From NCBI GenBank assembly GCA_013289265.1, contig JABDAH010000003.1:1-64000 (forward strand): a DNA stretch of 64,000 nt, written 5' to 3'. Shown piece by piece: positions 1 through 64,000 of the stretch. The DNA is from Alphaproteobacteria bacterium (GTDB lineage Bacteria > Pseudomonadota > Alphaproteobacteria > UBA9219). Each line of letters starts with the position of its first letter. Position 1 is the first letter of the stretch. The position numbers and the translations under genes were made by a program. The notes beneath the pieces were generated by a model, which saw nothing but the letters and a program-made list of their open reading frames with translations, did no database searches and was not told the DNA's origin.

Positions 1-1680
1 GGCCATATTGATCCGAACACATCGCCAAGCGATGGCGGTTTTTCATTCGATGCCGCGCAAGCGCCCAAACAAATTCCAACCCGGCAGGCAGCTGATGCGC
101 TGCGCGAATTGCTGGTTGATGCGACTGTCCTTAAAATTGGCCACAACATTAAATACGATATGCAGGTATTGCAGCAGCATGACTTAAACGTCGCGCCTTA
201 TGATGACACGATGTTGCTGTCCTTTGCGCTGTCTGCTGGCGCGCACGGCCACGGGCTTGATTTTCTGGCGGAACTACATTGCCAGCATAAAATGATTTCC
301 TTCGACGAAGTCACGGGCACAGGCAAAAACCGCATTACTTTTGACCGCGTGCCATTGGACAAAGCCACCAATTACGCCGCGGAAGATGCCGATTTTACTT
401 TGCGCCTGTGGCATCTGCTGAAACCGCAGATCGCGCAGCAGAATGTCACGCGCGTTTATGAACGTATCGAAAAACCGCTAGTACCTGTAGTTGCGCAGAT
501 GGAAGCCACCGGCATTCGCATCGACCCGGAAGTTTTAAAAAAACAAAGCAACGGCTTTGCCAAGAAGCTGCAAATTCTGGAAGAAGAAATCACCAGACTT
601 GCGGGACACCCCTTTAATGTCGGATCGCCAAAACAACTGGGCGATGTGTTGTTCGGCGAGATGGGCCTACCCGGCGGCAGCAAAGGCAAAAACGGCGCTT
701 ACTCCACGGCAAGCGACGTGCTGGAACCGCTGGCAGAACTACATGACATTGTCGCCAAAGTTCTGGAATGGCGCGGCATCGCCAAGCTGAAATCAACTTA
801 CACTGACGCCCTGCCCGAACAGATCAATCCCAAAACCGGGCGCGTACATACATCATTCTCGCTAGTCGGCGCTGCTACGGGCCGCCTGTCATCGACCGAC
901 CCTAATTTGCAAAATATTCCGATCAAGACCGAAGATGGCCGCGCGATACGTCAGGCGTTCATAGCGGACGAAGGCTATACTTTATTGTCGGTCGATTATT
1001 CGCAAATTGAATTACGCTTGGCGGCGGAAATGGCGGGCATCAAAGCCCTCATTCAGGCTTTCCATGACAAAGTCGATATTCACGCGCTGACCGCGAGCCA
1101 GGTCTTTGGCATCCCGCTGAACGAATTGCCGCCGGATCGTCGTCGCGCCGCCAAGGCCATCAACTTCGGTATCATCTACGGCATCAGCGGCTTCGGCCTC
1201 GGCAAACAGATCGGCATTTCGCCCGGAGAAGCGAATGAATTCATCCGCCAGTATCTCGATCGTTTTCACGAGTTGCGCGACTGGATGAACGAAACCAAAG
1301 AATTCGCGCGCGATAAAGGCTATGTCGAAACCTTGTTTGGAAGACGCATTTATATCAACGGCATTAAGGACAAGATGCCCGCTCGTCGCAACGGCGCCGA
1401 ACGCGCGGCCATCAACGCGCCGCTGCAGGGTACAGCTGCCGATATCATGAAACGCGCGATGATCCGTATGGGACCCGCCCTCCTAGAGGCCAAACTCGGC
1501 ACACGTTTACTGCTTCAGGTGCATGACGAACTGGTTTTCGAAGTGCCGAAGGCAGAGCTGGAGGTGACAATTCCGCTGATTAAAAAAGTTATGGAAGAAG
1601 CACCCCTACCCGCGCAAAAACTGCAAGTGCCTATTATCGCCGAAGCTGGCCATGCCGCAAACTGGGCCGCCGCGCATTAA
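1..1680 (+). CDS. polA: DNA polymerase I, C-terminal part (5' end outside window)
   Basis: The reading frame is open from base 1, so this is the 3' part of polA; the 5' nuclease domain lies outside the window. The visible part starts in the 3'-5' exonuclease domain (IGHNIKYD, then YAAEDAD near base 380, the Exo III tyrosine/aspartate motif) and continues into the polymerase domain. Motif A (DYSQIELR) is at about base 994, motif B (RRAAKAINFGIIYG) near 1140-1185 and motif C (QVHDELVF) near 1520. All catalytic aspartates and the O-helix residues are present, so the enzyme should be active in gap filling and Okazaki fragment processing. The gene ends at TAA 1680, 73 bases before the next gene. 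Confidence 0.97.
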   Translation, partial: GHIDPNTSPSDGGFSFDAAQAPKQIPTRQAADALRELLVDATVLKIGHNIKYDMQVLQQHDLNVAPYDDTMLLSFALSAGAHGHGLDFLAELHCQHKMISFDEVTGTGKNRITFDRVPLDKATNYAAEDADFTLRLWHLLKPQIAQQNVTRVYERIEKPLVPVVAQMEATGIRIDPEVLKKQSNGFAKKLQILEEEITRLAGHPFNVGSPKQLGDVLFGEMGLPGGSKGKNGAYSTASDVLEPLAELHDIVAKVLEWRGIAKLKSTYTDALPEQINPKTGRVHTSFSLVGAATGRLSSTDPNLQNIPIKTEDGRAIRQAFIADEGYTLLSVDYSQIELRLAAEMAGIKALIQAFHDKVDIHALTASQVFGIPLNELPPDRRRAAKAINFGIIYGISGFGLGKQIGISPGEANEFIRQYLDRFHELRDWMNETKEFARDKGYVETLFGRRIYINGIKDKMPARRNGAERAAINAPLQGTAADIMKRAMIRMGPALLEAKLGTRLLLQVHDELVFEVPKAELEVTIPLIKKVMEEAPLPAQKLQVPIIAEAGHAANWAAAH

Positions 1681-1753
1681 CGCAGGACATACTTGACGAA
1701 ACCGGCAAGTTTGCCCACAGTTTGTAGATATTCTGAATTTTACAGGAGCTCTC

Positions 1754-2269
1754 ATGAAACCGCTGCATCCGCTCGCCCGTCTGATTTTCGCGAGCCGCTG
1801 GCTCCAGGTGCCGCTCTATGTCGGCCTTATTTTTGTACAGGGACTTTACGCTTACCGTTTTGTTGTCGAAATCTGGCAACTTCTTATCAACGCCACGCAT
1901 TTAACGGAACCTGAAGTCATGCTGGCCGTGCTCGGCCTTATCGATATCGTCCTGATATCGAACTTGCTGGTCATGGTCATTATTGGTGGTTACGAAACTT
2001 TCGTATCGCGACTTGACCTTGGCGGTCATCCGGATGAACCGGAATGGCTGGACCGCGTTTCCACGGGCACGCTGAAAATCAAACTGGCGCTTTCGCTGGT
2101 CAGCATCTCCTCAATCCATCTTTTAAGAACTTTTATCGATACCGAACACCAAACCGACCACACCATTATGTGGCAGGTGATTATTCTGCTGACCTTTATT
2201 TTCTCGGCGCTGGTAACGGCGTGGATTGACCGCATTACGCATCATTCCGCAGTTTCCACACCCAAATAA
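1754..2269 (+). CDS. YqhA/UPF0114 family membrane protein (TIGR00645)
   Basis: A 171-residue integral membrane protein. The N-terminus (RWLQVPLYVGLIF) and the middle segment (IDIVLISNLLVMVIIGGYETFVSR) are characteristic of the YqhA/UPF0114 family, which has no established function. Three or four hydrophobic segments are visible, at roughly residues 15-37, 50-80, 105-125 and 135-160. The start is supported by AGGAG eight bases upstream of ATG. The 3' end overlaps the convergent deacylase gene by 28 bases, so the two transcripts are partly antisense. Family assignment is confident; a biochemical role cannot be given. Confidence 0.9.
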   Translation: MKPLHPLARLIFASRWLQVPLYVGLIFVQGLYAYRFVVEIWQLLINATHLTEPEVMLAVLGLIDIVLISNLLVMVIIGGYETFVSRLDLGGHPDEPEWLDRVSTGTLKIKLALSLVSISSIHLLRTFIDTEHQTDHTIMWQVIILLTFIFSALVTAWIDRITHHSAVSTPK

Positions 2270-3117
2270 AGCCACTCGCCGCCGATATCGACATTGGCGT
2301 GCGGCAAGAGAACAAGACTGTCTTGCGGCGCGCGAATTTCCCTGCCCGATCCGTCAATCGCCAGCACATCGCCTTTTTTAACAGGTTGCAGATGCTGCCA
2401 GTGCTGCGTAAATTTTCCGCCGCTGTCCTGACGGAAAAAAACATCCTTTAACTTAACAAGCCGTACCGGGTTTAGCGTGATTTCCTGTTTAGGTTCATCC
2501 GTGAGATTAAGATAACGCAAAGCATTGCGAATAGCGTGGTAAGCAACTTCCGATGAGGCCGGGTCTTTATGCTGGCCGCATTCGATCAGCACCGCCGTCG
2601 CGCCCTGGCGCCGCGCATAGCCCGTGGTACCGATAGATTCGTTAGGATTTGTTTCCGCACGGCCTGCAGCAGCGTAAGCATCATCCCAGCCACAAAGTAC
2701 CGCTTCGCCGCCAAGCATCGCTGCCAGTTTCAAACCTTCAGCGCTGAAATCTTCAAGACTGATAAAAGGCGGACCACCGATAGTATAGGAATGGATATCA
2801 AGCACGACATCGGACGCCGCCAGCATCGGGCACAGAATATTACCCAGCTCCGCCTCATAGCAATCCGGCTTTTCCATCGGCACAAGATAGCGATTGAGAT
2901 TACGTTCGGTGTAACGCACATCGCGCTCATAAGCGCGTGGGTTGCAGATCGGCACGAATGTCACCTGCCCACGCGCGATTTTCAATTTACCGGAATTGAG
3001 TTCATCCATCACGCGGTTGATGCCGGCGGTGCCGCATTTCTCGTTGCCATGCACAGCCCCCAGCACCAGAAATTTCGGACCGGCTTGAGCGCCTTTATAG
3101 GGAAATGTTTTAATCAT
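2242..3117 (-). CDS. Succinylglutamate desuccinylase/aspartoacylase family zinc hydrolase
   Basis: A 291-residue protein of the AstE/AspA branch of the M14-like carboxypeptidase fold. The zinc ligands are visible: H23 and E26 in GAVHGNE, and H109 in DIHS. The arginine and asparagine block NPRAYERDVRYTERNLNR (about residues 59-76) is the substrate-carboxylate binding part of the family. Family members deacylate N-acyl amino acids or remove acyl groups from small molecules; the substrate here cannot be read from sequence. No ast or aspartate pathway gene is adjacent. It is encoded convergently to the YqhA-like gene with a short 3' overlap. Confidence 0.9.
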   Translation of the reverse strand: MIKTFPYKGAQAGPKFLVLGAVHGNEKCGTAGINRVMDELNSGKLKIARGQVTFVPICNPRAYERDVRYTERNLNRYLVPMEKPDCYEAELGNILCPMLAASDVVLDIHSYTIGGPPFISLEDFSAEGLKLAAMLGGEAVLCGWDDAYAAAGRAETNPNESIGTTGYARRQGATAVLIECGQHKDPASSEVAYHAIRNALRYLNLTDEPKQEITLNPVRLVKLKDVFFRQDSGGKFTQHWQHLQPVKKGDVLAIDGSGREIRAPQDSLVLLPHANVDIGGEWLYLGVETAE

Positions 3118-3193
3118 AGTGGTCAGTGGTCAGTGGTGAGAGATAAAATATCATTCTTCATCTCTGACCACTAATCTCTTTTTCTCTCCCTGC
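3118..3193. repeat. Short direct and inverted repeats between apaG and the deacylase gene
   Basis: The sequence gtggtca is repeated in tandem (about 3119-3135), and the same block occurs inverted at about 3166-3173 (tgaccac). On the minus strand this can fold into a hairpin just after apaG. There is no clear U-tract, so its use as a terminator is uncertain. Confidence 0.35.
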
Positions 3194-3601
3194 CTAATGC
3201 AGCCTTATCGGCTGGTAAGGGCTATCGAGCGAGAAAGCCGGGATCTCGATATCAAAAGCCTCGCCACGTTCGTTTTCCATCTGGTAAGTGCCGTTCATAA
3301 TACCGCTCGGCGTCGCAAGCGGCGTGCCGCTGGTGTAATCGAACACATCGCCCGGCTCCAGAACCGGTTGCTCGCCGATCACGCCAGGGCCGCGCACTTC
3401 GTGCAACTCGCCGCGCGCATCGGTAATACGCCAGCAGCGGCTGCGCAGCTGAACGGTTTCCCGTCCCAGATTTTCAATCGTGACATGATAGGCCCAGACA
3501 AAATGATTGTCGTTCGGCGCTGACTGGTCATCCAGATAGGCCGGGCGCACTGTTACACGAATATCCCGCGTCGTGGCGCTGTAGGTCATTGGTTTAGGCA
3601 T
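3194..3601 (-). CDS. apaG: ApaG domain protein (DUF525)
   Basis: A beta-sandwich protein of 135 residues with the ApaG signature: a paired-strand core ([27 protein letters not shown]) followed by the glycine-rich [12 protein letters not shown] loop and a C-terminal strand ([22 protein letters not shown]). I chose the ATG at 3601 rather than the longer frame to 3643, because AGAGGA lies just upstream and ApaG proteins start near MxxxTYSATT. ApaG is linked by phenotype to Co2+ resistance and Mg2+ efflux in enterobacteria; the molecular role is not settled. Start and family are secure. Confidence 0.93.
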
Positions 3602-3668
3602 GATTCCTCTTGCGATCAAGGAACAGTCTAGGCGAAAAAGCATCGAGGTGCTAGGTTTTAGGAATTAT

Positions 3669-3742
3669 GCGGGTGTAGCTCAATGGTAGAGCAGAAGCTT
3701 CCCAAGCTTACGACGAGGGTTCGATTCCCTTCACCCGCTCCA
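3669..3742 (+). tRNA. tRNA-Gly (anticodon CCC)
   Basis: A full cloverleaf of 74 bases with encoded CCA. The acceptor stem is GCGGGTG/CACCCGC, the D arm GCTC-AATGGTA-GAGC and the anticodon loop TTCCCAA, giving anticodon CCC. The T arm is GAGGG-TTCGATT-CCCTT, and TCCA forms the 3' end. One base pair at the top of the anticodon stem (27-43) is a mismatch, as in many glycine tRNAs. It sits directly upstream of the accessory region (3.77-16.1 kb), which makes it a candidate integration site, but I saw no repeated copy of its 3' end in the window. Confidence 0.96.
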
Positions 3743-3770
3743 CTTGTTTTGTCCCTAGAGGCAAAACGAG

Positions 3771-4091
3771 TTAGCAGCCCGGCATCCCGTCAACCAGATA
3801 GCGAATAGCCGTATCAAACTGGTCGGCAGGAAGGCGGGTAACATTGGGAATATTGAAACGGTCGGACAGGCGACGTTCAACGCGAAACTCGCTTTCGCCC
3901 GAATTCCAGGCAACATAGGCGATCAGGGCACTGATGGAGGTACGTTCATTAGCCGAAATAGGGGCAGAAGCCGCCTCGGCAGGCTGGCGCATCCAGTTCT
4001 TAACGTAAATAATAGCGGCAGATTGCGGATTTTCATCCGAATTCAGGGTATTTTCGGGGCGATTCTGAATTTCATCCAATTTGATAATCAT
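3771..4091 (-). CDS. Small protein of unknown function, related to the protein at 6825-7217
   Basis: A 106-residue soluble protein with no motif I recognise. Its C-terminal half (about residues 55-105) aligns with the C-terminal half of the 6825-7217 product: an Ala/Leu-rich helix, a spaced acidic/basic helix, a short F-x-I/V turn, a Leu-Pro or Ile-Pro step and a last helix ending in L-V/I-D. This suggests a shared small helical domain of about 50 residues. The gene lies 28 bases after the tRNA-Gly on the opposite strand. I cannot name a function. Confidence 0.55.
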   Translation of the reverse strand: MIIKLDEIQNRPENTLNSDENPQSAAIIYVKNWMRQPAEAASAPISANERTSISALIAYVAWNSGESEFRVERRLSDRFNIPNVTRLPADQFDTAIRYLVDGMPGC

Positions 4092-4543
4092 AATTCAATC
4101 CTCGGCTATAGCATCACTATGTATGCGATTAATTTGTGGCTTTTTTGCAATCCCGCGGCAGTAACCATCTTTGACGAACAGCAACATACACTACCCATAG
4201 GGGGCAATTAAATACCAAAAATTAGTTGCGTGTACGGAATGTTTAGTTTATAAAATATTAAAATAGCGATATAGACCATCACCATAGTTAAAATCCACGC
4301 GCTCGACAAGCTAGGTAAAAGTGATAGTAACGGGGATGAAAGTAATGCTTTGCTTGCATCTGACTCCCCAAAAAGGGTAATTCTATACCGGAATTTGTTT
4401 TTAGTTTTAAAGAGCTTGATCTGTTGCAGTGCAAAAGTGAGCAGGCGGTGATGAGAGAACAGCCTGTTGATTTTTGAACTGAAGAAACCGAGCAGAAAAA
4501 TTTGTTTAACCCGCGTCCCATGAAACATTAGGCACGAGTAAAA
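4092..4543. other. 450-base gap without a supportable gene
   Basis: AT-rich stretch between the small protein (minus) and the first HTH regulator (plus). A minus-strand open frame (4208-4561) exists, but it has no ribosome binding site, its composition is unlike the neighbouring genes and its 5' end runs into the start of the HTH gene, so I do not call it. The promoter of the regulator should lie here, but I see no convincing -35/-10 pair. Confidence 0.5.
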
Positions 4544-5218
4544 ATGATAACAGGACCTCAATTACGCGCCGCGCGCGGCTTGCTGGATTGGACCCGCACG
4601 GAAGTGGCCAAGGCCGCCAAAGTTTCGCCGGAGACCGTCAAAAATATCGAACACGGCACCTTCCGCCCGCAGGAAGAAACCGCAGAACGCATCAAGAAAG
4701 CCTTCGCGCAGTATGATGTCATCTTCACCGAGAATGAAGGTGTGATGATCAAGAAGGACGGAATAGCCACCTTAGAAGGATTTGACGGCCTCAAGACCTT
4801 CATGGACGATGTATATGAAACCTGCAAACAATCCTACTCATTGGATGGTACCAAACCTGTATGTGTTTCGAATTGCGATAATAACCTTTTTAAAAAGCAT
4901 CTTAGAGACTACGGTGCCCCTCATATCAACCGTATGATGAAAATTGAAAAATTAGCAATTCGCACTTTGGCAACTAAAAAGGATGAAACAATTGTTGCTG
5001 GGGCCAATGACGGCGCTAAATATCTTGTTTATAAATATACGCGAGAGAACAACAAATCGTTGCCATTTTATGTTTATGGGGACAAATTTGCCATCGTTAA
5101 TTTTGATGTCGAAAATGCGCCAAGAATAATCGTTATTAGTTCAGCATTAGTCGCACAGTCATTTCGTGATCAGTTTGAGATTATGTGGAAAACGGCATTT
5201 GATAAACCAGAAAGATAA
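4544..5218 (+). CDS. XRE-family HTH regulator with TrmB/PLD-like sensor-type C-terminus (paralogue A)
   Basis: A 224-residue protein in two parts. Residues 5-60 form an XRE-type helix-turn-helix (LRAARGLLDWTRTEVAKAAK, then SPETVKNIEHG). Residues 75-220 form a sensor-type domain ending in LPFYVYGDKFAIVNFD and SSALVAQSFRDQFEIMWK. The C-terminal pattern (Y-G-D-K-x-A-I strand, then a helix with aromatic-W end) resembles the C-terminal end of TrmB-type regulators; this is my inference from pattern only. It is the most divergent of five paralogues in this window and stands 16 bases upstream of the GNAT and panD genes, which it may regulate. Confidence 0.8.
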   Translation: MITGPQLRAARGLLDWTRTEVAKAAKVSPETVKNIEHGTFRPQEETAERIKKAFAQYDVIFTENEGVMIKKDGIATLEGFDGLKTFMDDVYETCKQSYSLDGTKPVCVSNCDNNLFKKHLRDYGAPHINRMMKIEKLAIRTLATKKDETIVAGANDGAKYLVYKYTRENNKSLPFYVYGDKFAIVNFDVENAPRIIVISSALVAQSFRDQFEIMWKTAFDKPER

Positions 5219-5234
5219 TTAAGGATTCGGCATT

Positions 5235-6194
5235 ATGTCATTCGTAACTGGAAATACACCAGGTCGGGGCTCGAAAGCCTCTACCAGCCCAAGTTCTTTG
5301 GAACATTCTTCCCTAGGATCTGTGACAGGCTCGTCTTTCAATGATGGACACCGGGAGCTGACAGCTTCTTCAGGTAAGCGCGGCCCTCAACGTGAACACG
5401 AAAAATTTGCGAACGATAATCGTTTAATTGTTCCACCTATTGAAGATAAATTTGATCGTTTCGTAATTCGTGAATTTCGCCCAAATGATCTTCGGCGGTT
5501 ACGGGAATTGAATAATGACGTTTATTTTGCCCATTTAAGACTACCAGCAGACGATGGTAATCCTGGCGGCCCAGAGGGGTTTTTAAGAAGCGCCCTTCAG
5601 CAACAAAAACAAGGCTCAATTCGCACAGACTTTTACCTGGCTATCGAAGATAAGCAAAATGGAGAATTGATGGGCTCAGTAATGCTGTATGATTATGATG
5701 CAGAGAAACATAGCGCAGCGATTGCTTATCTTGTTGACCCATCCTATCAAAGAATAAGAATTGCGACAGACGCCACCATTAGGTTGCTGGTTCGCGTTAC
5801 CACGGCACTTAAATTGCAATCATTCTATGCAACGATTGACCCAAACAATCAGCCCAGCATTAGCCTTATCAAACGTTTGGGCTTTAATAAAGCAGGAGAC
5901 GTGTTCACTAGTTCTTATCCAGCTAACCCAGCATATGCTGAGAATTTTGATAGGCATAAACGCCTTAGACTGGGCATTAGGCAAAAATTTGAAATTACGC
6001 TCACTGCTCTTATCGAGCGTGCAAAGAAAATTGAGCCATCATGGAAAGGTGAAGTCGTTGACGGAGCTGGGGACGCAAAACGACTAGCGATGCAAGAAGC
6101 AAGAGGTAATCGTGAATTGTTAGTAATGGAAAGAACAGCGACAAGATCAACTAAGGGTTTTAGTGCCCTAGAAATATCGGCATTAAAGACATAA
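5235..6194 (+). CDS. GNAT-fold acetyltransferase-like protein beside panD
   Basis: A 319-residue protein. Residues 1-70 are polar and low in hydrophobics. Residues 72-235 carry a GNAT fold: VIREFRPNDLRRLRELN at the N-terminal strand, a central MGSVMLYDYD strand, AIAYLVDPSYQ before the pyrophosphate loop and NQPSISLIKRLGF at the C-terminal motif. The usual Q/R-x-x-G-x-G/A acetyl-CoA loop reads QRIRIAT, so the glycines are missing and catalysis may be weak or lost. The C-terminal 80 residues are a basic helical tail. The gene lies between an HTH regulator and panD on the same strand with short gaps. E. coli PanD needs the GNAT-like protein PanZ/PanM for maturation, so a partner role with PanD is a reasonable guess. 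The region is more AT-rich than its flanks. Confidence 0.75.
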   Translation: MSFVTGNTPGRGSKASTSPSSLEHSSLGSVTGSSFNDGHRELTASSGKRGPQREHEKFANDNRLIVPPIEDKFDRFVIREFRPNDLRRLRELNNDVYFAHLRLPADDGNPGGPEGFLRSALQQQKQGSIRTDFYLAIEDKQNGELMGSVMLYDYDAEKHSAAIAYLVDPSYQRIRIATDATIRLLVRVTTALKLQSFYATIDPNNQPSISLIKRLGFNKAGDVFTSSYPANPAYAENFDRHKRLRLGIRQKFEITLTALIERAKKIEPSWKGEVVDGAGDAKRLAMQEARGNRELLVMERTATRSTKGFSALEISALKT

Positions 6195-6227
6195 ACTTTT
6201 AACAACGGCCTCAAAAGGAGACAAAAA

Positions 6228-6797
6228 ATGGATCACCCCGTAATGACAGATGATACGGTTGTGACTTTTGGCCTGTTAAAGCAGCTTCACATTTCCCCAG
6301 AACCTACTCGTGAATATTGCTACGGCAAAATTCATCGCTGCGTAGTTACACAAGCAGATCCCGATTATCTTGGTTCCATAACAATAGACGCGGGCTTGTT
6401 ACGAGCATCAGGTATTCTGCCACATACCAAAGTTGAAGTTGTAAATATTTCACGCAAGGACTCTGCTCGCATTATGACTTATGTTATTGAGGGGCCAGAG
6501 AACTCAGGCGTCATTTGTTTGAACGGTGCCGCCGCACACCATTTCACGCGCGGGGATTTAGCAATCATTATGGCTTATGAGCGTGTGCCCGTTAGTCAAA
6601 TCCCTCATCGTCAACATCGCGCCATACGTGTAAATGGCGAAGAAGGAATCGTCGAAGGCAACACTAATAAAATAGTAGAGAATAAAGTTCACACAACCCC
6701 TTCACTAAGTGAATTGGGTGAACCAGAAAATAATCGTTTTGGTGAGAAATATTCCGACCCTGAACATCAAGCTGAAGTGGTTGCACTCAAACGTTGA
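6228..6797 (+). CDS. panD: Aspartate 1-decarboxylase (pyruvoyl enzyme) with N- and C-terminal extensions
   Basis: A 189-residue PanD. The pro-enzyme cleaves itself between Gly and Ser to form the pyruvoyl cofactor, and then makes beta-alanine from aspartate for pantothenate and CoA. The self-cleavage site is G49-S50 (YLGSITID). Other key residues match the family: K34 in GKIHR, Y47, T84-Y85 in MTYVIEG and N99 in CLNGAAAH. Usual PanD is about 125-140 residues; this one has about 30 extra residues in front and about 50 behind. The start is set by AAAAGGAG upstream of ATG, so the N-terminal extension looks real. No panB or panC is adjacent. It probably forms a transcript with the GNAT gene. Confidence 0.93.
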   Translation: MDHPVMTDDTVVTFGLLKQLHISPEPTREYCYGKIHRCVVTQADPDYLGSITIDAGLLRASGILPHTKVEVVNISRKDSARIMTYVIEGPENSGVICLNGAAAHHFTRGDLAIIMAYERVPVSQIPHRQHRAIRVNGEEGIVEGNTNKIVENKVHTTPSLSELGEPENNRFGEKYSDPEHQAEVVALKR

Positions 6798-6824
6798 TTT
6801 AGGTCTTCAGGTATTTTGCTTCAA

Positions 6825-7217
6825 TCACCGCCTGCTCCGCACTCCATCAAGGCGCAGGTCGATGAGGAATTCCATGACATTGTGCAGACGGTGTTGCGGG
6901 ATTTTCCGGATATCGGTAACGCTGAATTCAGCCTCGACCATTGCCTCCAGCAACGCCTGATCGGTATCCTGACTATGGGCGATATGCGCCAGCAAGGCGT
7001 AGATGGAGAGCAAATCCTGCTCGCCAATGGGCGTGTTATCTTCGCGCACCAGCCAGACCTCGCCGCCCAGAACCGCATAGGTCAGCGGATGCTCTGGGCC
7101 GTTGCCGCTACGGCTGAAGGGCACAACCACCGTGCCGCCGATGCGGGCGATGATCGGCTCCATCCCCTTGCTTTCAGTAACATTCGCTGCGGTATCCTCT
7201 GCCTTTAAAGCACCCAT
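6825..7217 (-). CDS. Small protein of unknown function, related to the protein at 3771-4091
   Basis: A 130-residue soluble protein. I take the ATG at 7217 because CGGAG lies just upstream; the frame extends to a GTG at 7271 without such a signal. The N-terminal half has beta character (IGGTVVVPFSRSG, TYAVLGGEVWLVRED), and the C-terminal half (about residues 70-125) resembles the helical domain of the 3771-4091 product. The pattern of a short beta part plus a small helical end might be phage antirepressor-like, but this is speculative. It is convergent with panD, with 27 bases between stop codons. Confidence 0.55.
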   Translation of the reverse strand: MGALKAEDTAANVTESKGMEPIIARIGGTVVVPFSRSGNGPEHPLTYAVLGGEVWLVREDNTPIGEQDLLSIYALLAHIAHSQDTDQALLEAMVEAEFSVTDIRKIPQHRLHNVMEFLIDLRLDGVRSRR

Positions 7218-7434
7218 GGCATACTCCGTTTGCTGGTTCGCGACAGATGCAAGTGTCGTTATTTCCGGCACCTGCGCAACGCCTCAATTCATATGTTTTC
7301 GCTATGCTGCGTAGCGCTTTCATCTACTTTCCGGCAAAATATTGGTTTCATATACTGTAGGTATATTTTTCAGATAGTTTGGGGAGAAATATGTTGCCAG
7401 AAGAGCGGTGTAGTCCCCCCCCCTTACGAGAGAT

Positions 7435-7453
7435 ATGAAACCACTGGTTTCAT
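7435..7453. repeat. Perfect 9+1+9 palindrome
   Basis: ATGAAACCA-C-TGGTTTCAT is a perfect inverted repeat with a single central base, 180 bases upstream of the first HTH pair. It follows a run of nine C bases (7415-7423). It could be an operator for one of the dimeric HTH regulators or the core of a hairpin; nothing else in the sequence decides between them. Confidence 0.5.
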
Positions 7454-7480
7454 GAGAGGAGGGCCAAGATGGTAGCTGTA

Positions 7481-7566
7481 AGAGAACCCCTCACCTGCAA
7501 AAACTAAGGACTTGGCAAGCCAAGCCCAAGTTTTTGCTTCCTCTCCCTCAAGGGGAGAGGAACCCC
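7481..7566. repeat. Intergenic palindromic repeat element
   Basis: An arm agagaacccctcacc and the block CTCTCCCTCAAGGGGAGAGG with the trailing aacccc flank an inner imperfect stem (AAAACT...AGTTTTT). The same kind of C-rich/G-rich hairpin unit occurs at 26997-27102, so this is probably a dispersed intergenic repeat family. Confidence 0.6.
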
Positions 7567-7602
7567 ACTTTCCCTGCCGCAAATAATAAGCTAGCCTGCC
7601 GC
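7567..7602 (+). promoter_or_regulatory. Conserved upstream element of HTH pair 1
   Basis: This block matches 14665-14700, upstream of the second HTH pair, at 29 of 35 positions by eye. It ends about 33 bases before the start of the 7636 gene. Conservation of non-coding sequence at the same place before both pairs points to a promoter/operator that may be bound by one of the pair's own products. Confidence 0.5.
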
Positions 7603-7635
7603 TGTAAATTAAATGGTCTTTTTCAGGTGTGACCT

Positions 7636-8349
7636 ATGCAGGGCATGAGCAACCTCACCGCGCGACAGATTAAAGCCGCGCGCGCCCTGCTTGACTGGTC
7701 GCAGGATGATCTAGCCAAGGCGACGCATCTTTCCGTTGCCACAATTCGCAAAATCGAAACTGGAAATATCTCACCGCGTGGCAAAACCAACGACGATATC
7801 CGTCACGCTTTTGAGAATGCCGGGTTAGAATTTATTGAACCCGGCGGTGTGCGTTACTGTCCAGAGGACATTAAAGTTTATCAAGGGCACGAAGGTGCCA
7901 AAGCCTTTTTTGACGATGTTTACCACACCGCCAAAACAAGGGGCGGCGAATGCATTATTTTACATCCGTCAGCAAGAAAGTTTTTTGTTACTGTTTTAGG
8001 AGACTACCATTTGATCCATGTCGCAAGAATGGCGGCGATCAAAGACGGTTATTCCGTTAAATGTATTATAACAGAAGACGAAAATATTCTACCTGCGGCA
8101 AGTTATTGCGAATATCGTTGGATGTCCAAACGCTACATAGATGCTGCGCCTTTCTATGTATATAATGACAAATATGCGCTTATCATTCTTGATGCAGAAC
8201 CTTCACCAAAAATAATCGTTATTCAGTCGCATGCCGTTGCCGAAGCTCTTCGCCAACAATTTTATTCCATGTGGGAGAAGGCAACACCGCTTAATAAGCT
8301 AGAGAAGCCACAATCTCCGTCCGGCAAAAAACGCTTTGAAAAGCGGTGA
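7636..8349 (+). CDS. XRE-family HTH regulator with TrmB/PLD-like sensor-type C-terminus (paralogue B1)
   Basis: A 237-residue protein. The HTH lies at about residues 10-65 (IKAARALLDWSQDDLAKA, then VATIRKIETGNISPR). The sensor-type domain runs from about 75 to 225, with EDIKVYQGHEGAKAFFDDVY, a CEYRWMSKRY segment, PFYVYNDKYALIIL and ALRQQFYSMWEKATPLNK. It is very close to B2 directly downstream (gap of three bases) and to C1 at 14726, so these arose by recent duplication. The pair is probably cotranscribed from the conserved element at 7567-7602. DNA binding is well supported; the ligand is unknown. Confidence 0.85.
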   Translation: MQGMSNLTARQIKAARALLDWSQDDLAKATHLSVATIRKIETGNISPRGKTNDDIRHAFENAGLEFIEPGGVRYCPEDIKVYQGHEGAKAFFDDVYHTAKTRGGECIILHPSARKFFVTVLGDYHLIHVARMAAIKDGYSVKCIITEDENILPAASYCEYRWMSKRYIDAAPFYVYNDKYALIILDAEPSPKIIVIQSHAVAEALRQQFYSMWEKATPLNKLEKPQSPSGKKRFEKR

Positions 8350-8352
8350 TAT

Positions 8353-9063
8353 ATGAGTAGCCAGAAAACCATCACTTATCACCAGATCCGCGCGGCGCGA
8401 GCCCTGATCGATTGGTCGCAGGAAGATTTAGCTAAGAAGTCCGGTCTTTCAATCGCCACAATTCGCAAAATCGAAACTGGAAATATATCCCCCAGAGATA
8501 AAACCAACGACGATATCCGCCACGCTTTTGAGAATGCCGGGCTAGAATTTATCGAACCCGGTGGTGTACGCCAACGTCCTGAAGATATCAAAATCTACCA
8601 AGGACGCGAGGGCGCTAAAGCATTCTTTGACGATGTTTACGAGACGGCGAAAGCAAAAAGCTGTGAAATCGTTCAGGTATGGCCTACTTCCTACAGATTT
8701 TCGGAAGTTATAGGCGACTATAAAAACATCCATTACGAAAGGATGGGGGCGATTAAGCGAACGACCAAAGTCAGGTCCATCATTACTGAGAATCAGGACA
8801 CATTTCACGTTGCCCCCTATTGTGAATGCCGCTGGATATCAAAAAGTTACGTTTATTCCGTTCCCTTTTATATTTATGACGATAAATACGCGATCATTAT
8901 GCTGGATACTAATCCCTCACCAAAGATCACCGTCATACAATCACCTGCACTGGCCGACGCCTTCCGCCAGCAATTTTATTCCATGTGGGAAAAAGCAACG
9001 CCGCTCAACAAGGTTGAGAAAAAACCCGACCACAGCAAAAGAAAAAGCGCGCGCGGAGCCTGA
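8353..9063 (+). CDS. XRE-family HTH regulator with TrmB/PLD-like sensor-type C-terminus (paralogue B2)
   Basis: A 236-residue paralogue of the preceding gene with the same architecture: HTH at residues 10-65, then the sensor-type domain with CECRWISKSY, PFYIYDDKYAIIML and AFRQQFYSMWEKATPLNK. The middle part (about residues 100-150) differs most from B1, where a ligand would be expected to bind, while the HTH recognition helix (ATIRKIETGNISPR) is identical. This suggests that the pair reads different signals but binds similar DNA. The stop lies 16 bases from the convergent TonB-receptor stop. Confidence 0.85.
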   Translation: MSSQKTITYHQIRAARALIDWSQEDLAKKSGLSIATIRKIETGNISPRDKTNDDIRHAFENAGLEFIEPGGVRQRPEDIKIYQGREGAKAFFDDVYETAKAKSCEIVQVWPTSYRFSEVIGDYKNIHYERMGAIKRTTKVRSIITENQDTFHVAPYCECRWISKSYVYSVPFYIYDDKYAIIMLDTNPSPKITVIQSPALADAFRQQFYSMWEKATPLNKVEKKPDHSKRKSARGA

Positions 9064-9079
9064 CAAGATGCGGCGCGCT

Positions 9080-11107
9080 TTAGAATTTACCCGTCAGCGT
9101 CAGGAAGACCTGCCGTTCTACGGCAGGATAAGGGCTTTCCTGAACGGCGGCGCTGTTGATGTTGGTTGCGCTTAAGGCAGCCGTAAAGGTATCGCTGATT
9201 TTGTACCCGATGCGTCCGCCAATACTGACATAATCGTCGGTGGATGAAGGCGCGAAGGTACTGAGTGCCGAATTAACCCGCATCATGTTGGACGCAGTCA
9301 GATACTGGCCGTTAGCGTCGAATTCCCACGGGCCCGTTGTATAACCGCCAGACAAACGGAAATGATGTTGCGGCGTCGAGCCTTGATAGTTCAGAACGCT
9401 GGCTACCGTGTTGGAATCCGCTACCCGCGCGTAACTGTAACTCGCGTCCCAACGGAAACCGGTCGGGTGTTTGCCTTTCAGGTCGAGCTCCCCGCCCCAA
9501 CCCTGACTGTTGCCCACATTGGTGCTTTGGTCGAACAGGATCGGGTAATTCAGAACGGAACTGTCTTCAAACCCGACTATATCCTTATTAATTTCATAGT
9601 AGGCCGCAAAGGTAGCCGTGGAAAATATATCAGGCAATTGCCGGTCATAATCCAATTCGTAATTTTGAACGATTGTGGGCTTCAGATTAGGATTACCTTC
9701 TTCATCAACGAAGATGGCACCGTAAGGGAGCGTTTGGTTGTAACCAGTCTGAATCAAACTGGGTAATTGCACGCCGCGACCATAAGTAGCGCGGAAAGTA
9801 TCCATATCCGTTGCCTTGTAAACCAGGCCTGAATTCGCACTCCATGTATTTAAGGCATGGCTGTAGTCGGAGTTGGTGTAATGAGTGCCTGTGAATAAAG
9901 TACCGGTTTGCTCCGAATCCTCGTGATCGACGCGCAAGGCATTGGTCCATGACAGCCTATCATCGATTTGCCACAACCAGGTGCCGCTCACCGCATAAAT
10001 ATCCTGGTCAAATACTGGAGCTTGGGGGAATGCCTGACTAAGACCGGCATCACTGAATGTTCTATGACGATATTCCAGCGCCGCGCGGAAGGTATGGTCA
10101 GTACCGATCTTGAACTGATCTTCCAGCTGGCTGACAATTAAATCTGTCGTGAAATCAAATCTGTTGACGCCAGTCGATGCGTTCGGCGATGAAAATTTGG
10201 TGTAATCGTGATTGAGGTAATTATTGCTCTTGATCAGGCCATAAGGCGTTTGCCACGACAATCCACCACGTACCGAATAGGAAGTCGCATCTTCACCTTC
10301 GCGGCTGTAAAGAGGAAAGGCAGGATTATCGATAGTCTGGGCGTAAGTGAATTCCGTAAAGGCCTGAAGCTTGGGATCAACCTGAAACAATGAATTCTCA
10401 GATATATAACGATGCGACGGATTCAAAAGGGGTGGATCGTAAGGATTGCGCTCGGTATGAAATTCATCGCCAGCCATTCCACCCGCCGAGACTTTAATGC
10501 CGCCTAAATCGCCAAGCTTGACCGTTGCTGTAGCGTCGCCGGATGTCTTGTTTTGCGTACCATAGGAAACAGCGGCAACATTATTATGATCATAAAGCGG
10601 GCTATAGGTGATGATATTGATCACGCCGCCGGCGGCATTCGATCCGAACAGGGCCGAACTGGCGCCCTTCACCACTTCGATCTGGCGAATATCGTCAATA
10701 TTCACAGGTATATGATCCCAAATAGTGCGGGAATAGTCATCAACGAACACCTGCCTGCCATCCACCAATACCAACAGGCGCGGCTGATACGGCTGCTGAT
10801 ACCCACGCACGCCCACATCAAAAGACGTGCTGCTAATTTGCAGAACATCCATACCGGCCACATAAAGACCGATGATTTCCGGAATATTACGACGACCGGA
10901 TTGGCGAATTTCATCGGCGGTAATAATTGTCATATTGGCTGCGACTTCGCTGGCCCGCTGCGGGGTACCAGTTGCGTTGGTGGTAATATCTTCACCGAAT
11001 AATTCCTGCAGCGCGCCATAATCCATAGATTGTGCATAGGCAGTCGCAGAGCAACCCCAGATTGCACTACCAGCCATGAGGCTTGTTATGAATAATAGAT
11101 GTTTCAT
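9080..11107 (-). CDS. TonB-dependent outer membrane receptor
   Basis: A 675-residue outer membrane protein. It has a signal peptide (to about residue 25, ending AYAQ), a plug domain (about 40-160: ANMTIITADEIRQSG, LLVLVDGRQVF, IRQIEVVKGASSALFGSNAAGGVINI) and a long beta-barrel ending in an aromatic residue (LTLTGKF). The plug and barrel resemble receptors of the vitamin B12/catecholate type, but the substrate cannot be read. It is the last gene of a minus-strand operon after the histidine kinase and YfiR-like genes, with 18 bases between it and the YfiR-like stop. Receptor/YfiR/kinase sets occur in many proteobacteria, so it may serve in signalling as well as uptake. Confidence 0.93.
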   Translation of the reverse strand: MKHLLFITSLMAGSAIWGCSATAYAQSMDYGALQELFGEDITTNATGTPQRASEVAANMTIITADEIRQSGRRNIPEIIGLYVAGMDVLQISSTSFDVGVRGYQQPYQPRLLVLVDGRQVFVDDYSRTIWDHIPVNIDDIRQIEVVKGASSALFGSNAAGGVINIITYSPLYDHNNVAAVSYGTQNKTSGDATATVKLGDLGGIKVSAGGMAGDEFHTERNPYDPPLLNPSHRYISENSLFQVDPKLQAFTEFTYAQTIDNPAFPLYSREGEDATSYSVRGGLSWQTPYGLIKSNNYLNHDYTKFSSPNASTGVNRFDFTTDLIVSQLEDQFKIGTDHTFRAALEYRHRTFSDAGLSQAFPQAPVFDQDIYAVSGTWLWQIDDRLSWTNALRVDHEDSEQTGTLFTGTHYTNSDYSHALNTWSANSGLVYKATDMDTFRATYGRGVQLPSLIQTGYNQTLPYGAIFVDEEGNPNLKPTIVQNYELDYDRQLPDIFSTATFAAYYEINKDIVGFEDSSVLNYPILFDQSTNVGNSQGWGGELDLKGKHPTGFRWDASYSYARVADSNTVASVLNYQGSTPQHHFRLSGGYTTGPWEFDANGQYLTASNMMRVNSALSTFAPSSTDDYVSIGGRIGYKISDTFTAALSATNINSAAVQESPYPAVERQVFLTLTGKF

Positions 11108-11125
11108 TTATTTTCTCCCCAAAGG

Positions 11126-11821
11126 TCAGACTTGTTTGGCCAGCATGATAAAAGCCGGAGCAAAATTGATATGCGCCGCTTCGGCCGCAGCCGGGCTGTA
11201 GTAAATTTCCACGCGCGGTTTTGACATGATGCCGAGCACGCATTTGCCGGACTTCACACAATCAAGATCTGTTGAAATCGTCAAAATTCCTGAGCTCTGA
11301 GCCGTTGCGCTGATCGTATCAAAGCTACTGACGGGTATCGCCTTGGCAAGAAACGCCACTTTAGCATCAGTTGACTTCAAGAAAGAGGTATAGCCGACAA
11401 GTTCTGCTGTCATTTTTAGCCCGCCAGGAACGCCGTTGCCGCTGTCAATGGCGCTCCTGATATTTTCTGCATCCATTCTGGATTCCGGATTGGCGGGATC
11501 AAACACCACCGCTACAGCTATCAAACCAGAAACTCGGTTCGTCATCAGTAACAGTGTTTTCAATCCGGTAGATATATCAAGCTGATCGGTCGCGTGCGCC
11601 GAAGGACATATGAAAACAAGAAAAACACAAACGGTTGCGACTGCCTTCCAAGGTCGCATGGCAAGTTTGGATAACAGCAACCTGGGTGACATCAGCAGCC
11701 TGCCTAAACCAACGAATTGAAAAAAGGCTTGGCCCCATTTAGAAGGAAGCCATAGGATTGGAACAAGAATAATCGGAAGAATAATTCCGGTTTGCATTCT
11801 GACGTTGCGGATAAAACACAT
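11126..11821 (-). CDS. YfiR/HmsC-like periplasmic protein (DUF4154)
   Basis: The C-terminal 160 residues match the YfiR family (VAVVFDPANPESRMDAENIRSAI, GILTISTDLDCVKSGKCVLGI, VEIYYSPAAAEAAHINFAPAFIMLAKQV). YfiR-type proteins sit in the periplasm and restrain membrane signalling enzymes. Two conserved cysteines (DCVKSGKC) may form the redox-sensitive pair seen in the family. The frame opens at ATG 11821, six bases after the kinase stop with AGGGTG upstream, which would give two N-terminal hydrophobic segments. A start at ATG 11692 or 11659 would leave one standard signal peptide ending in SAHA. I cannot decide the start. Confidence 0.82.
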   Translation of the reverse strand: MCFIRNVRMQTGIILPIILVPILWLPSKWGQAFFQFVGLGRLLMSPRLLLSKLAMRPWKAVATVCVFLVFICPSAHATDQLDISTGLKTLLLMTNRVSGLIAVAVVFDPANPESRMDAENIRSAIDSGNGVPGGLKMTAELVGYTSFLKSTDAKVAFLAKAIPVSSFDTISATAQSSGILTISTDLDCVKSGKCVLGIMSKPRVEIYYSPAAAEAAHINFAPAFIMLAKQV

Positions 11822-11827
11822 TTTGCA

Positions 11828-14536
11828 TCACCCTGTATGGTCTTGTTTGAGTATCGGCTGAGTGACGCCGGCATACCGGCGCAACATGTCGTGAATTTGC
11901 GCGGCCTTAACAGGTTTGTTGACGTAATCCGTCATCCCTGCAGCCAGGCATTTCTCCCTGTCGCCCTGCATGGCATCCGCTGTAAGAGCTATAATCGGCA
12001 GACAATGGCCTTGCATTTTTTCTGCTGTCCGTATCGCCTTGGTTGCTTCAAAGCCGTCCATTTCCGGCATCTGGCAATCCATAAAAACAATGTCGTAATG
12101 GGCAGCCGCGACTTTCTTGACCGCCTCCATACCATTGACGGCGAGATCGACATCGCACTTCACTTTGCCAAGTATAATTTTCATAAGCTGCTGGTTAACG
12201 GGTTGATCTTCCACAAGCAAGACACATACGCCAGTAAAGTCAGTGCGGGTTGAGGATGAAACAATGTCCTGCGTTATACGTTCTGGATCATTTCCTGCGT
12301 CACCCTGAGTCAGGCTGCGCTTGGTGATTATCTCCGGGAAATTCTGGTGTCTGTTCTGCCAAAGGTAGAACTGCATGTCGAAAAGGTTCGACGGATAAAG
12401 CGGTTTGGTCAAAATAGCTGTAACGCCGCGACTCCTCAGATTCGGGCCATCAAAAACCATATCCGGCGGAACACAAAGAATAACCTGCAAAGATTGAGTT
12501 AAGGCAAGCGCTGGTATGTTCTCCAGAAGTGAAAGCCAGCCAGCCAATTCAGCATCGATCAATACAAAACGGTAGGGGGATTTTTCGGCGGAAGGTTTCC
12601 TGAAACTGGCCAGCGCCTCCTTTGAGTTGGATACAATATCGCAAGGTATTCCCCACGCAGCAAAGCATGCTTCCAACTGTTTCTGCACCGGGACGTAACG
12701 CTCAATCACCAACGTACGGGCGTTGACCATATCGTCCGGCAGCTTCACTTCTTCAAATGGTTTGGCGGGATCGAGTTTCAAAGGCAATGTGCACCAGAAG
12801 ACAGAGCCTTTACCCACAGCACTGCGCACGCCTATAGAGCCACCCATCATTTCGACCAGATTTTTAGAGATGGCGAGGCCAAGGCCCGTGCCGCCAAAAC
12901 GGCGGGTTGTCGATTCCTCTTCTTGCGTAAATTCCTTGAATATCAGGGGCAAATTCTCCGGCGCGATGCCAATGCCCGTATCCTCGATTTCAAGGTGCAA
13001 CATCGGCGGATCTTTGCCGACACACTTGGCACGGATAAGAACATGCCCTTGTTCGGTGAATTTAAGCGCGTTACTGACAAAGTTCATAATAATCTGCCGC
13101 AGGCGCATAGGGTCGCCGATGATATGACGCGGCAGGTCAAAGGCAACCTCTACCAGCAGAACCAACCCTTTGGCGGTAGCGCGTATGTACAATAAATCCG
13201 TGACAGTTTCGATCACGGCATGTATGTCCGTTGGAATAGCTTCGATCGTTAACTTGTCCGCTTCGATCTTGGATAGATCAAGAATATCGTTGATAATACC
13301 CATAAGGGCTTCAGCGGAATTGCGCGATGTTTCTAGCCATTCACGCTGAAGTTTTGTCAGTTCGGTATCGAGGGCAAGGTCGATCATACCCATAACGCCG
13401 TTCATTGGCGTGCGAATTTCATGGCTCATATTGGCCAAAAACATGCTTTTGGCCTTGGTTGCACTTTCTGCACGTTTCTTTGCCTCGGCCAGCCGAAATA
13501 AATTGCTCCAATAGATAATCAATAAAATCACAACACTCAAACTTGCGAACAAGACAAAGAAAACAATTTTATGACGCATCCACCAGCTGACTTCATTCGT
13601 AAAAATAAAGACAACTTCACGCTCGCCATCACCGATCTTTAAACTATGCGTGAGGACAGATTTTTGATCGGTCCGCAACCCCAATCTGTGAAAGAACATA
13701 TTTTCCGGAGAAACAATATCTGACGAATTTGCCGTTGATCCGACATCTTTGATGCTTACCTGGAGATCGTGCGCATCGAGATTGGAGGAAACGGTGGTCA
13801 CTATATCGTTGAGATCCATACTGAGCGTGACGATGCCTGCCAGAGACGTATCCGCGCGAAAAACCGGGTAAAAAAGCTCCACCAGGGCATTGGATGGATC
13901 TGCATTGGGAAATCCCAAAATGACCCGCAAAGGGTTCTGAAGTGCAATAATCTGTTTTTGATCACGGGCGCGCTCAATGGCCTTCAGCGCATCAGGATCT
14001 GCAGCTACATCAAGGTTTTGAAACTCTTTGGTAAAGGGTTGTTGGTAATAGACCGGAAAATGTTCGGGCGAAGATAATTTTCCGATATGGGCCACAGGAA
14101 ATTGAATTGAAAAGCCTGGTAAGAATTTTTGTGCTTTATGTTCGAATATCGAGCGTTGATTATCGGTAACGTAAGGCAGCCAAGCTATAACATCGATCTC
14201 GGGCCGGAAAAGAAGATAGGGTGTCGTGAATTGCGCAAAATCATCTGGCGACGCTTTTGGCTCAACGGCGAGAAAAGAACCGGTGCTGGAGAGAATATCT
14301 TCATCACTATGAAAACCTTGCTCAATGGAGGACATAACCTGACTAACCCTCCTTTCATACTCAGCTGCTTCTTTCTGATTTTCCAATTGCAGCAGGTGCC
14401 AAGCCAATAAGAAGCTGACGAGAACACCGATAAACAATGTTGCGGAAAGGACGCAAAACTGTTTCCATACTGGCGCGGCTCTACCTCCATTGCCGGTCAT
14501 TTGAGCCGGAACATTCATGGCTTTCGAACGTGACAT
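11828..14536 (-). CDS. CHASE-domain hybrid sensor histidine kinase
   Basis: A 902-residue membrane kinase. Domains in order: transmembrane segment about 27-50; periplasmic CHASE domain about 80-270 ([22 protein letters not shown]); second transmembrane segment about 322-345; HisKA with the phospho-acceptor His near 371 ([15 protein letters not shown]); HATPase with N, G1 and G2 boxes ([28 protein letters not shown]); a degenerate receiver about 600-710; a full receiver about 765-885 ([13 protein letters not shown], phospho-Asp near 819 in [11 protein letters not shown]). CHASE domains sense small extracellular ligands. No separate response regulator or Hpt gene is adjacent. It is the first gene of the operon with the YfiR-like protein and the TonB receptor, so the three probably form one sensing unit. 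Confidence 0.93.
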
Positions 14537-14664
14537 AGAGGATCCAAAAATACGGAAAACATTATGCCAGCATGTTATTTTGATGGTTTAGAATATCTAA
14601 AGCAGTTGCCTACATCTGTAGGTACAAATGAGGATAACCAGTTTGTCCCCTCTGCTTCGCCCCT

Positions 14665-14700
14665 ACTTTCCTTGCCACAAAGAATACGCTAGTCTGCGGA
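14665..14700 (+). promoter_or_regulatory. Conserved upstream element of HTH pair 2
   Basis: Counterpart of 7567-7602: 29 of 35 positions agree, with GCTAG near the end and A-rich centre. It ends 25 bases before the 14726 start. The nonamer ctgtaggta occurs further upstream of both pairs (7355 and 14616), which could be an additional shared site. Confidence 0.5.
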
Positions 14701-14725
14701 GCATAAAGTAATCGGTGTTTGTAAT

Positions 14726-15391
14726 GTGCAATCAATGCAGGGTATGAACAGCCTCAACGCGCGGCAGATCAGAGCCGGGCGAGCCTTGCTTGACTGGTCG
14801 CAGGACGAGCTGGCCGAACGGTCCGGACTCTCCATCGCCACTATCCGGAAAATTGAAGCTGGCAATATTTCGCCGCGCGGTAAAACAAACGATGACATAT
14901 GTTGCGCCTTCGAGGATGCGGGCCTCGAATTTATCGAACATGGTGGCGTGCGGCACCGTCCCGAAGATATTAAAATTTATCAAGGTCATGAAGGAGCCAA
15001 AGCATTCTTCGATGATGTTTACCGAATAGCTGAAAGCAAAGGTGGTGATATCGTCGTAGCCTGCCCTTCAGACGATAAGTATTTCATAGAACCTCTAGGT
15101 GATTACCTCGATTTCCATGTAACAAGGATGCAGTCGCTTACGAATAATGTGCAGGTTAAATGCATATTAACTGAAGACAAAAACACTTTACCTGCGGCCT
15201 CATATTGTGAATATCGCTGGATATCCAAACACTATGTCGATTCTGTCCCTTTTTATGTTTACGGCGACAAATACGCGATTATCATACCGACACTGACCCC
15301 GCACCAAAAATCGTTGTTTTCCAGTCGCGCGTCGTCGCCGATGCTTTCCGCCAACAATTTTATTCCATGTGGGAAAAGGCAACGCCGTTGA
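14726..15391 (+). CDS. XRE-family HTH regulator, frameshifted near its end (paralogue C1)
   Basis: A 221-residue open frame that follows B1 and B2 closely up to PFYVYGDKYAIII (HTH residues 13-68, sensor-type domain from about 78) and then diverges into unrelated residues. One base is missing near 15287-15289 compared with the paralogues. In the other frame the expected ending continues (APKIVVFQS, AFRQQFYSMWEKATPLNK) to a TAA at 15441, two bases before the next start. So either this gene is a recent pseudogene lacking the last helix, or the read has a one-base error. The HTH is intact, so the truncated protein might still bind DNA. Confidence 0.8.
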   Translation: MQSMQGMNSLNARQIRAGRALLDWSQDELAERSGLSIATIRKIEAGNISPRGKTNDDICCAFEDAGLEFIEHGGVRHRPEDIKIYQGHEGAKAFFDDVYRIAESKGGDIVVACPSDDKYFIEPLGDYLDFHVTRMQSLTNNVQVKCILTEDKNTLPAASYCEYRWISKHYVDSVPFYVYGDKYAIIIPTLTPHQKSLFSSRASSPMLSANNFIPCGKRQRR

Positions 15392-15441
15392 ATAAAGTGG
15401 AACGCAAGGCGACGCCTCATAAAAAAAGTGGACGAGGATAA
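15287..15441 (+). pseudogene. Out-of-frame 3' end of paralogue C1
   Basis: Read in the frame +1 to the main frame, this stretch encodes the conserved C-terminal helix and tail of the family (residues like FRQQFYSMWEKATPLNKVE) and a stop at 15441. This leaves a two-base gap to the ATG at 15444, matching the three-base gap between B1 and B2. It is the ancestral end of the 14726 gene, separated by a one-base deletion. Confidence 0.8.
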
Positions 15442-15443
15442 CT

Positions 15444-16121
15444 ATGGATAGTAAGCATCATGTTTATATTAACGCCTCACAAATACGCGCTGCTCGAGCT
15501 CTGCTTAACTGGTCGCAAGATGAATTGGCCACTGCCTCAGGCCTTTCTATTGCCACCATCCGCAAAATCGAATCCGGCCATATTTCGCCACGTGATAAAA
15601 CCATGGAGGCCATTGTATCCACATTGGAACAATCTAAGATAGTTTTTCTGTCATCGGGCGTGCGCGTCAGAAATAACGACGTTGTTACATTGGAAGGGGA
15701 CGACTGCTATTTGCAGCTTCTCGACGATATTCACCACACAACCAAGGGAAAAAAGGGCGAAGCGCTTTTCATTTATGCTGATCCGCGTCTTGTTACGGAA
15801 GAGGAAATTCAAAGTTTTCGACGCTTAAGAAAGCATGGACTTAAGTGGAGGTTTATAGCAGAGGAAGGCAACACCCATATCTTTTACCCGCTTGAAGAGT
15901 TTAGGTGGATGCCAAAGCGATTCTTCAAGAGAAACATTCAGGTTATTTATGGCAGCAAAATTGCCGTGGGGATTACTATCGACCGGTCACGCAATTTGAC
16001 CACAAAGATTCTGGTTATTGATAGCGCGCCTTTGGCAGAATCGACGCGTAACTTGTTCGAATTTATGTGGGAAAATTGCCGGAAACCGCCACACACGACG
16101 GCACCGGAAATTTACGAATAA
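15444..16121 (+). CDS. XRE-family HTH regulator with divergent sensor-type C-terminus (paralogue C2)
   Basis: A 225-residue protein whose HTH (residues 10-62: IRAARALLNWSQDELATAS, ATIRKIESGHISPR) is close to B1, B2 and C1. The C-terminal domain is shorter and divergent: it keeps FRWMPKRFFK, a VIYGSKIAVGI strand instead of PFYVYGDKYAI, and ESTRNLFEFMWEN at the end. It is the second gene of pair 2 and ends two bases from the convergent ugd stop. The retained DNA-binding helix with a changed sensor domain fits a paralogue with a new input. Confidence 0.8.
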   Translation: MDSKHHVYINASQIRAARALLNWSQDELATASGLSIATIRKIESGHISPRDKTMEAIVSTLEQSKIVFLSSGVRVRNNDVVTLEGDDCYLQLLDDIHHTTKGKKGEALFIYADPRLVTEEEIQSFRRLRKHGLKWRFIAEEGNTHIFYPLEEFRWMPKRFFKRNIQVIYGSKIAVGITIDRSRNLTTKILVIDSAPLAESTRNLFEFMWENCRKPPHTTAPEIYE

Positions 16122-16123
16122 CA

Positions 16124-17425
16124 CTACCTCCCTATGCTTACATAACGGAAACCGGCACGTTCCATATCTTCCGGCTTATAAACATTGCGCAGATCGACCA
16201 TAACCGGCTGCTTTAGCGCCGCCTTCATGCGCTGGATATCGAGCGCGCGAAACTCGTTCCATTCCGTCAGCAGTACGGCGGCATCTGCACCCTGCATCGC
16301 TTCAAACGGACCGTTGCACCAAACAACATCTTTCAGCAGAGTTTTGGCTTCTTCCATCCCCGCAGGATCGTAAGCGCGAATGACGGCACCCGCGCGTTGC
16401 AGTGCCGGGATGATATCGAGACTAACGCTGTCGCGCATATCATCTGTATTCGGTTTAAAAGTCAGGCCCAGCACGGCAATGCTTTTACCGCGCACGGAAC
16501 CGTCGCAAGCATCCATCACCCGCATCGCCATGTTTTTCTTGCGCTGCCTGTTGATATCAATCGTGGCCTCAACAAGACGCAGAGGCGCGCCTTTATCCTG
16601 CGCCGTGCGCACCAGCGCGATCGCATCTTTGGGAAAACAGGAACCGCCATAGCCAGGCCCCGCGTGTAAAAATTTGCGGCCGATGCGACCATCCAGCCCC
16701 ATACCTTTGGCAACTATTTGCACATCGGCGCCGGTTTTCTCGCACAGATCTGCGATTTCATTAATGAAGGTAATCTTCGTCGCCAGAAAAGCATTGGAAG
16801 CATATTTGATCATCTCCGCCGTTTCCGGCGCTGTGATGACCATAGGCGTTTCGATCAGATAAAGCGGACGGTAAAGCGCCTGTATGACTGCGGAAGCTCG
16901 CTCCGTCTCGCACCCGATAATCACACGGTCAGGCCGCATAAAGTCATTGATGGCTGAGCCTTCGCGCAAAAATTCGGGGTTTGAACAAACATCAAACTCG
17001 GCCTTCAGGTTAGCCTTGCGCATCACTTTCGTGATCTCGCGGCAGGTCCCCACAGGTACCGTCGATTTGGTGATGACGACTGTATAGCGCTGCAGGTTAC
17101 GCGCTATTTCTTCAGCTGCGGTATACACAAAACTGAGATCCGCATGGCCATCGCCACGCCGCGTCGGCGTGCCGACAGCGATAAACACAGCATCGGCCGA
17201 TGTCAGTGCAGGCAATAATCCAGCACCGAATTGCAGCGTGCCGCGTTCGACATTCTTGGCTACAAGTTCATCAAGGCCGGGTTCGAAAATCGGGATCTCA
17301 CCCTGATTCAGACGTGCAATACGCTTTGCATCCTGATCGATACATGTGACTTTATGACCGAATTCGGCAAAACACGCCGCCGAGACAAGGCCGACATAAC
17401 CAGCGCCCATCACTACGATTTGCAT
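16124..17425 (-). CDS. ugd: UDP-glucose 6-dehydrogenase
   Basis: A 433-residue NAD-dependent enzyme that oxidises UDP-glucose twice to UDP-glucuronate, a precursor of capsule and exopolysaccharide. The N-terminal Rossmann motif is GAGYVGLV (residues 7-14). The catalytic cysteine lies in GPGYGGSCFPKDA (about residues 256-268), and the C-terminal UDP-binding domain includes LGLTFKPNTDDMRDS. Length is normal for the family. It follows galU on the same strand with nine bases between, so the two steps from glucose-1-phosphate to UDP-glucuronate are coexpressed. Confidence 0.97.
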   Translation of the reverse strand: MQIVVMGAGYVGLVSAACFAEFGHKVTCIDQDAKRIARLNQGEIPIFEPGLDELVAKNVERGTLQFGAGLLPALTSADAVFIAVGTPTRRGDGHADLSFVYTAAEEIARNLQRYTVVITKSTVPVGTCREITKVMRKANLKAEFDVCSNPEFLREGSAINDFMRPDRVIIGCETERASAVIQALYRPLYLIETPMVITAPETAEMIKYASNAFLATKITFINEIADLCEKTGADVQIVAKGMGLDGRIGRKFLHAGPGYGGSCFPKDAIALVRTAQDKGAPLRLVEATIDINRQRKKNMAMRVMDACDGSVRGKSIAVLGLTFKPNTDDMRDSVSLDIIPALQRAGAVIRAYDPAGMEEAKTLLKDVVWCNGPFEAMQGADAAVLLTEWNEFRALDIQRMKAALKQPVMVDLRNVYKPEDMERAGFRYVSIGR

Positions 17426-17434
17426 AGCGACCTC

Positions 17435-18307
17435 TTAGGCAAGCAACTTCTTCAAGGCATCGCGCACCTGCGTACCGAAAGCAGGGTTGGCCAGAGCAAA
17501 GGCAGCAGTCGCTTCAATAAAACCAACTTTATCGCCGCAATCGTAACGCGTGCCTTCGTAACGCACGCCGTGGAAAGGCTGCTTGCCGATCAGTCGCGCC
17601 ATGCTGTCGGTCAATTGGATTTCGCCACCTGCGCCGGTGTGTTTGTTTTCCAGCTCGGTAAAAATTTGCGGCTGCAAAATATAGCGTCCGATTATCGACA
17701 GGGTTGACGGCGCTTTTTCAGGCTCTGGTTTTTCTACCAGCCCTTTAACTTTTGCCAAACGTCCATTGTCGCTTTCGACATCCAGAATACCGTAACGATT
17801 CGTATGCTGCTTTGGCACATCGACGACACCGACCAGATTTCCGCCGACCTCGTTGTAGGCTTCGATCATCTGCTTCAGGCAGGATTTTTCTGCCAGCACA
17901 ACGTCATCGGCGAGCAAAATGGCGAAAGGCTCATTGCCTACTAAGTGCCGGGCGCACCAGACAGCATGCCCAAGACCAAGCGGTTCGCGCTGGCGCGTAA
18001 ACAGCAATTGTCCGGAATCAATATCCGTGGATTTAAGAATCTCAAGCTCGCGATTCTTGCCCCGCGCCTCTAGCGTGCGTTTTAATTCGTTATTACTGTC
18101 GAAATGGTCTTCCAACGCGCCCTTACCGCGGCTGGTGACAAAAATAAATTGCTCGATCCCCGCGGCGCGCGCTTCATCTACCGCATGCTGAATCAGCGGA
18201 CGATCCACCAGCGTGAGCATTTCTTTCGGCATCGCCTTGGTAGCGGGCAAAAACCTTGTGCCAAGACCAGCAACAGGGAATACGGCTTTACGAATAGGAG
18301 GCTTCAT
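17435..18307 (-). CDS. galU: UTP-glucose-1-phosphate uridylyltransferase
   Basis: A 290-residue nucleotidyltransferase making UDP-glucose from UTP and glucose-1-phosphate. The nucleotide-binding signature GLGTRFLPATKAMPKEML is at residues 14-31; ILLADDV (metal-binding D-D), the VEKPE block and GAGGEIQLTD are also present. Length is standard. It lies between the CpdR-like receiver gene (ten bases upstream) and ugd in one tight minus-strand operon. Confidence 0.97.
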   Translation of the reverse strand: MKPPIRKAVFPVAGLGTRFLPATKAMPKEMLTLVDRPLIQHAVDEARAAGIEQFIFVTSRGKGALEDHFDSNNELKRTLEARGKNRELEILKSTDIDSGQLLFTRQREPLGLGHAVWCARHLVGNEPFAILLADDVVLAEKSCLKQMIEAYNEVGGNLVGVVDVPKQHTNRYGILDVESDNGRLAKVKGLVEKPEPEKAPSTLSIIGRYILQPQIFTELENKHTGAGGEIQLTDSMARLIGKQPFHGVRYEGTRYDCGDKVGFIEATAAFALANPAFGTQVRDALKKLLA

Positions 18308-18317
18308 TTAAAAATTC

Positions 18318-18734
18318 TCAGATTGTTCCAGGGGGAAGTGCGATGGAATCTTTGACTGCATCGCAAATTTCTTCCAGCGAAAAAGGCTTGGCTATAATAC
18401 GGTGCACCAGCGCGTCCAGATTGTGCGCGCGCATGCGTTCCTGCGCATAGCCTGAGATCATGACGATGCGCAAATCGGGAAACAGCCGCACGGCCTTCAG
18501 TGCCAGCGCGATGCCATCAACATTCGGCATGACGATGTCTGTTACCAGCACATCGAATTTTTCCTTGGCCAGAGCATCCAGCGCCTGCTGGCCGTCGGCC
18601 ACGGCGATGGTTTTGTACCCGGCCGACATTAGTGACCTCTGGATAAATTCCCGCACGGCAGGATTATCTTCCGCAATCAGGATATGAGCGCCTTTGGCGG
18701 CGTCCTTGACAGGATTCGTTTCATTCAGGGGCAT
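18318..18734 (-). CDS. Single-domain response regulator, CpdR-like
   Basis: A 138-residue receiver with no output domain. The acidic pair lies in LIAEDNPAVREF, the phospho-acceptor Asp in DVLVTDIVMPNVDG (about residue 69), the conserved Thr/Ser position in VMISGYA and the Lys in AKPFSLEEI. The TDIVMP-DGI-ISG pattern and the size resemble CpdR of Caulobacter, which steers ClpXP proteolysis, and the receiver of CckA. Identity as CpdR itself is not certain. Its start overlaps the stop of the zinc-ribbon gene by 14 bases. Confidence 0.82.
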   Translation of the reverse strand: MPLNETNPVKDAAKGAHILIAEDNPAVREFIQRSLMSAGYKTIAVADGQQALDALAKEKFDVLVTDIVMPNVDGIALALKAVRLFPDLRIVMISGYAQERMRAHNLDALVHRIIAKPFSLEEICDAVKDSIALPPGTI

Positions 18735-19413
18735 CTGGCATCTTCTCTATATAATTCAGATTGATATCCACGACTGTGCCTTTGGGGGCATTGATTGACG
18801 AGCGGAACGGCACTTCTCCACCGGGCTTCACTGTAGCTGCTGGCGCATCAATCTGCCAGTCCTGCATCACTTTGCCGTCGGAACCGAGGGCGGAAGCTCG
18901 AATTGACGGTATTAGCTGCACTTTCTTTGTCGTATTAACTACTTTGCCGTCAACCACCAGCTTCATAATGCCGTCTTCATAGACCAACTCGGACCGGACC
19001 GAACCAATCGTTAATCCCTCACCGGTATGGAATATATGCAGGCCAATTGTGTCATAAAAAGGCTCAAGAAAGCCCATTTGCCTGGCAATCTCCTGCCGGT
19101 CCAAAATAAACCAGACCGCAAAAACAACCACCATTGCCATACCCGCAAAGCGGAAAAATCGCCTGGCCAGAGGCGAAAAAATGGGCGCTGGCGGCGGTAA
19201 TACTGGTTTTTCTGGCAGTAATGGCGAGACCATAGTCGGCGTTACATCAATAGCGACTGCACCCCCGGTAGTATCCGGGGCAGCTTCAGGAGGTGGTGCA
19301 TCAGCCCGCCAGCCATGTTTGCATTTTGCGCAAGTGACCTGCCGCGGCCCGGCCGCAAAAAGGCTCGCCGCTACCAAAAAACGCGTCTGGCAAAAAGGGC
19401 AGGCGATGATCAT
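18721..19413 (-). CDS. MJ0042-type zinc-ribbon membrane protein
   Basis: About 230 residues. The N-terminal zinc ribbon (CPFCQTRF ... VTCAKCKHGW) is of the MJ0042 type, followed by a proline-rich linker, one transmembrane segment (about residues 95-115, FAGMAMVVVFAVWFIL) and a C-terminal beta domain resembling the DUF3426 region. The reading frame opens at 19434, but MxxIACPFC starts are usual in this family, so I take ATG 19413. In many alphaproteobacteria this gene stands next to ftsE, as here. Function unknown. It is the first gene of the operon with cpdR-like, galU and ugd. Confidence 0.85.
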   Translation of the reverse strand: MIIACPFCQTRFLVAASLFAAGPRQVTCAKCKHGWRADAPPPEAAPDTTGGAVAIDVTPTMVSPLLPEKPVLPPPAPIFSPLARRFFRFAGMAMVVVFAVWFILDRQEIARQMGFLEPFYDTIGLHIFHTGEGLTIGSVRSELVYEDGIMKLVVDGKVVNTTKKVQLIPSIRASALGSDGKVMQDWQIDAPAATVKPGGEVPFRSSINAPKGTVVDINLNYIEKMPDAPE

Positions 19414-19529
19414 GCTCATGCTTATAGAAAGCAATCAATGGGTGAGCAAGCCACTATATAAAGTATGCTTTTATCACTTAGCCTATATGCATATTTACAA
19501 AATGTAATGTGCCAAATAGCAGAGCTAAT

Positions 19530-19784
19530 TTAGTGAGATGGTTTCAAAGACAAACACCTTTTCTTAAAATCTCCCCCCACACCTACCTCATGCTTCGTAG
19601 CCTGAACGAGGCTTCCCTTCTTATCTGTAACAATATTGCTACCACCTTCACCTAAAGCGACCAGAACGGTCCTCCCATTTTTTTCATGCACTACAGGAAT
19701 AACTTCTTTGGCTGGACAGCCCTTAATGTCAGCCAAAGGAACTGTGTTCTCGCGACGAAGGCCGCCTATATATGGTCTGGTCAT
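19530..19784 (-). CDS. Small protein of unknown function
   Basis: 84 residues, soluble, with a glycine-rich C-terminal half and no motif I recognise. The start is well supported by TTAAGGAGTGACTT before ATG, so translation is likely. It stands alone between the zinc-ribbon gene and ftsE. A perfect palindrome lies 20 bases upstream (19805-19818). Confidence 0.5.
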   Translation of the reverse strand: MTRPYIGGLRRENTVPLADIKGCPAKEVIPVVHEKNGRTVLVALGEGGSNIVTDKKGSLVQATKHEVGVGGDFKKRCLSLKPSH

Positions 19785-19804
19785 AAGTCACTCCTTAAAA
19801 AATT

Positions 19805-19818
19805 TCTAAAGCTTTAGA
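19805..19818. promoter_or_regulatory. 14-bp perfect palindrome (possible operator)
   Basis: TCTAAAGCTTTAGA is perfectly self-complementary and sits between the 84-residue gene (minus) and ftsE (plus), 21 bases from the former's start. The place suits an operator of the small gene; AT-rich chance palindromes of this size are also possible. Confidence 0.35.
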
Positions 19819-19978
19819 TAAATTAAAGGAAATGGCTTAAAACATCCTGAATAATGCTGGTTAAGAGATTGTAACGAATAGCCACAACGGCACGTTATCT
19901 CATTGTAACCAAATCCAATTCCGCCTAAATTTCTTCGAGAATAAGCTTGCTGGAAGTTGATGAAGGAACATTGCATTT

Positions 19979-20653
<675 letters not shown>

Positions 20654-20656
20654 GAT

Positions 20657-21403
20657 ATGGTTTTTAATGATCATTTCTCATCACTGGCCAAGTCTTATGC
20701 CGAATTTAGGCCAAGCTATCCAGACGCTCTATTTAAATGGCTGACAGAAATAACACCGTCCCAAAATGAGGCGTGGGATTGCGCCTGCGGCAGCGGCCAG
20801 GCTTCTGAAAGATTGGCGCAATATTTTGATCATGTAACTGCAACCGATGCCAGCGCCGCGCAGATTGCTCAAGCGGAACCAAATCCTAAGATTACTTACT
20901 ATGAAGCGCTAGCTGAAAATTCAGGCCTGCCGGACCACGCGGTCGACCTTGTTACGGTCGCTCAGGCTGCGCATTGGTTCAGGCATGATGATTTCTACAA
21001 AGAAGCAAAACGCGTTTTAAAAAAAGAGGGGGTTATCGCCCTCTGGACCTATAACCTTCTTTCCACCAAAGACCAGCCTTTGATGCGGCAACTGGCCACT
21101 TTCTTTCAACTAATCACTCCTTACTGGCCGCTAGAAAGAGAGCCCGTTACCACGTCTTATAAAACACTGCCTTTTCCGTTTGAGCAGGAAATAACAGCAC
21201 CCGCTTTTTCCATGAATATTCAATGGTCAACCCATCAGTTATTGGGTTATTTTAACAGCTGGTCGTCCGTAAAGTATTTTAAGGAAGCTAAAAAATATAA
21301 TCCTGTCGACAGGTTGGAAGAGGCCGTAAAATCTGTTTGGCCAAACCCCGAAGAAACGAAATTCTTTCATTTCCCGATCTCTATGCGTGTTGCGCGAGTT
21401 TAA
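20657..21403 (+). CDS. Class I SAM-dependent methyltransferase
   Basis: A 248-residue methyltransferase with the Methyltransf_11 pattern: motif I WDCACGSGQASERLA (residues 39-53), an acidic residue after strand 2 (TATDAS), DLVTVAQAAHWF at motif II, and a GVIALWTYN strand. Homologues are often annotated as trans-aconitate or ubiquinone-type methyltransferases, but the substrate cannot be assigned. The gene lies between ftsE and ftsX, with three bases after the ftsE stop and one base between its stop and the ftsX ATG, so all three must be cotranscribed. An insertion here is unusual. Confidence 0.88.
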   Translation: MVFNDHFSSLAKSYAEFRPSYPDALFKWLTEITPSQNEAWDCACGSGQASERLAQYFDHVTATDASAAQIAQAEPNPKITYYEALAENSGLPDHAVDLVTVAQAAHWFRHDDFYKEAKRVLKKEGVIALWTYNLLSTKDQPLMRQLATFFQLITPYWPLEREPVTTSYKTLPFPFEQEITAPAFSMNIQWSTHQLLGYFNSWSSVKYFKEAKKYNPVDRLEEAVKSVWPNPEETKFFHFPISMRVARV

Positions 21404-21404
21404 C

Positions 21405-22298
21405 ATGGCCCTGCCCCGCTCCGTTTTCTCACCCGCTTTTCGGTATCAGCATCTCAGCTGGTTCTTTGTGGCGCTTGTCGGCATCATGGTTTATGTCGCA
21501 ACCTTTGCTACGGCGGCGGAAGCCACTTTATCCGCTATCACTTTGACATGGGACACCGGCGTCGAAAGCCGTCTGACAATCGAAATTCCTGCCGTCGAAG
21601 ACGAAGCCAATATGCCGCAGATCGAGCGCGTGCGGCAAACGCTGGCGATCTTAAAAGCGCAGCCGGATATCGCCCTTGTCATGCCGCTGCCTGACGACGA
21701 AGCCGCGCGTTTGCTAAAACCCTGGATCAGCCAGCCGGAACTTTTGAAAGCTATTGCCCTGCCGACACTGATTGATGTGGAGCGCAAGACTGGCAGCAGC
21801 CTTACCGCCGCAACCCTGCAGGATAAACTAAAGAACGTCGCAGAAGACATTCATGTTGACGATCACGCCGCATGGCTTGCCGATATGAACCATCTGGTAA
21901 ACGGTTTGGCGCTGATGGCTGGGCTGATGATATTGCTGACCGCAGTCACGCTTATTATCGCAGTCAGCCTGATCTGCCGCGCGATTATGGCGACGGAGCA
22001 CGACACAATTGCCCTGCTGCATATTATCGGTGCGGACGATGACGCGATTGCCAAAACCTTCCAGTATCATGCAAGGCGTTTGGCAGGCCGGGCGTCCATG
22101 GTCGGATTTATTCTGGCCCTTATCAGCGTTGGTATCTTGTTGTTTTTCCTGCGCCGTTTTGCCGACCCCGCTTTGCTGCAGCCGATGCATTGGGCAGGAC
22201 TTGCGGCTTCGGTTCTCGTTGTGCCGCTGGCCGCTATAGCTATGGCGGCCTTGTCGGCTCGTCTATCGGCCCTTAAACTGCTACGATCCATGCCATGA
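21405..22298 (+). CDS. ftsX: Cell division protein FtsX
   Basis: A 297-residue membrane protein of the FtsX/MacB permease type: an N-terminal transmembrane segment (about residues 25-45), an extracytoplasmic domain (about 45-165) and three C-terminal transmembrane segments (about 170-200, 230-255, 262-285). I take ATG 21405, one base after the preceding stop, although the frame reaches further up. It is the membrane partner of FtsE. It overlaps the next gene by four bases (ATGA). Confidence 0.93.
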   Translation: MALPRSVFSPAFRYQHLSWFFVALVGIMVYVATFATAAEATLSAITLTWDTGVESRLTIEIPAVEDEANMPQIERVRQTLAILKAQPDIALVMPLPDDEAARLLKPWISQPELLKAIALPTLIDVERKTGSSLTAATLQDKLKNVAEDIHVDDHAAWLADMNHLVNGLALMAGLMILLTAVTLIIAVSLICRAIMATEHDTIALLHIIGADDDAIAKTFQYHARRLAGRASMVGFILALISVGILLFFLRRFADPALLQPMHWAGLAASVLVVPLAAIAMAALSARLSALKLLRSMP

Positions 22299-22924
22299 AG
22301 AAAAAAGCAAAACCCGCAATAGCTGCGCCGCGTCTCCACCGCTATCTCATCGTGATAGCGGGCGCCATTGTTGCGATCTGGTTTTGTGGCTTGCTGCTAT
22401 TCGTCCTGACTATTGAGGGGCTTGAAGAACCGCAAGTCAGTGGTGATCTGCAATCGACCGATGCGATTGTCGTCTTGACCGGCGGCAGCGAGCGCGTCAT
22501 GACCGGGCTCGAATTGCTCAATTCCCGCAAAGGGAAAAAACTTTTTATCTCCGGCGTGCATCAGGGCCTGACGCTCGATCATCTGCTGGGCAGCCAGCCC
22601 GTTTCCAAGGAATTGCGCGATTGCTGCATTATTCTGGGCTATGCGGCGGAAAGCACGCTAGGCAATGCCGATGAAACTGAAACATGGATGACGCTGGAAG
22701 ATTATCATTCGCTCCGTCTCGTTACCGCCAACTACCATATGCCGCGCAGCCTGTTGATTTTCCACAGCGCCATGCCGGATATGCTGATTATCCCGCATCC
22801 TATTTCGCCGGATAGCGTCAAACTGCAGCAATGGTGGCGGCGTCCGGGTACAGCAAGCCTGCTCGTCACCGAATATAATAAATATCTGTTAGCCAGTCTA
22901 CGGCTGCATCTGGCGGCGCGGTGA
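22295..22924 (+). CDS. YdcF/ElyC family protein (DUF218)
   Basis: A 209-residue protein with one N-terminal transmembrane segment (about 18-40) and a DUF218 domain: DAIVVLTGGSERV, ESTLGNADETETWM and LVTANYHMPRSLLIF carry the conserved polar residues. Relatives (SanA, ElyC) act in envelope biogenesis and antibiotic barrier function. Its place between ftsX and plsC is the usual alphaproteobacterial order. Confidence 0.92.
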   Translation: MKKKAKPAIAAPRLHRYLIVIAGAIVAIWFCGLLLFVLTIEGLEEPQVSGDLQSTDAIVVLTGGSERVMTGLELLNSRKGKKLFISGVHQGLTLDHLLGSQPVSKELRDCCIILGYAAESTLGNADETETWMTLEDYHSLRLVTANYHMPRSLLIFHSAMPDMLIIPHPISPDSVKLQQWWRRPGTASLLVTEYNKYLLASLRLHLAAR

Positions 22925-22934
22925 ACGGGTAGTG

Positions 22935-23645
22935 ATGAACTGGCTGCGCTCGCTTTTCTTCAATATCGCTTTATTCAGCATCACAGCTTTCATGTGTTTT
23001 GCCCTGCTATGGACACTAGTCTTGCCGCGCCGTGCTTTTTTAAACATCGTGCATCTGTGGCTGATGCAGGTGATATGGATTGAAAAATATATCGGCGGCA
23101 TGACTTACCGTGTTATAGGTCAGAAATATATTCCGCCCGGCTCCTGCATCATCGCGGCCAAGCATCAGTCAGCGTGGGAGACTTTCAAACTGCATGTGCT
23201 GTTCGACGATCCCGCGATTGTGTTGAAAAAAGAATTACTGAATATCCCCATCTGGGGCTGGTACTTACGTCGGTCCGGCATGATCCCCATCGACCGTAGT
23301 GCAGGATCCAAAGCGCTGTCCGGCATGATGGAAGCAGCGCATAAGGCGGCTAGGGCCAAACGCAAGATCGTGATTTTTCCCCAAGGCACACGCACGGCTC
23401 CCGGTGAAGAAAGAACTTACAAAAGCGGCGTGGCCGCTTTGTATCAGGAGTTGAATTTACCAGTCGTTCCAATGGCGCTGAATTCCGGCCTTTTATGGCC
23501 TAAAAACAGCTTTTCGAAAAAGCCGGGCATGATCACGATTGAGTTTCTGCCGCCGATTGCACCCGGCCTCGACCGCACCGACTTTATGACGCGGTTGAAG
23601 GATGAGTTGGAGGGTGCAACCAATAGGTTGGTGCAGAAAGTTTAG
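22935..23645 (+). CDS. plsC: 1-acyl-sn-glycerol-3-phosphate acyltransferase
   Basis: A 236-residue PlsC-type acyltransferase that makes phosphatidic acid from lysophosphatidate. The catalytic block is AKHQSAWET, where the family's H-x4-D appears as H-x4-E as in many alphaproteobacterial PlsC. The glycerol-phosphate binding motif reads FPQGTR, and NSGLLWPK follows. The N-terminus holds a transmembrane segment (about 8-30). I use ATG 22935; a GTG three bases upstream is also possible. Convergent with dut, with a four-base overlap of ends. Confidence 0.93.
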
Positions 23646-24115
23646 CCGCTCGCTTTTTTCTGCTGGCTGGTGCCGGTTGAGCCAAACCCACCCGCACCAC
23701 GCGCCGTTTCAGGCAATGCTGAAACCTGCTGCCACTCCACCCGCGCATAGGCTGCCACCACCATTTGCGCGATGCGCATGCCACGCGTGATTGTAAAAGG
23801 CTCAGTCCCGAGATTGGCGAGGATCACCTGCACTTCACCGCGGTAGTCGGCGTCAATTGTGCCGGGACTGTTTAGAACAGTGATGCCGTTTTTCAAAGCG
23901 AGACCGGAACGCGGGCGCACTTGCGCCTCAAACCCTTCCGGCAAGGCCATCGACAGGCCTGTCGGCACCAGTGCGCGCTTACCAGGTTCAATCACAACAT
24001 CATTAGTAACGGCAGCGCAGAGGTCCATGCCGGCGGAATGCTCCGTCGCATAAGCGGGGATCGCAAGCCCTTCAGCATGCGGCAAAGTGGTGATGGATAC
24101 GGAAAGCTTGGTCAT
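23642..24115 (-). CDS. dut: Deoxyuridine 5'-triphosphate nucleotidohydrolase
   Basis: A dUTPase of 157 residues, hydrolysing dUTP to dUMP and pyrophosphate as a trimer. All five family motifs are seen: [32 protein letters not shown] (catalytic Asp), RGMRIAQMV and the C-terminal [10 protein letters not shown] lid. I take ATG 24115 because GTGGAG lies upstream and MTKLSV is a typical start. Housekeeping gene in a run with the LysE-type exporter and coaBC. Confidence 0.97.
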
Positions 24116-24133
24116 GATTTTTCTCCACAAGAA

Positions 24134-24757
24134 TTAATCAAATGCGATATGCAGGGCAACACCGGCCAACAATACCCCCATAACCCAGCGTTGCACCAAA
24201 AGCCAGATAGGATTTGCGGCAAAGAATTTAGCCACGCTGCCAGCCGTCATAATGAAAAGGGTATTGCCCACTATGGCAAGTGTAAGATGCGTAAAACCCA
24301 GAATAAGCGTCTGAGTCAAAGGATGACCGCGCTGCGGATCGACAAATTGAGGCAAGAGAGACATATAGAAAATGCCAACTTTTGGATTAAAAAGAATAGT
24401 AATAAAGCCCATATGGTAAAGCCGCGCAGGTTTATCAGTTGGCAAAGAACGGACTTTAAAGGGTGATCGCGCCGCAGGGCCTACCGTCTGCCAAGCCATA
24501 TAAAGTAGGTAAACGGCGCCAGCTATTTTTAGGATGTTATAGACATAAGGCACAGCAAAAACCAAGGCAGTGATTCCGAAAGCCGCGCCCAATATATAAA
24601 CAATAAGAGCCGTTATACCCCCCGCCAGTGATATGAGACCTGCCGTGCGTCCTTGGCAAATCGACCGTGACACGTAATAAATCATGCCTGGGCCTGGCGT
24701 GATGACCAAGCCAATCGCGACAAAAATAAAAGCAATATAAGTAGCAAGTGCAGGCAT
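24134..24757 (-). CDS. LysE/RhtB-family amino acid exporter
   Basis: A 207-residue inner membrane protein with the family N-terminal signature (VITPGPGMIYYVSRSICQGR) and about six hydrophobic segments. Members export basic amino acids, homoserine or threonine; the substrate is not readable here. The start codon overlaps the coaBC stop by one base, so it is coupled to that gene. Confidence 0.92.
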   Translation of the reverse strand: MPALATYIAFIFVAIGLVITPGPGMIYYVSRSICQGRTAGLISLAGGITALIVYILGAAFGITALVFAVPYVYNILKIAGAVYLLYMAWQTVGPAARSPFKVRSLPTDKPARLYHMGFITILFNPKVGIFYMSLLPQFVDPQRGHPLTQTLILGFTHLTLAIVGNTLFIMTAGSVAKFFAANPIWLLVQRWVMGVLLAGVALHIAFD

Positions 24758-25974
24758 CAGTCAGTGAATGCCTTAGCAATCTCATCCACCAGCTGCCGCG
24801 CGATGGCATCCTTGCTTTGCTGCGGCCATGCGGTTGAGGCTGTTTTGCCTACGCCGTCGCGCTTTAGCAAGGTGACTGTGTTTTCGCCCTGATCGAAACC
24901 CTTACCCTCACCAACTTCATTAGCCACCAGCCAATCGCAATTTTTCTTCAGCAGTTTGGCGTTTGCGTTCTGCAACAAATTTTCTGTCTCCGCCGCGAAG
25001 CCGATGACAAGGCGCGGACGGCGGTTACCGGCTTTGGTAAGCGCGGCAAGAATATCCGGATTTTCTGTCAGTTCCAGCGTCGGTGGCACCGCGCCTTTTT
25101 TGATTTTCTGCAAGGCTATATCTGCTACACGGAAATCACCCACCGCTGCAGCACATACCGCTATGTCGGCGGGCAAGGCTGCTTCGCAAGCCATCAGCAT
25201 TTCGCGCGCAGTTTGTACCTCGATCACTTTGAGGCCTTGCGGTTTTGGCAAAACCGTAGGTCCCGTGACCAGAATAGTTTCAGCACCTTGCTGTTGCAAA
25301 GCGGCGGCAATGGCATGACCCTGTTTGCCGCTGGAACGGTTGCCGATAAAACGCACCGGGTCAATCGGCTCAAAAGTTGGACCGCTGGTGACTAACGCGC
25401 GCAAACCCGACAAAGGCCCCGGCACAGCAAAATGCGCGGTGACGGCTTTGATGATATCGGCCACTTCCTGCATCCGGCCTTCACCTTCCTCGCCGCAGGC
25501 CATTACACCGCTGGTGGGCATTAGAACATGCACACCGCGCTGCTGAAGCGTTTTAATATTTGCCTGAACGGCGGCATGCTGCCACATCATCACATTCATT
25601 GCGGGCGCAATCATCACCGGTTTATTGGTTGCGAGTAAAACCGTGCTGGCGAGATCATCTGCCAAACCTTGCGCCATTTTGCCGATCATATTGGCGCTGG
25701 CTGGCGCGACTAGCACCAGATCAGCCTCGCGCGAAAGGCGAATATGGCCCATCTGCGCTTCGTCCGTCAGTGACCAGAGATCGCCGTAGACTTTATCTTC
25801 CGACAGAGCCGAAACCGATAAAGGCGTCACAAATTGTTCGCCGCCTTTTGTGAGCACACAACGCACAGCTGCACCCTGTTCGCGCAGCCGGCGAATAAGG
25901 TCGAGGCTTTTATAAGCAGCGATCCCGCCCGAAATAATCAGGAGAATGCGGTGGTTGTGGAGGTTATTATTCAT
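24757..25974 (-). CDS. coaBC: Phosphopantothenoylcysteine synthetase/decarboxylase
   Basis: A bifunctional enzyme of 405 residues for two steps of CoA synthesis. The N-terminal flavodoxin-like decarboxylase (CoaC) shows GGIAAYKS, ASANMIGKMAQGLADDL and PAMNVMMW with the MACGEEGEGRM loop. The C-terminal synthetase (CoaB) starts near residue 190 with TSGPTFEPIDPVRFIGNRSSGKQG and includes CAAAVGDFR and the K-rich IKK segment. ATG 25974 fits known starts better than the longer frame to 26007. With panD in the same window, two steps of the pantothenate/CoA route are present but not linked. Confidence 0.96.
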   Translation of the reverse strand: MNNNLHNHRILLIISGGIAAYKSLDLIRRLREQGAAVRCVLTKGGEQFVTPLSVSALSEDKVYGDLWSLTDEAQMGHIRLSREADLVLVAPASANMIGKMAQGLADDLASTVLLATNKPVMIAPAMNVMMWQHAAVQANIKTLQQRGVHVLMPTSGVMACGEEGEGRMQEVADIIKAVTAHFAVPGPLSGLRALVTSGPTFEPIDPVRFIGNRSSGKQGHAIAAALQQQGAETILVTGPTVLPKPQGLKVIEVQTAREMLMACEAALPADIAVCAAAVGDFRVADIALQKIKKGAVPPTLELTENPDILAALTKAGNRRPRLVIGFAAETENLLQNANAKLLKKNCDWLVANEVGEGKGFDQGENTVTLLKRDGVGKTASTAWPQQSKDAIARQLVDEIAKAFTD

Positions 25975-26121
25975 ATCGTACTTATAGCATAAAATTTCTT
26001 GAACCATACCCAGCCTATCTATTTGAAATAATTATCAATTTGTGCAAATATTGTCATGCTTACGTCAAAAATCTTTTCATGCTACATGTCCTCTATATTC
26101 ATTAATTGAAGGAATTGAGTT

Positions 26122-26493
26122 ATGGGTGATTTTAACAATCCTTGGGAGCCGCAGGGTACAGCAGCAGGCGCTGGTTTTGTTTTGAATGAACAGCAAATTA
26201 TGGAATTTAAGCGGCGCGGAATTGATCCATTGCGCGACATTGTTGGTGCCGCACGTGCTATTATCGAAGCACCACTTGTATACGGTGAAGTTTTAGATCC
26301 GTGGACACTTGCTGAAGTAGAGAGAAGAATCGGCACTACCTTTTCTATAAGTGGCGCGGACGCTGCTGATATCTTACTTTTATCGTTGACTATGAATGTC
26401 GGCTCTCTTGAGCCGCCGGAACGTATTGGCAGATACGCTACAACTGTCGACGGGGCTGCGCCCATTACAGATGCATTCCCACTCCGCCTCTAA
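26122..26493 (+). CDS. Protein of unknown function
   Basis: A 123-residue soluble protein with GAAGGAATTGAGTT before the ATG, so translation is plausible. The segment LAEVERRIGTTFSI (about residues 70-85) has a faint likeness to the VERRLSDRFNI part of the 3771-4091 product, not enough to claim homology. No recognised domain. It is convergent with the SH3 gene, with a four-base overlap. Confidence 0.55.
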   Translation: MGDFNNPWEPQGTAAGAGFVLNEQQIMEFKRRGIDPLRDIVGAARAIIEAPLVYGEVLDPWTLAEVERRIGTTFSISGADAADILLLSLTMNVGSLEPPERIGRYATTVDGAAPITDAFPLRL

Positions 26494-26990
26494 TCAAAAA
26501 CCTCGTTCGGGTAAGCGCCCCAGAAGTCGGTTTTACGCAAATAACCCTTGATTCCATTGAATTTTAGCTTGCACCAATCCTTGGCGCAGGAAGTCAGTTG
26601 CCCGGTTGAACCCACTTCTAGATGCGCGAGTACCAGCGCTTTGTCATCTTTGTCGCCACGCAAGTCGCGGATAACGCCGGTGATGATCGCTGCTCGTTTA
26701 CCACTCAATGCGCTTTTATGCACCCAGCCTTCGGCGCCTTCCGGATCGCGCACGCGCCGCCAGATTTCATATTCCGCCGTAATTTCCACCGGCAACCCCT
26801 GATGCGTAAAAACCCATTCGATGGGATAGCGCGTGCCGGGTCCCGTGCGCATATTAACGTCATTACTACGCAGCGAAGCAAAACGCGGCACCGGCAGGCC
26901 CGAGATGCCTTTGCTGGCATCGGTTTCATTTTCGTTAATGGCGGCGTGGGCGATGCTGGCGATTAACAGACATGCTATCAATAAAAGCAT
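26490..26990 (-). CDS. Exported SH3-domain protein
   Basis: About 166 residues: a signal peptide (MLLLIACLLIASIAHA) followed by two bacterial SH3 domains. The first (about 48-110) has NMRTGPGTRYPIEWV, GLPVEITAEYEIWRRV and GAEGWVHKSAL; the second (about 120-160) has VGSTGQLTSCAKDWCKLKFNG. It probably binds peptidoglycan in the periplasm. The reading frame runs up to 27137 only because it reads through the repeat at 26997-27102, so I place the start at ATG 26990. Both cysteines could pair. Confidence 0.88.
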   Translation of the reverse strand: MLLLIACLLIASIAHAAINENETDASKGISGLPVPRFASLRSNDVNMRTGPGTRYPIEWVFTHQGLPVEITAEYEIWRRVRDPEGAEGWVHKSALSGKRAAIITGVIRDLRGDKDDKALVLAHLEVGSTGQLTSCAKDWCKLKFNGIKGYLRKTDFWGAYPNEVFD

Positions 26991-26996
26991 GGCCGT

Positions 26997-27102
26997 CCCT
27001 CTCCCTTTACGGGGGAGGTTAGGTGGGGGCTCTATAGGCAAATCCGGTATTGATAATAATGGAAAGAGCCCTCCCCTAACCCCTCCCGCAAGGGGAGGGG
27101 GA
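26997..27102. repeat. Inverted pair of GC-rich intergenic repeats
   Basis: Two copies of a CCCTCCCC/GGGGAGGG unit face each other: about 26997-27032 (ending ggttaggtgggggctc) and about 27064-27102 (gagccctcccctaacc onward, with a ccctcccgcaaggggaggg hairpin). A related unit is at 7481-7566. Such elements are common between genes in alphaproteobacteria and explain the artificial N-terminal extension of the SH3 reading frame. Confidence 0.75.
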
Positions 27103-27133
27103 TTAGCTCGCTCATGTGGCGACGGATTGTCCA

Positions 27134-28267
27134 TCAACTTTTTACCTCGGCAACATCACCCGCAGCCTGCCTGTCCGCGAAATCGCGTGTGAAGTCCGTA
27201 AAAGTTTTTTCTTCAATCGCTTTGCGCATACCCCGCATTAAATCCTGATAATAATGCAGATTATGCCATGTGAGCAGCATCGGCCCCAGAATTTCCTCGG
27301 CGCGAAACAGATGATGGATATAGGCGCGGGAATGATTGCTGCAAGTGGGACATGCACAACTCTCATCAATCGGGCGCGGGTCATTCATGTGCCGGGCATT
27401 CCGCATATTCACCGTGCCACGGCGCGTAAAAGCCTGCCCGGTGCGACCAGAGCGTGTTGGTATCACGCAATCAAACATATCGATACCACGTGCGACAGCC
27501 CCCACCAGATCATCCGGCTTACCTACACCCATTAAATAGCGCGGCTTATCGCCTGGCAAATGCGGCACGACAGAATCAAGAACCTTGAACATGGCTTCCT
27601 GCCCCTCGCCCACCGCGAGGCCGCCAACGGCATAACCATCGAACCCGATTTTCTTGAGGGCATCCGCCGATTCCGCGCGCAAATCAGGATAGATACTCCC
27701 CTGATTAATGCCAAACAATGCATAGCCGGGGCGCGGCTTGAATGCTTTCTTGCAGCGCTCGGCCCAGCGCATCGACATACGCATGGAACTGGCCGCCTGC
27801 GCATGTGTCGCCGGATGCGGCGTGCATTCATCGAAACACATCGTGATATTGGAATCCAGATTATGCTGAATCTCCATCGAGCGTTCCGGCGTTAATTCGT
27901 GCTTGCTGCCATCAAGGTGGGAGCGGAATGTCACGCCATTTTCGTTAATCTTGCGCAGCTCCGACAGTGACATGACTTGGTAACCGCCGGAGTCAGTAAT
28001 GATAGGTCCCGGCCAGTTCATAAATTTATGCAGCCCGCCAAGCGCGGCAACCCGTTCCGACGTGGGACGCAGCATCAAATGATAAGTGTTGCAGATGGCA
28101 AGTTCAGCCCCCGTCGCGCGCACGGAATCCGGATGCATGGCCTTAACGGTGGCCGCCGTCGCGGTGGCAATAAAGCACGGCGTTTCGAAACTGCCATGCG
28201 CGGTGGTAACACGGCCACGCCGCGCAGTTTGGTCTGTAGCCAAAAGATCAAAACGGAATTCGGTCAT
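27134..28267 (-). CDS. tgt: Queuine tRNA-ribosyltransferase (tRNA-guanine transglycosylase)
   Basis: A 377-residue TGT that exchanges the wobble guanine of GUN tRNAs for preQ1. The substrate-binding [10 protein letters not shown] is near residues 92-101, and the nucleophile Asp is in [14 protein letters not shown] (about residue 265). The zinc site follows in [10 protein letters not shown] with a downstream His. Normal length. It follows queA directly (stop and start adjacent), so the two consecutive queuosine steps are coexpressed. Confidence 0.98.
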
Positions 28268-29326
28268 TTATGCTTTTTCCAGCAATGTCGCGTCGCCGTA
28301 AGAATAGAAACGGTATTTGTGTTTTATAGCATAGGCATAGGCTTCCTGCATATGGGACAGACCCGCAAAAGCCGATACCAACATGAAAAGAGTCGATTTT
28401 GGCAGATGGAAATTGGTCAGAAGCGCATCCACAATTTTGAATTTATAACCGGGGTAAATAAAAATAGATGTATCGCTATTAAAAGGATGCAGCACACTAT
28501 GTTCGTCTGCCGCGCTTTCCAATAACCGCAGCGAGGTGGTACCGACGGCGACAATGCGACGACCTGCGGCCCGAGCCGCATTAATTGTGGCAGCAGCTTC
28601 GGGGCTGACCTCGCCCCATTCGGCATGCATGACATGGTCTTTCAGGTAATCCGCTTTCACCGGCAGAAAAGTTCCCGCCCCTACATGCAAGGTTACCTTC
28701 ACATGTTGAATGCCTTTATCCCGCAATCGTTGCAACAACTCTGGCGTAAAATGGAGGCCTGCGGTAGGTGCAGCAACGGCCCCGGCCTTGGCAGCATAGA
28801 CCGTCTGATAGCGATCCGAATCCTGTTTGGCAGCACCCACATCGCGCTTGATATAAGGCGGCAATGGTGGCTCACCATATTTGTGCAATAGGTCGAGGAG
28901 TTGGTTATCCGGCACCAAAAAACGCATGAGAATTTGCCCGTCCGCTTTTTTCTCCAGAACTTCGGCGGCAAAATCCGGCGCAAACAGTATCCTGTCGCCT
29001 GCACGCAGTCTTTTGCCGGGCCGGGCGAAGGCGTACCAACTGTGATCTGGCTGTTGTTTATGCAGTAATATTTCTACCGCCACATCACCGCGCTTGCCGT
29101 AAAGACGCGCCGGGATGACTTTAGTATCATTCATCACCAGCAGATCATCAGGCCGCAGCAGGTCTGGCAGATCATAAATGTGGTGGTCTCGAAAAACGGT
29201 CGGCAGGATATGCAACAGCCGAGCATGATCCCGCGGCTCTATCGCCTGCTGGGCGATCAACTCATTCGGCAGGTCGAAGTCAAAATCATCGGTGCGCAGG
29301 TCGCGCGAGGGTAAAATTGTATCCAT
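28268..29326 (-). CDS. queA: S-adenosylmethionine:tRNA ribosyltransferase-isomerase
   Basis: A 352-residue QueA that moves the ribosyl part of SAM onto preQ1-tRNA to make epoxyqueuosine. Family motifs are present: FDFDLPNELIAQQ near the start, HARLLHI, VMNDTKVIPARLYG, PTAGLHFTPELL, HVGAGTFLPV and GTTSLRLLESA, and TNFHLPKSTLFMLVSAF near the end. ATG 29326 suits known starts better than the frame end at 29344. Confidence 0.97.
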   Translation of the reverse strand: MDTILPSRDLRTDDFDFDLPNELIAQQAIEPRDHARLLHILPTVFRDHHIYDLPDLLRPDDLLVMNDTKVIPARLYGKRGDVAVEILLHKQQPDHSWYAFARPGKRLRAGDRILFAPDFAAEVLEKKADGQILMRFLVPDNQLLDLLHKYGEPPLPPYIKRDVGAAKQDSDRYQTVYAAKAGAVAAPTAGLHFTPELLQRLRDKGIQHVKVTLHVGAGTFLPVKADYLKDHVMHAEWGEVSPEAAATINAARAAGRRIVAVGTTSLRLLESAADEHSVLHPFNSDTSIFIYPGYKFKIVDALLTNFHLPKSTLFMLVSAFAGLSHMQEAYAYAIKHKYRFYSYGDATLLEKA

Positions 29327-29373
29327 GGCGCAGCTATAAACCACTTTATCCCGGCCCGCAAAAGGGCAAAGAA

Positions 29374-29405
29374 AAACCGGGGAGCTTTGTGAGGCTCCCC
29401 GGTTT
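29374..29405 (-). terminator. Rho-independent terminator after the pilin gene
   Basis: A 12-bp perfect stem (AAACCGGGGAGC pairing with GCTCCCCGGTTT) with an eight-base loop. Read on the minus strand it is followed by a T-rich tail (TTC TTT). It lies between the prepilin stop (29448) and queA, and so ends the long pilus/secretion transcript. Confidence 0.85.
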
Positions 29406-29447
29406 CTTTAGTCTAACAGTTACCCCGAAGGATACCTGTCTTTATTC

Positions 29448-30113
29448 TTAGAAGCTCTGTGCGAACCTGTAACCAGCCGTCGTTGAAGGCATATTGATTA
29501 GAGCCAAACCACAGCTTGTACCCGTTACCGTTGTATCACCGGCGTTAACGCAAGTACCAGTACCCTGCACCACAGCTGCATAGAGGGTACCGCCGGGGTT
29601 CGAGCAAACTGGCGGAGCACCTGCCGTAGGGCATGAAAGTACCGAATTGAGGGCAATCGCATGAGCGCCGGTATCCGCGAAAACACCACCAATCATGTGG
29701 GCTGCCGCCGCAATACCTGCGATCAGATTCTTGCCATCCTGACTGTTTTGAATAGTCGGGTAATCTAACACGATGTTGGTACCACTAATCTTAGCCGTAA
29801 CACCGGTTGAGGCAACAGTGAGTTTACCAGTCGGTATAGCAACAGCCGTTACAGGCGCCGCAGAACCGGCAGCACCGGTACAACCCGTTGCAGAGCAGGC
29901 TGCGCGAACAGAAGCAACGTAGTTACCCATATCGCCACTGATCTTTGAGGCGTAGGCGCTGGCATAAACGCTCGATGCAGCAGTCCATACGGCACCGAGG
30001 ATCAAACCGATGATACCGAGAACGATAGCGATTTCTGTCAGCGTGAAGCCGCGTTTTTTCTTGTTCGGCGTCGCCGATAATTCGGCAGTCTCTAAGCTTT
30101 TATCCGAGGTCAT
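29448..30113 (-). CDS. Type IV prepilin-like protein 1 (probable major pilin, PilS-like)
   Basis: A 221-residue prepilin. A polar leader of about 22 residues ends in KKKRG, followed by the hydrophobic helix FTLTEIAIVLGIIGLILGAVW with glutamate at mature position 5. The long leader and the large mature protein suit the type IVb class, like PilS of IncI plasmids. The start has GGGAGAG upstream. A strong terminator follows and a 212-base gap precedes it, so this pilin could be expressed from its own promoter at a high level, as expected for the major subunit. The C-terminal part holds cysteines (TCVNAG, TSCGL) that could form the D-loop disulfide. Confidence 0.85.
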   Translation of the reverse strand: MTSDKSLETAELSATPNKKKRGFTLTEIAIVLGIIGLILGAVWTAASSVYASAYASKISGDMGNYVASVRAACSATGCTGAAGSAAPVTAVAIPTGKLTVASTGVTAKISGTNIVLDYPTIQNSQDGKNLIAGIAAAAHMIGGVFADTGAHAIALNSVLSCPTAGAPPVCSNPGGTLYAAVVQGTGTCVNAGDTTVTGTSCGLALINMPSTTAGYRFAQSF

Positions 30114-30325
30114 TAGTTCTCTCCCTGAGTAGTTTGACCGATTAAACTTGATGCGTGAATATACAGGGATAATTATTAAGGTGAAGTAAAGAAGAAACCG
30201 GTTTTTCTTATATAAGACGCAAATGTATTGGTGTCGTAACGAATAGTTTGGTTAATAATTTACTACAACATTTCGAATGTGTAACAAATTTTATCTATCT
30301 CTCATCACACCGCTGAAATTAAAGC
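30114..30325. other. Gap upstream of the first pilin gene
   Basis: About 210 bases of AT-rich sequence without an open frame worth calling. It probably holds the promoter of the 29448-30113 pilin; no confident -35/-10 or sigma-54 pattern is evident. Confidence 0.4.
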
Positions 30326-31069
30326 CTAATTTATTGTCGGCAAGCGTAGCTGATAAACAAGGCGCAGGATATTTCTGGAATTCGACAAACTGCAGTGCGC
30401 GCTCATATCTTTTGCAGTAACGGGCAGAACCCTAGTCGGCGGCGCAGCGCCGCAACCGCTACCTTCCAGAATATTACAACCATTGATGTTGACATCGTAG
30501 ATACCTGCGGGCGCAGCAGGCCCCGACAATTTTGCAGTAAGCTGGACGCAAGCATCAACTGAGATATTACGTATATCAACCGCAAAAAGCTGAGTACTGC
30601 CGGCGGGCGGCGTGGCACAGTTTTGTGCTTTGCAAGAAGTTTGAGGCGGGGTTGAACTTAAATCCCAATCACAAACACGAAAAGTGCCATTGGGGTCTAT
30701 GGCATTACCGCCAGAAGGATCCGCTTTACCCCATGGCGTGTCCGCACATCGATTGTTACAGTTTCTGCAGGTGTTAGCGATCGGCAGACGTTCCATATCC
30801 GCAGGAATAATGTTTTCCTGAATAAAACTCGCCGACAAACCATTCAGGCCCAGTCTGGGGATTCCCAACCTTCCGGCATATCCGCCACGTACATTATTGA
30901 CGACAGTGATGGTTTCTTCATAAGCACGTTGAGTGCGCACATTGTCATAGATGATAGTTGATATCTGCCATATCGCGCCCAAAGTAATACCCGCAACGCC
31001 CAGAACGAGAGCAAGCTCCATTAAATTATAGCCGAGACGCCGCTTTTTAGTTTTGCAAAGCAAATTCAA
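30326..31069 (-). CDS. Type IV prepilin-like protein 2
   Basis: A 247-residue protein with a short basic leader (KKRRLG) and an N-methylation type helix YNLMELALVLGVAGITLGAIW, glutamate at mature position 5. The usual Phe at +1 is Tyr. The body is unusually cysteine-rich (TCRNCNNRC, VCDW, SCKAQNC, DACV, GCNI, GCG, HCS), so several disulfides are likely. A DTPW block and a VDACVQL block recur in the third and fourth family members, so these are paralogues. It overlaps the next upstream gene by 23 bases. Probably a minor pilin. Confidence 0.8.
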   Translation of the reverse strand: MNLLCKTKKRRLGYNLMELALVLGVAGITLGAIWQISTIIYDNVRTQRAYEETITVVNNVRGGYAGRLGIPRLGLNGLSASFIQENIIPADMERLPIANTCRNCNNRCADTPWGKADPSGGNAIDPNGTFRVCDWDLSSTPPQTSCKAQNCATPPAGSTQLFAVDIRNISVDACVQLTAKLSGPAAPAGIYDVNINGCNILEGSGCGAAPPTRVLPVTAKDMSAHCSLSNSRNILRLVYQLRLPTIN

Positions 31070-31721
31070 GATCTACCTCGTTTAAAGTATTTCCGCACCA
31101 TATCTGAGCTTGTTTATATGTCAAAGGAAGCGGGACCGCTGCATTTTGCGAAACACCTTTTTTAATGACGATACTCGTACCTGCAGCCATACCTTGAGTT
31201 CCTGCACGCAAGAAACCAATCACATCACTGTTGAGGGGTAAGGATACAAGCAAATCTGTACAGTCTGTTGGACTGATGCCCTGTAATACGAGCCGAAAGG
31301 AGTTGTTTGGTCTGCCTGTCACAATATTATCTTCTGCAAACACGTAAAAAGATCCACCGGTTACAGTACCGCGATTGAGATCATGATCCATCGGGGTATT
31401 ACCGGCTCCAAGAGAAGGCGCGCGCCGCATTTCAACTGGCAGTGTCGTTGCTTTATCCATCAGACGAGTGATATCGACAGGCGGTGTTCCAACACCAATA
31501 TCCGACCATTTCTGGATTTTATAGCCGTAATAGTCACGAATTCCCTGCACTGCTTCAACGATCTGCTGATTGGTACGACTGACATGATAACTGCCCCATA
31601 CCGTCGTGCCGACGGTCCAGAGGAACCCTATTAAAAGGCCGATAACAGCAAAAATGATGGCAAGCTCAGTTAAAGTGAAGCCCGCCTGTTTTTTATTATT
31701 ATATTTTGAGAAAGAGTTCAT
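31047..31721 (-). CDS. Type IV prepilin-like protein 3
   Basis: A 224-residue prepilin: leader ending in KKQAG, then FTLTELAIIFAVIGLLIGFLW with glutamate at position 5. The mature body has the family's C-terminal PTDCTDLLVSL block and two further cysteines. The length is similar to its neighbours. Gene order and overlap with prepilin 2 show a cotranscribed minor pilin set. Confidence 0.82.
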   Translation of the reverse strand: MNSFSKYNNKKQAGFTLTELAIIFAVIGLLIGFLWTVGTTVWGSYHVSRTNQQIVEAVQGIRDYYGYKIQKWSDIGVGTPPVDITRLMDKATTLPVEMRRAPSLGAGNTPMDHDLNRGTVTGGSFYVFAEDNIVTGRPNNSFRLVLQGISPTDCTDLLVSLPLNSDVIGFLRAGTQGMAAGTSIVIKKGVSQNAAVPLPLTYKQAQIWCGNTLNEVDLEFALQN

Positions 31722-31739
31722 TTTATTTATCAGACCCCG

Positions 31740-32402
31740 TCACATCGAGCTGCCGAGATTGTAATACCAGTCAAGGGTAGAAATTGACCCAGCCAGGCAT
31801 GCTGCATTGATAGCAACTACCGACATAGGCAACGGCATTGCCAAATTGCCATCAAGGCCCACCGGGTTGCCATTGATATCTATTCGTTTCAATCCTGTTG
31901 TGGGACCCGGCAAAGAATTATGAGTAAGAAGATCGACGCAAGCATCTGATGGCACGTTACTATAACGGACAATAAATTGTACCGGGTTTCCGCTGCTACC
32001 TACCAGGGAAATTTGGGCCGTTCCGGTGCAAATCCCCACGTCCTTATTCCAGGGCGTATTAACAGTTGTATTCGCACAGGCCGCTGAAGGATCCGTTACC
32101 ATATCAGAAGGAAATATACCTTGCTGAAGATACTGCTGGCTATAAGTTGTAAAATTAGGTGTCGCGGGTGGCGACAGGGCCGCAAAGCTGGTTTGCCTAC
32201 CTGTGTACATAGAACGCATATTAATGGCTATCTGGCCTAAATCTTCGCCTGCCCTATTGAGTTTTGATTTATAAGAAACGGCTGAAGCAACCTCAAATAT
32301 GATCCCTACCAGCGTTCCAATAACGCCTAACACAATAGCGATTTCGGCCAGGCTGAGACCCGACCTGCGGTTGAGGTGTTTTGAGGGATGAGGCCAAGAC
32401 AT
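31740..32402 (-). CDS. Type IV prepilin-like protein 4
   Basis: A 220-residue prepilin: leader ending in RRSG, then LSLAEIAIVLGVIGTLVGIIFEV with glutamate at position 5 and Leu in place of Phe at +1. It shares the NTPWNK block with prepilin 2 and SDACVDLL with prepilins 2 and 3. It is the first of the pilin genes after the GspF-like gene, with an 83-base gap. Confidence 0.8.
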   Translation of the reverse strand: MSWPHPSKHLNRRSGLSLAEIAIVLGVIGTLVGIIFEVASAVSYKSKLNRAGEDLGQIAINMRSMYTGRQTSFAALSPPATPNFTTYSQQYLQQGIFPSDMVTDPSAACANTTVNTPWNKDVGICTGTAQISLVGSSGNPVQFIVRYSNVPSDACVDLLTHNSLPGPTTGLKRIDINGNPVGLDGNLAMPLPMSVVAINAACLAGSISTLDWYYNLGSSM

Positions 32403-32485
32403 GCCGAACGGAACTCCACAATTTATTTATGTGGTCTTAAGCTTACTAAAAATTGGTTAAAATATTTCCTATGTCCAAATGTAGG

Positions 32486-33583
32486 CTAATTCATGCCGCC
32501 GCCTGGTTTTGCCAGTTCGCTGACAACGCCGAAAATAGCCATCATGGCCCAGGCAATGATGCCTCCGACAACAGCCATACCAGCATTGCGGGAAATGGCA
32601 GCTTGGGTTTTCATGGATAAAATTTGTTCGTTGATCCATTCATGCGTAACCTGTTCGATAACAGACCCAACGTCAGCGCGTTCGGACAGAATTTCAAGAT
32701 CGACCGCCACCATAGGGTCAGGAAAATTATATTTTCCAATACGCAGGGCTTCACCCAGATTGCGGCCACGCAAAACTTCCTGACGCGCGGCACTCACACG
32801 TTCGCGCATCCAGGGATTGCTTTGCTCCTCCAAAATTTCCAAAGCGCGCTTCAAGGGAACCTGCGCCCCGAGAAGAGCAGAAAGTCCGAGCATAAAACCG
32901 CTTCCCTGCAAAACACGGTACCAGGACCAGGGCGGATACATGTCCATCTTTGCCCTGAGAGGGCCACGCCAGTAAGGCAATGTGGCACCGATAACAATAC
33001 CAACAACGATTACAAAAATGATAAAGGTCAGGCCCCAATCATTTAGCATATCCGAAACAGGAACCAGACTGCCCATGGCAGCGATAACATTCGCCGGCGC
33101 GCTTTTACGCATATTGGCGATCATGTTAACGCCGAAGCTCCATAGAACGAAACTAACCAGCGCCAACATGGCAAAAGGATAACTGACGGCATGTAAAACC
33201 GCATCCTTCATCTGCTTGCCTTTTTCGCCAAGCGTTTGAATAGAGTGCAGAGATTTAGCCATCGTACCGGATTCTTCACCTGCGCGTATCATGTAAAGCT
33301 CGCCGGTCGGCACCCAGCCTTCCATGGCTTCCGACAAGGTAACGCCTGAACGGTCTTTCAAGAACCAGTCGCGCAGCGCCACGGCCGCAGGGCGTTTAGG
33401 ATATTTGCCCATTTCCGATGTGTTGAGATAAAGCCGGTCAAGGCTGCGCGACAAAGCTTCGTTCATACGCAACATGCCTTCAAGTTTGCGATAAATTCTG
33501 TAACGATGTTTCTTGCTCGTACGAAACTGAAATTTCGTCAACCAGCGCTCGAAATCTTCCAGATTAAAATTGGAATCACTCAT
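32486..33583 (-). CDS. Type IVb pilus inner membrane platform protein (PilR/GspF family)
   Basis: A 365-residue inner membrane protein of the GspF/PilC/PilR class. Two similar halves (about residues 60-185 and 250-350) carry the GspF pattern (SLHSIQTLGEKGKQMKDAV; GAQVPLKRALEILEEQSNP), with hydrophobic segments at about 138-160, 190-210 and 340-358. It anchors the assembly ATPase at the membrane. Its ATG overlaps the ATPase stop by four bases. Confidence 0.9.
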   Translation of the reverse strand: MSDSNFNLEDFERWLTKFQFRTSKKHRYRIYRKLEGMLRMNEALSRSLDRLYLNTSEMGKYPKRPAAVALRDWFLKDRSGVTLSEAMEGWVPTGELYMIRAGEESGTMAKSLHSIQTLGEKGKQMKDAVLHAVSYPFAMLALVSFVLWSFGVNMIANMRKSAPANVIAAMGSLVPVSDMLNDWGLTFIIFVIVVGIVIGATLPYWRGPLRAKMDMYPPWSWYRVLQGSGFMLGLSALLGAQVPLKRALEILEEQSNPWMRERVSAARQEVLRGRNLGEALRIGKYNFPDPMVAVDLEILSERADVGSVIEQVTHEWINEQILSMKTQAAISRNAGMAVVGGIIAWAMMAIFGVVSELAKPGGGMN

Positions 33584-35520
33584 GGCATTGCCCCTAATTT
33601 TTGTTCCACTTCAGCCAGTTCACGATCTGCTGAAAAAGGACCCAACTCAAATTCGGCATCATCTGGTGAAACTTCGCCGCGACGCACTTTCTCCAAACCA
33701 TGCCACAGCATGGTAATCCCGTTTAGGCCAACAGGCGACAGCCAGTAAAGGCGCGCGTCTTCCATACGGTTATCGTGGAGCAATTCCATAATTTTGGCAT
33801 CGGTCTCAATAACTTCAGCGCAAATCGTACGGCCCGCGCGGCCCTTGTAGCATTTGGAACATCCTTCCGGATTGGCGTAATAAACATTGCTCAGATCGGG
33901 CTCAGATAACCTTTCCATATGCGGCGTAGCAACGTCGGCCTTGTTACGCATAGCATCCATAACAGCAAGCCCCGCGCGTACGCGCCGGTTATAATCTTTA
34001 TACTGAGGCCCCAGTTCTTTAGGGGCATCCACCATCGAAATACGGCAGTTCTTGCACATGCCGCGCAGCAAACGCTGACAGATCATGCCGCGCACAAGAT
34101 GATGGTCATAGACCATGTAAGGCTCAATCCCGATATCACGCAAACGCATCGGTGTCGCAAGCGCTGAATAAACGTGGCCGGTCGTATAAACCTGACGTCC
34201 TGTCAGCGCCAAACGGAAACAAAATTTGGCCGTTTGCATATCGCGAATTTCGCCAAGCATGACGATGTCGGGATCAAGGCGCAAAGCGCAACGCATGATT
34301 TCTACGAATGTCTTTTCACGCTGCTCGTCTTTAACTGACGCCGAGACGCCGATCTGACGGGCGCCGATAATGCCGCCTTCAGGCGGATCTTCGACCATCA
34401 GGCAATTAAGCTGCATATTGGTTTCAGACATACGGCGGTTTAGCGTCACACGCAGTGTTGTGGTTTTACCCTGATTAACGGGGCCAGAGAAAATACGCAT
34501 CCCGCCCGGAAGGGCGCGCAGGCTTTGAACAACCTTCAATTGCTCTTGAGAAAAACCAAGAGAATCCACATCCGCCATTACAAAATTTTCGCCGAACAAG
34601 GCAGCAGAGTCATACTGAAGCCGCATATCAAGATAGCGGCCCTCATTAGCGAGTGGCACCCATTGGCAGCGCACGCTGATAATGCCTTTAGGCAAGGCTA
34701 TGGTATCACGGCCCTTGGCATCTGATGTCAACATCGCCGCTTGCGGTTCGGACCAATTCGCCGTTGATCCTGACTGGCCTATCGAGTGAGAATAAACCGC
34801 CGCCAGGAATTGCTCACCCTCGCGTTGCGTCCAGGTTTCCCAGATACGCAAGGCGCCGTCGATACGAAACTCGACACGTGTTCTGTTGTTGACCGCTTCG
34901 ATATGGATGTCATTGGCGTTGGCTTCAACTGCTTTTTGTAAAGTCTCAACGATTTTGCGACGAACGGCATTATCATCAAACTGGCCGGAGATCGTCTGAC
35001 GATCGGCATACAAATAAGCCTGGCTGATGATATTGGGGGTTACGTATCGCGGCTCATCGACCCGGAAGCCCTGGCGCTTGGCCGCTAGCGCAACCGAAGT
35101 AACAAGCGGGGAACGACGATGCGAAGCGCTGACAAGCCACAGACCAGAATCAAACAAGGCACATAAATTACGGGATTCATCGGGAATTTTTAGGGGACCG
35201 CCTTCAACAGTTAAAACCATTCCGCCGAAAGCAAGCGAGGAGCCCGCCATCGCCATACTGCGTTCATCTTCAATTTTGATGGCGTCTTGTTTCTGTGGCG
35301 GGTTTTCTGCGGCGTTCTTAGCAGCTTCTTTTGCGGCATTTTTTCTGGCAGCCTCAACAGCCGGGTCCTTAGCGTCCGCCGATGTTAAGGAGGGCGGTGT
35401 TTGACTGCGCGCCGTAGCTGGGGCTAAAGGAGTTGCCTTCGGCTCTGTTTTTTTAGGCGGCGATTTGGGGGCTCTTAATGCGCGTAGCTTTTCGCCCAAT
35501 TGTGAAATAGGATTTTGCAA
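33580..35520 (-). CDS. Type IVb pilus assembly ATPase (PilQ/GspE family)
   Basis: A 646-residue secretion ATPase. A basic, Ala/Lys/Pro-rich N-terminal tail (1-90) is followed by an N-terminal domain and the ATPase domain (about 195-590). Walker A reads GPVNQGKTTT (about 348-357) instead of the common GPTGSGKTTT but keeps G-x4-GKT; Walker B is MLGEIRD, and the Asp box and His box are present. A tetracysteine zinc motif (CKNC ... CSKC) is typical of GspE. It drives pilus assembly. The apparent start is TTG 35520, without a clear ribosome site, so a later start is possible. Confidence 0.9.
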   Translation of the reverse strand: MQNPISQLGEKLRALRAPKSPPKKTEPKATPLAPATARSQTPPSLTSADAKDPAVEAARKNAAKEAAKNAAENPPQKQDAIKIEDERSMAMAGSSLAFGGMVLTVEGGPLKIPDESRNLCALFDSGLWLVSASHRRSPLVTSVALAAKRQGFRVDEPRYVTPNIISQAYLYADRQTISGQFDDNAVRRKIVETLQKAVEANANDIHIEAVNNRTRVEFRIDGALRIWETWTQREGEQFLAAVYSHSIGQSGSTANWSEPQAAMLTSDAKGRDTIALPKGIISVRCQWVPLANEGRYLDMRLQYDSAALFGENFVMADVDSLGFSQEQLKVVQSLRALPGGMRIFSGPVNQGKTTTLRVTLNRRMSETNMQLNCLMVEDPPEGGIIGARQIGVSASVKDEQREKTFVEIMRCALRLDPDIVMLGEIRDMQTAKFCFRLALTGRQVYTTGHVYSALATPMRLRDIGIEPYMVYDHHLVRGMICQRLLRGMCKNCRISMVDAPKELGPQYKDYNRRVRAGLAVMDAMRNKADVATPHMERLSEPDLSNVYYANPEGCSKCYKGRAGRTICAEVIETDAKIMELLHDNRMEDARLYWLSPVGLNGITMLWHGLEKVRRGEVSPDDAEFELGPFSADRELAEVEQKLGAMP

Positions 35521-35577
35521 TCAGATTACCGCTTTCTTGAAAAAAAACCTCCAGACAGGGCAACAAGAAAGCCACCC

Positions 35578-36432
35578 TTAGGGAGTATTGTTAAACACAG
35601 CCTGCACATTCTTGACATGCAGCACATGCTTGACATTATTCTGATGTAACTCAACGCCTGAGGATGTAATAGCCGTCACCGTAGCACCCTCAAGCTGATC
35701 ACCAACCTGTACGGTTTTTGTTTGTGCATCGCCGGTCTTGATAATCGCGCTGAAGCGCCCACTACTACCGACAATACGCTGAACTTCCAAATTACTGAAA
35801 GAAGACATTGGCGTAGGCATCGGCATCGCACGTTGCGAAAAAGAAGATGATATTGGGGAGGGCAAAGGCATAGGCAACGCTTGCATCGGCATTTGATTTG
35901 CCTGCCTTAAAGCACTGGCGGGAATGGCTCCTGAAAGAGAAGGTCCGCCGCCTTCACGCTCGTTGCGGATTTTATCAAGCTCGTTCAAATGCTTTTCAAG
36001 ATCAATCAACGCCTCAATCTTGGCGATGGCCTGATGCGCACTGTTGAGATCATCCAGTGTCATAGCTTCAGTGGCGCTTAACCGTTTGGCGACACCTTTA
36101 GCGGAATCCGCAATTTTGTCCTCAGCACCACTAATGGTTTTTGGCCCCTTGCTCTCTTTTTCAGCAGCGGGGGTCGCGGCAGCGGCAATTGTTGGGTCAG
36201 GATTTGTCGAAGGGGCAACTATCTTGGGCGCTGCATCTACAACAGGTGCAGCAGTCGAAGAAGCTGGAGCTGCTGTAGCCGTAGTTGAATCCGCAACCGG
36301 ACTTGGGGCTGTTGCTGGTGGTAGAGCCGTTTGGCCATAAGCAGCAGGTATCTGGGTTGCCATTCCGCCAAAAAATACGGAAAGTGCAATGAGCATCAAA
36401 GGGCGTAAGTCCATTTTATGTACGGTTTTCAT
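35578..36432 (-). CDS. Type IVb pilus protein PilP-like
   Basis: A 284-residue exported protein: signal peptide (about 1-34), a long Ala/Pro/Thr-rich stretch (35-95), a helical region (120-165) and a C-terminal small beta domain (about 225-280: KTVQVGDQLEGATVTAITSSGVEL, then KHVLHVKNV). The C-terminal part matches the PilP pattern, which links the inner membrane complex to the secretin. The start overlaps the PilO2-like stop by 17 bases. Confidence 0.75.
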   Translation of the reverse strand: MKTVHKMDLRPLMLIALSVFFGGMATQIPAAYGQTALPPATAPSPVADSTTATAAPASSTAAPVVDAAPKIVAPSTNPDPTIAAAATPAAEKESKGPKTISGAEDKIADSAKGVAKRLSATEAMTLDDLNSAHQAIAKIEALIDLEKHLNELDKIRNEREGGGPSLSGAIPASALRQANQMPMQALPMPLPSPISSSFSQRAMPMPTPMSSFSNLEVQRIVGSSGRFSAIIKTGDAQTKTVQVGDQLEGATVTAITSSGVELHQNNVKHVLHVKNVQAVFNNTP

Positions 36433-37654
36433 AGATTACTCCGGTGATTGTCCACATTCCCAAACCATAATCCACTGAGTTAATAACAACCCCCGGCAAA
36501 TCACCAAAAAAAGCCGGTAGGCTGGCTGGTAATTCTGGTACTGTAACAGTAAAGGAACGCTTAACCCAAGGTGCGGGTGGCGGGTTCCAGGCCCCCTGAT
36601 AACCAGCCGGAGGAGATGGGGGCGGGTCATCTGAGGCTCGATTGATAGCACCCGGCCAATCCTGGGCCAGGTAACGCTTTGTTACAGCATCTATATCCGT
36701 TAAATTCTCAGGCCCACGTGGCGCAAGAGCCGGTAAGTTTATTTCCAGACTGGCGTTCAATCCTGTATCTGAAACGATTGAATTTTCAGGTGGGCGGCTA
36801 ATTCCCTTGGTGTGATCCCAGGCAGTTTTTAAATTACCGCCGCCACAATGCAGACTTGACATGCGCCAACCGGTAACAACCACAGGGATTTGAGCTAAAG
36901 TAGTGCGGCAAGCCTCAATAACATTCATGGCTGGGGGGGCGCTTTCCCATTTACGCTCCGGCGGCGGGTAAACAGGCTGTTGCTGTTGGAAGGGGTTGGA
37001 CTGTTCCCGTAGTTTTCTCAAATTATCTTCCTGAACCTGGCGCGCTTCTTCTTCGGCTTTCTTTTCGGTATAATACCAGCCACCGCCCAGAATGAGGATC
37101 AACCCGACAACTGAGGCAATACCAATAACAAAAACCCTTTTAGGTATGACAACAGGACGTAATTTGACGTCCGTCTTGTCATCCATAAGCAGGCTGATCG
37201 GCATCGTATCTGAGCCGGAAATAGCCCATGATTCAGGAGCATAGATGCGCTGCAAACCACCAAAACCGATTTCCTGCAATAACCGGTCGCGCGCTTCGGC
37301 TTCGTTCAGGAAAAACTGATCACCGTCAGGAACAATGAGATCATCACGCACAACCGTGATGACAATACCTTCGCGTAAACGAAAGGCGCCCGCCCATGAC
37401 CCCGGCTGCTGATTGGCAAGACAGGCCGCAAAAACCGGCATACCCGCTTTATGATGGGCCGCCATCTGGCCAAGACCGAATTGGGGCACGCGACCGTCTT
37501 TGTTACCGGCACGAAGCGCGTAAAAATCAGCCTGTTGGCCAGGTTGTTGGGCCGCTTCCTTAGCCGTTTGCGACAGGCGTCCGTTGGGGCTGTTTTCCCA
37601 ATAGAGGCCGACGGCGTATTCACGCCGGCCAACTGTGACGACGCCTGAACCCAT
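36416..37654 (-). CDS. Type IVb pilus accessory protein PilO2-like
   Basis: A 412-residue protein. The cytoplasmic N-terminal domain (1-165) has the PilO2 pattern (VTVGRREYAVGLYWE, FAACLANQQPGSWAGAFRL, VRDDLIVPDGDQFFLNE). A single transmembrane segment (about 175-195, VFVIGIASVVGLILILGGGWYY), a coiled charged stretch (196-215) and a periplasmic domain follow. It is a bitopic scaffold of the pilus machine, between PilN and PilP as in IncI plasmids. Confidence 0.85.
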   Translation of the reverse strand: MGSGVVTVGRREYAVGLYWENSPNGRLSQTAKEAAQQPGQQADFYALRAGNKDGRVPQFGLGQMAAHHKAGMPVFAACLANQQPGSWAGAFRLREGIVITVVRDDLIVPDGDQFFLNEAEARDRLLQEIGFGGLQRIYAPESWAISGSDTMPISLLMDDKTDVKLRPVVIPKRVFVIGIASVVGLILILGGGWYYTEKKAEEEARQVQEDNLRKLREQSNPFQQQQPVYPPPERKWESAPPAMNVIEACRTTLAQIPVVVTGWRMSSLHCGGGNLKTAWDHTKGISRPPENSIVSDTGLNASLEINLPALAPRGPENLTDIDAVTKRYLAQDWPGAINRASDDPPPSPPAGYQGAWNPPPAPWVKRSFTVTVPELPASLPAFFGDLPGVVINSVDYGLGMWTITGVIYENRT

Positions 37655-39381
37655 TAATCTTGCTCCGAATGGGGCTCTTCCAGCACTTGGGGCGTAATCG
37701 CCATAAACAGCATTGTATGCGTCCGACCGCTGGATGTACCGCCGCCAAGCATGTAGTTATAAGCATCACCCACGCCTTGGGAATTATGCTGCAAATCTTC
37801 TTCTTCAGCACCACCGAGAAGCAGCATCGAACCACTCTTCAAAATCGATTGCTGAACAAAGATACGGTTTTGTGTATTCGGTAATTGAATTGTCGCGCTG
37901 CCACTGGCGGCACCGGTGCAAGCTCCTTCGGCTCCATTACAAGAACCTGTGGTACTATTGAATGAACTCAATCCGTTGTTATCAATAACGCTTAGCGAGT
38001 ATTGCAATAGAATACGCCCATCGTCCAAAAGCCGGGGCGTCAATTGCACTGAGAAACCTTGGTGAATAGTGCCGGGCGTCAGCGAAGTCGTGCCAGTCGT
38101 CGTTGCGGTACCGGCTGAACTGGTGGATGAGGCCACATAGCCGATATCCTGGCCGACACGACGTGAAGCCGGGCGATTATTGAGCGTCACCAATGGAAAC
38201 TTGGCGACCTTTGTCGTATCGCCAATACCGGAAAGCGCAGTAAACACGTCGGTTACTTTGCCAACACCCTTGCTGAAACCGCCCTCAGGATTTGTGCCAA
38301 AAGAATTGTTCCCATCCAGCGTATTGGAAGGAAACGGGTTTAAAATAGCGACGCTCAGACTGCCTGCACCCGTAAATCCGCTTACAGAGCTTGGCGCAGA
38401 ACCACTAGCTATGTTTGCGCCAAAATTTTTCAAGCGATTTAAGACCGTGTTGAAGGAGACATTAAAGTCAGTACCCTCTTTTAACGTCACGCTATAAATC
38501 TCGACACTAATGGCAATCTGCCGTGACAGCCGTTCATTTTCCTTGGTTATATAATCCGCAACTGTCCGCATGATTTCAGGCGTCGTGGTAATTGTAACCG
38601 TACCAATGGATGGCGAGCTCACGATAGTGCCCGTACCCCCTAGCATCGAGGTCAAAATCTGATCCAGCTCGTCCCAATATTTGAAATCGATGGTGAATTT
38701 TGAGTTTTGGGTAATAGAACTTGTAGAACTACTACTACCACCACCAGATGACCCGCCGGAAGAACCGCCGCCGCCCTGATCATCCTGCATACCTTCAGAA
38801 ACGCTTTGCGTACCAGGTAGAGCCTCAACCACAAAAACGCGCGTTTCAAATCTTGTGATGGAGATTATCGAACCATCATAACGCCAGTTAACACCAAAAT
38901 AGCCAGCCGTTCTTTCCAATAAACCCGACAAAGGGCCTTCGTAGGCGACAGGCATTGCATTCTTGCTTGCCGTAGCACTCGCCGCTCCGGCAGCACCGCC
39001 GCCGCCGTCAGCAACGCGCACAGGTATGCCCGTTTGAACACTGACCGCGTTGGCAATATCGGCAATAGTCATCGGTTCCGAAGACACCAAAGTGATGCCG
39101 CGATCCACTTCATATTTGGAGGGCAATGGCAATCCACGATGCATATGCATGGCAGAGGTACCGGCCCAGGCCTTATTGGTAACAACTAAAGGATTGTAGC
39201 GCTTAACGGGCGCATATTTATTCATATCCTGCATGGCCTGCTGTGCTTCGGAGGCATGCTGATCAATACCCGCGCGCGGTTTTTCATCGTTGCAGGCGGC
39301 AAGTCCGGCAATCAGAGCAAACCCAAGAACAAGTAAGCGCGCCGAAGCCGGGCGACAGAAGCGGGTATCGGTATTCGTCAT
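37654..39381 (-). CDS. Type IVb pilus secretin lipoprotein PilN-like
   Basis: A 575-residue outer membrane secretin. I place the start at ATG 39381, with GGAG upstream, rather than GTG 39396. The signal peptide ends in a lipobox (GLAAC), so the protein is lipidated. A STN-like N0 domain (about 90-180), a Ser/Gly-rich linker (215-240) and the secretin core (about 250-570; VASSTSSAGT..., LLDDGRILLQYSLS, QSILKSGSMLLLGGAE) follow. It forms the pilus exit pore. One-base overlap with the PilO2-like start. Confidence 0.92.
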   Translation of the reverse strand: MTNTDTRFCRPASARLLVLGFALIAGLAACNDEKPRAGIDQHASEAQQAMQDMNKYAPVKRYNPLVVTNKAWAGTSAMHMHRGLPLPSKYEVDRGITLVSSEPMTIADIANAVSVQTGIPVRVADGGGGAAGAASATASKNAMPVAYEGPLSGLLERTAGYFGVNWRYDGSIISITRFETRVFVVEALPGTQSVSEGMQDDQGGGGSSGGSSGGGSSSSTSSITQNSKFTIDFKYWDELDQILTSMLGGTGTIVSSPSIGTVTITTTPEIMRTVADYITKENERLSRQIAISVEIYSVTLKEGTDFNVSFNTVLNRLKNFGANIASGSAPSSVSGFTGAGSLSVAILNPFPSNTLDGNNSFGTNPEGGFSKGVGKVTDVFTALSGIGDTTKVAKFPLVTLNNRPASRRVGQDIGYVASSTSSAGTATTTGTTSLTPGTIHQGFSVQLTPRLLDDGRILLQYSLSVIDNNGLSSFNSTTGSCNGAEGACTGAASGSATIQLPNTQNRIFVQQSILKSGSMLLLGGAEEEDLQHNSQGVGDAYNYMLGGGTSSGRTHTMLFMAITPQVLEEPHSEQD

Positions 39382-39395
39382 CGGAAAACTCCGCA

Positions 39396-40385
39396 CTAAT
39401 TGCTGTTGCTATTGCCGCGCGTCTGAACGAGCAAAACCTTGAGGCCAAGGCCAGGATTGGTGTGTAATTCGGCAATAGGCTGAGGATGGGCATCCTCAAA
39501 ACCAGTCAGAAGATTTCGGACGGCCTCTTCGAATGTGCCTGTAAAGCTGAAAGAAGCCTGCAACGGATAGTCATATTCCGCCATCCAGTTCAATTCGATA
39601 TGTACGCGCTGGGCCCAGGCTTCGATTGTTTTATGCAACGTATCGCCACGCTCAGCCTGCCACTGCTCAACAGCCGGTTCTCTATCAATAACGATCGGCG
39701 CAGGTGCAATGCCCCCGGCTGGCGCATTGATGGTGCCAACTTGTTCAATCGGCGGCAAAGCAGGAGTGGTTGCAGCCATCACGCCCGCGCCAATGTGGCC
39801 GACAGCAACCATCTGGCCCTGTTCACGCATGGCAAGCCCCGCAGGATCAAGCGCGTCGCGCAAAGTATCGCGCCAGGACTTGCCGCCCTGGAAAGAAACC
39901 AGAACGCCGAGATCAACATCAGGGTCAACAGAGAAACCATAACCAGCCGGCAAAATCTGGCGTAGCGCCACAGCCAGAGGCACCTGTTTGGCAAAGCCGT
40001 GAACAACATCGGATTGCGGCGCAACTGAAAGTGTGGATATCGAAGGCAATGAAGGCGTCGCAACTGCACCGCCAATCGTCGTGACTGCTGTCGTCGGAGC
40101 AGGTAAAGCAACAGAACCCATAGGCATAGGGGTCGGGGCGTGGGGAGACATCGACGGCATTGTGTCGCCGATAATGACGGGTGAAATAATTTCAGGTGCA
40201 GCGGTCGCTGTCGACGGCATTCTGCTTAAGGGGGCCAAAGGAACAGGAGCTGGCGCCATCATGACCTGATTGTTATCAGCAGGAGCTACCCATTGAAATC
40301 CGGCCATCGCTGGTGTCGGCAGGGCTAAAAACCCAAGAGCAAAGAAGGCAACAGTGGCAGAAGTAAAATAAAGCCGATTCGGCAT
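39396..40385 (-). CDS. PilL/TcpQ-like periplasmic pilus protein
   Basis: A 329-residue exported protein: signal peptide (1-28, ending PAMAG), a Pro/Ala-rich linker, a STN-like segment (about 128-190, KQVPLAVALRQILPAGYGFSVDPDV) and a C-terminal TcpQ-type domain (about 235-320: AERGDTLHKTIEAWAQRV, NWMAEYDYPLQASFSFTGTFEEAV). Such proteins help localise the secretin (TcpQ for TcpC, PilL in IncI). It is the first of the pilus genes, 170 bases after icmT. Confidence 0.85.
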   Translation of the reverse strand: MPNRLYFTSATVAFFALGFLALPTPAMAGFQWVAPADNNQVMMAPAPVPLAPLSRMPSTATAAPEIISPVIIGDTMPSMSPHAPTPMPMGSVALPAPTTAVTTIGGAVATPSLPSISTLSVAPQSDVVHGFAKQVPLAVALRQILPAGYGFSVDPDVDLGVLVSFQGGKSWRDTLRDALDPAGLAMREQGQMVAVGHIGAGVMAATTPALPPIEQVGTINAPAGGIAPAPIVIDREPAVEQWQAERGDTLHKTIEAWAQRVHIELNWMAEYDYPLQASFSFTGTFEEAVRNLLTGFEDAHPQPIAELHTNPGLGLKVLLVQTRGNSNSN

Positions 40386-40555
40386 GCTTGAGCTCTTTCC
40401 TGGCGAATCAATACCGAGGGGATGTTAAGGGATGAATTTAAAACCGACAATAGATACGGGCTGACGGTACAGGAAAGCAGTTTTTTTGCAAGTGCGTTGT
40501 GTTTTTTGAGTCACAGAAAAAAACCTGCCCTAGGCTTTTGATTTTTTAGCTAAAA

Positions 40556-40825
40556 TCAGCCCTCAAAATCAATCCAGCGGCGGAGATTTTTACGGTTACC
40601 GGCCGGACGTTTACGCCCCAAAAACCAGCTGCGTAATGCCCGCAAAGAAGCCTCAAACGTCAAGCCTCTGCGTTCCAGAATCCAGAAAATCAGCATAACA
40701 ACCAGCGCCAGAACAAAAGTCCAGGGCCGCGCATGCAGCAGGAAAATGAGGATAGCGACGAAGGCACGCGCATCCAGAGCGCCAAATCGCGCCGGTTTTT
40801 GTGTATTGCGCCAATGTGTATCCAT
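40556..40825 (-). CDS. icmT: IcmT/TraK-like type IV secretion protein
   Basis: An 89-residue membrane protein matching IcmT in length and in the signature WRNTQKPARFGALDARAFVAILIFLLHARPWTF. One or two transmembrane segments cover residues 25-55, and the C-terminus is basic. I take ATG 40825; the frame begins at a TTG at 40840 overlapping the DotB stop. IcmT is an essential small part of the Dot/Icm (I-type) system, and its gene follows dotB here as traK follows traJ on IncI plasmids. Confidence 0.88.
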   Translation of the reverse strand: MDTHWRNTQKPARFGALDARAFVAILIFLLHARPWTFVLALVVMLIFWILERRGLTFEASLRALRSWFLGRKRPAGNRKNLRRWIDFEG

Positions 40826-40836
40826 CGAACCTGCGC

Positions 40837-42039
40837 TCAAATCTCGTCTAGTGCATCGTCGTCGATATCATCGGTTTCTTCGCCGCCAGCACCCTTGGCC
40901 AGCAACAAATAAGTGCGGCGATCGATAACCCCGCCTTTGTAGGCATTGGTGGCGGTCTGCTCCATGGTCTGCCCGTATTTTTGCAGCAACCGTTGCGTTT
41001 CCAGCGTCCAGCGTTCAATTGGTTTTTCCAATAGATACTCGCGGATTTTTTCGTCGAATACCAAAAACTCACGCAAACCCAAACGCCCGCCACCGACTTT
41101 TGGCACCAGAACCTGCGTTACAATGAGGCGCATGGTTTCCATCATCGCGTAGGCACGTTCTGTGCGTTCGCTCGGGTCAAACACACTCACCATGCGGCGC
41201 ACAGTCGCAGCAACACCGATCGTGTGAACGGTGGAATAAACCAGATGGCCCGTCTGCCCCGCTTCAATAGCAGCCGTCACCGTTTCGCGGTCACGCGCTT
41301 CGCCGACCAGAATAATATTGGGTTTGCGGCGCAGAGCATTCCTCACACCAGCGGCAAATGTCGGCAAGTGGCGCGGAATTTCCGACTGGGCCACCAGAGA
41401 ATGCGGGCCGGTGATCGCGTCGTAAACATATTCGATCGGCGCTTCGTAGGTCAGCATTTTACCGCAACCTTCTTCGCGTTCCACCAGCATGCGGCAACCT
41501 GCCGCCAGCAATGTCGATTTACCACTGCCCGTAGGACCCGTTACCAGCACGAGGCCCTGACGCGGGGCCCAGTTATCGATAATTTTTTGCTCCACGCCCA
41601 AATCTTTCAGCGTCGGCGGCAAGGACGGCAAAACGCGCAGCGTGATTTGCACAGAGTCGCGGCCGCGGCTGATAACCGCGGTTATATTGACGCGAAAACG
41701 CAGCCTTGTATTACGGTCGGGTCGCACTTCGTAAGACAGATCGAGGTCGCGGCCTGAAGCAAGCTTGGCCATCGCATCCGCGCCGTAAAGCTTGCCGAGA
41801 ATATTGGCCATATCGGCGGAATCGAGGCTGCGGCGCGTAACAGGAAACAGCGTGCCGTCAACTTCGATATAAATCGGACGATCAGTTTGAAACGTTATGT
41901 CACTGGCGCGTTGCAGAGCGCCCCATTGCAACATGCTGTCCAGATCTTCTTCGGACATGCGCAAAGGCTCGGCCGGCCACGTGCCGATACGCACCGCCAT
42001 TTCATTGATATCGACATTTACCGTGTGGCTGGTGTCCAT
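40837..42039 (-). CDS. dotB: Dot/Icm-type secretion ATPase DotB/TraJ
   Basis: A 400-residue hexameric ATPase of the PilT/GspE superfamily. The N-terminal domain (LDSMLQWGALQRASDITFQ) is followed by Walker A GPTGSGKST (about 165-173), the Asp box, Walker B IILVGEARD and the His box SGKST...TGHLVYSTVHT. The match to DotB/TraJ includes the length and the adjacency to DotC. The C-terminal tail is acidic (DDIDDDALDEI). DotB powers substrate export or pilus dynamics in I-type systems. Its start overlaps the DotC stop by 22 bases. Confidence 0.93.
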   Translation of the reverse strand: MDTSHTVNVDINEMAVRIGTWPAEPLRMSEEDLDSMLQWGALQRASDITFQTDRPIYIEVDGTLFPVTRRSLDSADMANILGKLYGADAMAKLASGRDLDLSYEVRPDRNTRLRFRVNITAVISRGRDSVQITLRVLPSLPPTLKDLGVEQKIIDNWAPRQGLVLVTGPTGSGKSTLLAAGCRMLVEREEGCGKMLTYEAPIEYVYDAITGPHSLVAQSEIPRHLPTFAAGVRNALRRKPNIILVGEARDRETVTAAIEAGQTGHLVYSTVHTIGVAATVRRMVSVFDPSERTERAYAMMETMRLIVTQVLVPKVGGGRLGLREFLVFDEKIREYLLEKPIERWTLETQRLLQKYGQTMEQTATNAYKGGVIDRRTYLLLAKGAGGEETDDIDDDALDEI

Positions 42040-42923
42040 GCATCGCTCCGCGGAATCAGCGCCGATGGGCCCGTGATGGTCACGCCCTTGTCGCCGATAC
42101 GCATTTCCTGACCGCCGCCCGTAATCCCGCGATCGTCAGCCAGCGCGTAAGGCGGCGAGATCATTCCCTGTGCCAGCAGTTCGCGGTAACGGATCATGCC
42201 AACATAATCGCTAGTCAGGCGGTCAAGATCGGCTTCGAAAGTTTCTTCAGCTTGCTTCACGCCAGCCTCCCAACCTTCTTTGATGTAAGCGCGCCATGCG
42301 GCACGTTCTTCATCATCCTTCGGTAACAACAAACCAGGCGGCGGATCGACCCGGCCCCAGTCACGTTCCAGATACAAATGCCAGTTGCGCGGCGCGGTTA
42401 CAATGCGGGCAACACGGTTGATACGGTAAATGCGGTCGGCGACGGCAGCGGCCTGACCACCAGCATTCACGAGCACGGCACGTTGCGCTTCGGATACAAC
42501 GGGTGGCTCAATCAGCAAGCCTGATGGTGCTGCAATCAACAACCGCGCAAAGCTGTAAGTCTTGTTCATGCTGATGTCATATTCAGCAAGGCGGCGCTGG
42601 ATTTCAAAAGTGCGGTATGCAAGGCCGCCGCGGGCGCCGTAAGAAAGCGCAGCTTCGCGCAAAGCATCGCTGCGGATTTTCAGGCCTAGCTGGTCGGATT
42701 TAATCTCATCGCCGTTCGAAGCTTGCTCTTGCAGATCGCGCATCACGGGCGGTGGTGGCGATGGGCCGTTATCGGTTTGCTCCGAACTGGACGGCGAAAA
42801 TGGCGGCCCCGCAGGCGTATCACTAGCCACCGCTACTGGAGGTAAAGCCAGCAGTGCGGCAAGGCAGACAGTGGCACTGTAAAAACGCACAGCCTTTGAT
42901 GCGGTAAAACTATTTAATTTCAT
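42018..42923 (-). CDS. dotC: Dot/Icm-type secretion protein DotC/TraI
   Basis: A 301-residue exported protein: signal peptide (about 1-34), a short Ser/Pro-rich stretch, then the DotC domain (65-290) with RSDALREAALSYGARGGLAYRT, SFARLLIAAPSGLLIEPPVV and NWHLYLERDW. In Legionella DotC is an outer-membrane lipoprotein that with DotD positions DotH. A lipobox cysteine is not evident here; the signal ends AVASD, a difference worth noting. Overlaps DotD by 14 bases. Confidence 0.9.
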   Translation of the reverse strand: MKLNSFTASKAVRFYSATVCLAALLALPPVAVASDTPAGPPFSPSSSEQTDNGPSPPPPVMRDLQEQASNGDEIKSDQLGLKIRSDALREAALSYGARGGLAYRTFEIQRRLAEYDISMNKTYSFARLLIAAPSGLLIEPPVVSEAQRAVLVNAGGQAAAVADRIYRINRVARIVTAPRNWHLYLERDWGRVDPPPGLLLPKDDEERAAWRAYIKEGWEAGVKQAEETFEADLDRLTSDYVGMIRYRELLAQGMISPPYALADDRGITGGGQEMRIGDKGVTITGPSALIPRSDAWTPATR

Positions 42924-43455
42924 TGGCGCGAATTTCGTGAGAATTCATCACAGGCGTAGCAGGTACGGATTGATCTGCGGCGGAGTAACGTATTTCGACG
43001 TAGCCGCCTGCGCCGTCAACCGACATATCAGCGCGGTGCCCGGCCTGCAAACCGATATCGCGCAGAACATGGATGATGGGCTGCTGATAGGCATCGACAA
43101 TAACCGTCAGCGGTACGGGAGGCAGATTACCCTTTACCCGGAAACGAAGCCCCGCTTTTTCCGCCAAGGCTTTTGTCACCTGTTCGATAGGTCCGGACCA
43201 GCGGATCGTCACAGGCTGCATCAGATTGGCTGGCACATTGCTGTAATCTTCGGCAGGCGGCGGTGTGGGGCTGCATTGCTGTTCGATGCCGACAATAGTG
43301 TCCAGCGCCTTGGAGGCTTTGTCGGCTGCCAGAGATAATTTGACCGTGACGATATCCGGCTCTGCCGCTACCGGCATAACCATTGTTTGTCCGTCAGCAC
43401 AACCCGCCAGCAAGGCAAGGCTTCCGCAGAAAAGGAGGAGTTTGGATCTTGTCAT
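42910..43455 (-). CDS. dotD: Dot/Icm-type lipoprotein DotD/TraH
   Basis: A lipoprotein of 181 residues with a clear lipobox (LLAGC at about residue 18). The C-terminal domain (about 85-165) has the DotD/TraH pattern: a helix (IEQVTKALAEKAGLRF), a PPVPLTVIVDAYQQPIIHVLRDIGLQAG core and VEIRYSA strands, resembling a secretin N0 fold. I take ATG 43455 over 43479. DotD recruits DotH with DotC to the outer membrane ring. This gene begins the dotD-dotC-dotB-icmT order shared with IncI traH-I-J-K. Confidence 0.88.
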   Translation of the reverse strand: MTRSKLLLFCGSLALLAGCADGQTMVMPVAAEPDIVTVKLSLAADKASKALDTIVGIEQQCSPTPPPAEDYSNVPANLMQPVTIRWSGPIEQVTKALAEKAGLRFRVKGNLPPVPLTVIVDAYQQPIIHVLRDIGLQAGHRADMSVDGAGGYVEIRYSAADQSVPATPVMNSHEIRANEIK

Positions 43456-43546
43456 GGTCACCACGTGATCATCAGCCAATAGTTAAAGACAGAATTTCTT
43501 ATACAACGAATCATTTCCATAAACTTAAGGAGATTTTACGCCCCTG

Positions 43547-43831
43547 TCATCTAGCCTTCAGAAACTGAACGGCAAAACCAAGAAAGCAGACGGCGGGCAA
43601 TAAGACCAGCCCCCCGGTAAACCACCGCCCCGTCAGCAGAAAATAAAGGGCTACGACAAATAAACCGCTGGCAGCTATGCCGTAAACAACCGAAGCTGCC
43701 GGTAATGTCGCGTGCGGAACGGGGGTAGAGATTAAAGGCGTGATTTGCCCCTCTACCCGCTTGACCGGCAACGTATTACCCTTCACCGCAGGCGGCGCTT
43801 GAGGCAGGATTTTTTCCAGCCATCCCGCCAT
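43547..43831 (-). CDS. Small membrane protein in the secretion locus
   Basis: 94 residues with two hydrophobic segments (about 45-65 and 68-88) after a polar N-terminal part. No family recognised. Its start overlaps the stop of the DsbC-like gene by one base, so it is part of the same operon and presumably a membrane accessory of the machine. Confidence 0.6.
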   Translation of the reverse strand: MAGWLEKILPQAPPAVKGNTLPVKRVEGQITPLISTPVPHATLPAASVVYGIAASGLFVVALYFLLTGRWFTGGLVLLPAVCFLGFAVQFLKAR

Positions 43832-44730
43832 TAAGGCACCAGATCGGTAAGGATAGCGGAGACTTTCTCAGGTTCGCCCGCAACAATCTTTACCTTGCCG
43901 TCCTTGCCGCGATAAACCATGTAGGGCGTCTGATTGATTTTCCAGTTATCGATCAAGGTATGATTGGCACGCAGCGCCGCAATAGTTGGGGCGTCAGGAA
44001 CGCCAGCCAGTTGGGCTTTATCGCCGGCAACATATTTATCCCATGCAGTCATTGGGTCGGCGGCATGCAGCAGCTGCCCTCCGGCGCGTTCATTATCGCT
44101 GTCCGGCGCTGCGATCGGGATCATGCGCAACTGCACGGTATTTTTCATAACGGCATCGCGCAGGACGCGCCATGTCGCCTGGCAATGCGGGCAATTGACA
44201 TCCATCACCATCAGGATCTGCGGCTTGCCGCTACCCAAGGTCACGCCGCTGGCAGCGGATAGTTCCTGATACAGCCGTTCGCCGGGCGAAAGGGAAACGG
44301 TAGGCATCGGGGCTGCGGGCGCAGCAGCAACTGCAGCTGGCGGCGCCACTGGCGTTCCAACCTGATTAATTGATTGCTGTTCTCGGGAAGCGTTCTCCAT
44401 CAAAGCGGCGACTTCCTTATTGCTATCCAGCAAAGCTTTGACTTGAACGCTGCTGATGCTCTCGCCGTTCTCACCGAACATGGCGCCAATCAAAACCGCT
44501 TTTTTATCAGCAGTGCTGTAGGCGATTTGGACGCGGCCATCCTTGACGATAAACCAGCCATCAAGCCCGTCGCGCGTACCCAGATAATACATCTTGGCGC
44601 CCATCTTGATGATGTTGGCAAGAATAGGATTGGCGGCAGGATCGGGCGTTGTTGCCGCAGCTTCTGCCAGCGTTACAGTCGATGCCAGTAAAACCAGAAC
44701 CAGCAATGTTTTTTGAACGAAGGATTTCAT
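43831..44730 (-). CDS. DsbC-like periplasmic thiol-disulfide oxidoreductase
   Basis: A 299-residue exported protein (signal peptide about 1-24, ending AEA). The C-terminal thioredoxin-fold domain (from about residue 145) carries the active-site motif CPHC in MVMDVNCPHCQATWRVLRDAV, preceded by a helical linker as in DsbC/DsbG. A cis-Pro position is present in NQTPYMVYRGKDG. It probably isomerises disulfides of exported proteins; several Cys-containing exported proteins (47.7-49.8 kb) and prepilins (30.3-32.4 kb) of the same locus are likely clients. Confidence 0.88.
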   Translation of the reverse strand: MKSFVQKTLLVLVLLASTVTLAEAAATTPDPAANPILANIIKMGAKMYYLGTRDGLDGWFIVKDGRVQIAYSTADKKAVLIGAMFGENGESISSVQVKALLDSNKEVAALMENASREQQSINQVGTPVAPPAAVAAAPAAPMPTVSLSPGERLYQELSAASGVTLGSGKPQILMVMDVNCPHCQATWRVLRDAVMKNTVQLRMIPIAAPDSDNERAGGQLLHAADPMTAWDKYVAGDKAQLAGVPDAPTIAALRANHTLIDNWKINQTPYMVYRGKDGKVKIVAGEPEKVSAILTDLVP

Positions 44731-44772
44731 AGGAGAGCCTGTCTGCCCTTAACGGCCGTTAGCTGCGCCCGC

Positions 44773-45222
44773 TTACCGTTGCGCATATTCGTAATAATGC
44801 AACGGCGCGTCATGTTTCACCAGACCCTTGTGATCCATCGCGGAAACAACACGGTTGGCGTAACGCGAACCCTCGCCGGGTGTTGCTGAATGATAGTAAG
44901 CAATACCGCGGTAATAGCTGCCGGTTTCGGCAATTTTCTGTTTTAAAATCCACGCAGCGACATGGACATTGACACAGCCATCGTCGCGCAGCCAGACATG
45001 GGCTGTGCGTTCATTGACGTGCCAGAGCTTGGCCAGTTGTGGCACCCAACGCGTATTGACCTGCATAGGACCCAGATCATAGGTACCGTTGAAATTTGGC
45101 CCGGCGGCTTGGCCAATATGACCGCCTTCAACCTGCATGATGCCGATCATGATCGCAGGCGGCACCTGATAGGTGTTCGATGCCAGCATCAAACAGGCGG
45201 CAAGAGCTTGGGCGGTTAGCAT
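44773..45222 (-). CDS. Lytic transglycosylase-like (SLT-type) protein
   Basis: About 149 residues with a signal segment (MLTAQALAACLMLA) and an SLT-fold catalytic region: IGIMQVEGGHIGQAAG (catalytic Glu), YDLGPMQVNTRWVPQL, and AAWILKQK...YYRGIAYYHSATPGEGSRYANRV. The long frame up to 45393 is excluded because AAAGG lies upstream of ATG 45222 and the upstream residues are unlike a protein N-terminus. Such enzymes open the cell wall for secretion or pilus machines, like VirB1 and PilT of IncI. Confidence 0.85.
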   Translation of the reverse strand: MLTAQALAACLMLASNTYQVPPAIMIGIMQVEGGHIGQAAGPNFNGTYDLGPMQVNTRWVPQLAKLWHVNERTAHVWLRDDGCVNVHVAAWILKQKIAETGSYYRGIAYYHSATPGEGSRYANRVVSAMDHKGLVKHDAPLHYYEYAQR

Positions 45223-45235
45223 GCGGATACCTTTA

Positions 45236-46093
45236 TCATGACTGCCATCCTTCGCCGTCAAGCTGCGCAGAGCTCGGCACTTCCAGGTAAGTCGCCAGCG
45301 TCGCCAGCATGGCCATGCGTTGATTGAATGCCTGCCAGACCTGCGCCATCGGTACAATCTGCCCGTGCTGCGCAAAGTAAGCGGCGCGGTCATCCGGGTT
45401 CATATAAAGCAGGCGGTCGGCTTCGGCATAATGCGATTCCGTATAGATCTGGCCCGATGCTTTTAGCACGTTCCAGCATAGCAACCGCCATTGTTCCGGC
45501 GTACAGCCTGCAGGCGCCAGCGCGCGCGTCACTTGATCAGCGGTTTTAATCAGCTTTTCCGCTACTTCTGCCAGCAGACCATGTTCGGCGCGGCCAAAGG
45601 AATATTGCGCAATAGCGCCTACGACAGGCACCATGGCTTCCATCATCTTCGCGCGAAATGTCGCCACCGTATTGGGGATCGGCTCGTTACCCGCAGGAAT
45701 CTGCGCCTTAAACTTGCTCTGCAATTCAATTGCGATGCTGGATAATTTCTGCGCCTGCTCCGGCGGCAAAGGCTGGCCCGTTGCCTTGAAATGCGCGGCG
45801 ACAACCTGACTGGCGGCACCCGCCAGCGACCAGCGTACCCAGGCGTCCAGCTGATCTTCTTCCGCGCCCAGTTGCGAGGCAAGTTCACGGCTTAAATTGA
45901 CGGTGCTGTCGATTAGCGCACTGAATTGTTCTGAATTGGCGCCTGCTGAAGGTTTGCCTTCGCCCGCAGCTGCGTTGGAAGCTTCGGTCAAAGCCGTCAA
46001 CAAAGGCATGCCCACCTGACGGAAAGTCAAAAGCAGTGTCTGCATCCGCGCTTGCGATGCTGCATCCCGGTTTTGCTGAGGTCCATCGGCCAT
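45236..46093 (-). CDS. Protein of unknown function in the secretion locus
   Basis: A 285-residue helical, soluble protein without signal peptide. It contains long amphipathic helices (LLLTFRQVGMPLLTALTEA; FRAKMMEAMVPVVGAIAQYSF) and two cysteines. I do not recognise a family. Its stop is 13 bases from the transglycosylase start, so it is probably a cytoplasmic component or regulator of the same machine. Confidence 0.6.
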   Translation of the reverse strand: MADGPQQNRDAASQARMQTLLLTFRQVGMPLLTALTEASNAAAGEGKPSAGANSEQFSALIDSTVNLSRELASQLGAEEDQLDAWVRWSLAGAASQVVAAHFKATGQPLPPEQAQKLSSIAIELQSKFKAQIPAGNEPIPNTVATFRAKMMEAMVPVVGAIAQYSFGRAEHGLLAEVAEKLIKTADQVTRALAPAGCTPEQWRLLCWNVLKASGQIYTESHYAEADRLLYMNPDDRAAYFAQHGQIVPMAQVWQAFNQRMAMLATLATYLEVPSSAQLDGEGWQS

Positions 46094-46257
46094 TAAAAAA
46101 CCATCGAAAACAAAAGGTTAACCTGTGAGGCCCACTGCCAACCTTGATTATTAGCAAAAAATGCTTGTCGGATTGCTAATAAACCAAAATTACCCGAGGG
46201 CAAACTGGCTTTTACCATGCCCGAATAATGGTTAACAGATGGTAGAGAGTGATAAAA

Positions 46258-47580
46258 TCAGAATTTAGGGCTCGCCGGCTTAAGGCCGGGGCTGGCGGCG
46301 GGTTGCGCTTTTGCCGCAGCCGCTTGCTGTTGTGCAATGAGCCCCGGACTTTCTTTGCTTCCCGGTGGGCAATCAGGCCGACCGTCAAACCCGTCAACAA
46401 GGCTGGTTCTAAGCCCCGGCTCAAAAAATGAGTTGGTAAATCTGGTTGCCATACGTGCAGCAATCAGACCACTTATAATATCGGGTTTTAAAGCATCAGG
46501 TATTTCGCGTTGGCCGCCTGGACCGGTCGCTTCACGGCGACCGGGATCCCTTGTTTCATATTGCTGGCCGCGCGGATCATACCAAGCGCTGTGGTAATCA
46601 TTATGTGGTCCGCTAAAATTATCCACCCGCACGGATTTAACATCCACACCAAGCGAAAGTGGCAATGGATCTTTTTTAAAGAGCGCCGCAATAAAATTGT
46701 CGATCTTTTCCAGCCGCATGCCAGTCGGGCTTAGTTCCATATGGAGATATCGTGAATCAGAGCTGCCAATTTGGTCGATAGTCTCCGGGTGCACAAGATA
46801 CGTTTTATTACCGACCTGAGCTATGACCCCACTTCCATTCGGTAATGGAATGACGGCCCTATAGTCTGGATTGATGCCACCTACCGGTGGGCCGCCTTCA
46901 CCATTCGTCAAATTTCTGACGATCGTATCAAAGGCAAAACTAATAGCTTTTCTTTCTTTATCGAGAAGTTTGTTATCGTCATCCGTCAATGACTGGCCGC
47001 TGGTCAAATCCAATATCTTGTCGCCACGCGATTTAAATTCCACCATTCCTACATGGGATACGCCGTCAGGAGTTTGCCAGACTTTAGACGATGAGGAACT
47101 CAGTTTCAGAATATCGCCGCCATGTTCCTGCTCGGCCAACTGGCGCACATCCGCCGAATAGAGTTTTGTGTTGCTATCGTAATGCAGGATAACTTCGAAA
47201 GTTTCGCGCGTCGCAATATGGCCTTGCACATTCACAAGCTGGACAAAATTGGGCTGTTCCGTACCCCCCACACCCGCCCAGTTTCTGGAAAGCTTGCCGC
47301 CATTTTCATAGCTATACATTATGCCTGGATGATCAATATTACCGTCCGACATAAGGCTGCCTGCCAGAACACCACCACGCGCCGTTACCTGTACCTGCGG
47401 TGGTGGCGAGTCAGATGTAACGACAGGCGCCGATTGTGATTGCACGGCAGCAGAATCTGGAACCGAGCCGGGAGGCGACAAATCTTTAACCTGAACGTCC
47501 TGAGCGCCTGCGTTTGATGCCGCAATCCCGGCAAGAGCCGCAGCAGCAGTTATTGAGCGTAAACTTGGGTTTCCGGCCAT
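46258..47580 (-). CDS. Exported protein of unknown function
   Basis: A 440-residue protein with an N-terminal signal (SITAAAALAGIAASNAGAQ) and Pro/Ser-rich stretches at both ends (30-60 and 415-438). The middle (about 90-350) has beta-rich segments (NFVQLVNVQGHIATRETFEVILHYD; DGVSHVGMVEFKS; VIAQVGNKTYLVHPETI). No family recognised. It is transcribed with the secretion locus, though 112 bases separate it from the 47693 gene and 164 from the 45236 gene. Confidence 0.6.
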   Translation of the reverse strand: MAGNPSLRSITAAAALAGIAASNAGAQDVQVKDLSPPGSVPDSAAVQSQSAPVVTSDSPPPQVQVTARGGVLAGSLMSDGNIDHPGIMYSYENGGKLSRNWAGVGGTEQPNFVQLVNVQGHIATRETFEVILHYDSNTKLYSADVRQLAEQEHGGDILKLSSSSSKVWQTPDGVSHVGMVEFKSRGDKILDLTSGQSLTDDDNKLLDKERKAISFAFDTIVRNLTNGEGGPPVGGINPDYRAVIPLPNGSGVIAQVGNKTYLVHPETIDQIGSSDSRYLHMELSPTGMRLEKIDNFIAALFKKDPLPLSLGVDVKSVRVDNFSGPHNDYHSAWYDPRGQQYETRDPGRREATGPGGQREIPDALKPDIISGLIAARMATRFTNSFFEPGLRTSLVDGFDGRPDCPPGSKESPGLIAQQQAAAAKAQPAASPGLKPASPKF

Positions 47581-47692
47581 AATTCATCCTGCTTTTTAAA
47601 TCGTTATTTCGGTTAACACTCTACCATAAAACAATAGTTTCACCAAGAAATCTGCGGGCGCTCAACAATCAAACCATTGAATTTATTAATAC

Positions 47693-48577
47693 TTATGGCC
47701 CTACAGGTTTGGCAGATTGGTTGACCTCCTGCCCCAATCCACGCATCTGGAACAAGGTTTGGATAGCGATAAGTATGCCTTCGCGTTCCCGGTCCATTTT
47801 AGCTTCAAAAGCATCCTTCGCATGCTGGCATTCAAATTGAACCGTAAGCTCAATCAGCGATGATTTTCCGTTCAAGATCGCAGGAAGATTTTTGACATAT
47901 TTTTCACTGTCGCAGCGATGCGCCAGAATCTTGTCATACATTGCGGGGCTTAATCCCCACTGGTCACAATCAATCAAGGCTTTGTCAGCCTCGTCGCTGC
48001 CATCAGGGGTGATGCGGTCAATACCTAGTCCGCCCGCACCCGGAGGCTTTTTCAGATAATTGCACATTCTCGCCTGCATATCATGGCAGCTGGGTGTTGC
48101 ACCTACAGCTGCAATATTCGGATTATTTGCAGGGCAAGCCGTCCGGTACGAAACAGCGGCCAGACATTCTTCCAAGGCGGCAGAACGGGCGGCAACATTG
48201 TTCATGTTATCCGTCAAAGCAACGATATCGGCCGTTGTTTCCTGAGTTGTCGAAGTATGCGGCGGCGCAGGGAATTTAGGCACGAGCCGTTGGCAGAAGC
48301 TGTAAGCCGCAACGTAACGCACTTCATCTTTCCACGGCGTCGCAGGTGTGGGAACGGCGTCTTTAAAATTCAGATAGTGATCTGATGTTTCTGCAATACG
48401 AGCAGCGGGGATCGGATATTGCATATGATTTAAAACGCTGGATAAAAGTAAGTCTGCATCAGCATAAGTGTCGTCCGCATGGGTAGGAGCTGTAAACGTC
48501 ACCCAAAGTGACAGGCAGGCAAAAACGAGAAGAAGTTTTTGTCTTGTATTTGTTGTTTGAGATTTGTGCATAATCAT
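47693..48577 (-). CDS. Exported cysteine-rich protein of unknown function
   Basis: A 294-residue protein with a signal peptide (about 12-34, ending THA). The mature part has about eight cysteines, many evenly spaced (FCQRL, ECLAAV, ACPAN, SCHDMQ, MCNYLKK, DCDQW, RCDS, ECQH), and is largely helical at the end (AFEAKMDREREGILIAIQTLF). This suggests a disulfide-stabilised periplasmic or surface protein, likely handled by the DsbC-like enzyme of the locus. It shares a four-base overlap with the upstream gene. Confidence 0.65.
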   Translation of the reverse strand: MIMHKSQTTNTRQKLLLVFACLSLWVTFTAPTHADDTYADADLLLSSVLNHMQYPIPAARIAETSDHYLNFKDAVPTPATPWKDEVRYVAAYSFCQRLVPKFPAPPHTSTTQETTADIVALTDNMNNVAARSAALEECLAAVSYRTACPANNPNIAAVGATPSCHDMQARMCNYLKKPPGAGGLGIDRITPDGSDEADKALIDCDQWGLSPAMYDKILAHRCDSEKYVKNLPAILNGKSSLIELTVQFECQHAKDAFEAKMDREREGILIAIQTLFQMRGLGQEVNQSAKPVGP

Positions 48578-49188
48578 AAATGTTGCCTACAGTTTTTGAC
48601 AGCCGTGTCGCCCAGAGCGCCGTATGGACCGGTATTGCTAACGGGGATAAAGCTCCAATTCACGCCAACCCTGCGGCATATTTCGCCGGCAGCACCAGCA
48701 GCGCCCCCACCGACCGCCTTACTGCCTTTGCCGCTATCAGAGCTAAGCCTGCCCATAGAACTTGTTAAATTTCCAGTTGCTGCTTGCGCGCCATTCCTTG
48801 AAGCACCGGCATAAACCGTGCATGCAACCGCCGATGTCGGGGACACGGCTGCGTCCGCATTCACCTGCGATATAGGTATTGCGAAGCTATTGCGATCCTC
48901 TTGATCAACTACCGCCTGATTTGCGCCATTAATGACTTGTTGCTGTCCTTTTAAAGACAGTTGAATATCGCCGTGTAAAGTCTCAAGTGCCCCTTTGGCA
49001 CGTTGAAGGACCGAATTTGGTCCATATGCTAAGCCGTAAAGAGGGTTATCAATACCATCGTCATAGGCCCACACCTGCGCTTTTGCGGGACTCGTAACAA
49101 AGAGAATAGCGCATAAAAAGAACAATGCAAATATAGATACCACATGTTTCGATCTGTTACTTATAGATGTATAAATAATTTTTATCAT
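48574..49188 (-). CDS. Exported protein of unknown function
   Basis: A 204-residue protein with a strong signal peptide (HVVSIFALFFLCAILFVTSPAKAQ). The mature part is rich in Ala, Gly and Gln, with three cysteines (ACTV, EICRR, KNCRQ). The segment LSLKGQQQVINGANQAVVDQEDRNSF looks like a helical stretch. No family recognised. It is coupled by short overlaps on both sides to two other exported proteins, which supports a common multi-subunit function. Confidence 0.6.
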   Translation of the reverse strand: MIKIIYTSISNRSKHVVSIFALFFLCAILFVTSPAKAQVWAYDDGIDNPLYGLAYGPNSVLQRAKGALETLHGDIQLSLKGQQQVINGANQAVVDQEDRNSFAIPISQVNADAAVSPTSAVACTVYAGASRNGAQAATGNLTSSMGRLSSDSGKGSKAVGGGAAGAAGEICRRVGVNWSFIPVSNTGPYGALGDTAVKNCRQHL

Positions 49189-49781
49189 AGTGGATCACGC
49201 CCCAAAAATTGCCAGGTAGAAATGTTCGGCGAATTAGTTGTGTTCGGTGTGAAAATCGCATTGGGCGGTAATAGACTGGTACCATTACACGGAATATGCG
49301 GCAGATGTAAATTAATGTTGGGACCGGAAAATCCCAAACTTGGTAAAGGTATACAGGCAAAATTCTGTATACTTTCCGCAAAATCGGTCACCTGATTGAT
49401 GACTGAATTGATACTGGAAAGTGCAGCGGCACATATCGCATCCGCCGCATTAATAACATAGTTCCAGAATGCGGCATCGAGCGCGCTTTCAACAAACCCG
49501 AGCGGGTCATGCATGCCGCGGCTAAGGCCAAACATGGCGTTTATGCCGTCAAGGCAGGAAAAAGCGTCAGTCCGAATTTTGGAGAACGCATTATGGATGC
49601 CGAAAATTCTGTCTGTCTGGGCTTGAACCTGAATATTCATGTTTTGCACATAATCCTGCGAAAACTGGCTAGCTGCAGTGCAATCGGGCGCAGTTGCTGG
49701 CGCAACCGCCCAAGAAGTATGTGGCGCCACGAATAAAAAGAGACAGAGCAAAACGAGGAAGAAACTGTTATTTTTGAACAT
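49185..49781 (-). CDS. Exported cysteine-containing protein of unknown function
   Basis: About 198 residues, start taken at ATG 49781 (GAGGGAAG upstream; the frame extends to 49802). A signal peptide ends near TSWA. Five cysteines lie in the mature part (DCTAA, SCLDG, ICAAA, FACIP, IPCNG), and a helical stretch with hydrophobic face (AADAICAAALSSINSVINQVTDF) lies in the middle. Its neighbours are exported proteins. It might be a pilus tip or surface adhesin component, but this is a guess. Confidence 0.6.
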   Translation of the reverse strand: MFKNNSFFLVLLCLFLFVAPHTSWAVAPATAPDCTAASQFSQDYVQNMNIQVQAQTDRIFGIHNAFSKIRTDAFSCLDGINAMFGLSRGMHDPLGFVESALDAAFWNYVINAADAICAAALSSINSVINQVTDFAESIQNFACIPLPSLGFSGPNINLHLPHIPCNGTSLLPPNAIFTPNTTNSPNISTWQFLGRDPL

Positions 49782-49803
49782 AGATTGCTTCCCTCTGCGC
49801 ATA

Positions 49804-50334
49804 TCAATACCCAGCCTGATAGAGTTTCGACAAATCCGATGTTTTAAGCGGGCCTGCCTGTAAAATATCCAAACGCCGCTGCGTTCGCTGCATTTGCATT
49901 TGCGCTTCCGCCAATGCCGACGTTTGACGTTGCTTCATCATCGCAAGCATTTGCTGATTTTGTTGCGCGTTGGGGCCGGACGCAAGCATAGTCTGGATTT
50001 GTTGCGATTGGTTGAGAGCATCCTGCATGGATGTGATATTTCTTTTTTCCATTTGGATCAGCTGCACTTGCAGAGCGGACGATATATATCCGCTTGACGC
50101 CTGCTGTGGCTGTATTGATTGCGCCGATTTTTGCAACATGTCATCGAGCGGGGTCGAAGGTACCGGCGGCACTTTGGCCTGAGTATCCGCCTGCGGCGCA
50201 GCTTTATCTGTTGCCGGCTTGGCAGCGGGGGCAGCCGTTTTTGAATTGGTTTGCGGCAGCAAAACATTTTGCGCGGAGGCCGCCATCGGCAGCAGGGCCA
50301 TTGCTAAAGGCAAAATGAACAGACGGAGTTTCAT
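49804..50334 (-). CDS. Exported coiled-coil protein of unknown function
   Basis: A 176-residue protein. The signal peptide is MKLRLFILPLAMALLPMAASAQ, followed by an Ala/Pro/Lys-rich linker (25-60) and a Gln/Met-rich helical segment (about 85-165) with heptad-like spacing. The pattern resembles short VirB5-like or chaperone-type helical proteins but no family is secure. It is the first gene of the locus on the minus strand, so a promoter should lie between 50335 and 50460. Confidence 0.6.
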   Translation of the reverse strand: MKLRLFILPLAMALLPMAASAQNVLLPQTNSKTAAPAAKPATDKAAPQADTQAKVPPVPSTPLDDMLQKSAQSIQPQQASSGYISSALQVQLIQMEKRNITSMQDALNQSQQIQTMLASGPNAQQNQQMLAMMKQRQTSALAEAQMQMQRTQRRLDILQAGPLKTSDLSKLYQAGY

Positions 50335-50461
50335 CGATTCCTTGGTTTTTCTATCGTCTACAATATTAGATAATTTGTAGCATTGCGGTTAATAAACCGT
50401 CAATTTCGCGGTGCTCACTCCTCATCTTGCTCTATCGCAAAATAAAAAGGGCATAAAAAAA

Positions 50462-50475
50462 CCGCCATCCGGCGG
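50462..50475 (-). terminator. Rho-independent terminator after the FlaG-like gene
   Basis: CCGCC-ATCC-GGCGG forms a five-pair stem; on the minus strand it is followed by seven Ts. It sits 26 bases past the stop of the 50501-50824 gene and separates the flagellar from the secretion locus. Confidence 0.75.
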
Positions 50476-50500
50476 TGCAAGAAAATATCTGGGCGATTTT

Positions 50501-50824
50501 TTAGGCAGTCCTCGAATGCTCGGTTGGCGTACCGCCTGTTATTGTATGTCTGGAAACGCCTTCACTCGTCAGGCCTGCGCGCAGATAGGCAACAACAACT
50601 GTGGAAGGAAACTGAACTTCGACCTTGCCGCTGCTGTTGAGATATTGCGTGATGATGCCGGCAGTCGGATCAACAACGATGCGCGGTGAAATACTGACCG
50701 TCTGATTCTGACTAGCTATGCTTGCGCCAGTGATCGCTGCATTCGGTGTCTTGGCAGGCGCAACGACAGGCTGCGTCGTCTGGACGCTTGCTGCTGTGTT
50801 GATGATACCTGCCGTACTTGTCAT
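50501..50824 (-). CDS. FlaG-like protein
   Basis: A 107-residue protein. The central part (about residues 45-75) reads ISPRIVVDPTAGIITQYLNSSGKVEVQFPS, which follows the FlaG pattern of a strand, a turn with D-x-T-G, a second strand with S/T-G-x-V and a final P-S. FlaG proteins influence flagellar filament length. The match covers only the core, so confidence is moderate. It is divergent to the glycosyltransferase genes that precede flagellin. Confidence 0.6.
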   Translation of the reverse strand: MTSTAGIINTAASVQTTQPVVAPAKTPNAAITGASIASQNQTVSISPRIVVDPTAGIITQYLNSSGKVEVQFPSTVVVAYLRAGLTSEGVSRHTITGGTPTEHSRTA

Positions 50825-51063
50825 TGTTCTTCACCCAAAGTAACTTAGCGAACTTGCAATTATTATACTTCTAGCCCACTAATATAAATCCATCATACTC
50901 CTTATTTTTTATATTGACAAGTAAAAATAACCCAAAAATAAAACGCTTTTGAATCAACCTATAAGACTGGTGTACGCAATGCTTTTGTATTCTTAACCTT
51001 TCATTGATCTCTTTTTAACCAAGTGTTAGCAAAGTTAGCCCTCACTCTATTCCCCATAACGAG

Positions 51064-52275
51064 TTGCTGACCTTGTCTTCCCAACCTTCCTCGCTGGCCA
51101 TTTCCTGGGCACTCGCTACGATCTCGGGCTATGGCATTTATGGTTTACAGATTGTCATGCAATTTCTGCGCCGGGGCGGGCAACAAGTCGTTCTCACGCA
51201 GCAACCGGCCATAACCTCCCTGCCCCCTTTGACCCAGGCCAAGCTGGAGCCGGTTTTTGACCTGGCGCGCAAGCTGCACGACTTTCTGCAGAAAAATCCC
51301 GAAGAAACGCTGAGCTTTAATCACGCCGTCCTGCATGGCTGCAGCAGTAATTTTGCCGGTTTTCCGGGGCAAGACAGAATCTGGGGCAAGCCGAATGTTG
51401 GCTGCTGCGCTATCGAACATCTGGTTTGCAACGACCACGGCCGCAAGATTGCCAAGAATTACGATATATTCATCGCCATATCGCAATGGAATGCCGATTA
51501 CCTGAAAAGCCTCGATATCGGCCCAGTGCATCTTTGCTATCAGGGTATTGATTATAGCCTGTTTAATCCGGGGCCTAATTCAGGGCTTTACCGCAACCGG
51601 TTTGTGGTTTTCTCCGGCGGCAAGTTCGAGTTCCGCAAGGCGCAGGATATTGTCCTTGCCGCCTTTAAACGCTTTCGCGAAAAGCATGATGATGCGTTGC
51701 TGGTGACCTGCTGGCAAAACCTGACGGCACCGGAAGGCAGCGCTTTTGAGCGCGCCGGACATTGCAAAACCATGCCGCAACCGGCGCCCGATTACGGTCT
51801 GCAATTTACGCCGTGGTTGCTGTCGCAAGGGTTACCGCCGGGCAGCTTTATCGACCTGCCTTTTACCCATAATCTATTGATGCCGACGGTTCTGCGCGAA
51901 TGCGATATGGCGATTTTCCCCAATCGCTGCGAAGGCGGTACAAATCTTGTGGCGATGGAAGCGATGGCCTGCGGTGTGCCGACTTATGTCGCCTACAACA
52001 CCGGACAAAAAGATCTGGTGGATTTGATCGGATGCGGCGGATTCAAAACGCAGAAAACCGTTGTGCCGACGCCTTTGATGCGCAGCGTGCAGGATTGGGG
52101 CGAAACAGATGTCGATGAAGTCGTGGAAGCGATGGAATATGTCTACACCAACCAGCGCGAAGCTCGGGAAAAAGCTAAAGTGATTGCGGATAAAATGCCG
52201 CAATGGGACTGGAGTCCCCTGAACGAAAAATTACTCCAGATCGTTTGTGACCAAAAAACAGAGGCAGCAGCATGA
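51064..52275 (+). CDS. GT4-type glycosyltransferase
   Basis: A 403-residue glycosyltransferase of the GT-B type. The acceptor part has SWALATISGYGIYGLQI near the start, and the donor domain has FSGGKFEFRKAQDIVLAAFKRF and the C-terminal IFPNRCEGGTNLVAMEAMACGVPTYVAYNTGQKDLV, a classic family 4 E-x7-E pattern. The frame opens at a TTG (51064); a TTG at 51073 is an alternative, and no clear ATG exists. It is translationally coupled to two more glycosyltransferases (ATGA overlap) and lies upstream of flagellin, so a role in flagellin glycan synthesis is possible. Confidence 0.85.
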   Translation: MLTLSSQPSSLAISWALATISGYGIYGLQIVMQFLRRGGQQVVLTQQPAITSLPPLTQAKLEPVFDLARKLHDFLQKNPEETLSFNHAVLHGCSSNFAGFPGQDRIWGKPNVGCCAIEHLVCNDHGRKIAKNYDIFIAISQWNADYLKSLDIGPVHLCYQGIDYSLFNPGPNSGLYRNRFVVFSGGKFEFRKAQDIVLAAFKRFREKHDDALLVTCWQNLTAPEGSAFERAGHCKTMPQPAPDYGLQFTPWLLSQGLPPGSFIDLPFTHNLLMPTVLRECDMAIFPNRCEGGTNLVAMEAMACGVPTYVAYNTGQKDLVDLIGCGGFKTQKTVVPTPLMRSVQDWGETDVDEVVEAMEYVYTNQREAREKAKVIADKMPQWDWSPLNEKLLQIVCDQKTEAAA

Positions 52276-53048
52276 GTATGGACATAACAAGGCCCCTCGT
52301 CGTTGTTGGCACACCCTGTTTTGGCGGCTTGGTCACGCAGGACTACACAATGTCCCTGCTCAATCTCAGCGCTGCTGCGCCAAAAATGGGCTTTGATGTT
52401 GCCGTTGTTATGCTGGGTAATGATGCTTTGATCACACGCGGACGCAGCGCCATTGTCGCCAAATTTCTGGACAGCACCGCCACGCATTTACTGTTTATCG
52501 ATGCCGATATCAGTTTCAAACCAGAACAGGTTTTACGGCTGCTGTCTTTCAATAAGGATTTTGTCGCTGCTCTTTATCCCGCAAAAATTATCGACTGGAA
52601 CCAGTTGAAACAGCGCGCGGGTAACACACCGGAAGCCCTGGACGAAGCGGGCTTGGCCTATGTCGGTGATGTCTGCAAGAGCGCTGAGCTTAAAACCGAC
52701 AATGGTTTTGCCACCGGGGTTTATGCGGGTACCGGCTTTCAACTGATCAAACGCGATGTCTTCCTGCGGATGCAGAAAGCCTATCCGGAAACCAAGTATA
52801 AATCGCTGCATGCTTTCCCGCGCCCGAGCCAGCCGAGTGAAAATCTCTATGCCCTGTTCGATTGCATGATCGATCCGGAAACTGGTGTTTATCTCAGTGA
52901 AGATTACGCTTTCTGCCGCCGCTGGCGCGCCATCGGGGGCGAAATCTGGCTCGACATGCAAAGCAGGCTGACGCATACCGGCTCATATAGCTTCCACGGC
53001 AATGCCGCTGCCCATTACGGCAATCTCGCGGGAAATAAAAACACATGA
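52272..53048 (+). CDS. GT2-like glycosyltransferase (paralogue 1)
   Basis: A 258-residue protein with a GT-A type core: VVGTPCFGGLV at strand 1, THLLFIDADISFKPEQVL (D-x-D metal motif) and FVAALYPAKI near residues 75-105. The C-terminal part has LSEDYAFCRRWRAIGGEIW, the usual E-D catalytic region of family 2 relatives. It is similar to the next gene, including the spacing of the D-x-D segment. Coupled on both sides by ATGA overlaps. Confidence 0.82.
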   Translation: MSMDITRPLVVVGTPCFGGLVTQDYTMSLLNLSAAAPKMGFDVAVVMLGNDALITRGRSAIVAKFLDSTATHLLFIDADISFKPEQVLRLLSFNKDFVAALYPAKIIDWNQLKQRAGNTPEALDEAGLAYVGDVCKSAELKTDNGFATGVYAGTGFQLIKRDVFLRMQKAYPETKYKSLHAFPRPSQPSENLYALFDCMIDPETGVYLSEDYAFCRRWRAIGGEIWLDMQSRLTHTGSYSFHGNAAAHYGNLAGNKNT

Positions 53049-53641
53049 CGGCAACAGCTACAGTCGCGATTGGCATACCAAGCGGCGATATGGTGCATGC
53101 TGATTTTGCCATGTGTCTTGCGACCCTATGCCTTAATCCGGGGGCTCGCACCTGCATCATCAACGCGAAAAGCTCGCTCGTCGCTCTGGGCCGCAACCAA
53201 TGCGCCGAGGCCGCCAAACTGGCGGGTGCTACACATCTGCTGTTTCTGGATTCAGACATGGTATTTCCGGTTACAACCCTCTCGCGGCTGCTGAAACACA
53301 ACAAGGATATCGTCGGCGCCATTTATTCGCAGCGCACACCGCCTTTTCACCCGCTCGGCGTTACCATTGAAGGCTCACATACAAATGTAACCGGCGGCCT
53401 GCAGCAGATGAAAATCATCCCCACCGGCTGCCTGCTTATCAGCATGAAAGTGTTCGATAAATTACCAAAGCCCTGGTTCAATACCTCAGTTGAAGGCGAA
53501 AAGATTTTGGGTGAGGATTATTACTTCTGCGAACAGGCTCGCAAAGTCGGGTTCGAGATCTGGTGTGACGGGGACCTATCGCGCGAGATTGGCCATGTCG
53601 GACAAAAAACCTATCGCCTGACTGAGGGCACTCAAAGCTAG
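53045..53641 (+). CDS. GT2-like glycosyltransferase (paralogue 2)
   Basis: A 198-residue protein similar to the gene before it: VAIGIPSGDMV, SSLVALGRNQCAEAAKLAGATHLLFLDSDMVFP and GEDYYFCEQARKVGFEIWCDGD. The D-x-D and E-D catalytic segments are present, but the protein is shorter. It ends nine bases before the regulatory region of the flagellin gene. Confidence 0.82.
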   Translation: MTATATVAIGIPSGDMVHADFAMCLATLCLNPGARTCIINAKSSLVALGRNQCAEAAKLAGATHLLFLDSDMVFPVTTLSRLLKHNKDIVGAIYSQRTPPFHPLGVTIEGSHTNVTGGLQQMKIIPTGCLLISMKVFDKLPKPWFNTSVEGEKILGEDYYFCEQARKVGFEIWCDGDLSREIGHVGQKTYRLTEGTQS

Positions 53642-53653
53642 GTTTTACCAAAA

Positions 53654-53708
53654 CGGCAATTCTTGCCGGAAAAAATTGCCGCTCTGATCAAAAACGGCAA
53701 AAATTGCC
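53654..53708 (+). promoter_or_regulatory. Two FlbD-like palindromic sites upstream of flagellin
   Basis: GGCAA-TTC-TTGCC (53655-53667, flanked by C and GG to give CGGCAA...TTGCCGG) and GGCAA-AAA-TTGCC (53696-53708) are perfect palindromes about 40 bases apart, with half-sites between. The same site occurs upstream of flgE (63381-63393). Both lie 55-110 bases ahead of a sigma-54 promoter, the place of an enhancer. In Caulobacter FlbD binds such elements; the assignment to FlbD is inference. Confidence 0.7.
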
Positions 53709-53761
53709 TAGCCGGTAAACCCAATTCATCAACTAAATCAAAGGCCAGTTATATCAGTTGT

Positions 53762-53778
53762 TTGGCATGTTTCTCGCA
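53762..53778 (+). promoter_or_regulatory. Sigma-54 promoter of the flagellin gene
   Basis: TTGGCATGTTTCTCGCA has the -24 GG (53764-53765) and -12 GC (53776-53777) dinucleotides exactly ten bases apart. A transcript start about 12 bases after the GC would give a leader of about 90 bases before the flagellin ATG. Confidence 0.8.
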
Positions 53779-53837
53779 TGATTTACCGCGCTATTCCCTG
53801 TTTTAGCTTCGGCAAGATCAGGGATGGCATCTTAACC

Positions 53838-53854
53838 CGCGGAAGGAGTCCGCG
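53838..53854 (+). promoter_or_regulatory. Flagellin mRNA 5' leader hairpin with AGGAG loop
   Basis: CGCGGA-AGGAG-TCCGCG is a six-base perfect stem whose loop shows an AGGAG, the same core as the ribosome site at about 53866-53870 before the ATG. In Caulobacter FlbT binds the leader of fljK mRNA and lowers its stability; a FlbT gene follows here. That this hairpin is its target is inference. Confidence 0.55.
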
Positions 53855-53880
53855 TTCACTCTTGAAAGGAGTTCCCTACC

Positions 53881-54702
53881 ATGTCTATTAGTTCAGTCTC
53901 GATTAGCGCCTCTGCGCGTGCCAACCTGACGGCCTTGTCAAATACGGCAAGCCTTCTGCAAACCACGCAGGCGCGTCTTTCTACAGGTAAAGCGGTCAAT
54001 TCGGCCGTTGATAATGCTACTGCTTACTTCGCTTCCCAAGGCTTCTTGAATCGTGCGGGCCAGCTCTCGGACGTTAAGAACACCTTGGCAACGTCGTTGC
54101 AGACGGTGTCGTCAACGACCACATCGATCAGCGACGTAACGCAAGTCGTCAATCAGTTGACGGGTATTGTGACACAGGCCCTGGGCACGACGGATACCGT
54201 CACCCGTTCAGGTCTTGCATCGCAGTTCAACAGCTTGCTGACTCAGCTTGATCAGTTGGTCAACGACGCAACTTTCAACGGTACCAACCTGTTGAACAGT
54301 ACGTCGACAACGCTTGTCGTTTACTTCAACGAAACAAACACGACAGCGCTGACGATCACTGGTGTTAACGTGACGTCCGCGGGTCTGGGCGTTATTGCGG
54401 CAACCAATTCGTTTGCCGACCAGGTTGCGATTCAGAAGTCGCAGTCGTTGTTGTTAACGGCTCTGTCAACTCTACGTACAGACGCCGCTAACTTCGGTGG
54501 TAATGCGACACTGATCCAAACACGTCAAGACTTCACCAGCAATCTGATCACTTCACTTCAGACTGCTTCTGATAACCTTGTACTGGCGGATACAAACCAA
54601 GAAGGTGCAAACCTGCAGGCTCTGCAAGCGCAGAACCAGTTGGGTATTGTGTCTTTGGGTATCTCGGGTCAGCTGGCACAAGCCATCTTGAAGTTGTTCT
54701 AA
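53881..54702 (+). CDS. Flagellin
   Basis: A 273-residue filament protein. The conserved N-terminal helix runs from residue 1 to about 130, with NLTALSNTASLLQTTQARLSTGKAVNSA, and the C-terminal helix covers about 190-273, ending in SLGISGQLAQAILKLF. The variable middle is short (about 130-190). Ser and Thr are very abundant and there are only four lysines, which suits O-linked glycosylation more than lysine methylation. The start has AAAGGAG upstream. It is the end product of a sigma-54/FlbD-type promoter region and is followed by a terminator. Confidence 0.95.
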   Translation: MSISSVSISASARANLTALSNTASLLQTTQARLSTGKAVNSAVDNATAYFASQGFLNRAGQLSDVKNTLATSLQTVSSTTTSISDVTQVVNQLTGIVTQALGTTDTVTRSGLASQFNSLLTQLDQLVNDATFNGTNLLNSTSTTLVVYFNETNTTALTITGVNVTSAGLGVIAATNSFADQVAIQKSQSLLLTALSTLRTDAANFGGNATLIQTRQDFTSNLITSLQTASDNLVLADTNQEGANLQALQAQNQLGIVSLGISGQLAQAILKLF

Positions 54703-54712
54703 GCCTAAGGGG

Positions 54713-54745
54713 AAGGGTGGGGTCAAACCCACCCTTCTTTTTCTT
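54713..54745 (+). terminator. Rho-independent terminator after flagellin
   Basis: AAGGGTGGG (54713-54721) pairs with CCCACCCTT (54728-54736), followed by CTTTTTCTT. The hairpin stands ten bases after the flagellin stop and before flbT, so it should reduce readthrough into flbT and flaF. Confidence 0.85.
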
Positions 54746-54774
54746 AACCATTTTTTCTCGAAGGAGTCGGGAAC

Positions 54775-55227
54775 ATGCCACTTAAAATCCGCGTCAAGCC
54801 TGAAGGCAAAATTTTCGCCGGCGGCGCCGTCCTCAAAAATGTCGGGAACCGTCCCGCTGATCTTCTCATTCTCTCCGACAGCCCTGTGCTGCGCGAGGGT
54901 TATATGATGAATACCGAACGCCGCGATGAATCGGATGCCAGCAATGTATACTTCCTGTTGCAGGTGATTTACCTGTTCAAGGGCAAGGGCCAGCCGCTCG
55001 ATCATCTTGTAATTGAAACCATCAAGAATTTCAGCAAACTTTACCCGCCTTTTGCCAGCGAGGTTGATCAGATCATCGCTCATCTGGAAGCGGGTGAGCC
55101 ATTTAAAGCGCTGAAAGTAGGCCATAAACTTCTGGCTGATCAGGAAAAAGTGGCGCCGCCCGATCTGGCGGCGCCAGCCTCTTTAAGTGAAGCACAATCG
55201 CTTGAATCAAAAATAGCCACTATTTAA
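54775..55227 (+). CDS. flbT: Flagellin mRNA regulator FlbT
   Basis: A 150-residue protein with the FlbT pattern: MPLKIRVKPEGKIFAGGAVLKN, LILSDSPVLREGYMM, and YFLLQVIYLFKGKGQPLDHLV. FlbT binds flagellin mRNA leaders and restrains flagellin production until earlier parts of the flagellum are built. AAGGAG precedes the ATG. It lies between flagellin and flaF, the typical alphaproteobacterial order. Confidence 0.93.
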   Translation: MPLKIRVKPEGKIFAGGAVLKNVGNRPADLLILSDSPVLREGYMMNTERRDESDASNVYFLLQVIYLFKGKGQPLDHLVIETIKNFSKLYPPFASEVDQIIAHLEAGEPFKALKVGHKLLADQEKVAPPDLAAPASLSEAQSLESKIATI

Positions 55228-55240
55228 ACAGGAGAGCATT

Positions 55241-55708
55241 ATGACAACGCCGCAAACATATCAAAATGCCTATAACAGCAGTGTCTCTGGTGACTCCAGA
55301 GCCAACGAAGATAGTCGCGAAACAGACCGTCTCGCCCTCATCAGCTGCGCCGGACGGTTAAACGCTGCCATTGCAGACGGCGGCAAGGATATGGTGTTTT
55401 ATATCGATGCCGTTCAGCATAATCAAAGGCTCTGGACGATTTTCCAGGTAGCTTTATGCGAGCCGGATAACCCACTGCCCAAAAGCCTGAAAATGATTTT
55501 ACTGAATCTCAGCAAATATGTTGACCGTGTCAGCTTCCGCGCTATTACCGAATTCGCGCCGCAATTGCTGCATAGTCTCGTCGACATCAATCGCACGATC
55601 GCCAAAGGCCTGACGCCGAGGCAAACAGCGGCAGCACCGACAGCGCAGGTTGCGCCACCACCACCCATGCAACCGCCGACTTCTGGTTCGGTTATGACAT
55701 CGGCTTAA
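55241..55708 (+). CDS. flaF: Flagellar biosynthesis regulator FlaF
   Basis: A 155-residue protein: TYQNAYNSSVSGDSRANEDSRETDRLALIS at the N-terminus is a clear FlaF pattern, followed by the helical core (YIDAVQHNQRLWTIFQVAL, LPKSLKMILLNLSKYVDRV) and a proline-rich tail (residues 130-155). FlaF acts opposite to FlbT as an activator of flagellin translation or assembly and contacts flagellin. AGGAG precedes the ATG. Confidence 0.93.
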   Translation: MTTPQTYQNAYNSSVSGDSRANEDSRETDRLALISCAGRLNAAIADGGKDMVFYIDAVQHNQRLWTIFQVALCEPDNPLPKSLKMILLNLSKYVDRVSFRAITEFAPQLLHSLVDINRTIAKGLTPRQTAAAPTAQVAPPPPMQPPTSGSVMTSA

Positions 55709-55720
55709 AACTGATCTGAT

Positions 55721-57325
55721 TCATTTATCAAGTCTAAGCGCGTTTGGGCTTTGCCGCAGCGGCGGCCCTGTCCAGATTTTTGGTTTCAGCACCGACACAT
55801 CGCCTTGCAGGAATTTCTGTAAATCTTTTGCCATTGGTAGGAAAACAGAATCCCAGTTTTTCGGCGCGGTCTGGCGAAACAGACGCATTGTCGGATACCA
55901 GGGACTGTCTTCACGCCCCAGCATCCAGCGCCAGTCAGGGTCAAAAGGCAACATCACCCATACCGGTTTGCCGAGCGCACCCGCCAGATGCGCCACTGAT
56001 GTATCGACGGTGACGATGAGATCCAGTTCCGCAATCAACCCGGTCGTAGCGCTGAAATCGTCTAGGTAGGGATCGGCGTCAAAAAGTTTGAAGACATCCA
56101 GTCCCGCAACATCTTTTTCTCGCCATTTCTGCAGCGATATGCCGTGGCCCTCGACAGCATCCAGCAATGGTTTCAACTGCTGCAAGATCAGTGAGCGATT
56201 ATGATTATTACGGTGCCCCGGATTACCTGCCCAGACAAAGCCGATGCGGGGCGTTTTGACCGCTGACAACCGTTCTGTCCAGGGCACGCGCCATTTCTCG
56301 TCAAGATGGAGGTAAGGAATTTGCGAAGGAATATTATCCAGATTTGTTCCCAGCATCGCAGGTAGTTGCATCAATTGAATGCGGGCATCGGCCTGCGGTA
56401 GAGGATTATCCAGAGTAATGACTTGAATATCCGGAAAGTTATGGGCAACCAGTTTTTGCAGAGCTGCATTAAGCCGCAACGTGATTTTATTCGCGCGGTC
56501 ACGGATCAACGGAATATAGCGCAGGCATTGCAACGCATCGCCCATGCCCTGTTCTTCGTGCAACAGCAGGTGCGGTACTTTCTCGCCGTTCCAGCGGGGA
56601 ATACGGCGCAAAATCTCTGCATCATCCGGCAGTTTTTTCCAGATTTCCCAAGCGCGTTCCAGCTCGCCGATTTGCAGCCAGGCCATAGCTTCATTCATAT
56701 GAGCTTCGGCTGAATCCGGCACCAGACGACTGACGCGCTGATAGTATGGAATGGCACGTTCGGTATGGCCTGACGCCCGCAACACATTGCCAAGCGCAAA
56801 AGAAATGCAATCGACGTCCAGCCTTTCTGACTCGCGCACGGCTTCATAGGCGCCGATCAGATCGCCGCGCGACATTTGCAGAATCGCATAATTGCTGCGG
56901 TACCGCGCATTACCGGGTTGGATCTCGACCGCTCTGGCATGGTGCCGGGCGGCTTCATCAAGATTGCCGCTTTCGCGCCATAACGTGCCCGCCATATCCC
57001 ACGCATCGCCTAGTTGTGCATCATGAACAAGCGCCTGCTGCACGGAATAAAGTGCGTCAGGAATACGGTTCATCGTCCGCAACATTAGCGAGCGGTTATA
57101 CCATGCTAGTGCCAGTTCCGGCTTTATCGCCAACGATGCTTCGGTTAGTTTCAGAGCAAGTGCGGTATTATTTTTTTGCTGCGCGATGATGCCGAGCATA
57201 TGCAAAGCGTCTGCATGATGCGGATCTTCGGACAGTACAGCGCGGTAGAGTTGTGATGCCACATCAATATCGCCAGTCTGGTGACTGGTGACGGCATTCT
57301 GAAAGAGTTGCTGCAAATTTGGCAT
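55721..57325 (-). CDS. TPR-glycosyltransferase, FlmG-like (probable flagellin glycosyltransferase)
   Basis: About 534 residues, start at ATG 57325 (the frame reaches 57415). The N-terminal two thirds hold TPR repeats (about residues 5-250; ALHMLGIIAQQKNNTALALK, AWYNRSLMLRTMNRIPDAL, and others). The C-terminal domain (about 330-500) has the pattern VTVDTSVAHLAGALGKPVWVMLPFDPDWRWMLGREDSPWYP, related to heptosyltransferase-type GT-B proteins. This order is that of FlmG of Caulobacter, which uses its TPR part to bind flagellin and the GT part to add pseudaminic acid. Position in a flagellar operon supports the role. Sugar unknown. Confidence 0.85.
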   Translation of the reverse strand: MPNLQQLFQNAVTSHQTGDIDVASQLYRAVLSEDPHHADALHMLGIIAQQKNNTALALKLTEASLAIKPELALAWYNRSLMLRTMNRIPDALYSVQQALVHDAQLGDAWDMAGTLWRESGNLDEAARHHARAVEIQPGNARYRSNYAILQMSRGDLIGAYEAVRESERLDVDCISFALGNVLRASGHTERAIPYYQRVSRLVPDSAEAHMNEAMAWLQIGELERAWEIWKKLPDDAEILRRIPRWNGEKVPHLLLHEEQGMGDALQCLRYIPLIRDRANKITLRLNAALQKLVAHNFPDIQVITLDNPLPQADARIQLMQLPAMLGTNLDNIPSQIPYLHLDEKWRVPWTERLSAVKTPRIGFVWAGNPGHRNNHNRSLILQQLKPLLDAVEGHGISLQKWREKDVAGLDVFKLFDADPYLDDFSATTGLIAELDLIVTVDTSVAHLAGALGKPVWVMLPFDPDWRWMLGREDSPWYPTMRLFRQTAPKNWDSVFLPMAKDLQKFLQGDVSVLKPKIWTGPPLRQSPNALRLDK

Positions 57326-57387
57326 ACGCTTAAACGGCCTGTTACCAGTACAAAGTAACCCTAAAGCCGGGATGAGAATAGAGCAAT

Positions 57388-57425
57388 CTTTCCCTGGATG
57401 CAGGGAGGGGTACATCCAGGGAAAG
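57388..57425. repeat. Perfect 13-bp inverted repeat between two flagellar-locus genes
   Basis: CTTTCCCTGGATG (57388-57400) pairs with CATCCAGGGAAAG (57413-57425) across a 12-base loop. It lies between the methyltransferase-like stop (57462) and the TPR-glycosyltransferase start. No T-run follows on either strand, so it may be an attenuator or mRNA-stability hairpin rather than a simple terminator. Confidence 0.7.
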
Positions 57426-57461
57426 AAGTGCCACGACTTGTGACAATAAAATCAGAGAGGA

Positions 57462-59003
57462 TCAGGCTGCTTCCAGCAATCCGTAAGCGTACCACTGCAC
57501 GATGGATTTCGCGACCACGTCCTGAATCATATGCTGCGCGATTTCCGCCGTAGGCTCGGCCACGTCCATAATGGCTGCCGCCTGTGCCGGATTTTTGGCC
57601 AGACGTTCCAGTTCCGGCAGCAAGGCTGATACCGAGTCCGCCAGGCCTGCGCGGCCAAGCGCCTGCATCACAAGTGCATCGCGTGCCGAGAGCGAGACAG
57701 CGCCGCCAAGTACCGGTGACGACATCCATAAGTCACCGCCGGTGACCGATGTTTTATCAAGATAGCGGTTAAAATCACCCACAAGTCGCGGTTGGGCGAC
57801 ACTGGTGACGTTATTGGCTTCGCGCACGCCGCGCATCGGCTGGGCAAGACCGCAAGCAACCAGAATTTGCATGGCTCCCACAACTTCCGTAGGTTCAAAT
57901 TCTTCGCCTGTTGGATGGCTAAGGAAATCGCCGATGCTGACCGGCATCATCGTCATCAGATCAATCAGTCTTGTATAGAGTGGCGAATTCAGGTCAATCA
58001 GTTTACCCTTAGCCTGAATTTCAGTTGGCACATCACTGCGCTGCATGGGAATGCCATAAACGAAAGGCCCGAACAGCTCTGCCGTTACATTCGTTTGCGG
58101 CACAGGTTGGCGGCACCAGACGTCGGAGCGAATGGAGCGGTCCAGCACATAATCCTTGATCTGTTCGTAAAGGACATGCTGACGGAGCCCGTCAATCAGG
58201 TTTTGCGCTTCGACCGGCACCGAAAGCTCGATATAGTTGGTAGGAATATCGCTGTCGCCGGCATAGGCAAAGCCGCGCGGATTCAGCGCGACAATTGTAT
58301 CGAACGAACCGGATGTTGCGGCACCATCATCATAAGCGCTGAAAAACGCATCGGGCAGATTTGATTCAATGCCCTGCTCCAACTTGGCGGCCGTACCTGC
58401 GTGACGTTCCAGATGCTGCGCACCCAGCGTTTTCAACTCTTTCAGAAATGTAGCTGCCTGTTCGGCATTCATTTCAGGCGCCAATTCACGTACCAGAAAG
58501 CGCAGTGCGCCGTCGGCCTTGTCATAAGCGCGGTAGGTATATTGAAACAGGCCGCCCGGTTGCAGCAGTTTCTGGGCCAGATCAAACAATGTCTGGCGCG
58601 CAACAGCGCTGAGCGGCTTTTTGCTTTCGTCGCAGCAAAGGTAATTGAGCGATGGCAGAGCGTTCATCCCTGCAGCACCACTGAAAAAAGTGATGTTGGA
58701 CACGCCATGCAATCTGGCATTTTCCGCGGCAGCAGAACGTGCAGTCTCATCCGCTACAATTCCGTAGAACTTACCTTCGGGATTGCTGGCGGCAAGGCAG
58801 CTGAGCAACTCAGGATCGGCACAGGCGACATCGGCATAGGCAAAAGCCTCGCCGGGGTGGCGGGGTTTAACGCCACGCAGGGCCGCAACGTAACTAAGGG
58901 AAATGGGATTAGATGCAATGTGAGAATTCATGGCAGGACTCCTTCCTGAGTTGTCTGATAGGTCTGAACCGAAACTTAAGGGAATGTTGATATTAGCCGT
59001 CAT
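57462..59003 (-). CDS. Divergent methyltransferase-like protein with regulatory domain, in the flagellar operon
   Basis: A 513-residue protein resembling the class of methyltransferases with a 'methyltransferase regulatory domain', to which the rickettsial outer-membrane lysine methyltransferases also belong. The N-terminal part keeps YVAALRGVKPRHPGEAFAYADVA, KFYGIVADETARSAAAENARLHGV and LNYLCCDESKKPL. The SAM-binding motif I (normally E-L-G-C-G-x-G) reads D-V-A-C-A-D, so the glycines are gone and activity is doubtful. The middle part (about 190-330) is the regulatory region. It starts 15 bases after flgL and is likely in its transcript. Candidate modifier or binder of a flagellar protein. 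Confidence 0.75.
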   Translation of the reverse strand: MTANINIPLSFGSDLSDNSGRSPAMNSHIASNPISLSYVAALRGVKPRHPGEAFAYADVACADPELLSCLAASNPEGKFYGIVADETARSAAAENARLHGVSNITFFSGAAGMNALPSLNYLCCDESKKPLSAVARQTLFDLAQKLLQPGGLFQYTYRAYDKADGALRFLVRELAPEMNAEQAATFLKELKTLGAQHLERHAGTAAKLEQGIESNLPDAFFSAYDDGAATSGSFDTIVALNPRGFAYAGDSDIPTNYIELSVPVEAQNLIDGLRQHVLYEQIKDYVLDRSIRSDVWCRQPVPQTNVTAELFGPFVYGIPMQRSDVPTEIQAKGKLIDLNSPLYTRLIDLMTMMPVSIGDFLSHPTGEEFEPTEVVGAMQILVACGLAQPMRGVREANNVTSVAQPRLVGDFNRYLDKTSVTGGDLWMSSPVLGGAVSLSARDALVMQALGRAGLADSVSALLPELERLAKNPAQAAAIMDVAEPTAEIAQHMIQDVVAKSIVQWYAYGLLEAA

Positions 59004-59018
59004 GGTATCTTACCTTTC

Positions 59019-60353
59019 TTACAGATATTTGAGAATGCTTAATTGTTCGAGGCTGGCCGTCGCCGAATAGGATGCCGATAACTGGGTCTGCAAAAGCGAC
59101 AGTTCCGTGCCCACTGTTGTCATATCAACCGAACGCACATTGTCGAGCTGGCTCTGAAGGGCGTTTATATCTGCATTCTGGAGTGTGGTTTGATTGGTTA
59201 ATGTGCTGACATTATTTGCAACAGTAGAATGAATGGTCCTTAGCGCCGCCAAACCCTGGGTAAGTAAAGTTCCCGCCTGCTGCATATCGGTATTATAGGT
59301 AGCTGCGCTTACGCCTGTCTGTGAGGCCTGACGAATCAGTCTCAGCCCTGCGATTACTTGCTGAAAAGCCGGATCATTACTGGTAACGCCATAAGTCAGG
59401 CTATAACCATTATCGATGTTTGCCGTATCTTGAGTAAAAGAAGCGGCATCCGTTGTCGCCATATTCTCGGTAGAAGTGCCGTCCGTTCCATCGGCCCAGG
59501 TAATATTGCTGCTGGCACCCGTTGTCGGTGTGATGCCAGTAAGGCTGCCAGCATATCCAAACGTGACCTGGTTTGTGCTGGCCGAAGCCGTTAGGCCCGC
59601 GAAATCAGCGATTGATCCCGACGTCTGTGTAATCACTTTTTGCAGATTGTCTGCAAGCTGCGTCGGTGTTGTCGCTGGCGATGTCAGGCCGGTAACGGTT
59701 ACGGGATTAGCCACTCCGTTGACATAGACATTGGTGACGGTGCCTGCCGCAATATCGCTCCATTGGACGTAAGAATTGCCGACCTTGAAATTGCCGGTCG
59801 GTGTGCTGTTGATAGTGAACGAATTGGCTGTCGAATAGGCCGTGCTGTAATCCGGCAGTGTTGGCGATGTGCTGGCTGTAAAAGGCGGGGTAATGGCACT
59901 GAGCGTCGTCAAATCCCTGACCGGAGCTGATGAGTAACGGGTTCCGCCGTAGATATAACGGCCACTCACCTGTTGATTGAGGTCATCGCCCATCTGTTGA
60001 AGGTAGGTCGTTGCCTGTGCTGCAATGCTGGCGATCTTCGTCGTATCAAGCACGGTATTTTGCGAGGTGAGCGCCTGCGCCTGCGACGCGATCTTTTCGA
60101 TATCGGTCATAGTCGAGTCGTAAACTGACATCCGTGACTGCACCGTATTTATCGACGCAAGGTAAGTTTGACGCTGGTTTACGGCGTTCTGGAAATCCAT
60201 CAGATTATGCGCATCCGCCGGACTATAATCCGTCAGGTTGGAATGTTGTTTGTTGGTGCCCAACTGTTCGTTCAACTGCGCCAGCGTTGATTGCTGACTT
60301 AGCAATTGCGATGTCAAAATCTGCTGAATACCGAGGTTGCTAATGCTGGTCAT
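59019..60353 (-). CDS. flgL: Flagellar hook-associated protein FlgL (HAP3)
   Basis: A 444-residue junction protein related to flagellin. The N-terminal helix (ISNLGIQQILTSQLLSQQSTLAQLNEQLGTNKQHSNLTDY) and the C-terminal helix (ALRTIHSTVANNVSTLTNQ..., LSLLQTQLSASYSATASLEQLSILKYL) match FlgL; VSGRYIYGGTRYS is the typical middle start. It lies downstream of flgK with a 25-base gap. FlgL joins hook and filament. Confidence 0.9.
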   Translation of the reverse strand: MTSISNLGIQQILTSQLLSQQSTLAQLNEQLGTNKQHSNLTDYSPADAHNLMDFQNAVNQRQTYLASINTVQSRMSVYDSTMTDIEKIASQAQALTSQNTVLDTTKIASIAAQATTYLQQMGDDLNQQVSGRYIYGGTRYSSAPVRDLTTLSAITPPFTASTSPTLPDYSTAYSTANSFTINSTPTGNFKVGNSYVQWSDIAAGTVTNVYVNGVANPVTVTGLTSPATTPTQLADNLQKVITQTSGSIADFAGLTASASTNQVTFGYAGSLTGITPTTGASSNITWADGTDGTSTENMATTDAASFTQDTANIDNGYSLTYGVTSNDPAFQQVIAGLRLIRQASQTGVSAATYNTDMQQAGTLLTQGLAALRTIHSTVANNVSTLTNQTTLQNADINALQSQLDNVRSVDMTTVGTELSLLQTQLSASYSATASLEQLSILKYL

Positions 60354-60378
60354 GACGGTAACCTCTTTAAACTACTGT

Positions 60379-61818
60379 TCATTGTATGGTATTTTCCAGC
60401 GCGGTCAGCATCGCCTGGATAGTGCTGATGACATGCGCTGAAGCCGCATAAGCGCTTTGCAATGCCGTTAAATTCACAAGTTCGTTATCGATATTGACAC
60501 CAGTCGTATTGCTGAAAGTGCTTTGGTAATAGGATTGCTGTGTGGTCGCATCCGTGCTCGACGCCTGCAGCGTGTTGGCGGCCTGCTGGAAGTTCGATAA
60601 AATGGCGGTTCCCAACTGCGCGTATGTGACATTGTTAGCCGCAAGCCCGCTAGCTGTGTAGGTCGCCGTGGCGGTAAAGCTATTTGAAATGGCTGCCGCG
60701 CCCGTTTGCGGCAAAACATTCGTTCCGTTCAGCAAAGTTGATTTAACATTGAAGGTACTGACATCGGGATTACCTGATCCGTCATTAGTGACTGTAAAGA
60801 AGCTGCTAGCAACAGTCGAAGCACTCTGAGAACTTCCGGAAGCCGTCGATGCAGTCACGGCACTTGAATAAGCCGCACCAAAAAGAGAAGCGGTGCTGCC
60901 CGAACTGTTGGTAAAAGCATCGACCAGTTTGGTCAATTGTGATTGTAGTTTAGCGATAACGCCGGTTCCAGGATCAGTGCTTATTGCTGCAGCATTGCTG
61001 GTATCCGCGAAATTGACTTCCGCCTGAATACTGCCGCCCGTTAAACTGGAAGTCACATTTTGGCCGGAACTTCTGGTAATAACACCGCCGTTTAAACCAA
61101 AAACTTCTGCGTCGCCATCTATAAGCGGCGTACCGCCGGGCGTGTAAAGTGCAATAGATCCATTATCGCGATGCATGACGACAACACTGGTCATGGTAGA
61201 GATTGACTGAACCAGCTGATCCTGCTTGTCCTGCAGGTCAGCAATCGGCTGGCCCGAAGATTGAGCGCTGATGACTTCGTTATTGATCGTCTGCAGCTGG
61301 CCAAGGTCATTATTTAAAGTAGATAATGTACTGGCGGTATCGTTCTGCACTTGGATCGCCAGAGAGGCTACTTTTGATGATATTGTCTTAATGGCACTGG
61401 CAAGCGTCGTTCCGGCTGAAATAACGGTTTGCTGAGCCGCTGTGCTTTCCGGCGCGGTCGAATACGCAGTCCATGCAGTCTGGAAATTACTGATCGCCGA
61501 TGACAGCGCAGGATTATCCGAACTTGCATCCAGTATCGACTGAACCTGCGTCAGGTAATTATAGGATGTGTTGGTAAGGCCCGCTAATGATGTCGAACTG
61601 TTCAGGGCATTTGTCAGGCCGGTGTCGCTGGCGCGCTGGTAGCTGGCAATGTTTACACCAGCCGACTGGTTGCCCAAAATAATCGAATCTACAACCGCCG
61701 TTTTTTTCGTATAACCAGCGGTATGCGCATTAGCGATATTGGCCGAAGACAGCTGTATCTGCGCTGAACTGGTCTGTAGACCAGTAAGGGCGATACTAAG
61801 GGCAGACTGGAGCGACAT
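60379..61818 (-). CDS. flgK: Flagellar hook-associated protein FlgK (HAP1)
   Basis: A 479-residue protein. The N-terminal part (SALSIALTGLQTSSAQIQLSSANIANAHTAGYTKK) matches the flagellar rod/hook N-terminal domain, and the C-terminal part (GVNIDNELVNLTALQSAYAASAHVISTIQAMLTALENTI) matches the hook C-terminal motif of FlgK. It is the first junction protein between hook and filament. It follows flgE with a 26-base gap. Confidence 0.93.
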   Translation of the reverse strand: MSLQSALSIALTGLQTSSAQIQLSSANIANAHTAGYTKKTAVVDSIILGNQSAGVNIASYQRASDTGLTNALNSSTSLAGLTNTSYNYLTQVQSILDASSDNPALSSAISNFQTAWTAYSTAPESTAAQQTVISAGTTLASAIKTISSKVASLAIQVQNDTASTLSTLNNDLGQLQTINNEVISAQSSGQPIADLQDKQDQLVQSISTMTSVVVMHRDNGSIALYTPGGTPLIDGDAEVFGLNGGVITRSSGQNVTSSLTGGSIQAEVNFADTSNAAAISTDPGTGVIAKLQSQLTKLVDAFTNSSGSTASLFGAAYSSAVTASTASGSSQSASTVASSFFTVTNDGSGNPDVSTFNVKSTLLNGTNVLPQTGAAAISNSFTATATYTASGLAANNVTYAQLGTAILSNFQQAANTLQASSTDATTQQSYYQSTFSNTTGVNIDNELVNLTALQSAYAASAHVISTIQAMLTALENTIQ

Positions 61819-61844
61819 TGGATTTCATTCTCCTTCAAACCCGC

Positions 61845-63227
61845 CTACTGAACGGTATTGATAATCGTCGTCAGCATGCCGTTGATCGTGGTGATCGCTT
61901 TGGCGTTGGCGGAATATATCTGCTGCGCCTGCACCATATTGGTGAACTGCGTCGCGATATCGACGTTGGAAGATTCCAGCGAACTGCTGGAGATCGTACC
62001 CGCGCCGTTTGTTCCTGCCTGACCGATACGTGGCGAGCCAGAAGCCAGGGTTGCCTGATAGGCACCGCCGGAGACACGCTGCAACTGATCCTGCGCGTAG
62101 AACTGAACCAACGGTATCTGCGCAATCTGGCGTGTACTGCCGTTGTTATAGTTGATCGAGACAATGCCGCTGTCATTAATCGACAGGTTGCTGAAGGCAC
62201 CGCTGGCCAATCCGTTTTGCGTGAAATCCGATACTGAGACTGTCGTACCGGCGGTGGTGCCGCCAAATTGCGTCAGACCAGTGGCGGCATTATAATCGCC
62301 AAAGTTCACTGTCATTGTCTGCGCTTGCGAGCCGGGGAAGTGAAGGCTGAAAGATATCTGGGCCTTATTTTCCGCAGCTTGTGTGTTATCGATAACCGTG
62401 AAGCCAGAGCCGCTAGAACCGGGGCCGCCCCCGATAGTCTGAACCGTACCGGTATTGCTTGAGCTATTAAAAACGAACGGGATCGTCATTGACTTATCGG
62501 TAGTCGTAATCGTAGTCGAAGTCACGCCACCGGAAACGGTCGTCCCTGTCGTTTGCACACCGTTAGCTACATCGACTGAAAGACTCCATGCGTTGGTTCC
62601 TGTCTTGGTCCAGGTAAAGGACATGTCATAGGTGTTGCCCAGCGCGTCATAAATCTTCTTAACTGACGGCGATGACTGGTAATTGGTGGTCTGCGACGCG
62701 GGCAGGTTGGCATCGTAGGTAGCCGAGGTTGATGCAACTGGATTGTTGAGCAGCGCCGATACCTGAATTGGCGCCGTCGATGACTGATCGACAACACCCG
62801 TTGCGGAGATGGTATAACCTTGCAGATAATAGTTGGAGCCGTTAACGAGGTAGCCGTTTTTATCGAGCGTAAAATCGCCCTGGCGCGTGTAATATTGGCT
62901 GCCGGTGAAGCTGGTTGAACCATCGGCATTCTGAACTGTGGTTTCCACAGGGAAGAAGCCCTGCCCCGAAATCGCCAGCGATGTCGTTGTTGCCGATGAG
63001 GTGATGTTACCCTGCACATCGTTCTGGTAAGAAGGCGTTGCGCGTACGCCGCCAGGATTATTGCTGCTGGCGTTTGATACGGTTACCAGATCTTCGAACT
63101 GGGTGCCGATACTCTTGAAGCCCGTGGTTTGGGAGTTGGCAAGGTTATCAGAAATATTGCCGAGCGCTTCGGACTGCGCTGTAAGACCACCGACGGCAAC
63201 TGTGAGAGCTGAGAAAAGCGAAGACAT
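61845..63227 (-). CDS. flgE: Flagellar hook protein FlgE
   Basis: A 460-residue hook protein. The N-terminal motif SLFSALTVAVGGLTAQSEALGNISDNLANSQTTGFKS and the C-terminal VDIATQFTNMVQAQQIYSANAKAITTINGMLTTIINTV are clear flagellar rod/hook signatures, with the FlgE D2 region between. I take ATG 63227, which has AAGAGGTG upstream; the open frame continues to 63281. It begins the operon flgE-flgK-flgL and is served by the sigma-54 promoter at 63289-63307. Confidence 0.93.
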   Translation of the reverse strand: MSSLFSALTVAVGGLTAQSEALGNISDNLANSQTTGFKSIGTQFEDLVTVSNASSNNPGGVRATPSYQNDVQGNITSSATTTSLAISGQGFFPVETTVQNADGSTSFTGSQYYTRQGDFTLDKNGYLVNGSNYYLQGYTISATGVVDQSSTAPIQVSALLNNPVASTSATYDANLPASQTTNYQSSPSVKKIYDALGNTYDMSFTWTKTGTNAWSLSVDVANGVQTTGTTVSGGVTSTTITTTDKSMTIPFVFNSSSNTGTVQTIGGGPGSSGSGFTVIDNTQAAENKAQISFSLHFPGSQAQTMTVNFGDYNAATGLTQFGGTTAGTTVSVSDFTQNGLASGAFSNLSINDSGIVSINYNNGSTRQIAQIPLVQFYAQDQLQRVSGGAYQATLASGSPRIGQAGTNGAGTISSSSLESSNVDIATQFTNMVQAQQIYSANAKAITTINGMLTTIINTVQ

Positions 63228-63288
63228 GAATACACCTCTTGGTTGGTGGCATCCTTTTGTAAGGAATGCCTGTAATGCCAAGAGCTAT

Positions 63289-63307
63289 GGAGCAAGCTTC
63301 GTGCCAA
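63289..63307 (-). promoter_or_regulatory. Sigma-54 promoter of the flgE operon
   Basis: On the minus strand TTGGCACGAAGCTTGCTCC is a near-perfect sigma-54 consensus, with GG and GC dinucleotides ten bases apart (plus-strand 63304-63305 and 63292-63293). It lies about 65 bases before the flgE ATG. Confidence 0.9.
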
Positions 63308-63380
63308 AATCTAAGCCTTTGATATAAAATGTATTTCTAAACGCTCCTAAGCCTTTGAGAAGACTCATAAACCCGGCAAA

Positions 63381-63393
63381 GGCAAGAATTGCC
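63381..63393 (-). promoter_or_regulatory. FlbD-like palindromic site upstream of flgE
   Basis: GGCAA-GAA-TTGCC, with flanking bases that make an 18-base block identical (inverted) to the site at 53650-53667 before flagellin. A further CCCGGCAAA half-site lies just beside it (63372-63380). It is about 75 bases upstream of the sigma-54 promoter, the enhancer position. Confidence 0.75.
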
Positions 63394-63438
63394 GTTTTAC
63401 TGGATCATTTGTTCTCGGAGGAAAGACTGAAAATCAGC

Positions 63439-63879
63439 TTAGTTAGGCGCTTTATGATCCGCACTATTGCCTTCAACATAAGTTGAGACGCTTTGCTGGA
63501 CTTCCTGACGCGCGGTTTTCAGATCATCGACCATATGGTCGACTTCACTTTTATCAAGAATGGGTTTTTTGAAAGCTGTTTCAACGCGGCTCACCGCCTG
63601 ATTAAGTTTAAGATGACGGTCATCCTGCGCATCTTTATCGAACAGCTGGTGCCAACTTGACTGTTCACGGTCACGCAGGGAATGGAACCATCTTTCAATA
63701 AAATGGCCGGGTGATTGGGGACTGGAAAGAACGGCCCATAAAAAAGGGATGGCGATAATGCCGATCAAGGCCAGATTGATCAAAACCGATAAGAACTGCG
63801 GCACAGGACGTTCCAGATTGCGGCGTCTTTCAGTGAAAGGATAGATTTTGGCTTGTTGATCCGTTGTCTCAGTCGTCAT
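63439..63879 (-). CDS. Membrane protein of unknown function beside flgE
   Basis: A 146-residue protein with one transmembrane segment (about residues 32-50, VLINLALIGIIAIPFLWAVL) after a charged N-terminus, and a mainly helical C-terminal part (about 90-135) with heptad-like hydrophobics. No family recognised. It is encoded upstream of the flgE operon on the same strand with the promoter region between them, so it is a separate unit; a flagellar role is possible but not shown. Confidence 0.55.
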   Translation of the reverse strand: MTTETTDQQAKIYPFTERRRNLERPVPQFLSVLINLALIGIIAIPFLWAVLSSPQSPGHFIERWFHSLRDREQSSWHQLFDKDAQDDRHLKLNQAVSRVETAFKKPILDKSEVDHMVDDLKTARQEVQQSVSTYVEGNSADHKAPN

Positions 63880-63903
63880 GGGATATCACCAATTAAAGTT
63901 AAT

Positions 63904-63946
63904 GAGTAAACTTGGAGTGAAAAATGAATTTCATCCAAGCTTACTC
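63904..63946. repeat. Long inverted repeat near the window end
   Basis: GAGTAAACTTGGA pairs with TCCAAGCTTACTC (one mismatch), with an additional inner stem TGAAA/TTTCA around a short loop. It lies upstream of the 63439-63879 gene, without a clear T-run, and may be a terminator of a gene beyond the window or an operator. Confidence 0.5.
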
Positions 63947-64000
63947 ACCATCCTTAATGGGGCAAGAGCCCATAAAAACTCTATGCTTTTTGGCTGCAAT

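What the first reader, a model, noticed from the sequence alone, without database searches (positions are those of the whole stretch)
29448..50334. Type IVb pilus and Dot/Icm core genes joined in one chromosomal locus
Seen: on one strand and with many short overlaps, dotD-dotC-dotB-icmT run into pilL-pilN-pilO2-pilP-pilQ-pilR and four prepilin-like genes. Known: IncI plasmids such as R64 carry the same two modules (traH-I-J-K and pilL-S), and Legionella has only the Dot/Icm part. Inference: this is a machine of I-type origin in which thin pilus and secretion core are directly linked, perhaps used for cell contact, effector delivery or predation. Housekeeping genes lie on one side and flagellar genes on the other, so it looks chromosomal rather than plasmid-borne.
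Basis: partly seen in the sequence, partly recalled or inferred. Interest (0 to 1): 0.72.

Follow-up and report, generated by a model that had tools for sequence, protein, structure and literature searches.

The report
Chromosomal Dot/Icm machine with pilus genes
A little-known group of Alphaproteobacteria, and its relative Micavibrio that feeds on other bacteria, carry in their chromosome a Legionella-type protein-injection machine (here fused to the genes for a gripping pilus), although the published genome analysis of Micavibrio says it has no such system.

Summary
At 29448-50334 (- strand) DotD, DotC, DotB and IcmT are followed by PilL-N-O2-P-Q-R and four class III prepilins; profile searches place all four small genes in the named families. 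The gene order recurs in every relative of the order whose locus was read in full. The rest of the machine lies elsewhere: the incomplete (64%) own genome has DotO and DotA on other contigs, a same-genus genome has DotI/H/G/F-like and DotL, and better genomes of the order have DotI-H-G-F-N-O-M-L near the window's block. No relaxase is linked, base composition does not stand out, queuosine and flagellar genes flank it. So it is an old chromosomal I-type type IV secretion system with a type IVb pilus, not an integrated IncI plasmid.

The larger result: DotH is in 132 of 142 genomes of the order that holds Micavibrio, including M. aeruginosavorus ARL-13 (identified by exact genome length). That predator carries DotI-H-G-O, PilL, DotL and DotA (strain EPB also read for DotB-C-D, IcmT, DotM and three tandem DotA), but no PilO2; its 2011 genome paper reports no type III or IV secretion. 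A 2022 paper noted pT4SSi in seven marine Micavibrionales. Protein delivery into touched cells is likely; bacterial prey as target is untested.

The parts
29448..32402 (-). four class III prepilin-like genes (29448-30113, 30326-31069, 31047-31721, 31740-32402); the last matches PilS
   Evidence: PF07963 for 29448 and 31047, PF08805 PilS E 4e-7 for 31740; G-x4-E prepilin motif in all four
32486..33583 (-). PilR, inner-membrane platform protein
   Evidence: PF00482 E 6.9e-24; phmmer with R64 PilR E 2.7e-36
33580..35520 (-). PilQ, pilus assembly ATPase (Walker A GPVNQGKT)
   Evidence: PF00437 E 2.5e-54; R64 PilQ E 5.9e-43; motif
35578..36432 (-). PilP
   Evidence: TIGR03021 31.2 bits, cut-off 34.65; R64 PilP E 3.5e-4; position
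36416..37654 (-). PilO2
   Evidence: PF06864 E 5.4e-21
37654..39396 (-). PilN, R64-type secretin lipoprotein (lipobox LAAC)
   Evidence: TIGR02520 E 4e-72; lipobox
39396..40385 (-). PilL with C-terminal TcpQ domain
   Evidence: PF10671 E 6.3e-15; ortholog kept beside IcmT in Micavibrionaceae without PilO2
40556..40840 (-). IcmT/TraK (VirB3-like inner-membrane protein)
   Evidence: NF038220 E 6.7e-26, above cut-off
40837..42039 (-). DotB ATPase (Walker A GPTGSGKS)
   Evidence: TIGR02524 406 bits; PDB chain 6geb (DotB) 367 bits; Legionella adelaidensis DotB 48% identity
42018..42923 (-). DotC, no lipobox found
   Evidence: PF16932 E 1.7e-73; PDB 6x62 DotC E 4.9e-39
42910..43479 (-). DotD lipoprotein; likely start ATG 43455, lipobox LAGC
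   Evidence: PF16816 E 2.6e-25, NF033882 E 2.5e-24
43547..43831 (-). small membrane protein conserved in the order (cluster c21)
   Evidence: jackhmmer hits in six relatives of the order
43831..44730 (-). DsbG-like thioredoxin, counterpart of R64 TrbB
   Evidence: NF008657 E 4.1e-25; ortholog in G002 hit by R64 TrbB; cluster c10 labelled TrbB
44773..45393 (-). lytic transglycosylase, counterpart of R64 PilT / TrbN
   Evidence: PF01464 E 4.2e-5, NF010463 E 1e-18; R64 PilT E 3e-6
45236..46093 (-). helical protein found in the loci of both orders, no known family; start 46045 also possible
   Evidence: alignment A4; AlphaFold pLDDT 78.5, no PDB fold match with E <= 0.001
46258..50334 (-). five genes without library match (46258, 47693, 48574, 49185, 49804); 47693 and 49185 have divergent, sometimes multi-copy relatives at the same place in other genomes

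Best explanation
The locus is the DotD-DotC-DotB-IcmT plus type IVb pilus half of a vertically inherited, chromosomal I-type (MPF_I, Dot/Icm-like) type IV secretion system that no longer serves conjugation. Shown: the gene families, conserved order, the remaining components elsewhere in the own genome (DotO, DotA) and in relatives (DotI, H, G, F-like, N, M, L), and absence of a linked relaxase. Inferred: the PilN-PilS pilus contacts and holds a neighbouring cell; DotD (lipoprotein), DotC and DotH form the outer-membrane ring; DotG/DotF/DotI/IcmT/DotA form the inner part; DotB and DotO power it; the DotL-DotM-DotN coupling complex selects proteins, which are passed into the contacted cell. The target is either bacterial prey, as the Micavibrio lifestyle suggests, or a protist.
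For: Family identity of every core gene in the window. Same order in six relatives of the order and partly in three other families. Other components found: DotA at own C1:38753-41338, DotO at own C18:29599-31659, cut by the contig end; DotH in 29 of 33 genomes of the order, one copy each; DotL in 39 of 41 genomes; DotM (PF23127 E 3.3e-48), DotN above cut-off and DotL in G025. No NikB-like relaxase in the own, same-genus and 19 further genomes of 41; where a relaxase occurs it is never within 35 kb of a system gene found here. DotB tree: Micavibrionales rows form one group (100/99); the window's order forms one with moderate support (84/92); both lie with other alphaproteobacterial rows (99/99), apart from R64 and a Pseudomonas plasmid. 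GC of the locus 0.516 against flanks of 0.502 and 0.514; neighbours are queuosine and flagellar genes. In the MacSyFinder scheme used in PMC9418006, I-type systems without a relaxase count as protein-secreting (pT4SSi).
Against: No substrate, effector or injection has been shown. DotM Arg196/197 and Arg217, which bind acidic Glu-rich effectors in Legionella (PMC5802825), are not conserved as Arg in G025 or M. aeruginosavorus; only Arg314 is. IcmS/IcmW chaperones were not searched for. In the own genome DotH and DotL were not found. A prepilin peptidase was not searched.
Confidence: 0.75

Rival explanations
1. It is an integrated IncI-like conjugative plasmid or ICE; the system moves DNA.
For: All MPF_I parts have R64 counterparts, including the thin pilus, TrbB-like and PilT-like proteins; many IncI-type plasmids encode the same two modules.
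Against: No NikB-like relaxase at the locus or in the own and nearest genomes; parts scattered over distant chromosomal loci; DotH and DotL mostly one copy per genome across two orders; DotB clearly nearer to Legionella DotB than to plasmid TraJ; no GC contrast; the only tRNA in the window is 26 kb away. MobA/L-type relaxases (PF03389) were not searched.
Confidence: 0.06
2. DotB/C/D and IcmT were borrowed by the pilus (DotB as retraction ATPase) and no secretion system is assembled.
For: DotB is related to PilT (TIGR01420, 233 bits) and sits in the pilus operon; DotH and DotL were not found in the own genome.
Against: In Micavibrionaceae DotB/C/D and IcmT persist beside DotI-H-G-O without PilO2; DotO and DotA are in the own genome; complete genomes of the order carry the rest.
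Confidence: 0.05
3. The same machine is aimed at protists (intracellular or epibiotic life) rather than bacterial prey.
For: Well-studied relaxase-free I-type systems (Legionella, Coxiella, Comchoano in PMC9418006) act on eukaryotic hosts; ten near-complete genomes of the window's family lack the IlvD/Edd domain, suggesting dependence on a partner.
Against: The best-known member of the neighbouring order, M. aeruginosavorus, feeds on bacteria (PMC3189940) and has the system. The ATP/ADP translocase search is uninformative because no control rang. Flagellar genes are present.
Confidence: 0.35
4. In this particular species the system is a decaying relic.
For: DotH and DotL are missing from the assembly, and DotO is seen only in part.
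Against: The assembly is 64% complete and DotO is cut by a contig end; the window's genes are open and overlapping; the same-genus genome has DotI-H-G-F-like and DotL.
Confidence: 0.06

Closest known systems
R64 / IncI1 conjugation system (MPF_I with thin type IVb pilus)
   Same: TraH-I-J-K = DotD-C-B-IcmT and PilL-N-O-P-Q-R-S close together, with TrbB- and PilT-like proteins; TraM, N, O, U, Y, TrbA and TrbC counterparts occur in relatives
   Different: plasmid-borne, with NikB relaxase, PilV with shufflon and excA; gene order differs (pil lies before traH in R64, after IcmT here); TraJ is distant (about 30% identity)
Legionella / Coxiella Dot/Icm (pT4SSi)
   Same: chromosomal; no linked NikB-like relaxase here; DotB closest to Legionella DotB (48%); DotL-DotM-DotN coupling set found in the order
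   Different: here type IVb pilus genes are fused to the dotDCB-icmT operon; DotC lacks a lipobox; several DotA paralogs in many genomes; Glu-binding DotM arginines not kept; IcmS/W not tested
pT4SSi reported in seven marine Micavibrionales (Needham et al. 2022, PMC9418006)
   Same: same kind of system and order as Micavibrio
   Different: noted there as a count in the text; pilus linkage, order-wide conservation, the cultured predator and DotA paralogs are not mentioned in the passages read
pYR4 of Yersinia ruckeri (PMC6232867)
   Same: pil and tra (TraH-I-J-K) regions together; authors suggest they are coupled
   Different: plasmid
Vampirovibrio chlorellavorus T4SS (PMC4451040)
   Same: T4SS proposed as a predator's injection machine
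   Different: VirB/D4-like (T-type), partly on plasmids, algal prey

Membership tests
I-type (MPF_I / type IVB) secretion system | DotB, DotC, DotD and IcmT of the Dot/TraH-K families | tested here: met
I-type (MPF_I / type IVB) secretion system | VirB4-type ATPase DotO/TraU in the same genome | tested here: met
   own C18:29599-31659, 1219 bits, cut by the contig end
I-type (MPF_I / type IVB) secretion system | DotA/TraY (VirB6-like) | tested here: met
   own C1:38753-41338
I-type (MPF_I / type IVB) secretion system | DotI, DotH, DotG ring and channel proteins | tested here: inconclusive
   DotH not found in the 64% complete own genome; present in the same-genus G001 together with DotI and DotG, and DotH in 29 of 33 genomes of the order
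protein-secreting pT4SSi | DotL/DotM/DotN coupling complex | tested here: inconclusive
   DotL absent from the own assembly, present in G001 and 38 other genomes; DotM and DotN in G025, DotM in M. aeruginosavorus EPB
protein-secreting pT4SSi | no relaxase with the system | tested here: met
   PF03432 none in own genome, none within 35 kb of the system genes found in 40 others; MobA/L family not tested
protein-secreting pT4SSi | translocates effector proteins | not testable with these tools
   no effector known; DotM Arg patch not conserved
R64-type type IVb pilus | PilL, PilN secretin, PilO2, PilP, PilQ, PilR, PilS-like prepilins | tested here: met
R64-type type IVb pilus | prepilin peptidase PilU and adhesin PilV/shufflon | not tested
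   neither was labelled by the R64 queries in the loci of the window's order; the whole genome was not searched for PF01478
IncI conjugative element | NikA/NikB relaxosome with the tra genes | tested here: not met
   no NikA or NikB hit in the loci; PF03432 absent from own genome

The most novel reading that the evidence does not exclude
In Micavibrio and its sister lineages a relaxase-free Dot/Icm system is the predation machine: it injects proteins into attached bacterial prey, with a type IVb pilus (window's order) or only its PilL subunit (Micavibrionaceae), and with several DotA paralogs forming a mixed stalk. It would be a type IVB system aimed at bacteria, in a predator published as lacking T4SS.
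Probability: 0.35. Interest if true: 0.87.

Novelty: new variant of a known kind. Interest (0 to 1): 0.64.

Why it matters
How epibiotic predators such as Micavibrio get into prey is open; the 2011 genome paper stated that no type III or IV system was present (PMC3189940). A near-complete Dot/Icm set in that species and in almost all genomes of its order gives a concrete, testable candidate, and shows that Dot/Icm machines without a linked relaxase are an old, general feature of these Alphaproteobacteria. The natural loss of the pilus with retention of PilL separates pilus from secretion functions.

Tried and rejected
R64 under accession AP005147 not held; NC_005014 used. ATP/ADP translocase search: control did not ring, so not used. 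IlvD: missing in part of family f1 and in M. aeruginosavorus but present in most other genomes that carry the system, so the system does not track this auxotrophy. Structure of the 49185 protein family: pLDDT 43.6, discarded. Structure of the 45236 protein: fair model but no PDB relative with E <= 0.001. First DotB tree with very long plasmid branches was unreliable, repeated without most of them. Two of the literature searches returned nothing, which is weak evidence because subscription papers and preprints are not held. Considered and rejected: integrated plasmid; pilus-only use of DotBCD.
Full report
What is there. The window is bases 1-64000 of contig C3 (100,410 bases) of an unnamed alphaproteobacterial metagenome assembly of 1.49 Mb, 63.6% complete. 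On the - strand, from 50334 down to 29448, run: five genes without library match, a helical protein, a lytic transglycosylase, a DsbG-like thioredoxin, a small membrane protein, DotD, DotC, DotB, IcmT, PilL, PilN, PilO2, PilP, PilQ, PilR and four prepilins, many with short overlaps. Profiles confirm the Dot/Icm and Pil names. DotB is nearer to Legionella DotB (48% identity; PDB 6geb, 367 bits) than to plasmid TraJ (about 30%).

Conservation. Relatives found by DotB similarity are alphaproteobacterial MAGs, several titled Micavibrio. In the window's own order (33 genomes held) DotC is found in 27 and DotH in 29, one copy each. In a class-wide sample DotC is rare: 14 of 387 genomes. The loci of G025, G024, G013, G002, G006 and G026 show the same order as the window. 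In G025, G024, G006 and G026 the same stretch also holds DotH, DotG, a DotF-like protein, TraQ-like proteins, DotN, DotO, DotM and DotL, with DotI labelled in all but G025 (names of these clusters from G025). G002 has DotI-H-G and part of the rest on the other side of the pilins, and in G013 DotH, DotG and the DotF-like gene lie about 25 kb away, separated by other genes. G130 and G230, of other families, carry DotD-C-B-IcmT-PilL-N-O-P-Q-R-S too.

Own genome. DotA is at C1:38753-41338. DotO is at C18:29599-31659, at the very end of that contig. DotH and DotL were not found, but the same-genus genome G001 has DotI, H, G, a DotF-like gene and DotL. Absence in a 64% assembly is weak evidence.

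Micavibrio. The order of G243 has DotH in 132 of 142 genomes, one each. Two of them are single contigs of 2,458,610 and 2,481,983 bases; the second is exactly the published length of M. aeruginosavorus ARL-13. The first matches the length I remember for strain EPB, so that name rests on memory and on the identical DotH score. The locus read in EPB holds DotO, the DotN/TraT-like gene, TraQ-like genes, a DotF-like gene, DotG, DotH and DotI, then a divergent flagellar block (FlgK and a flagellin-like gene by Pfam), then PilL, IcmT, DotB, DotC, DotD, the transglycosylase and the TrbB-like protein. For ARL-13 I read DotO through PilL directly; its DotL and DotA come from the genome searches, and its IcmT and DotB-C-D were not read. 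DotM and DotL lie together elsewhere in EPB, and three DotA paralogs (885, 920, 908 aa, 39-44% identical to each other) lie in tandem. [quoted passage not shown] Needham et al. 2022 mention pT4SSi in seven marine Micavibrionales (PMC9418006), so the presence in the order is not wholly new. PilO2 is missing in all ten f131 genomes tested, ARL-13 and EPB among them, but present in most of the window's order, in G130, G230 and G119, and in two outlying families of the Micavibrio order; PilL stays beside IcmT in the f131 loci read.

Origin and movement. No NikA/NikB-like protein was labelled in the loci. PF03432 relaxases occur in 20 of 41 genomes but never within 35 kb of the system genes located here (nearest on one contig about 37 kb, G432). 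The DotB tree groups the Micavibrionales rows firmly (100/99) and the rows of the window's order with moderate support (84/92); both sit among other alphaproteobacterial rows, apart from R64 and a Pseudomonas plasmid. Together with flat GC, queuosine genes on one side and flagellar genes on the other, and flagellar genes beside the system in M. aeruginosavorus as well, this fits long vertical inheritance in the chromosome.

How it likely works. Known roles of the families (from the literature and general knowledge; nomenclature in PMC12624023): DotD is the VirB7 counterpart, IcmT VirB3, DotO VirB4, DotI VirB8, DotH VirB9, DotA VirB6. The pilus would bring the target cell close, and DotL-DotM-DotN would recruit proteins for transfer. 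The acidic-effector patch of Legionella DotM is mostly not kept (only Arg314), so substrates probably carry another signal. Target cells are unknown; Micavibrio's lifestyle favours bacterial prey, the known pT4SSi favour eukaryotes.

Verdict. A real, chromosomal I-type system with linked pilus: a new variant of a known kind. Its value lies in its near-universal presence in a predator order whose best-studied species was said to lack it.

Noticed in passing
L205:5756-14208 (M. aeruginosavorus EPB); G375, G312, G161, G243 and others: Three tandem DotA (VirB6-like) paralogs, 39-44% identical in EPB; more than one DotA in many genomes of the window's order as well. Recalls the tandem VirB6 genes of Rickettsiales (from memory).
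   Followed up: partly
L138:9070-10497 and the f131 loci: PilL is kept next to IcmT in Micavibrionaceae that lack PilO2, which suggests that PilL also serves the secretion system.
   Followed up: partly
window 42018-42923 and relatives: DotC has a signal peptide but no clear lipobox in nearly all these lineages (G230 has one); in Legionella DotC is a lipoprotein (from memory).
   Followed up: no
L099:10632-11105 and cluster c23: A GcrA-like (cell-cycle regulator) protein sits beside DotI in six of the genomes read (weak Pfam match, below cut-off).
   Followed up: no
window 45236-46093 and alignment A4: Conserved all-helical protein next to the transglycosylase in the loci of both orders, with no known family and no fold match; may be a new component.
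   Followed up: partly
L204:6796-7284, L206:11855-12436, L096:19361-19834: A small protein with one likely membrane segment lies between DotM and DotL (or just upstream of DotL) in both orders; no library match where tested.
   Followed up: no
window 47693-48577, 49185-49802; L105:5159-6517; L109:389-1609: Divergent exported protein families at the operon's 5' end, multi-copy in G002 and G006, and fused to a transglycosylase domain in both.
   Followed up: partly
G028: A genome scored 100% complete lacks DotC, DotH and DotL but keeps DotA genes; loss of the system or one missing contig.
   Followed up: no
own C3:67966-70550 (outside the window): Two further genes, a 566 aa prepilin-like protein and its neighbour, resemble the pair that follows the pilins in G025 and G024; candidate minor pilin or tip protein.
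   Followed up: no
The IlvD/Edd domain is absent from M. aeruginosavorus and from ten near-complete genomes of the window's family, hinting at amino-acid dependence on a partner there.
   Followed up: partly
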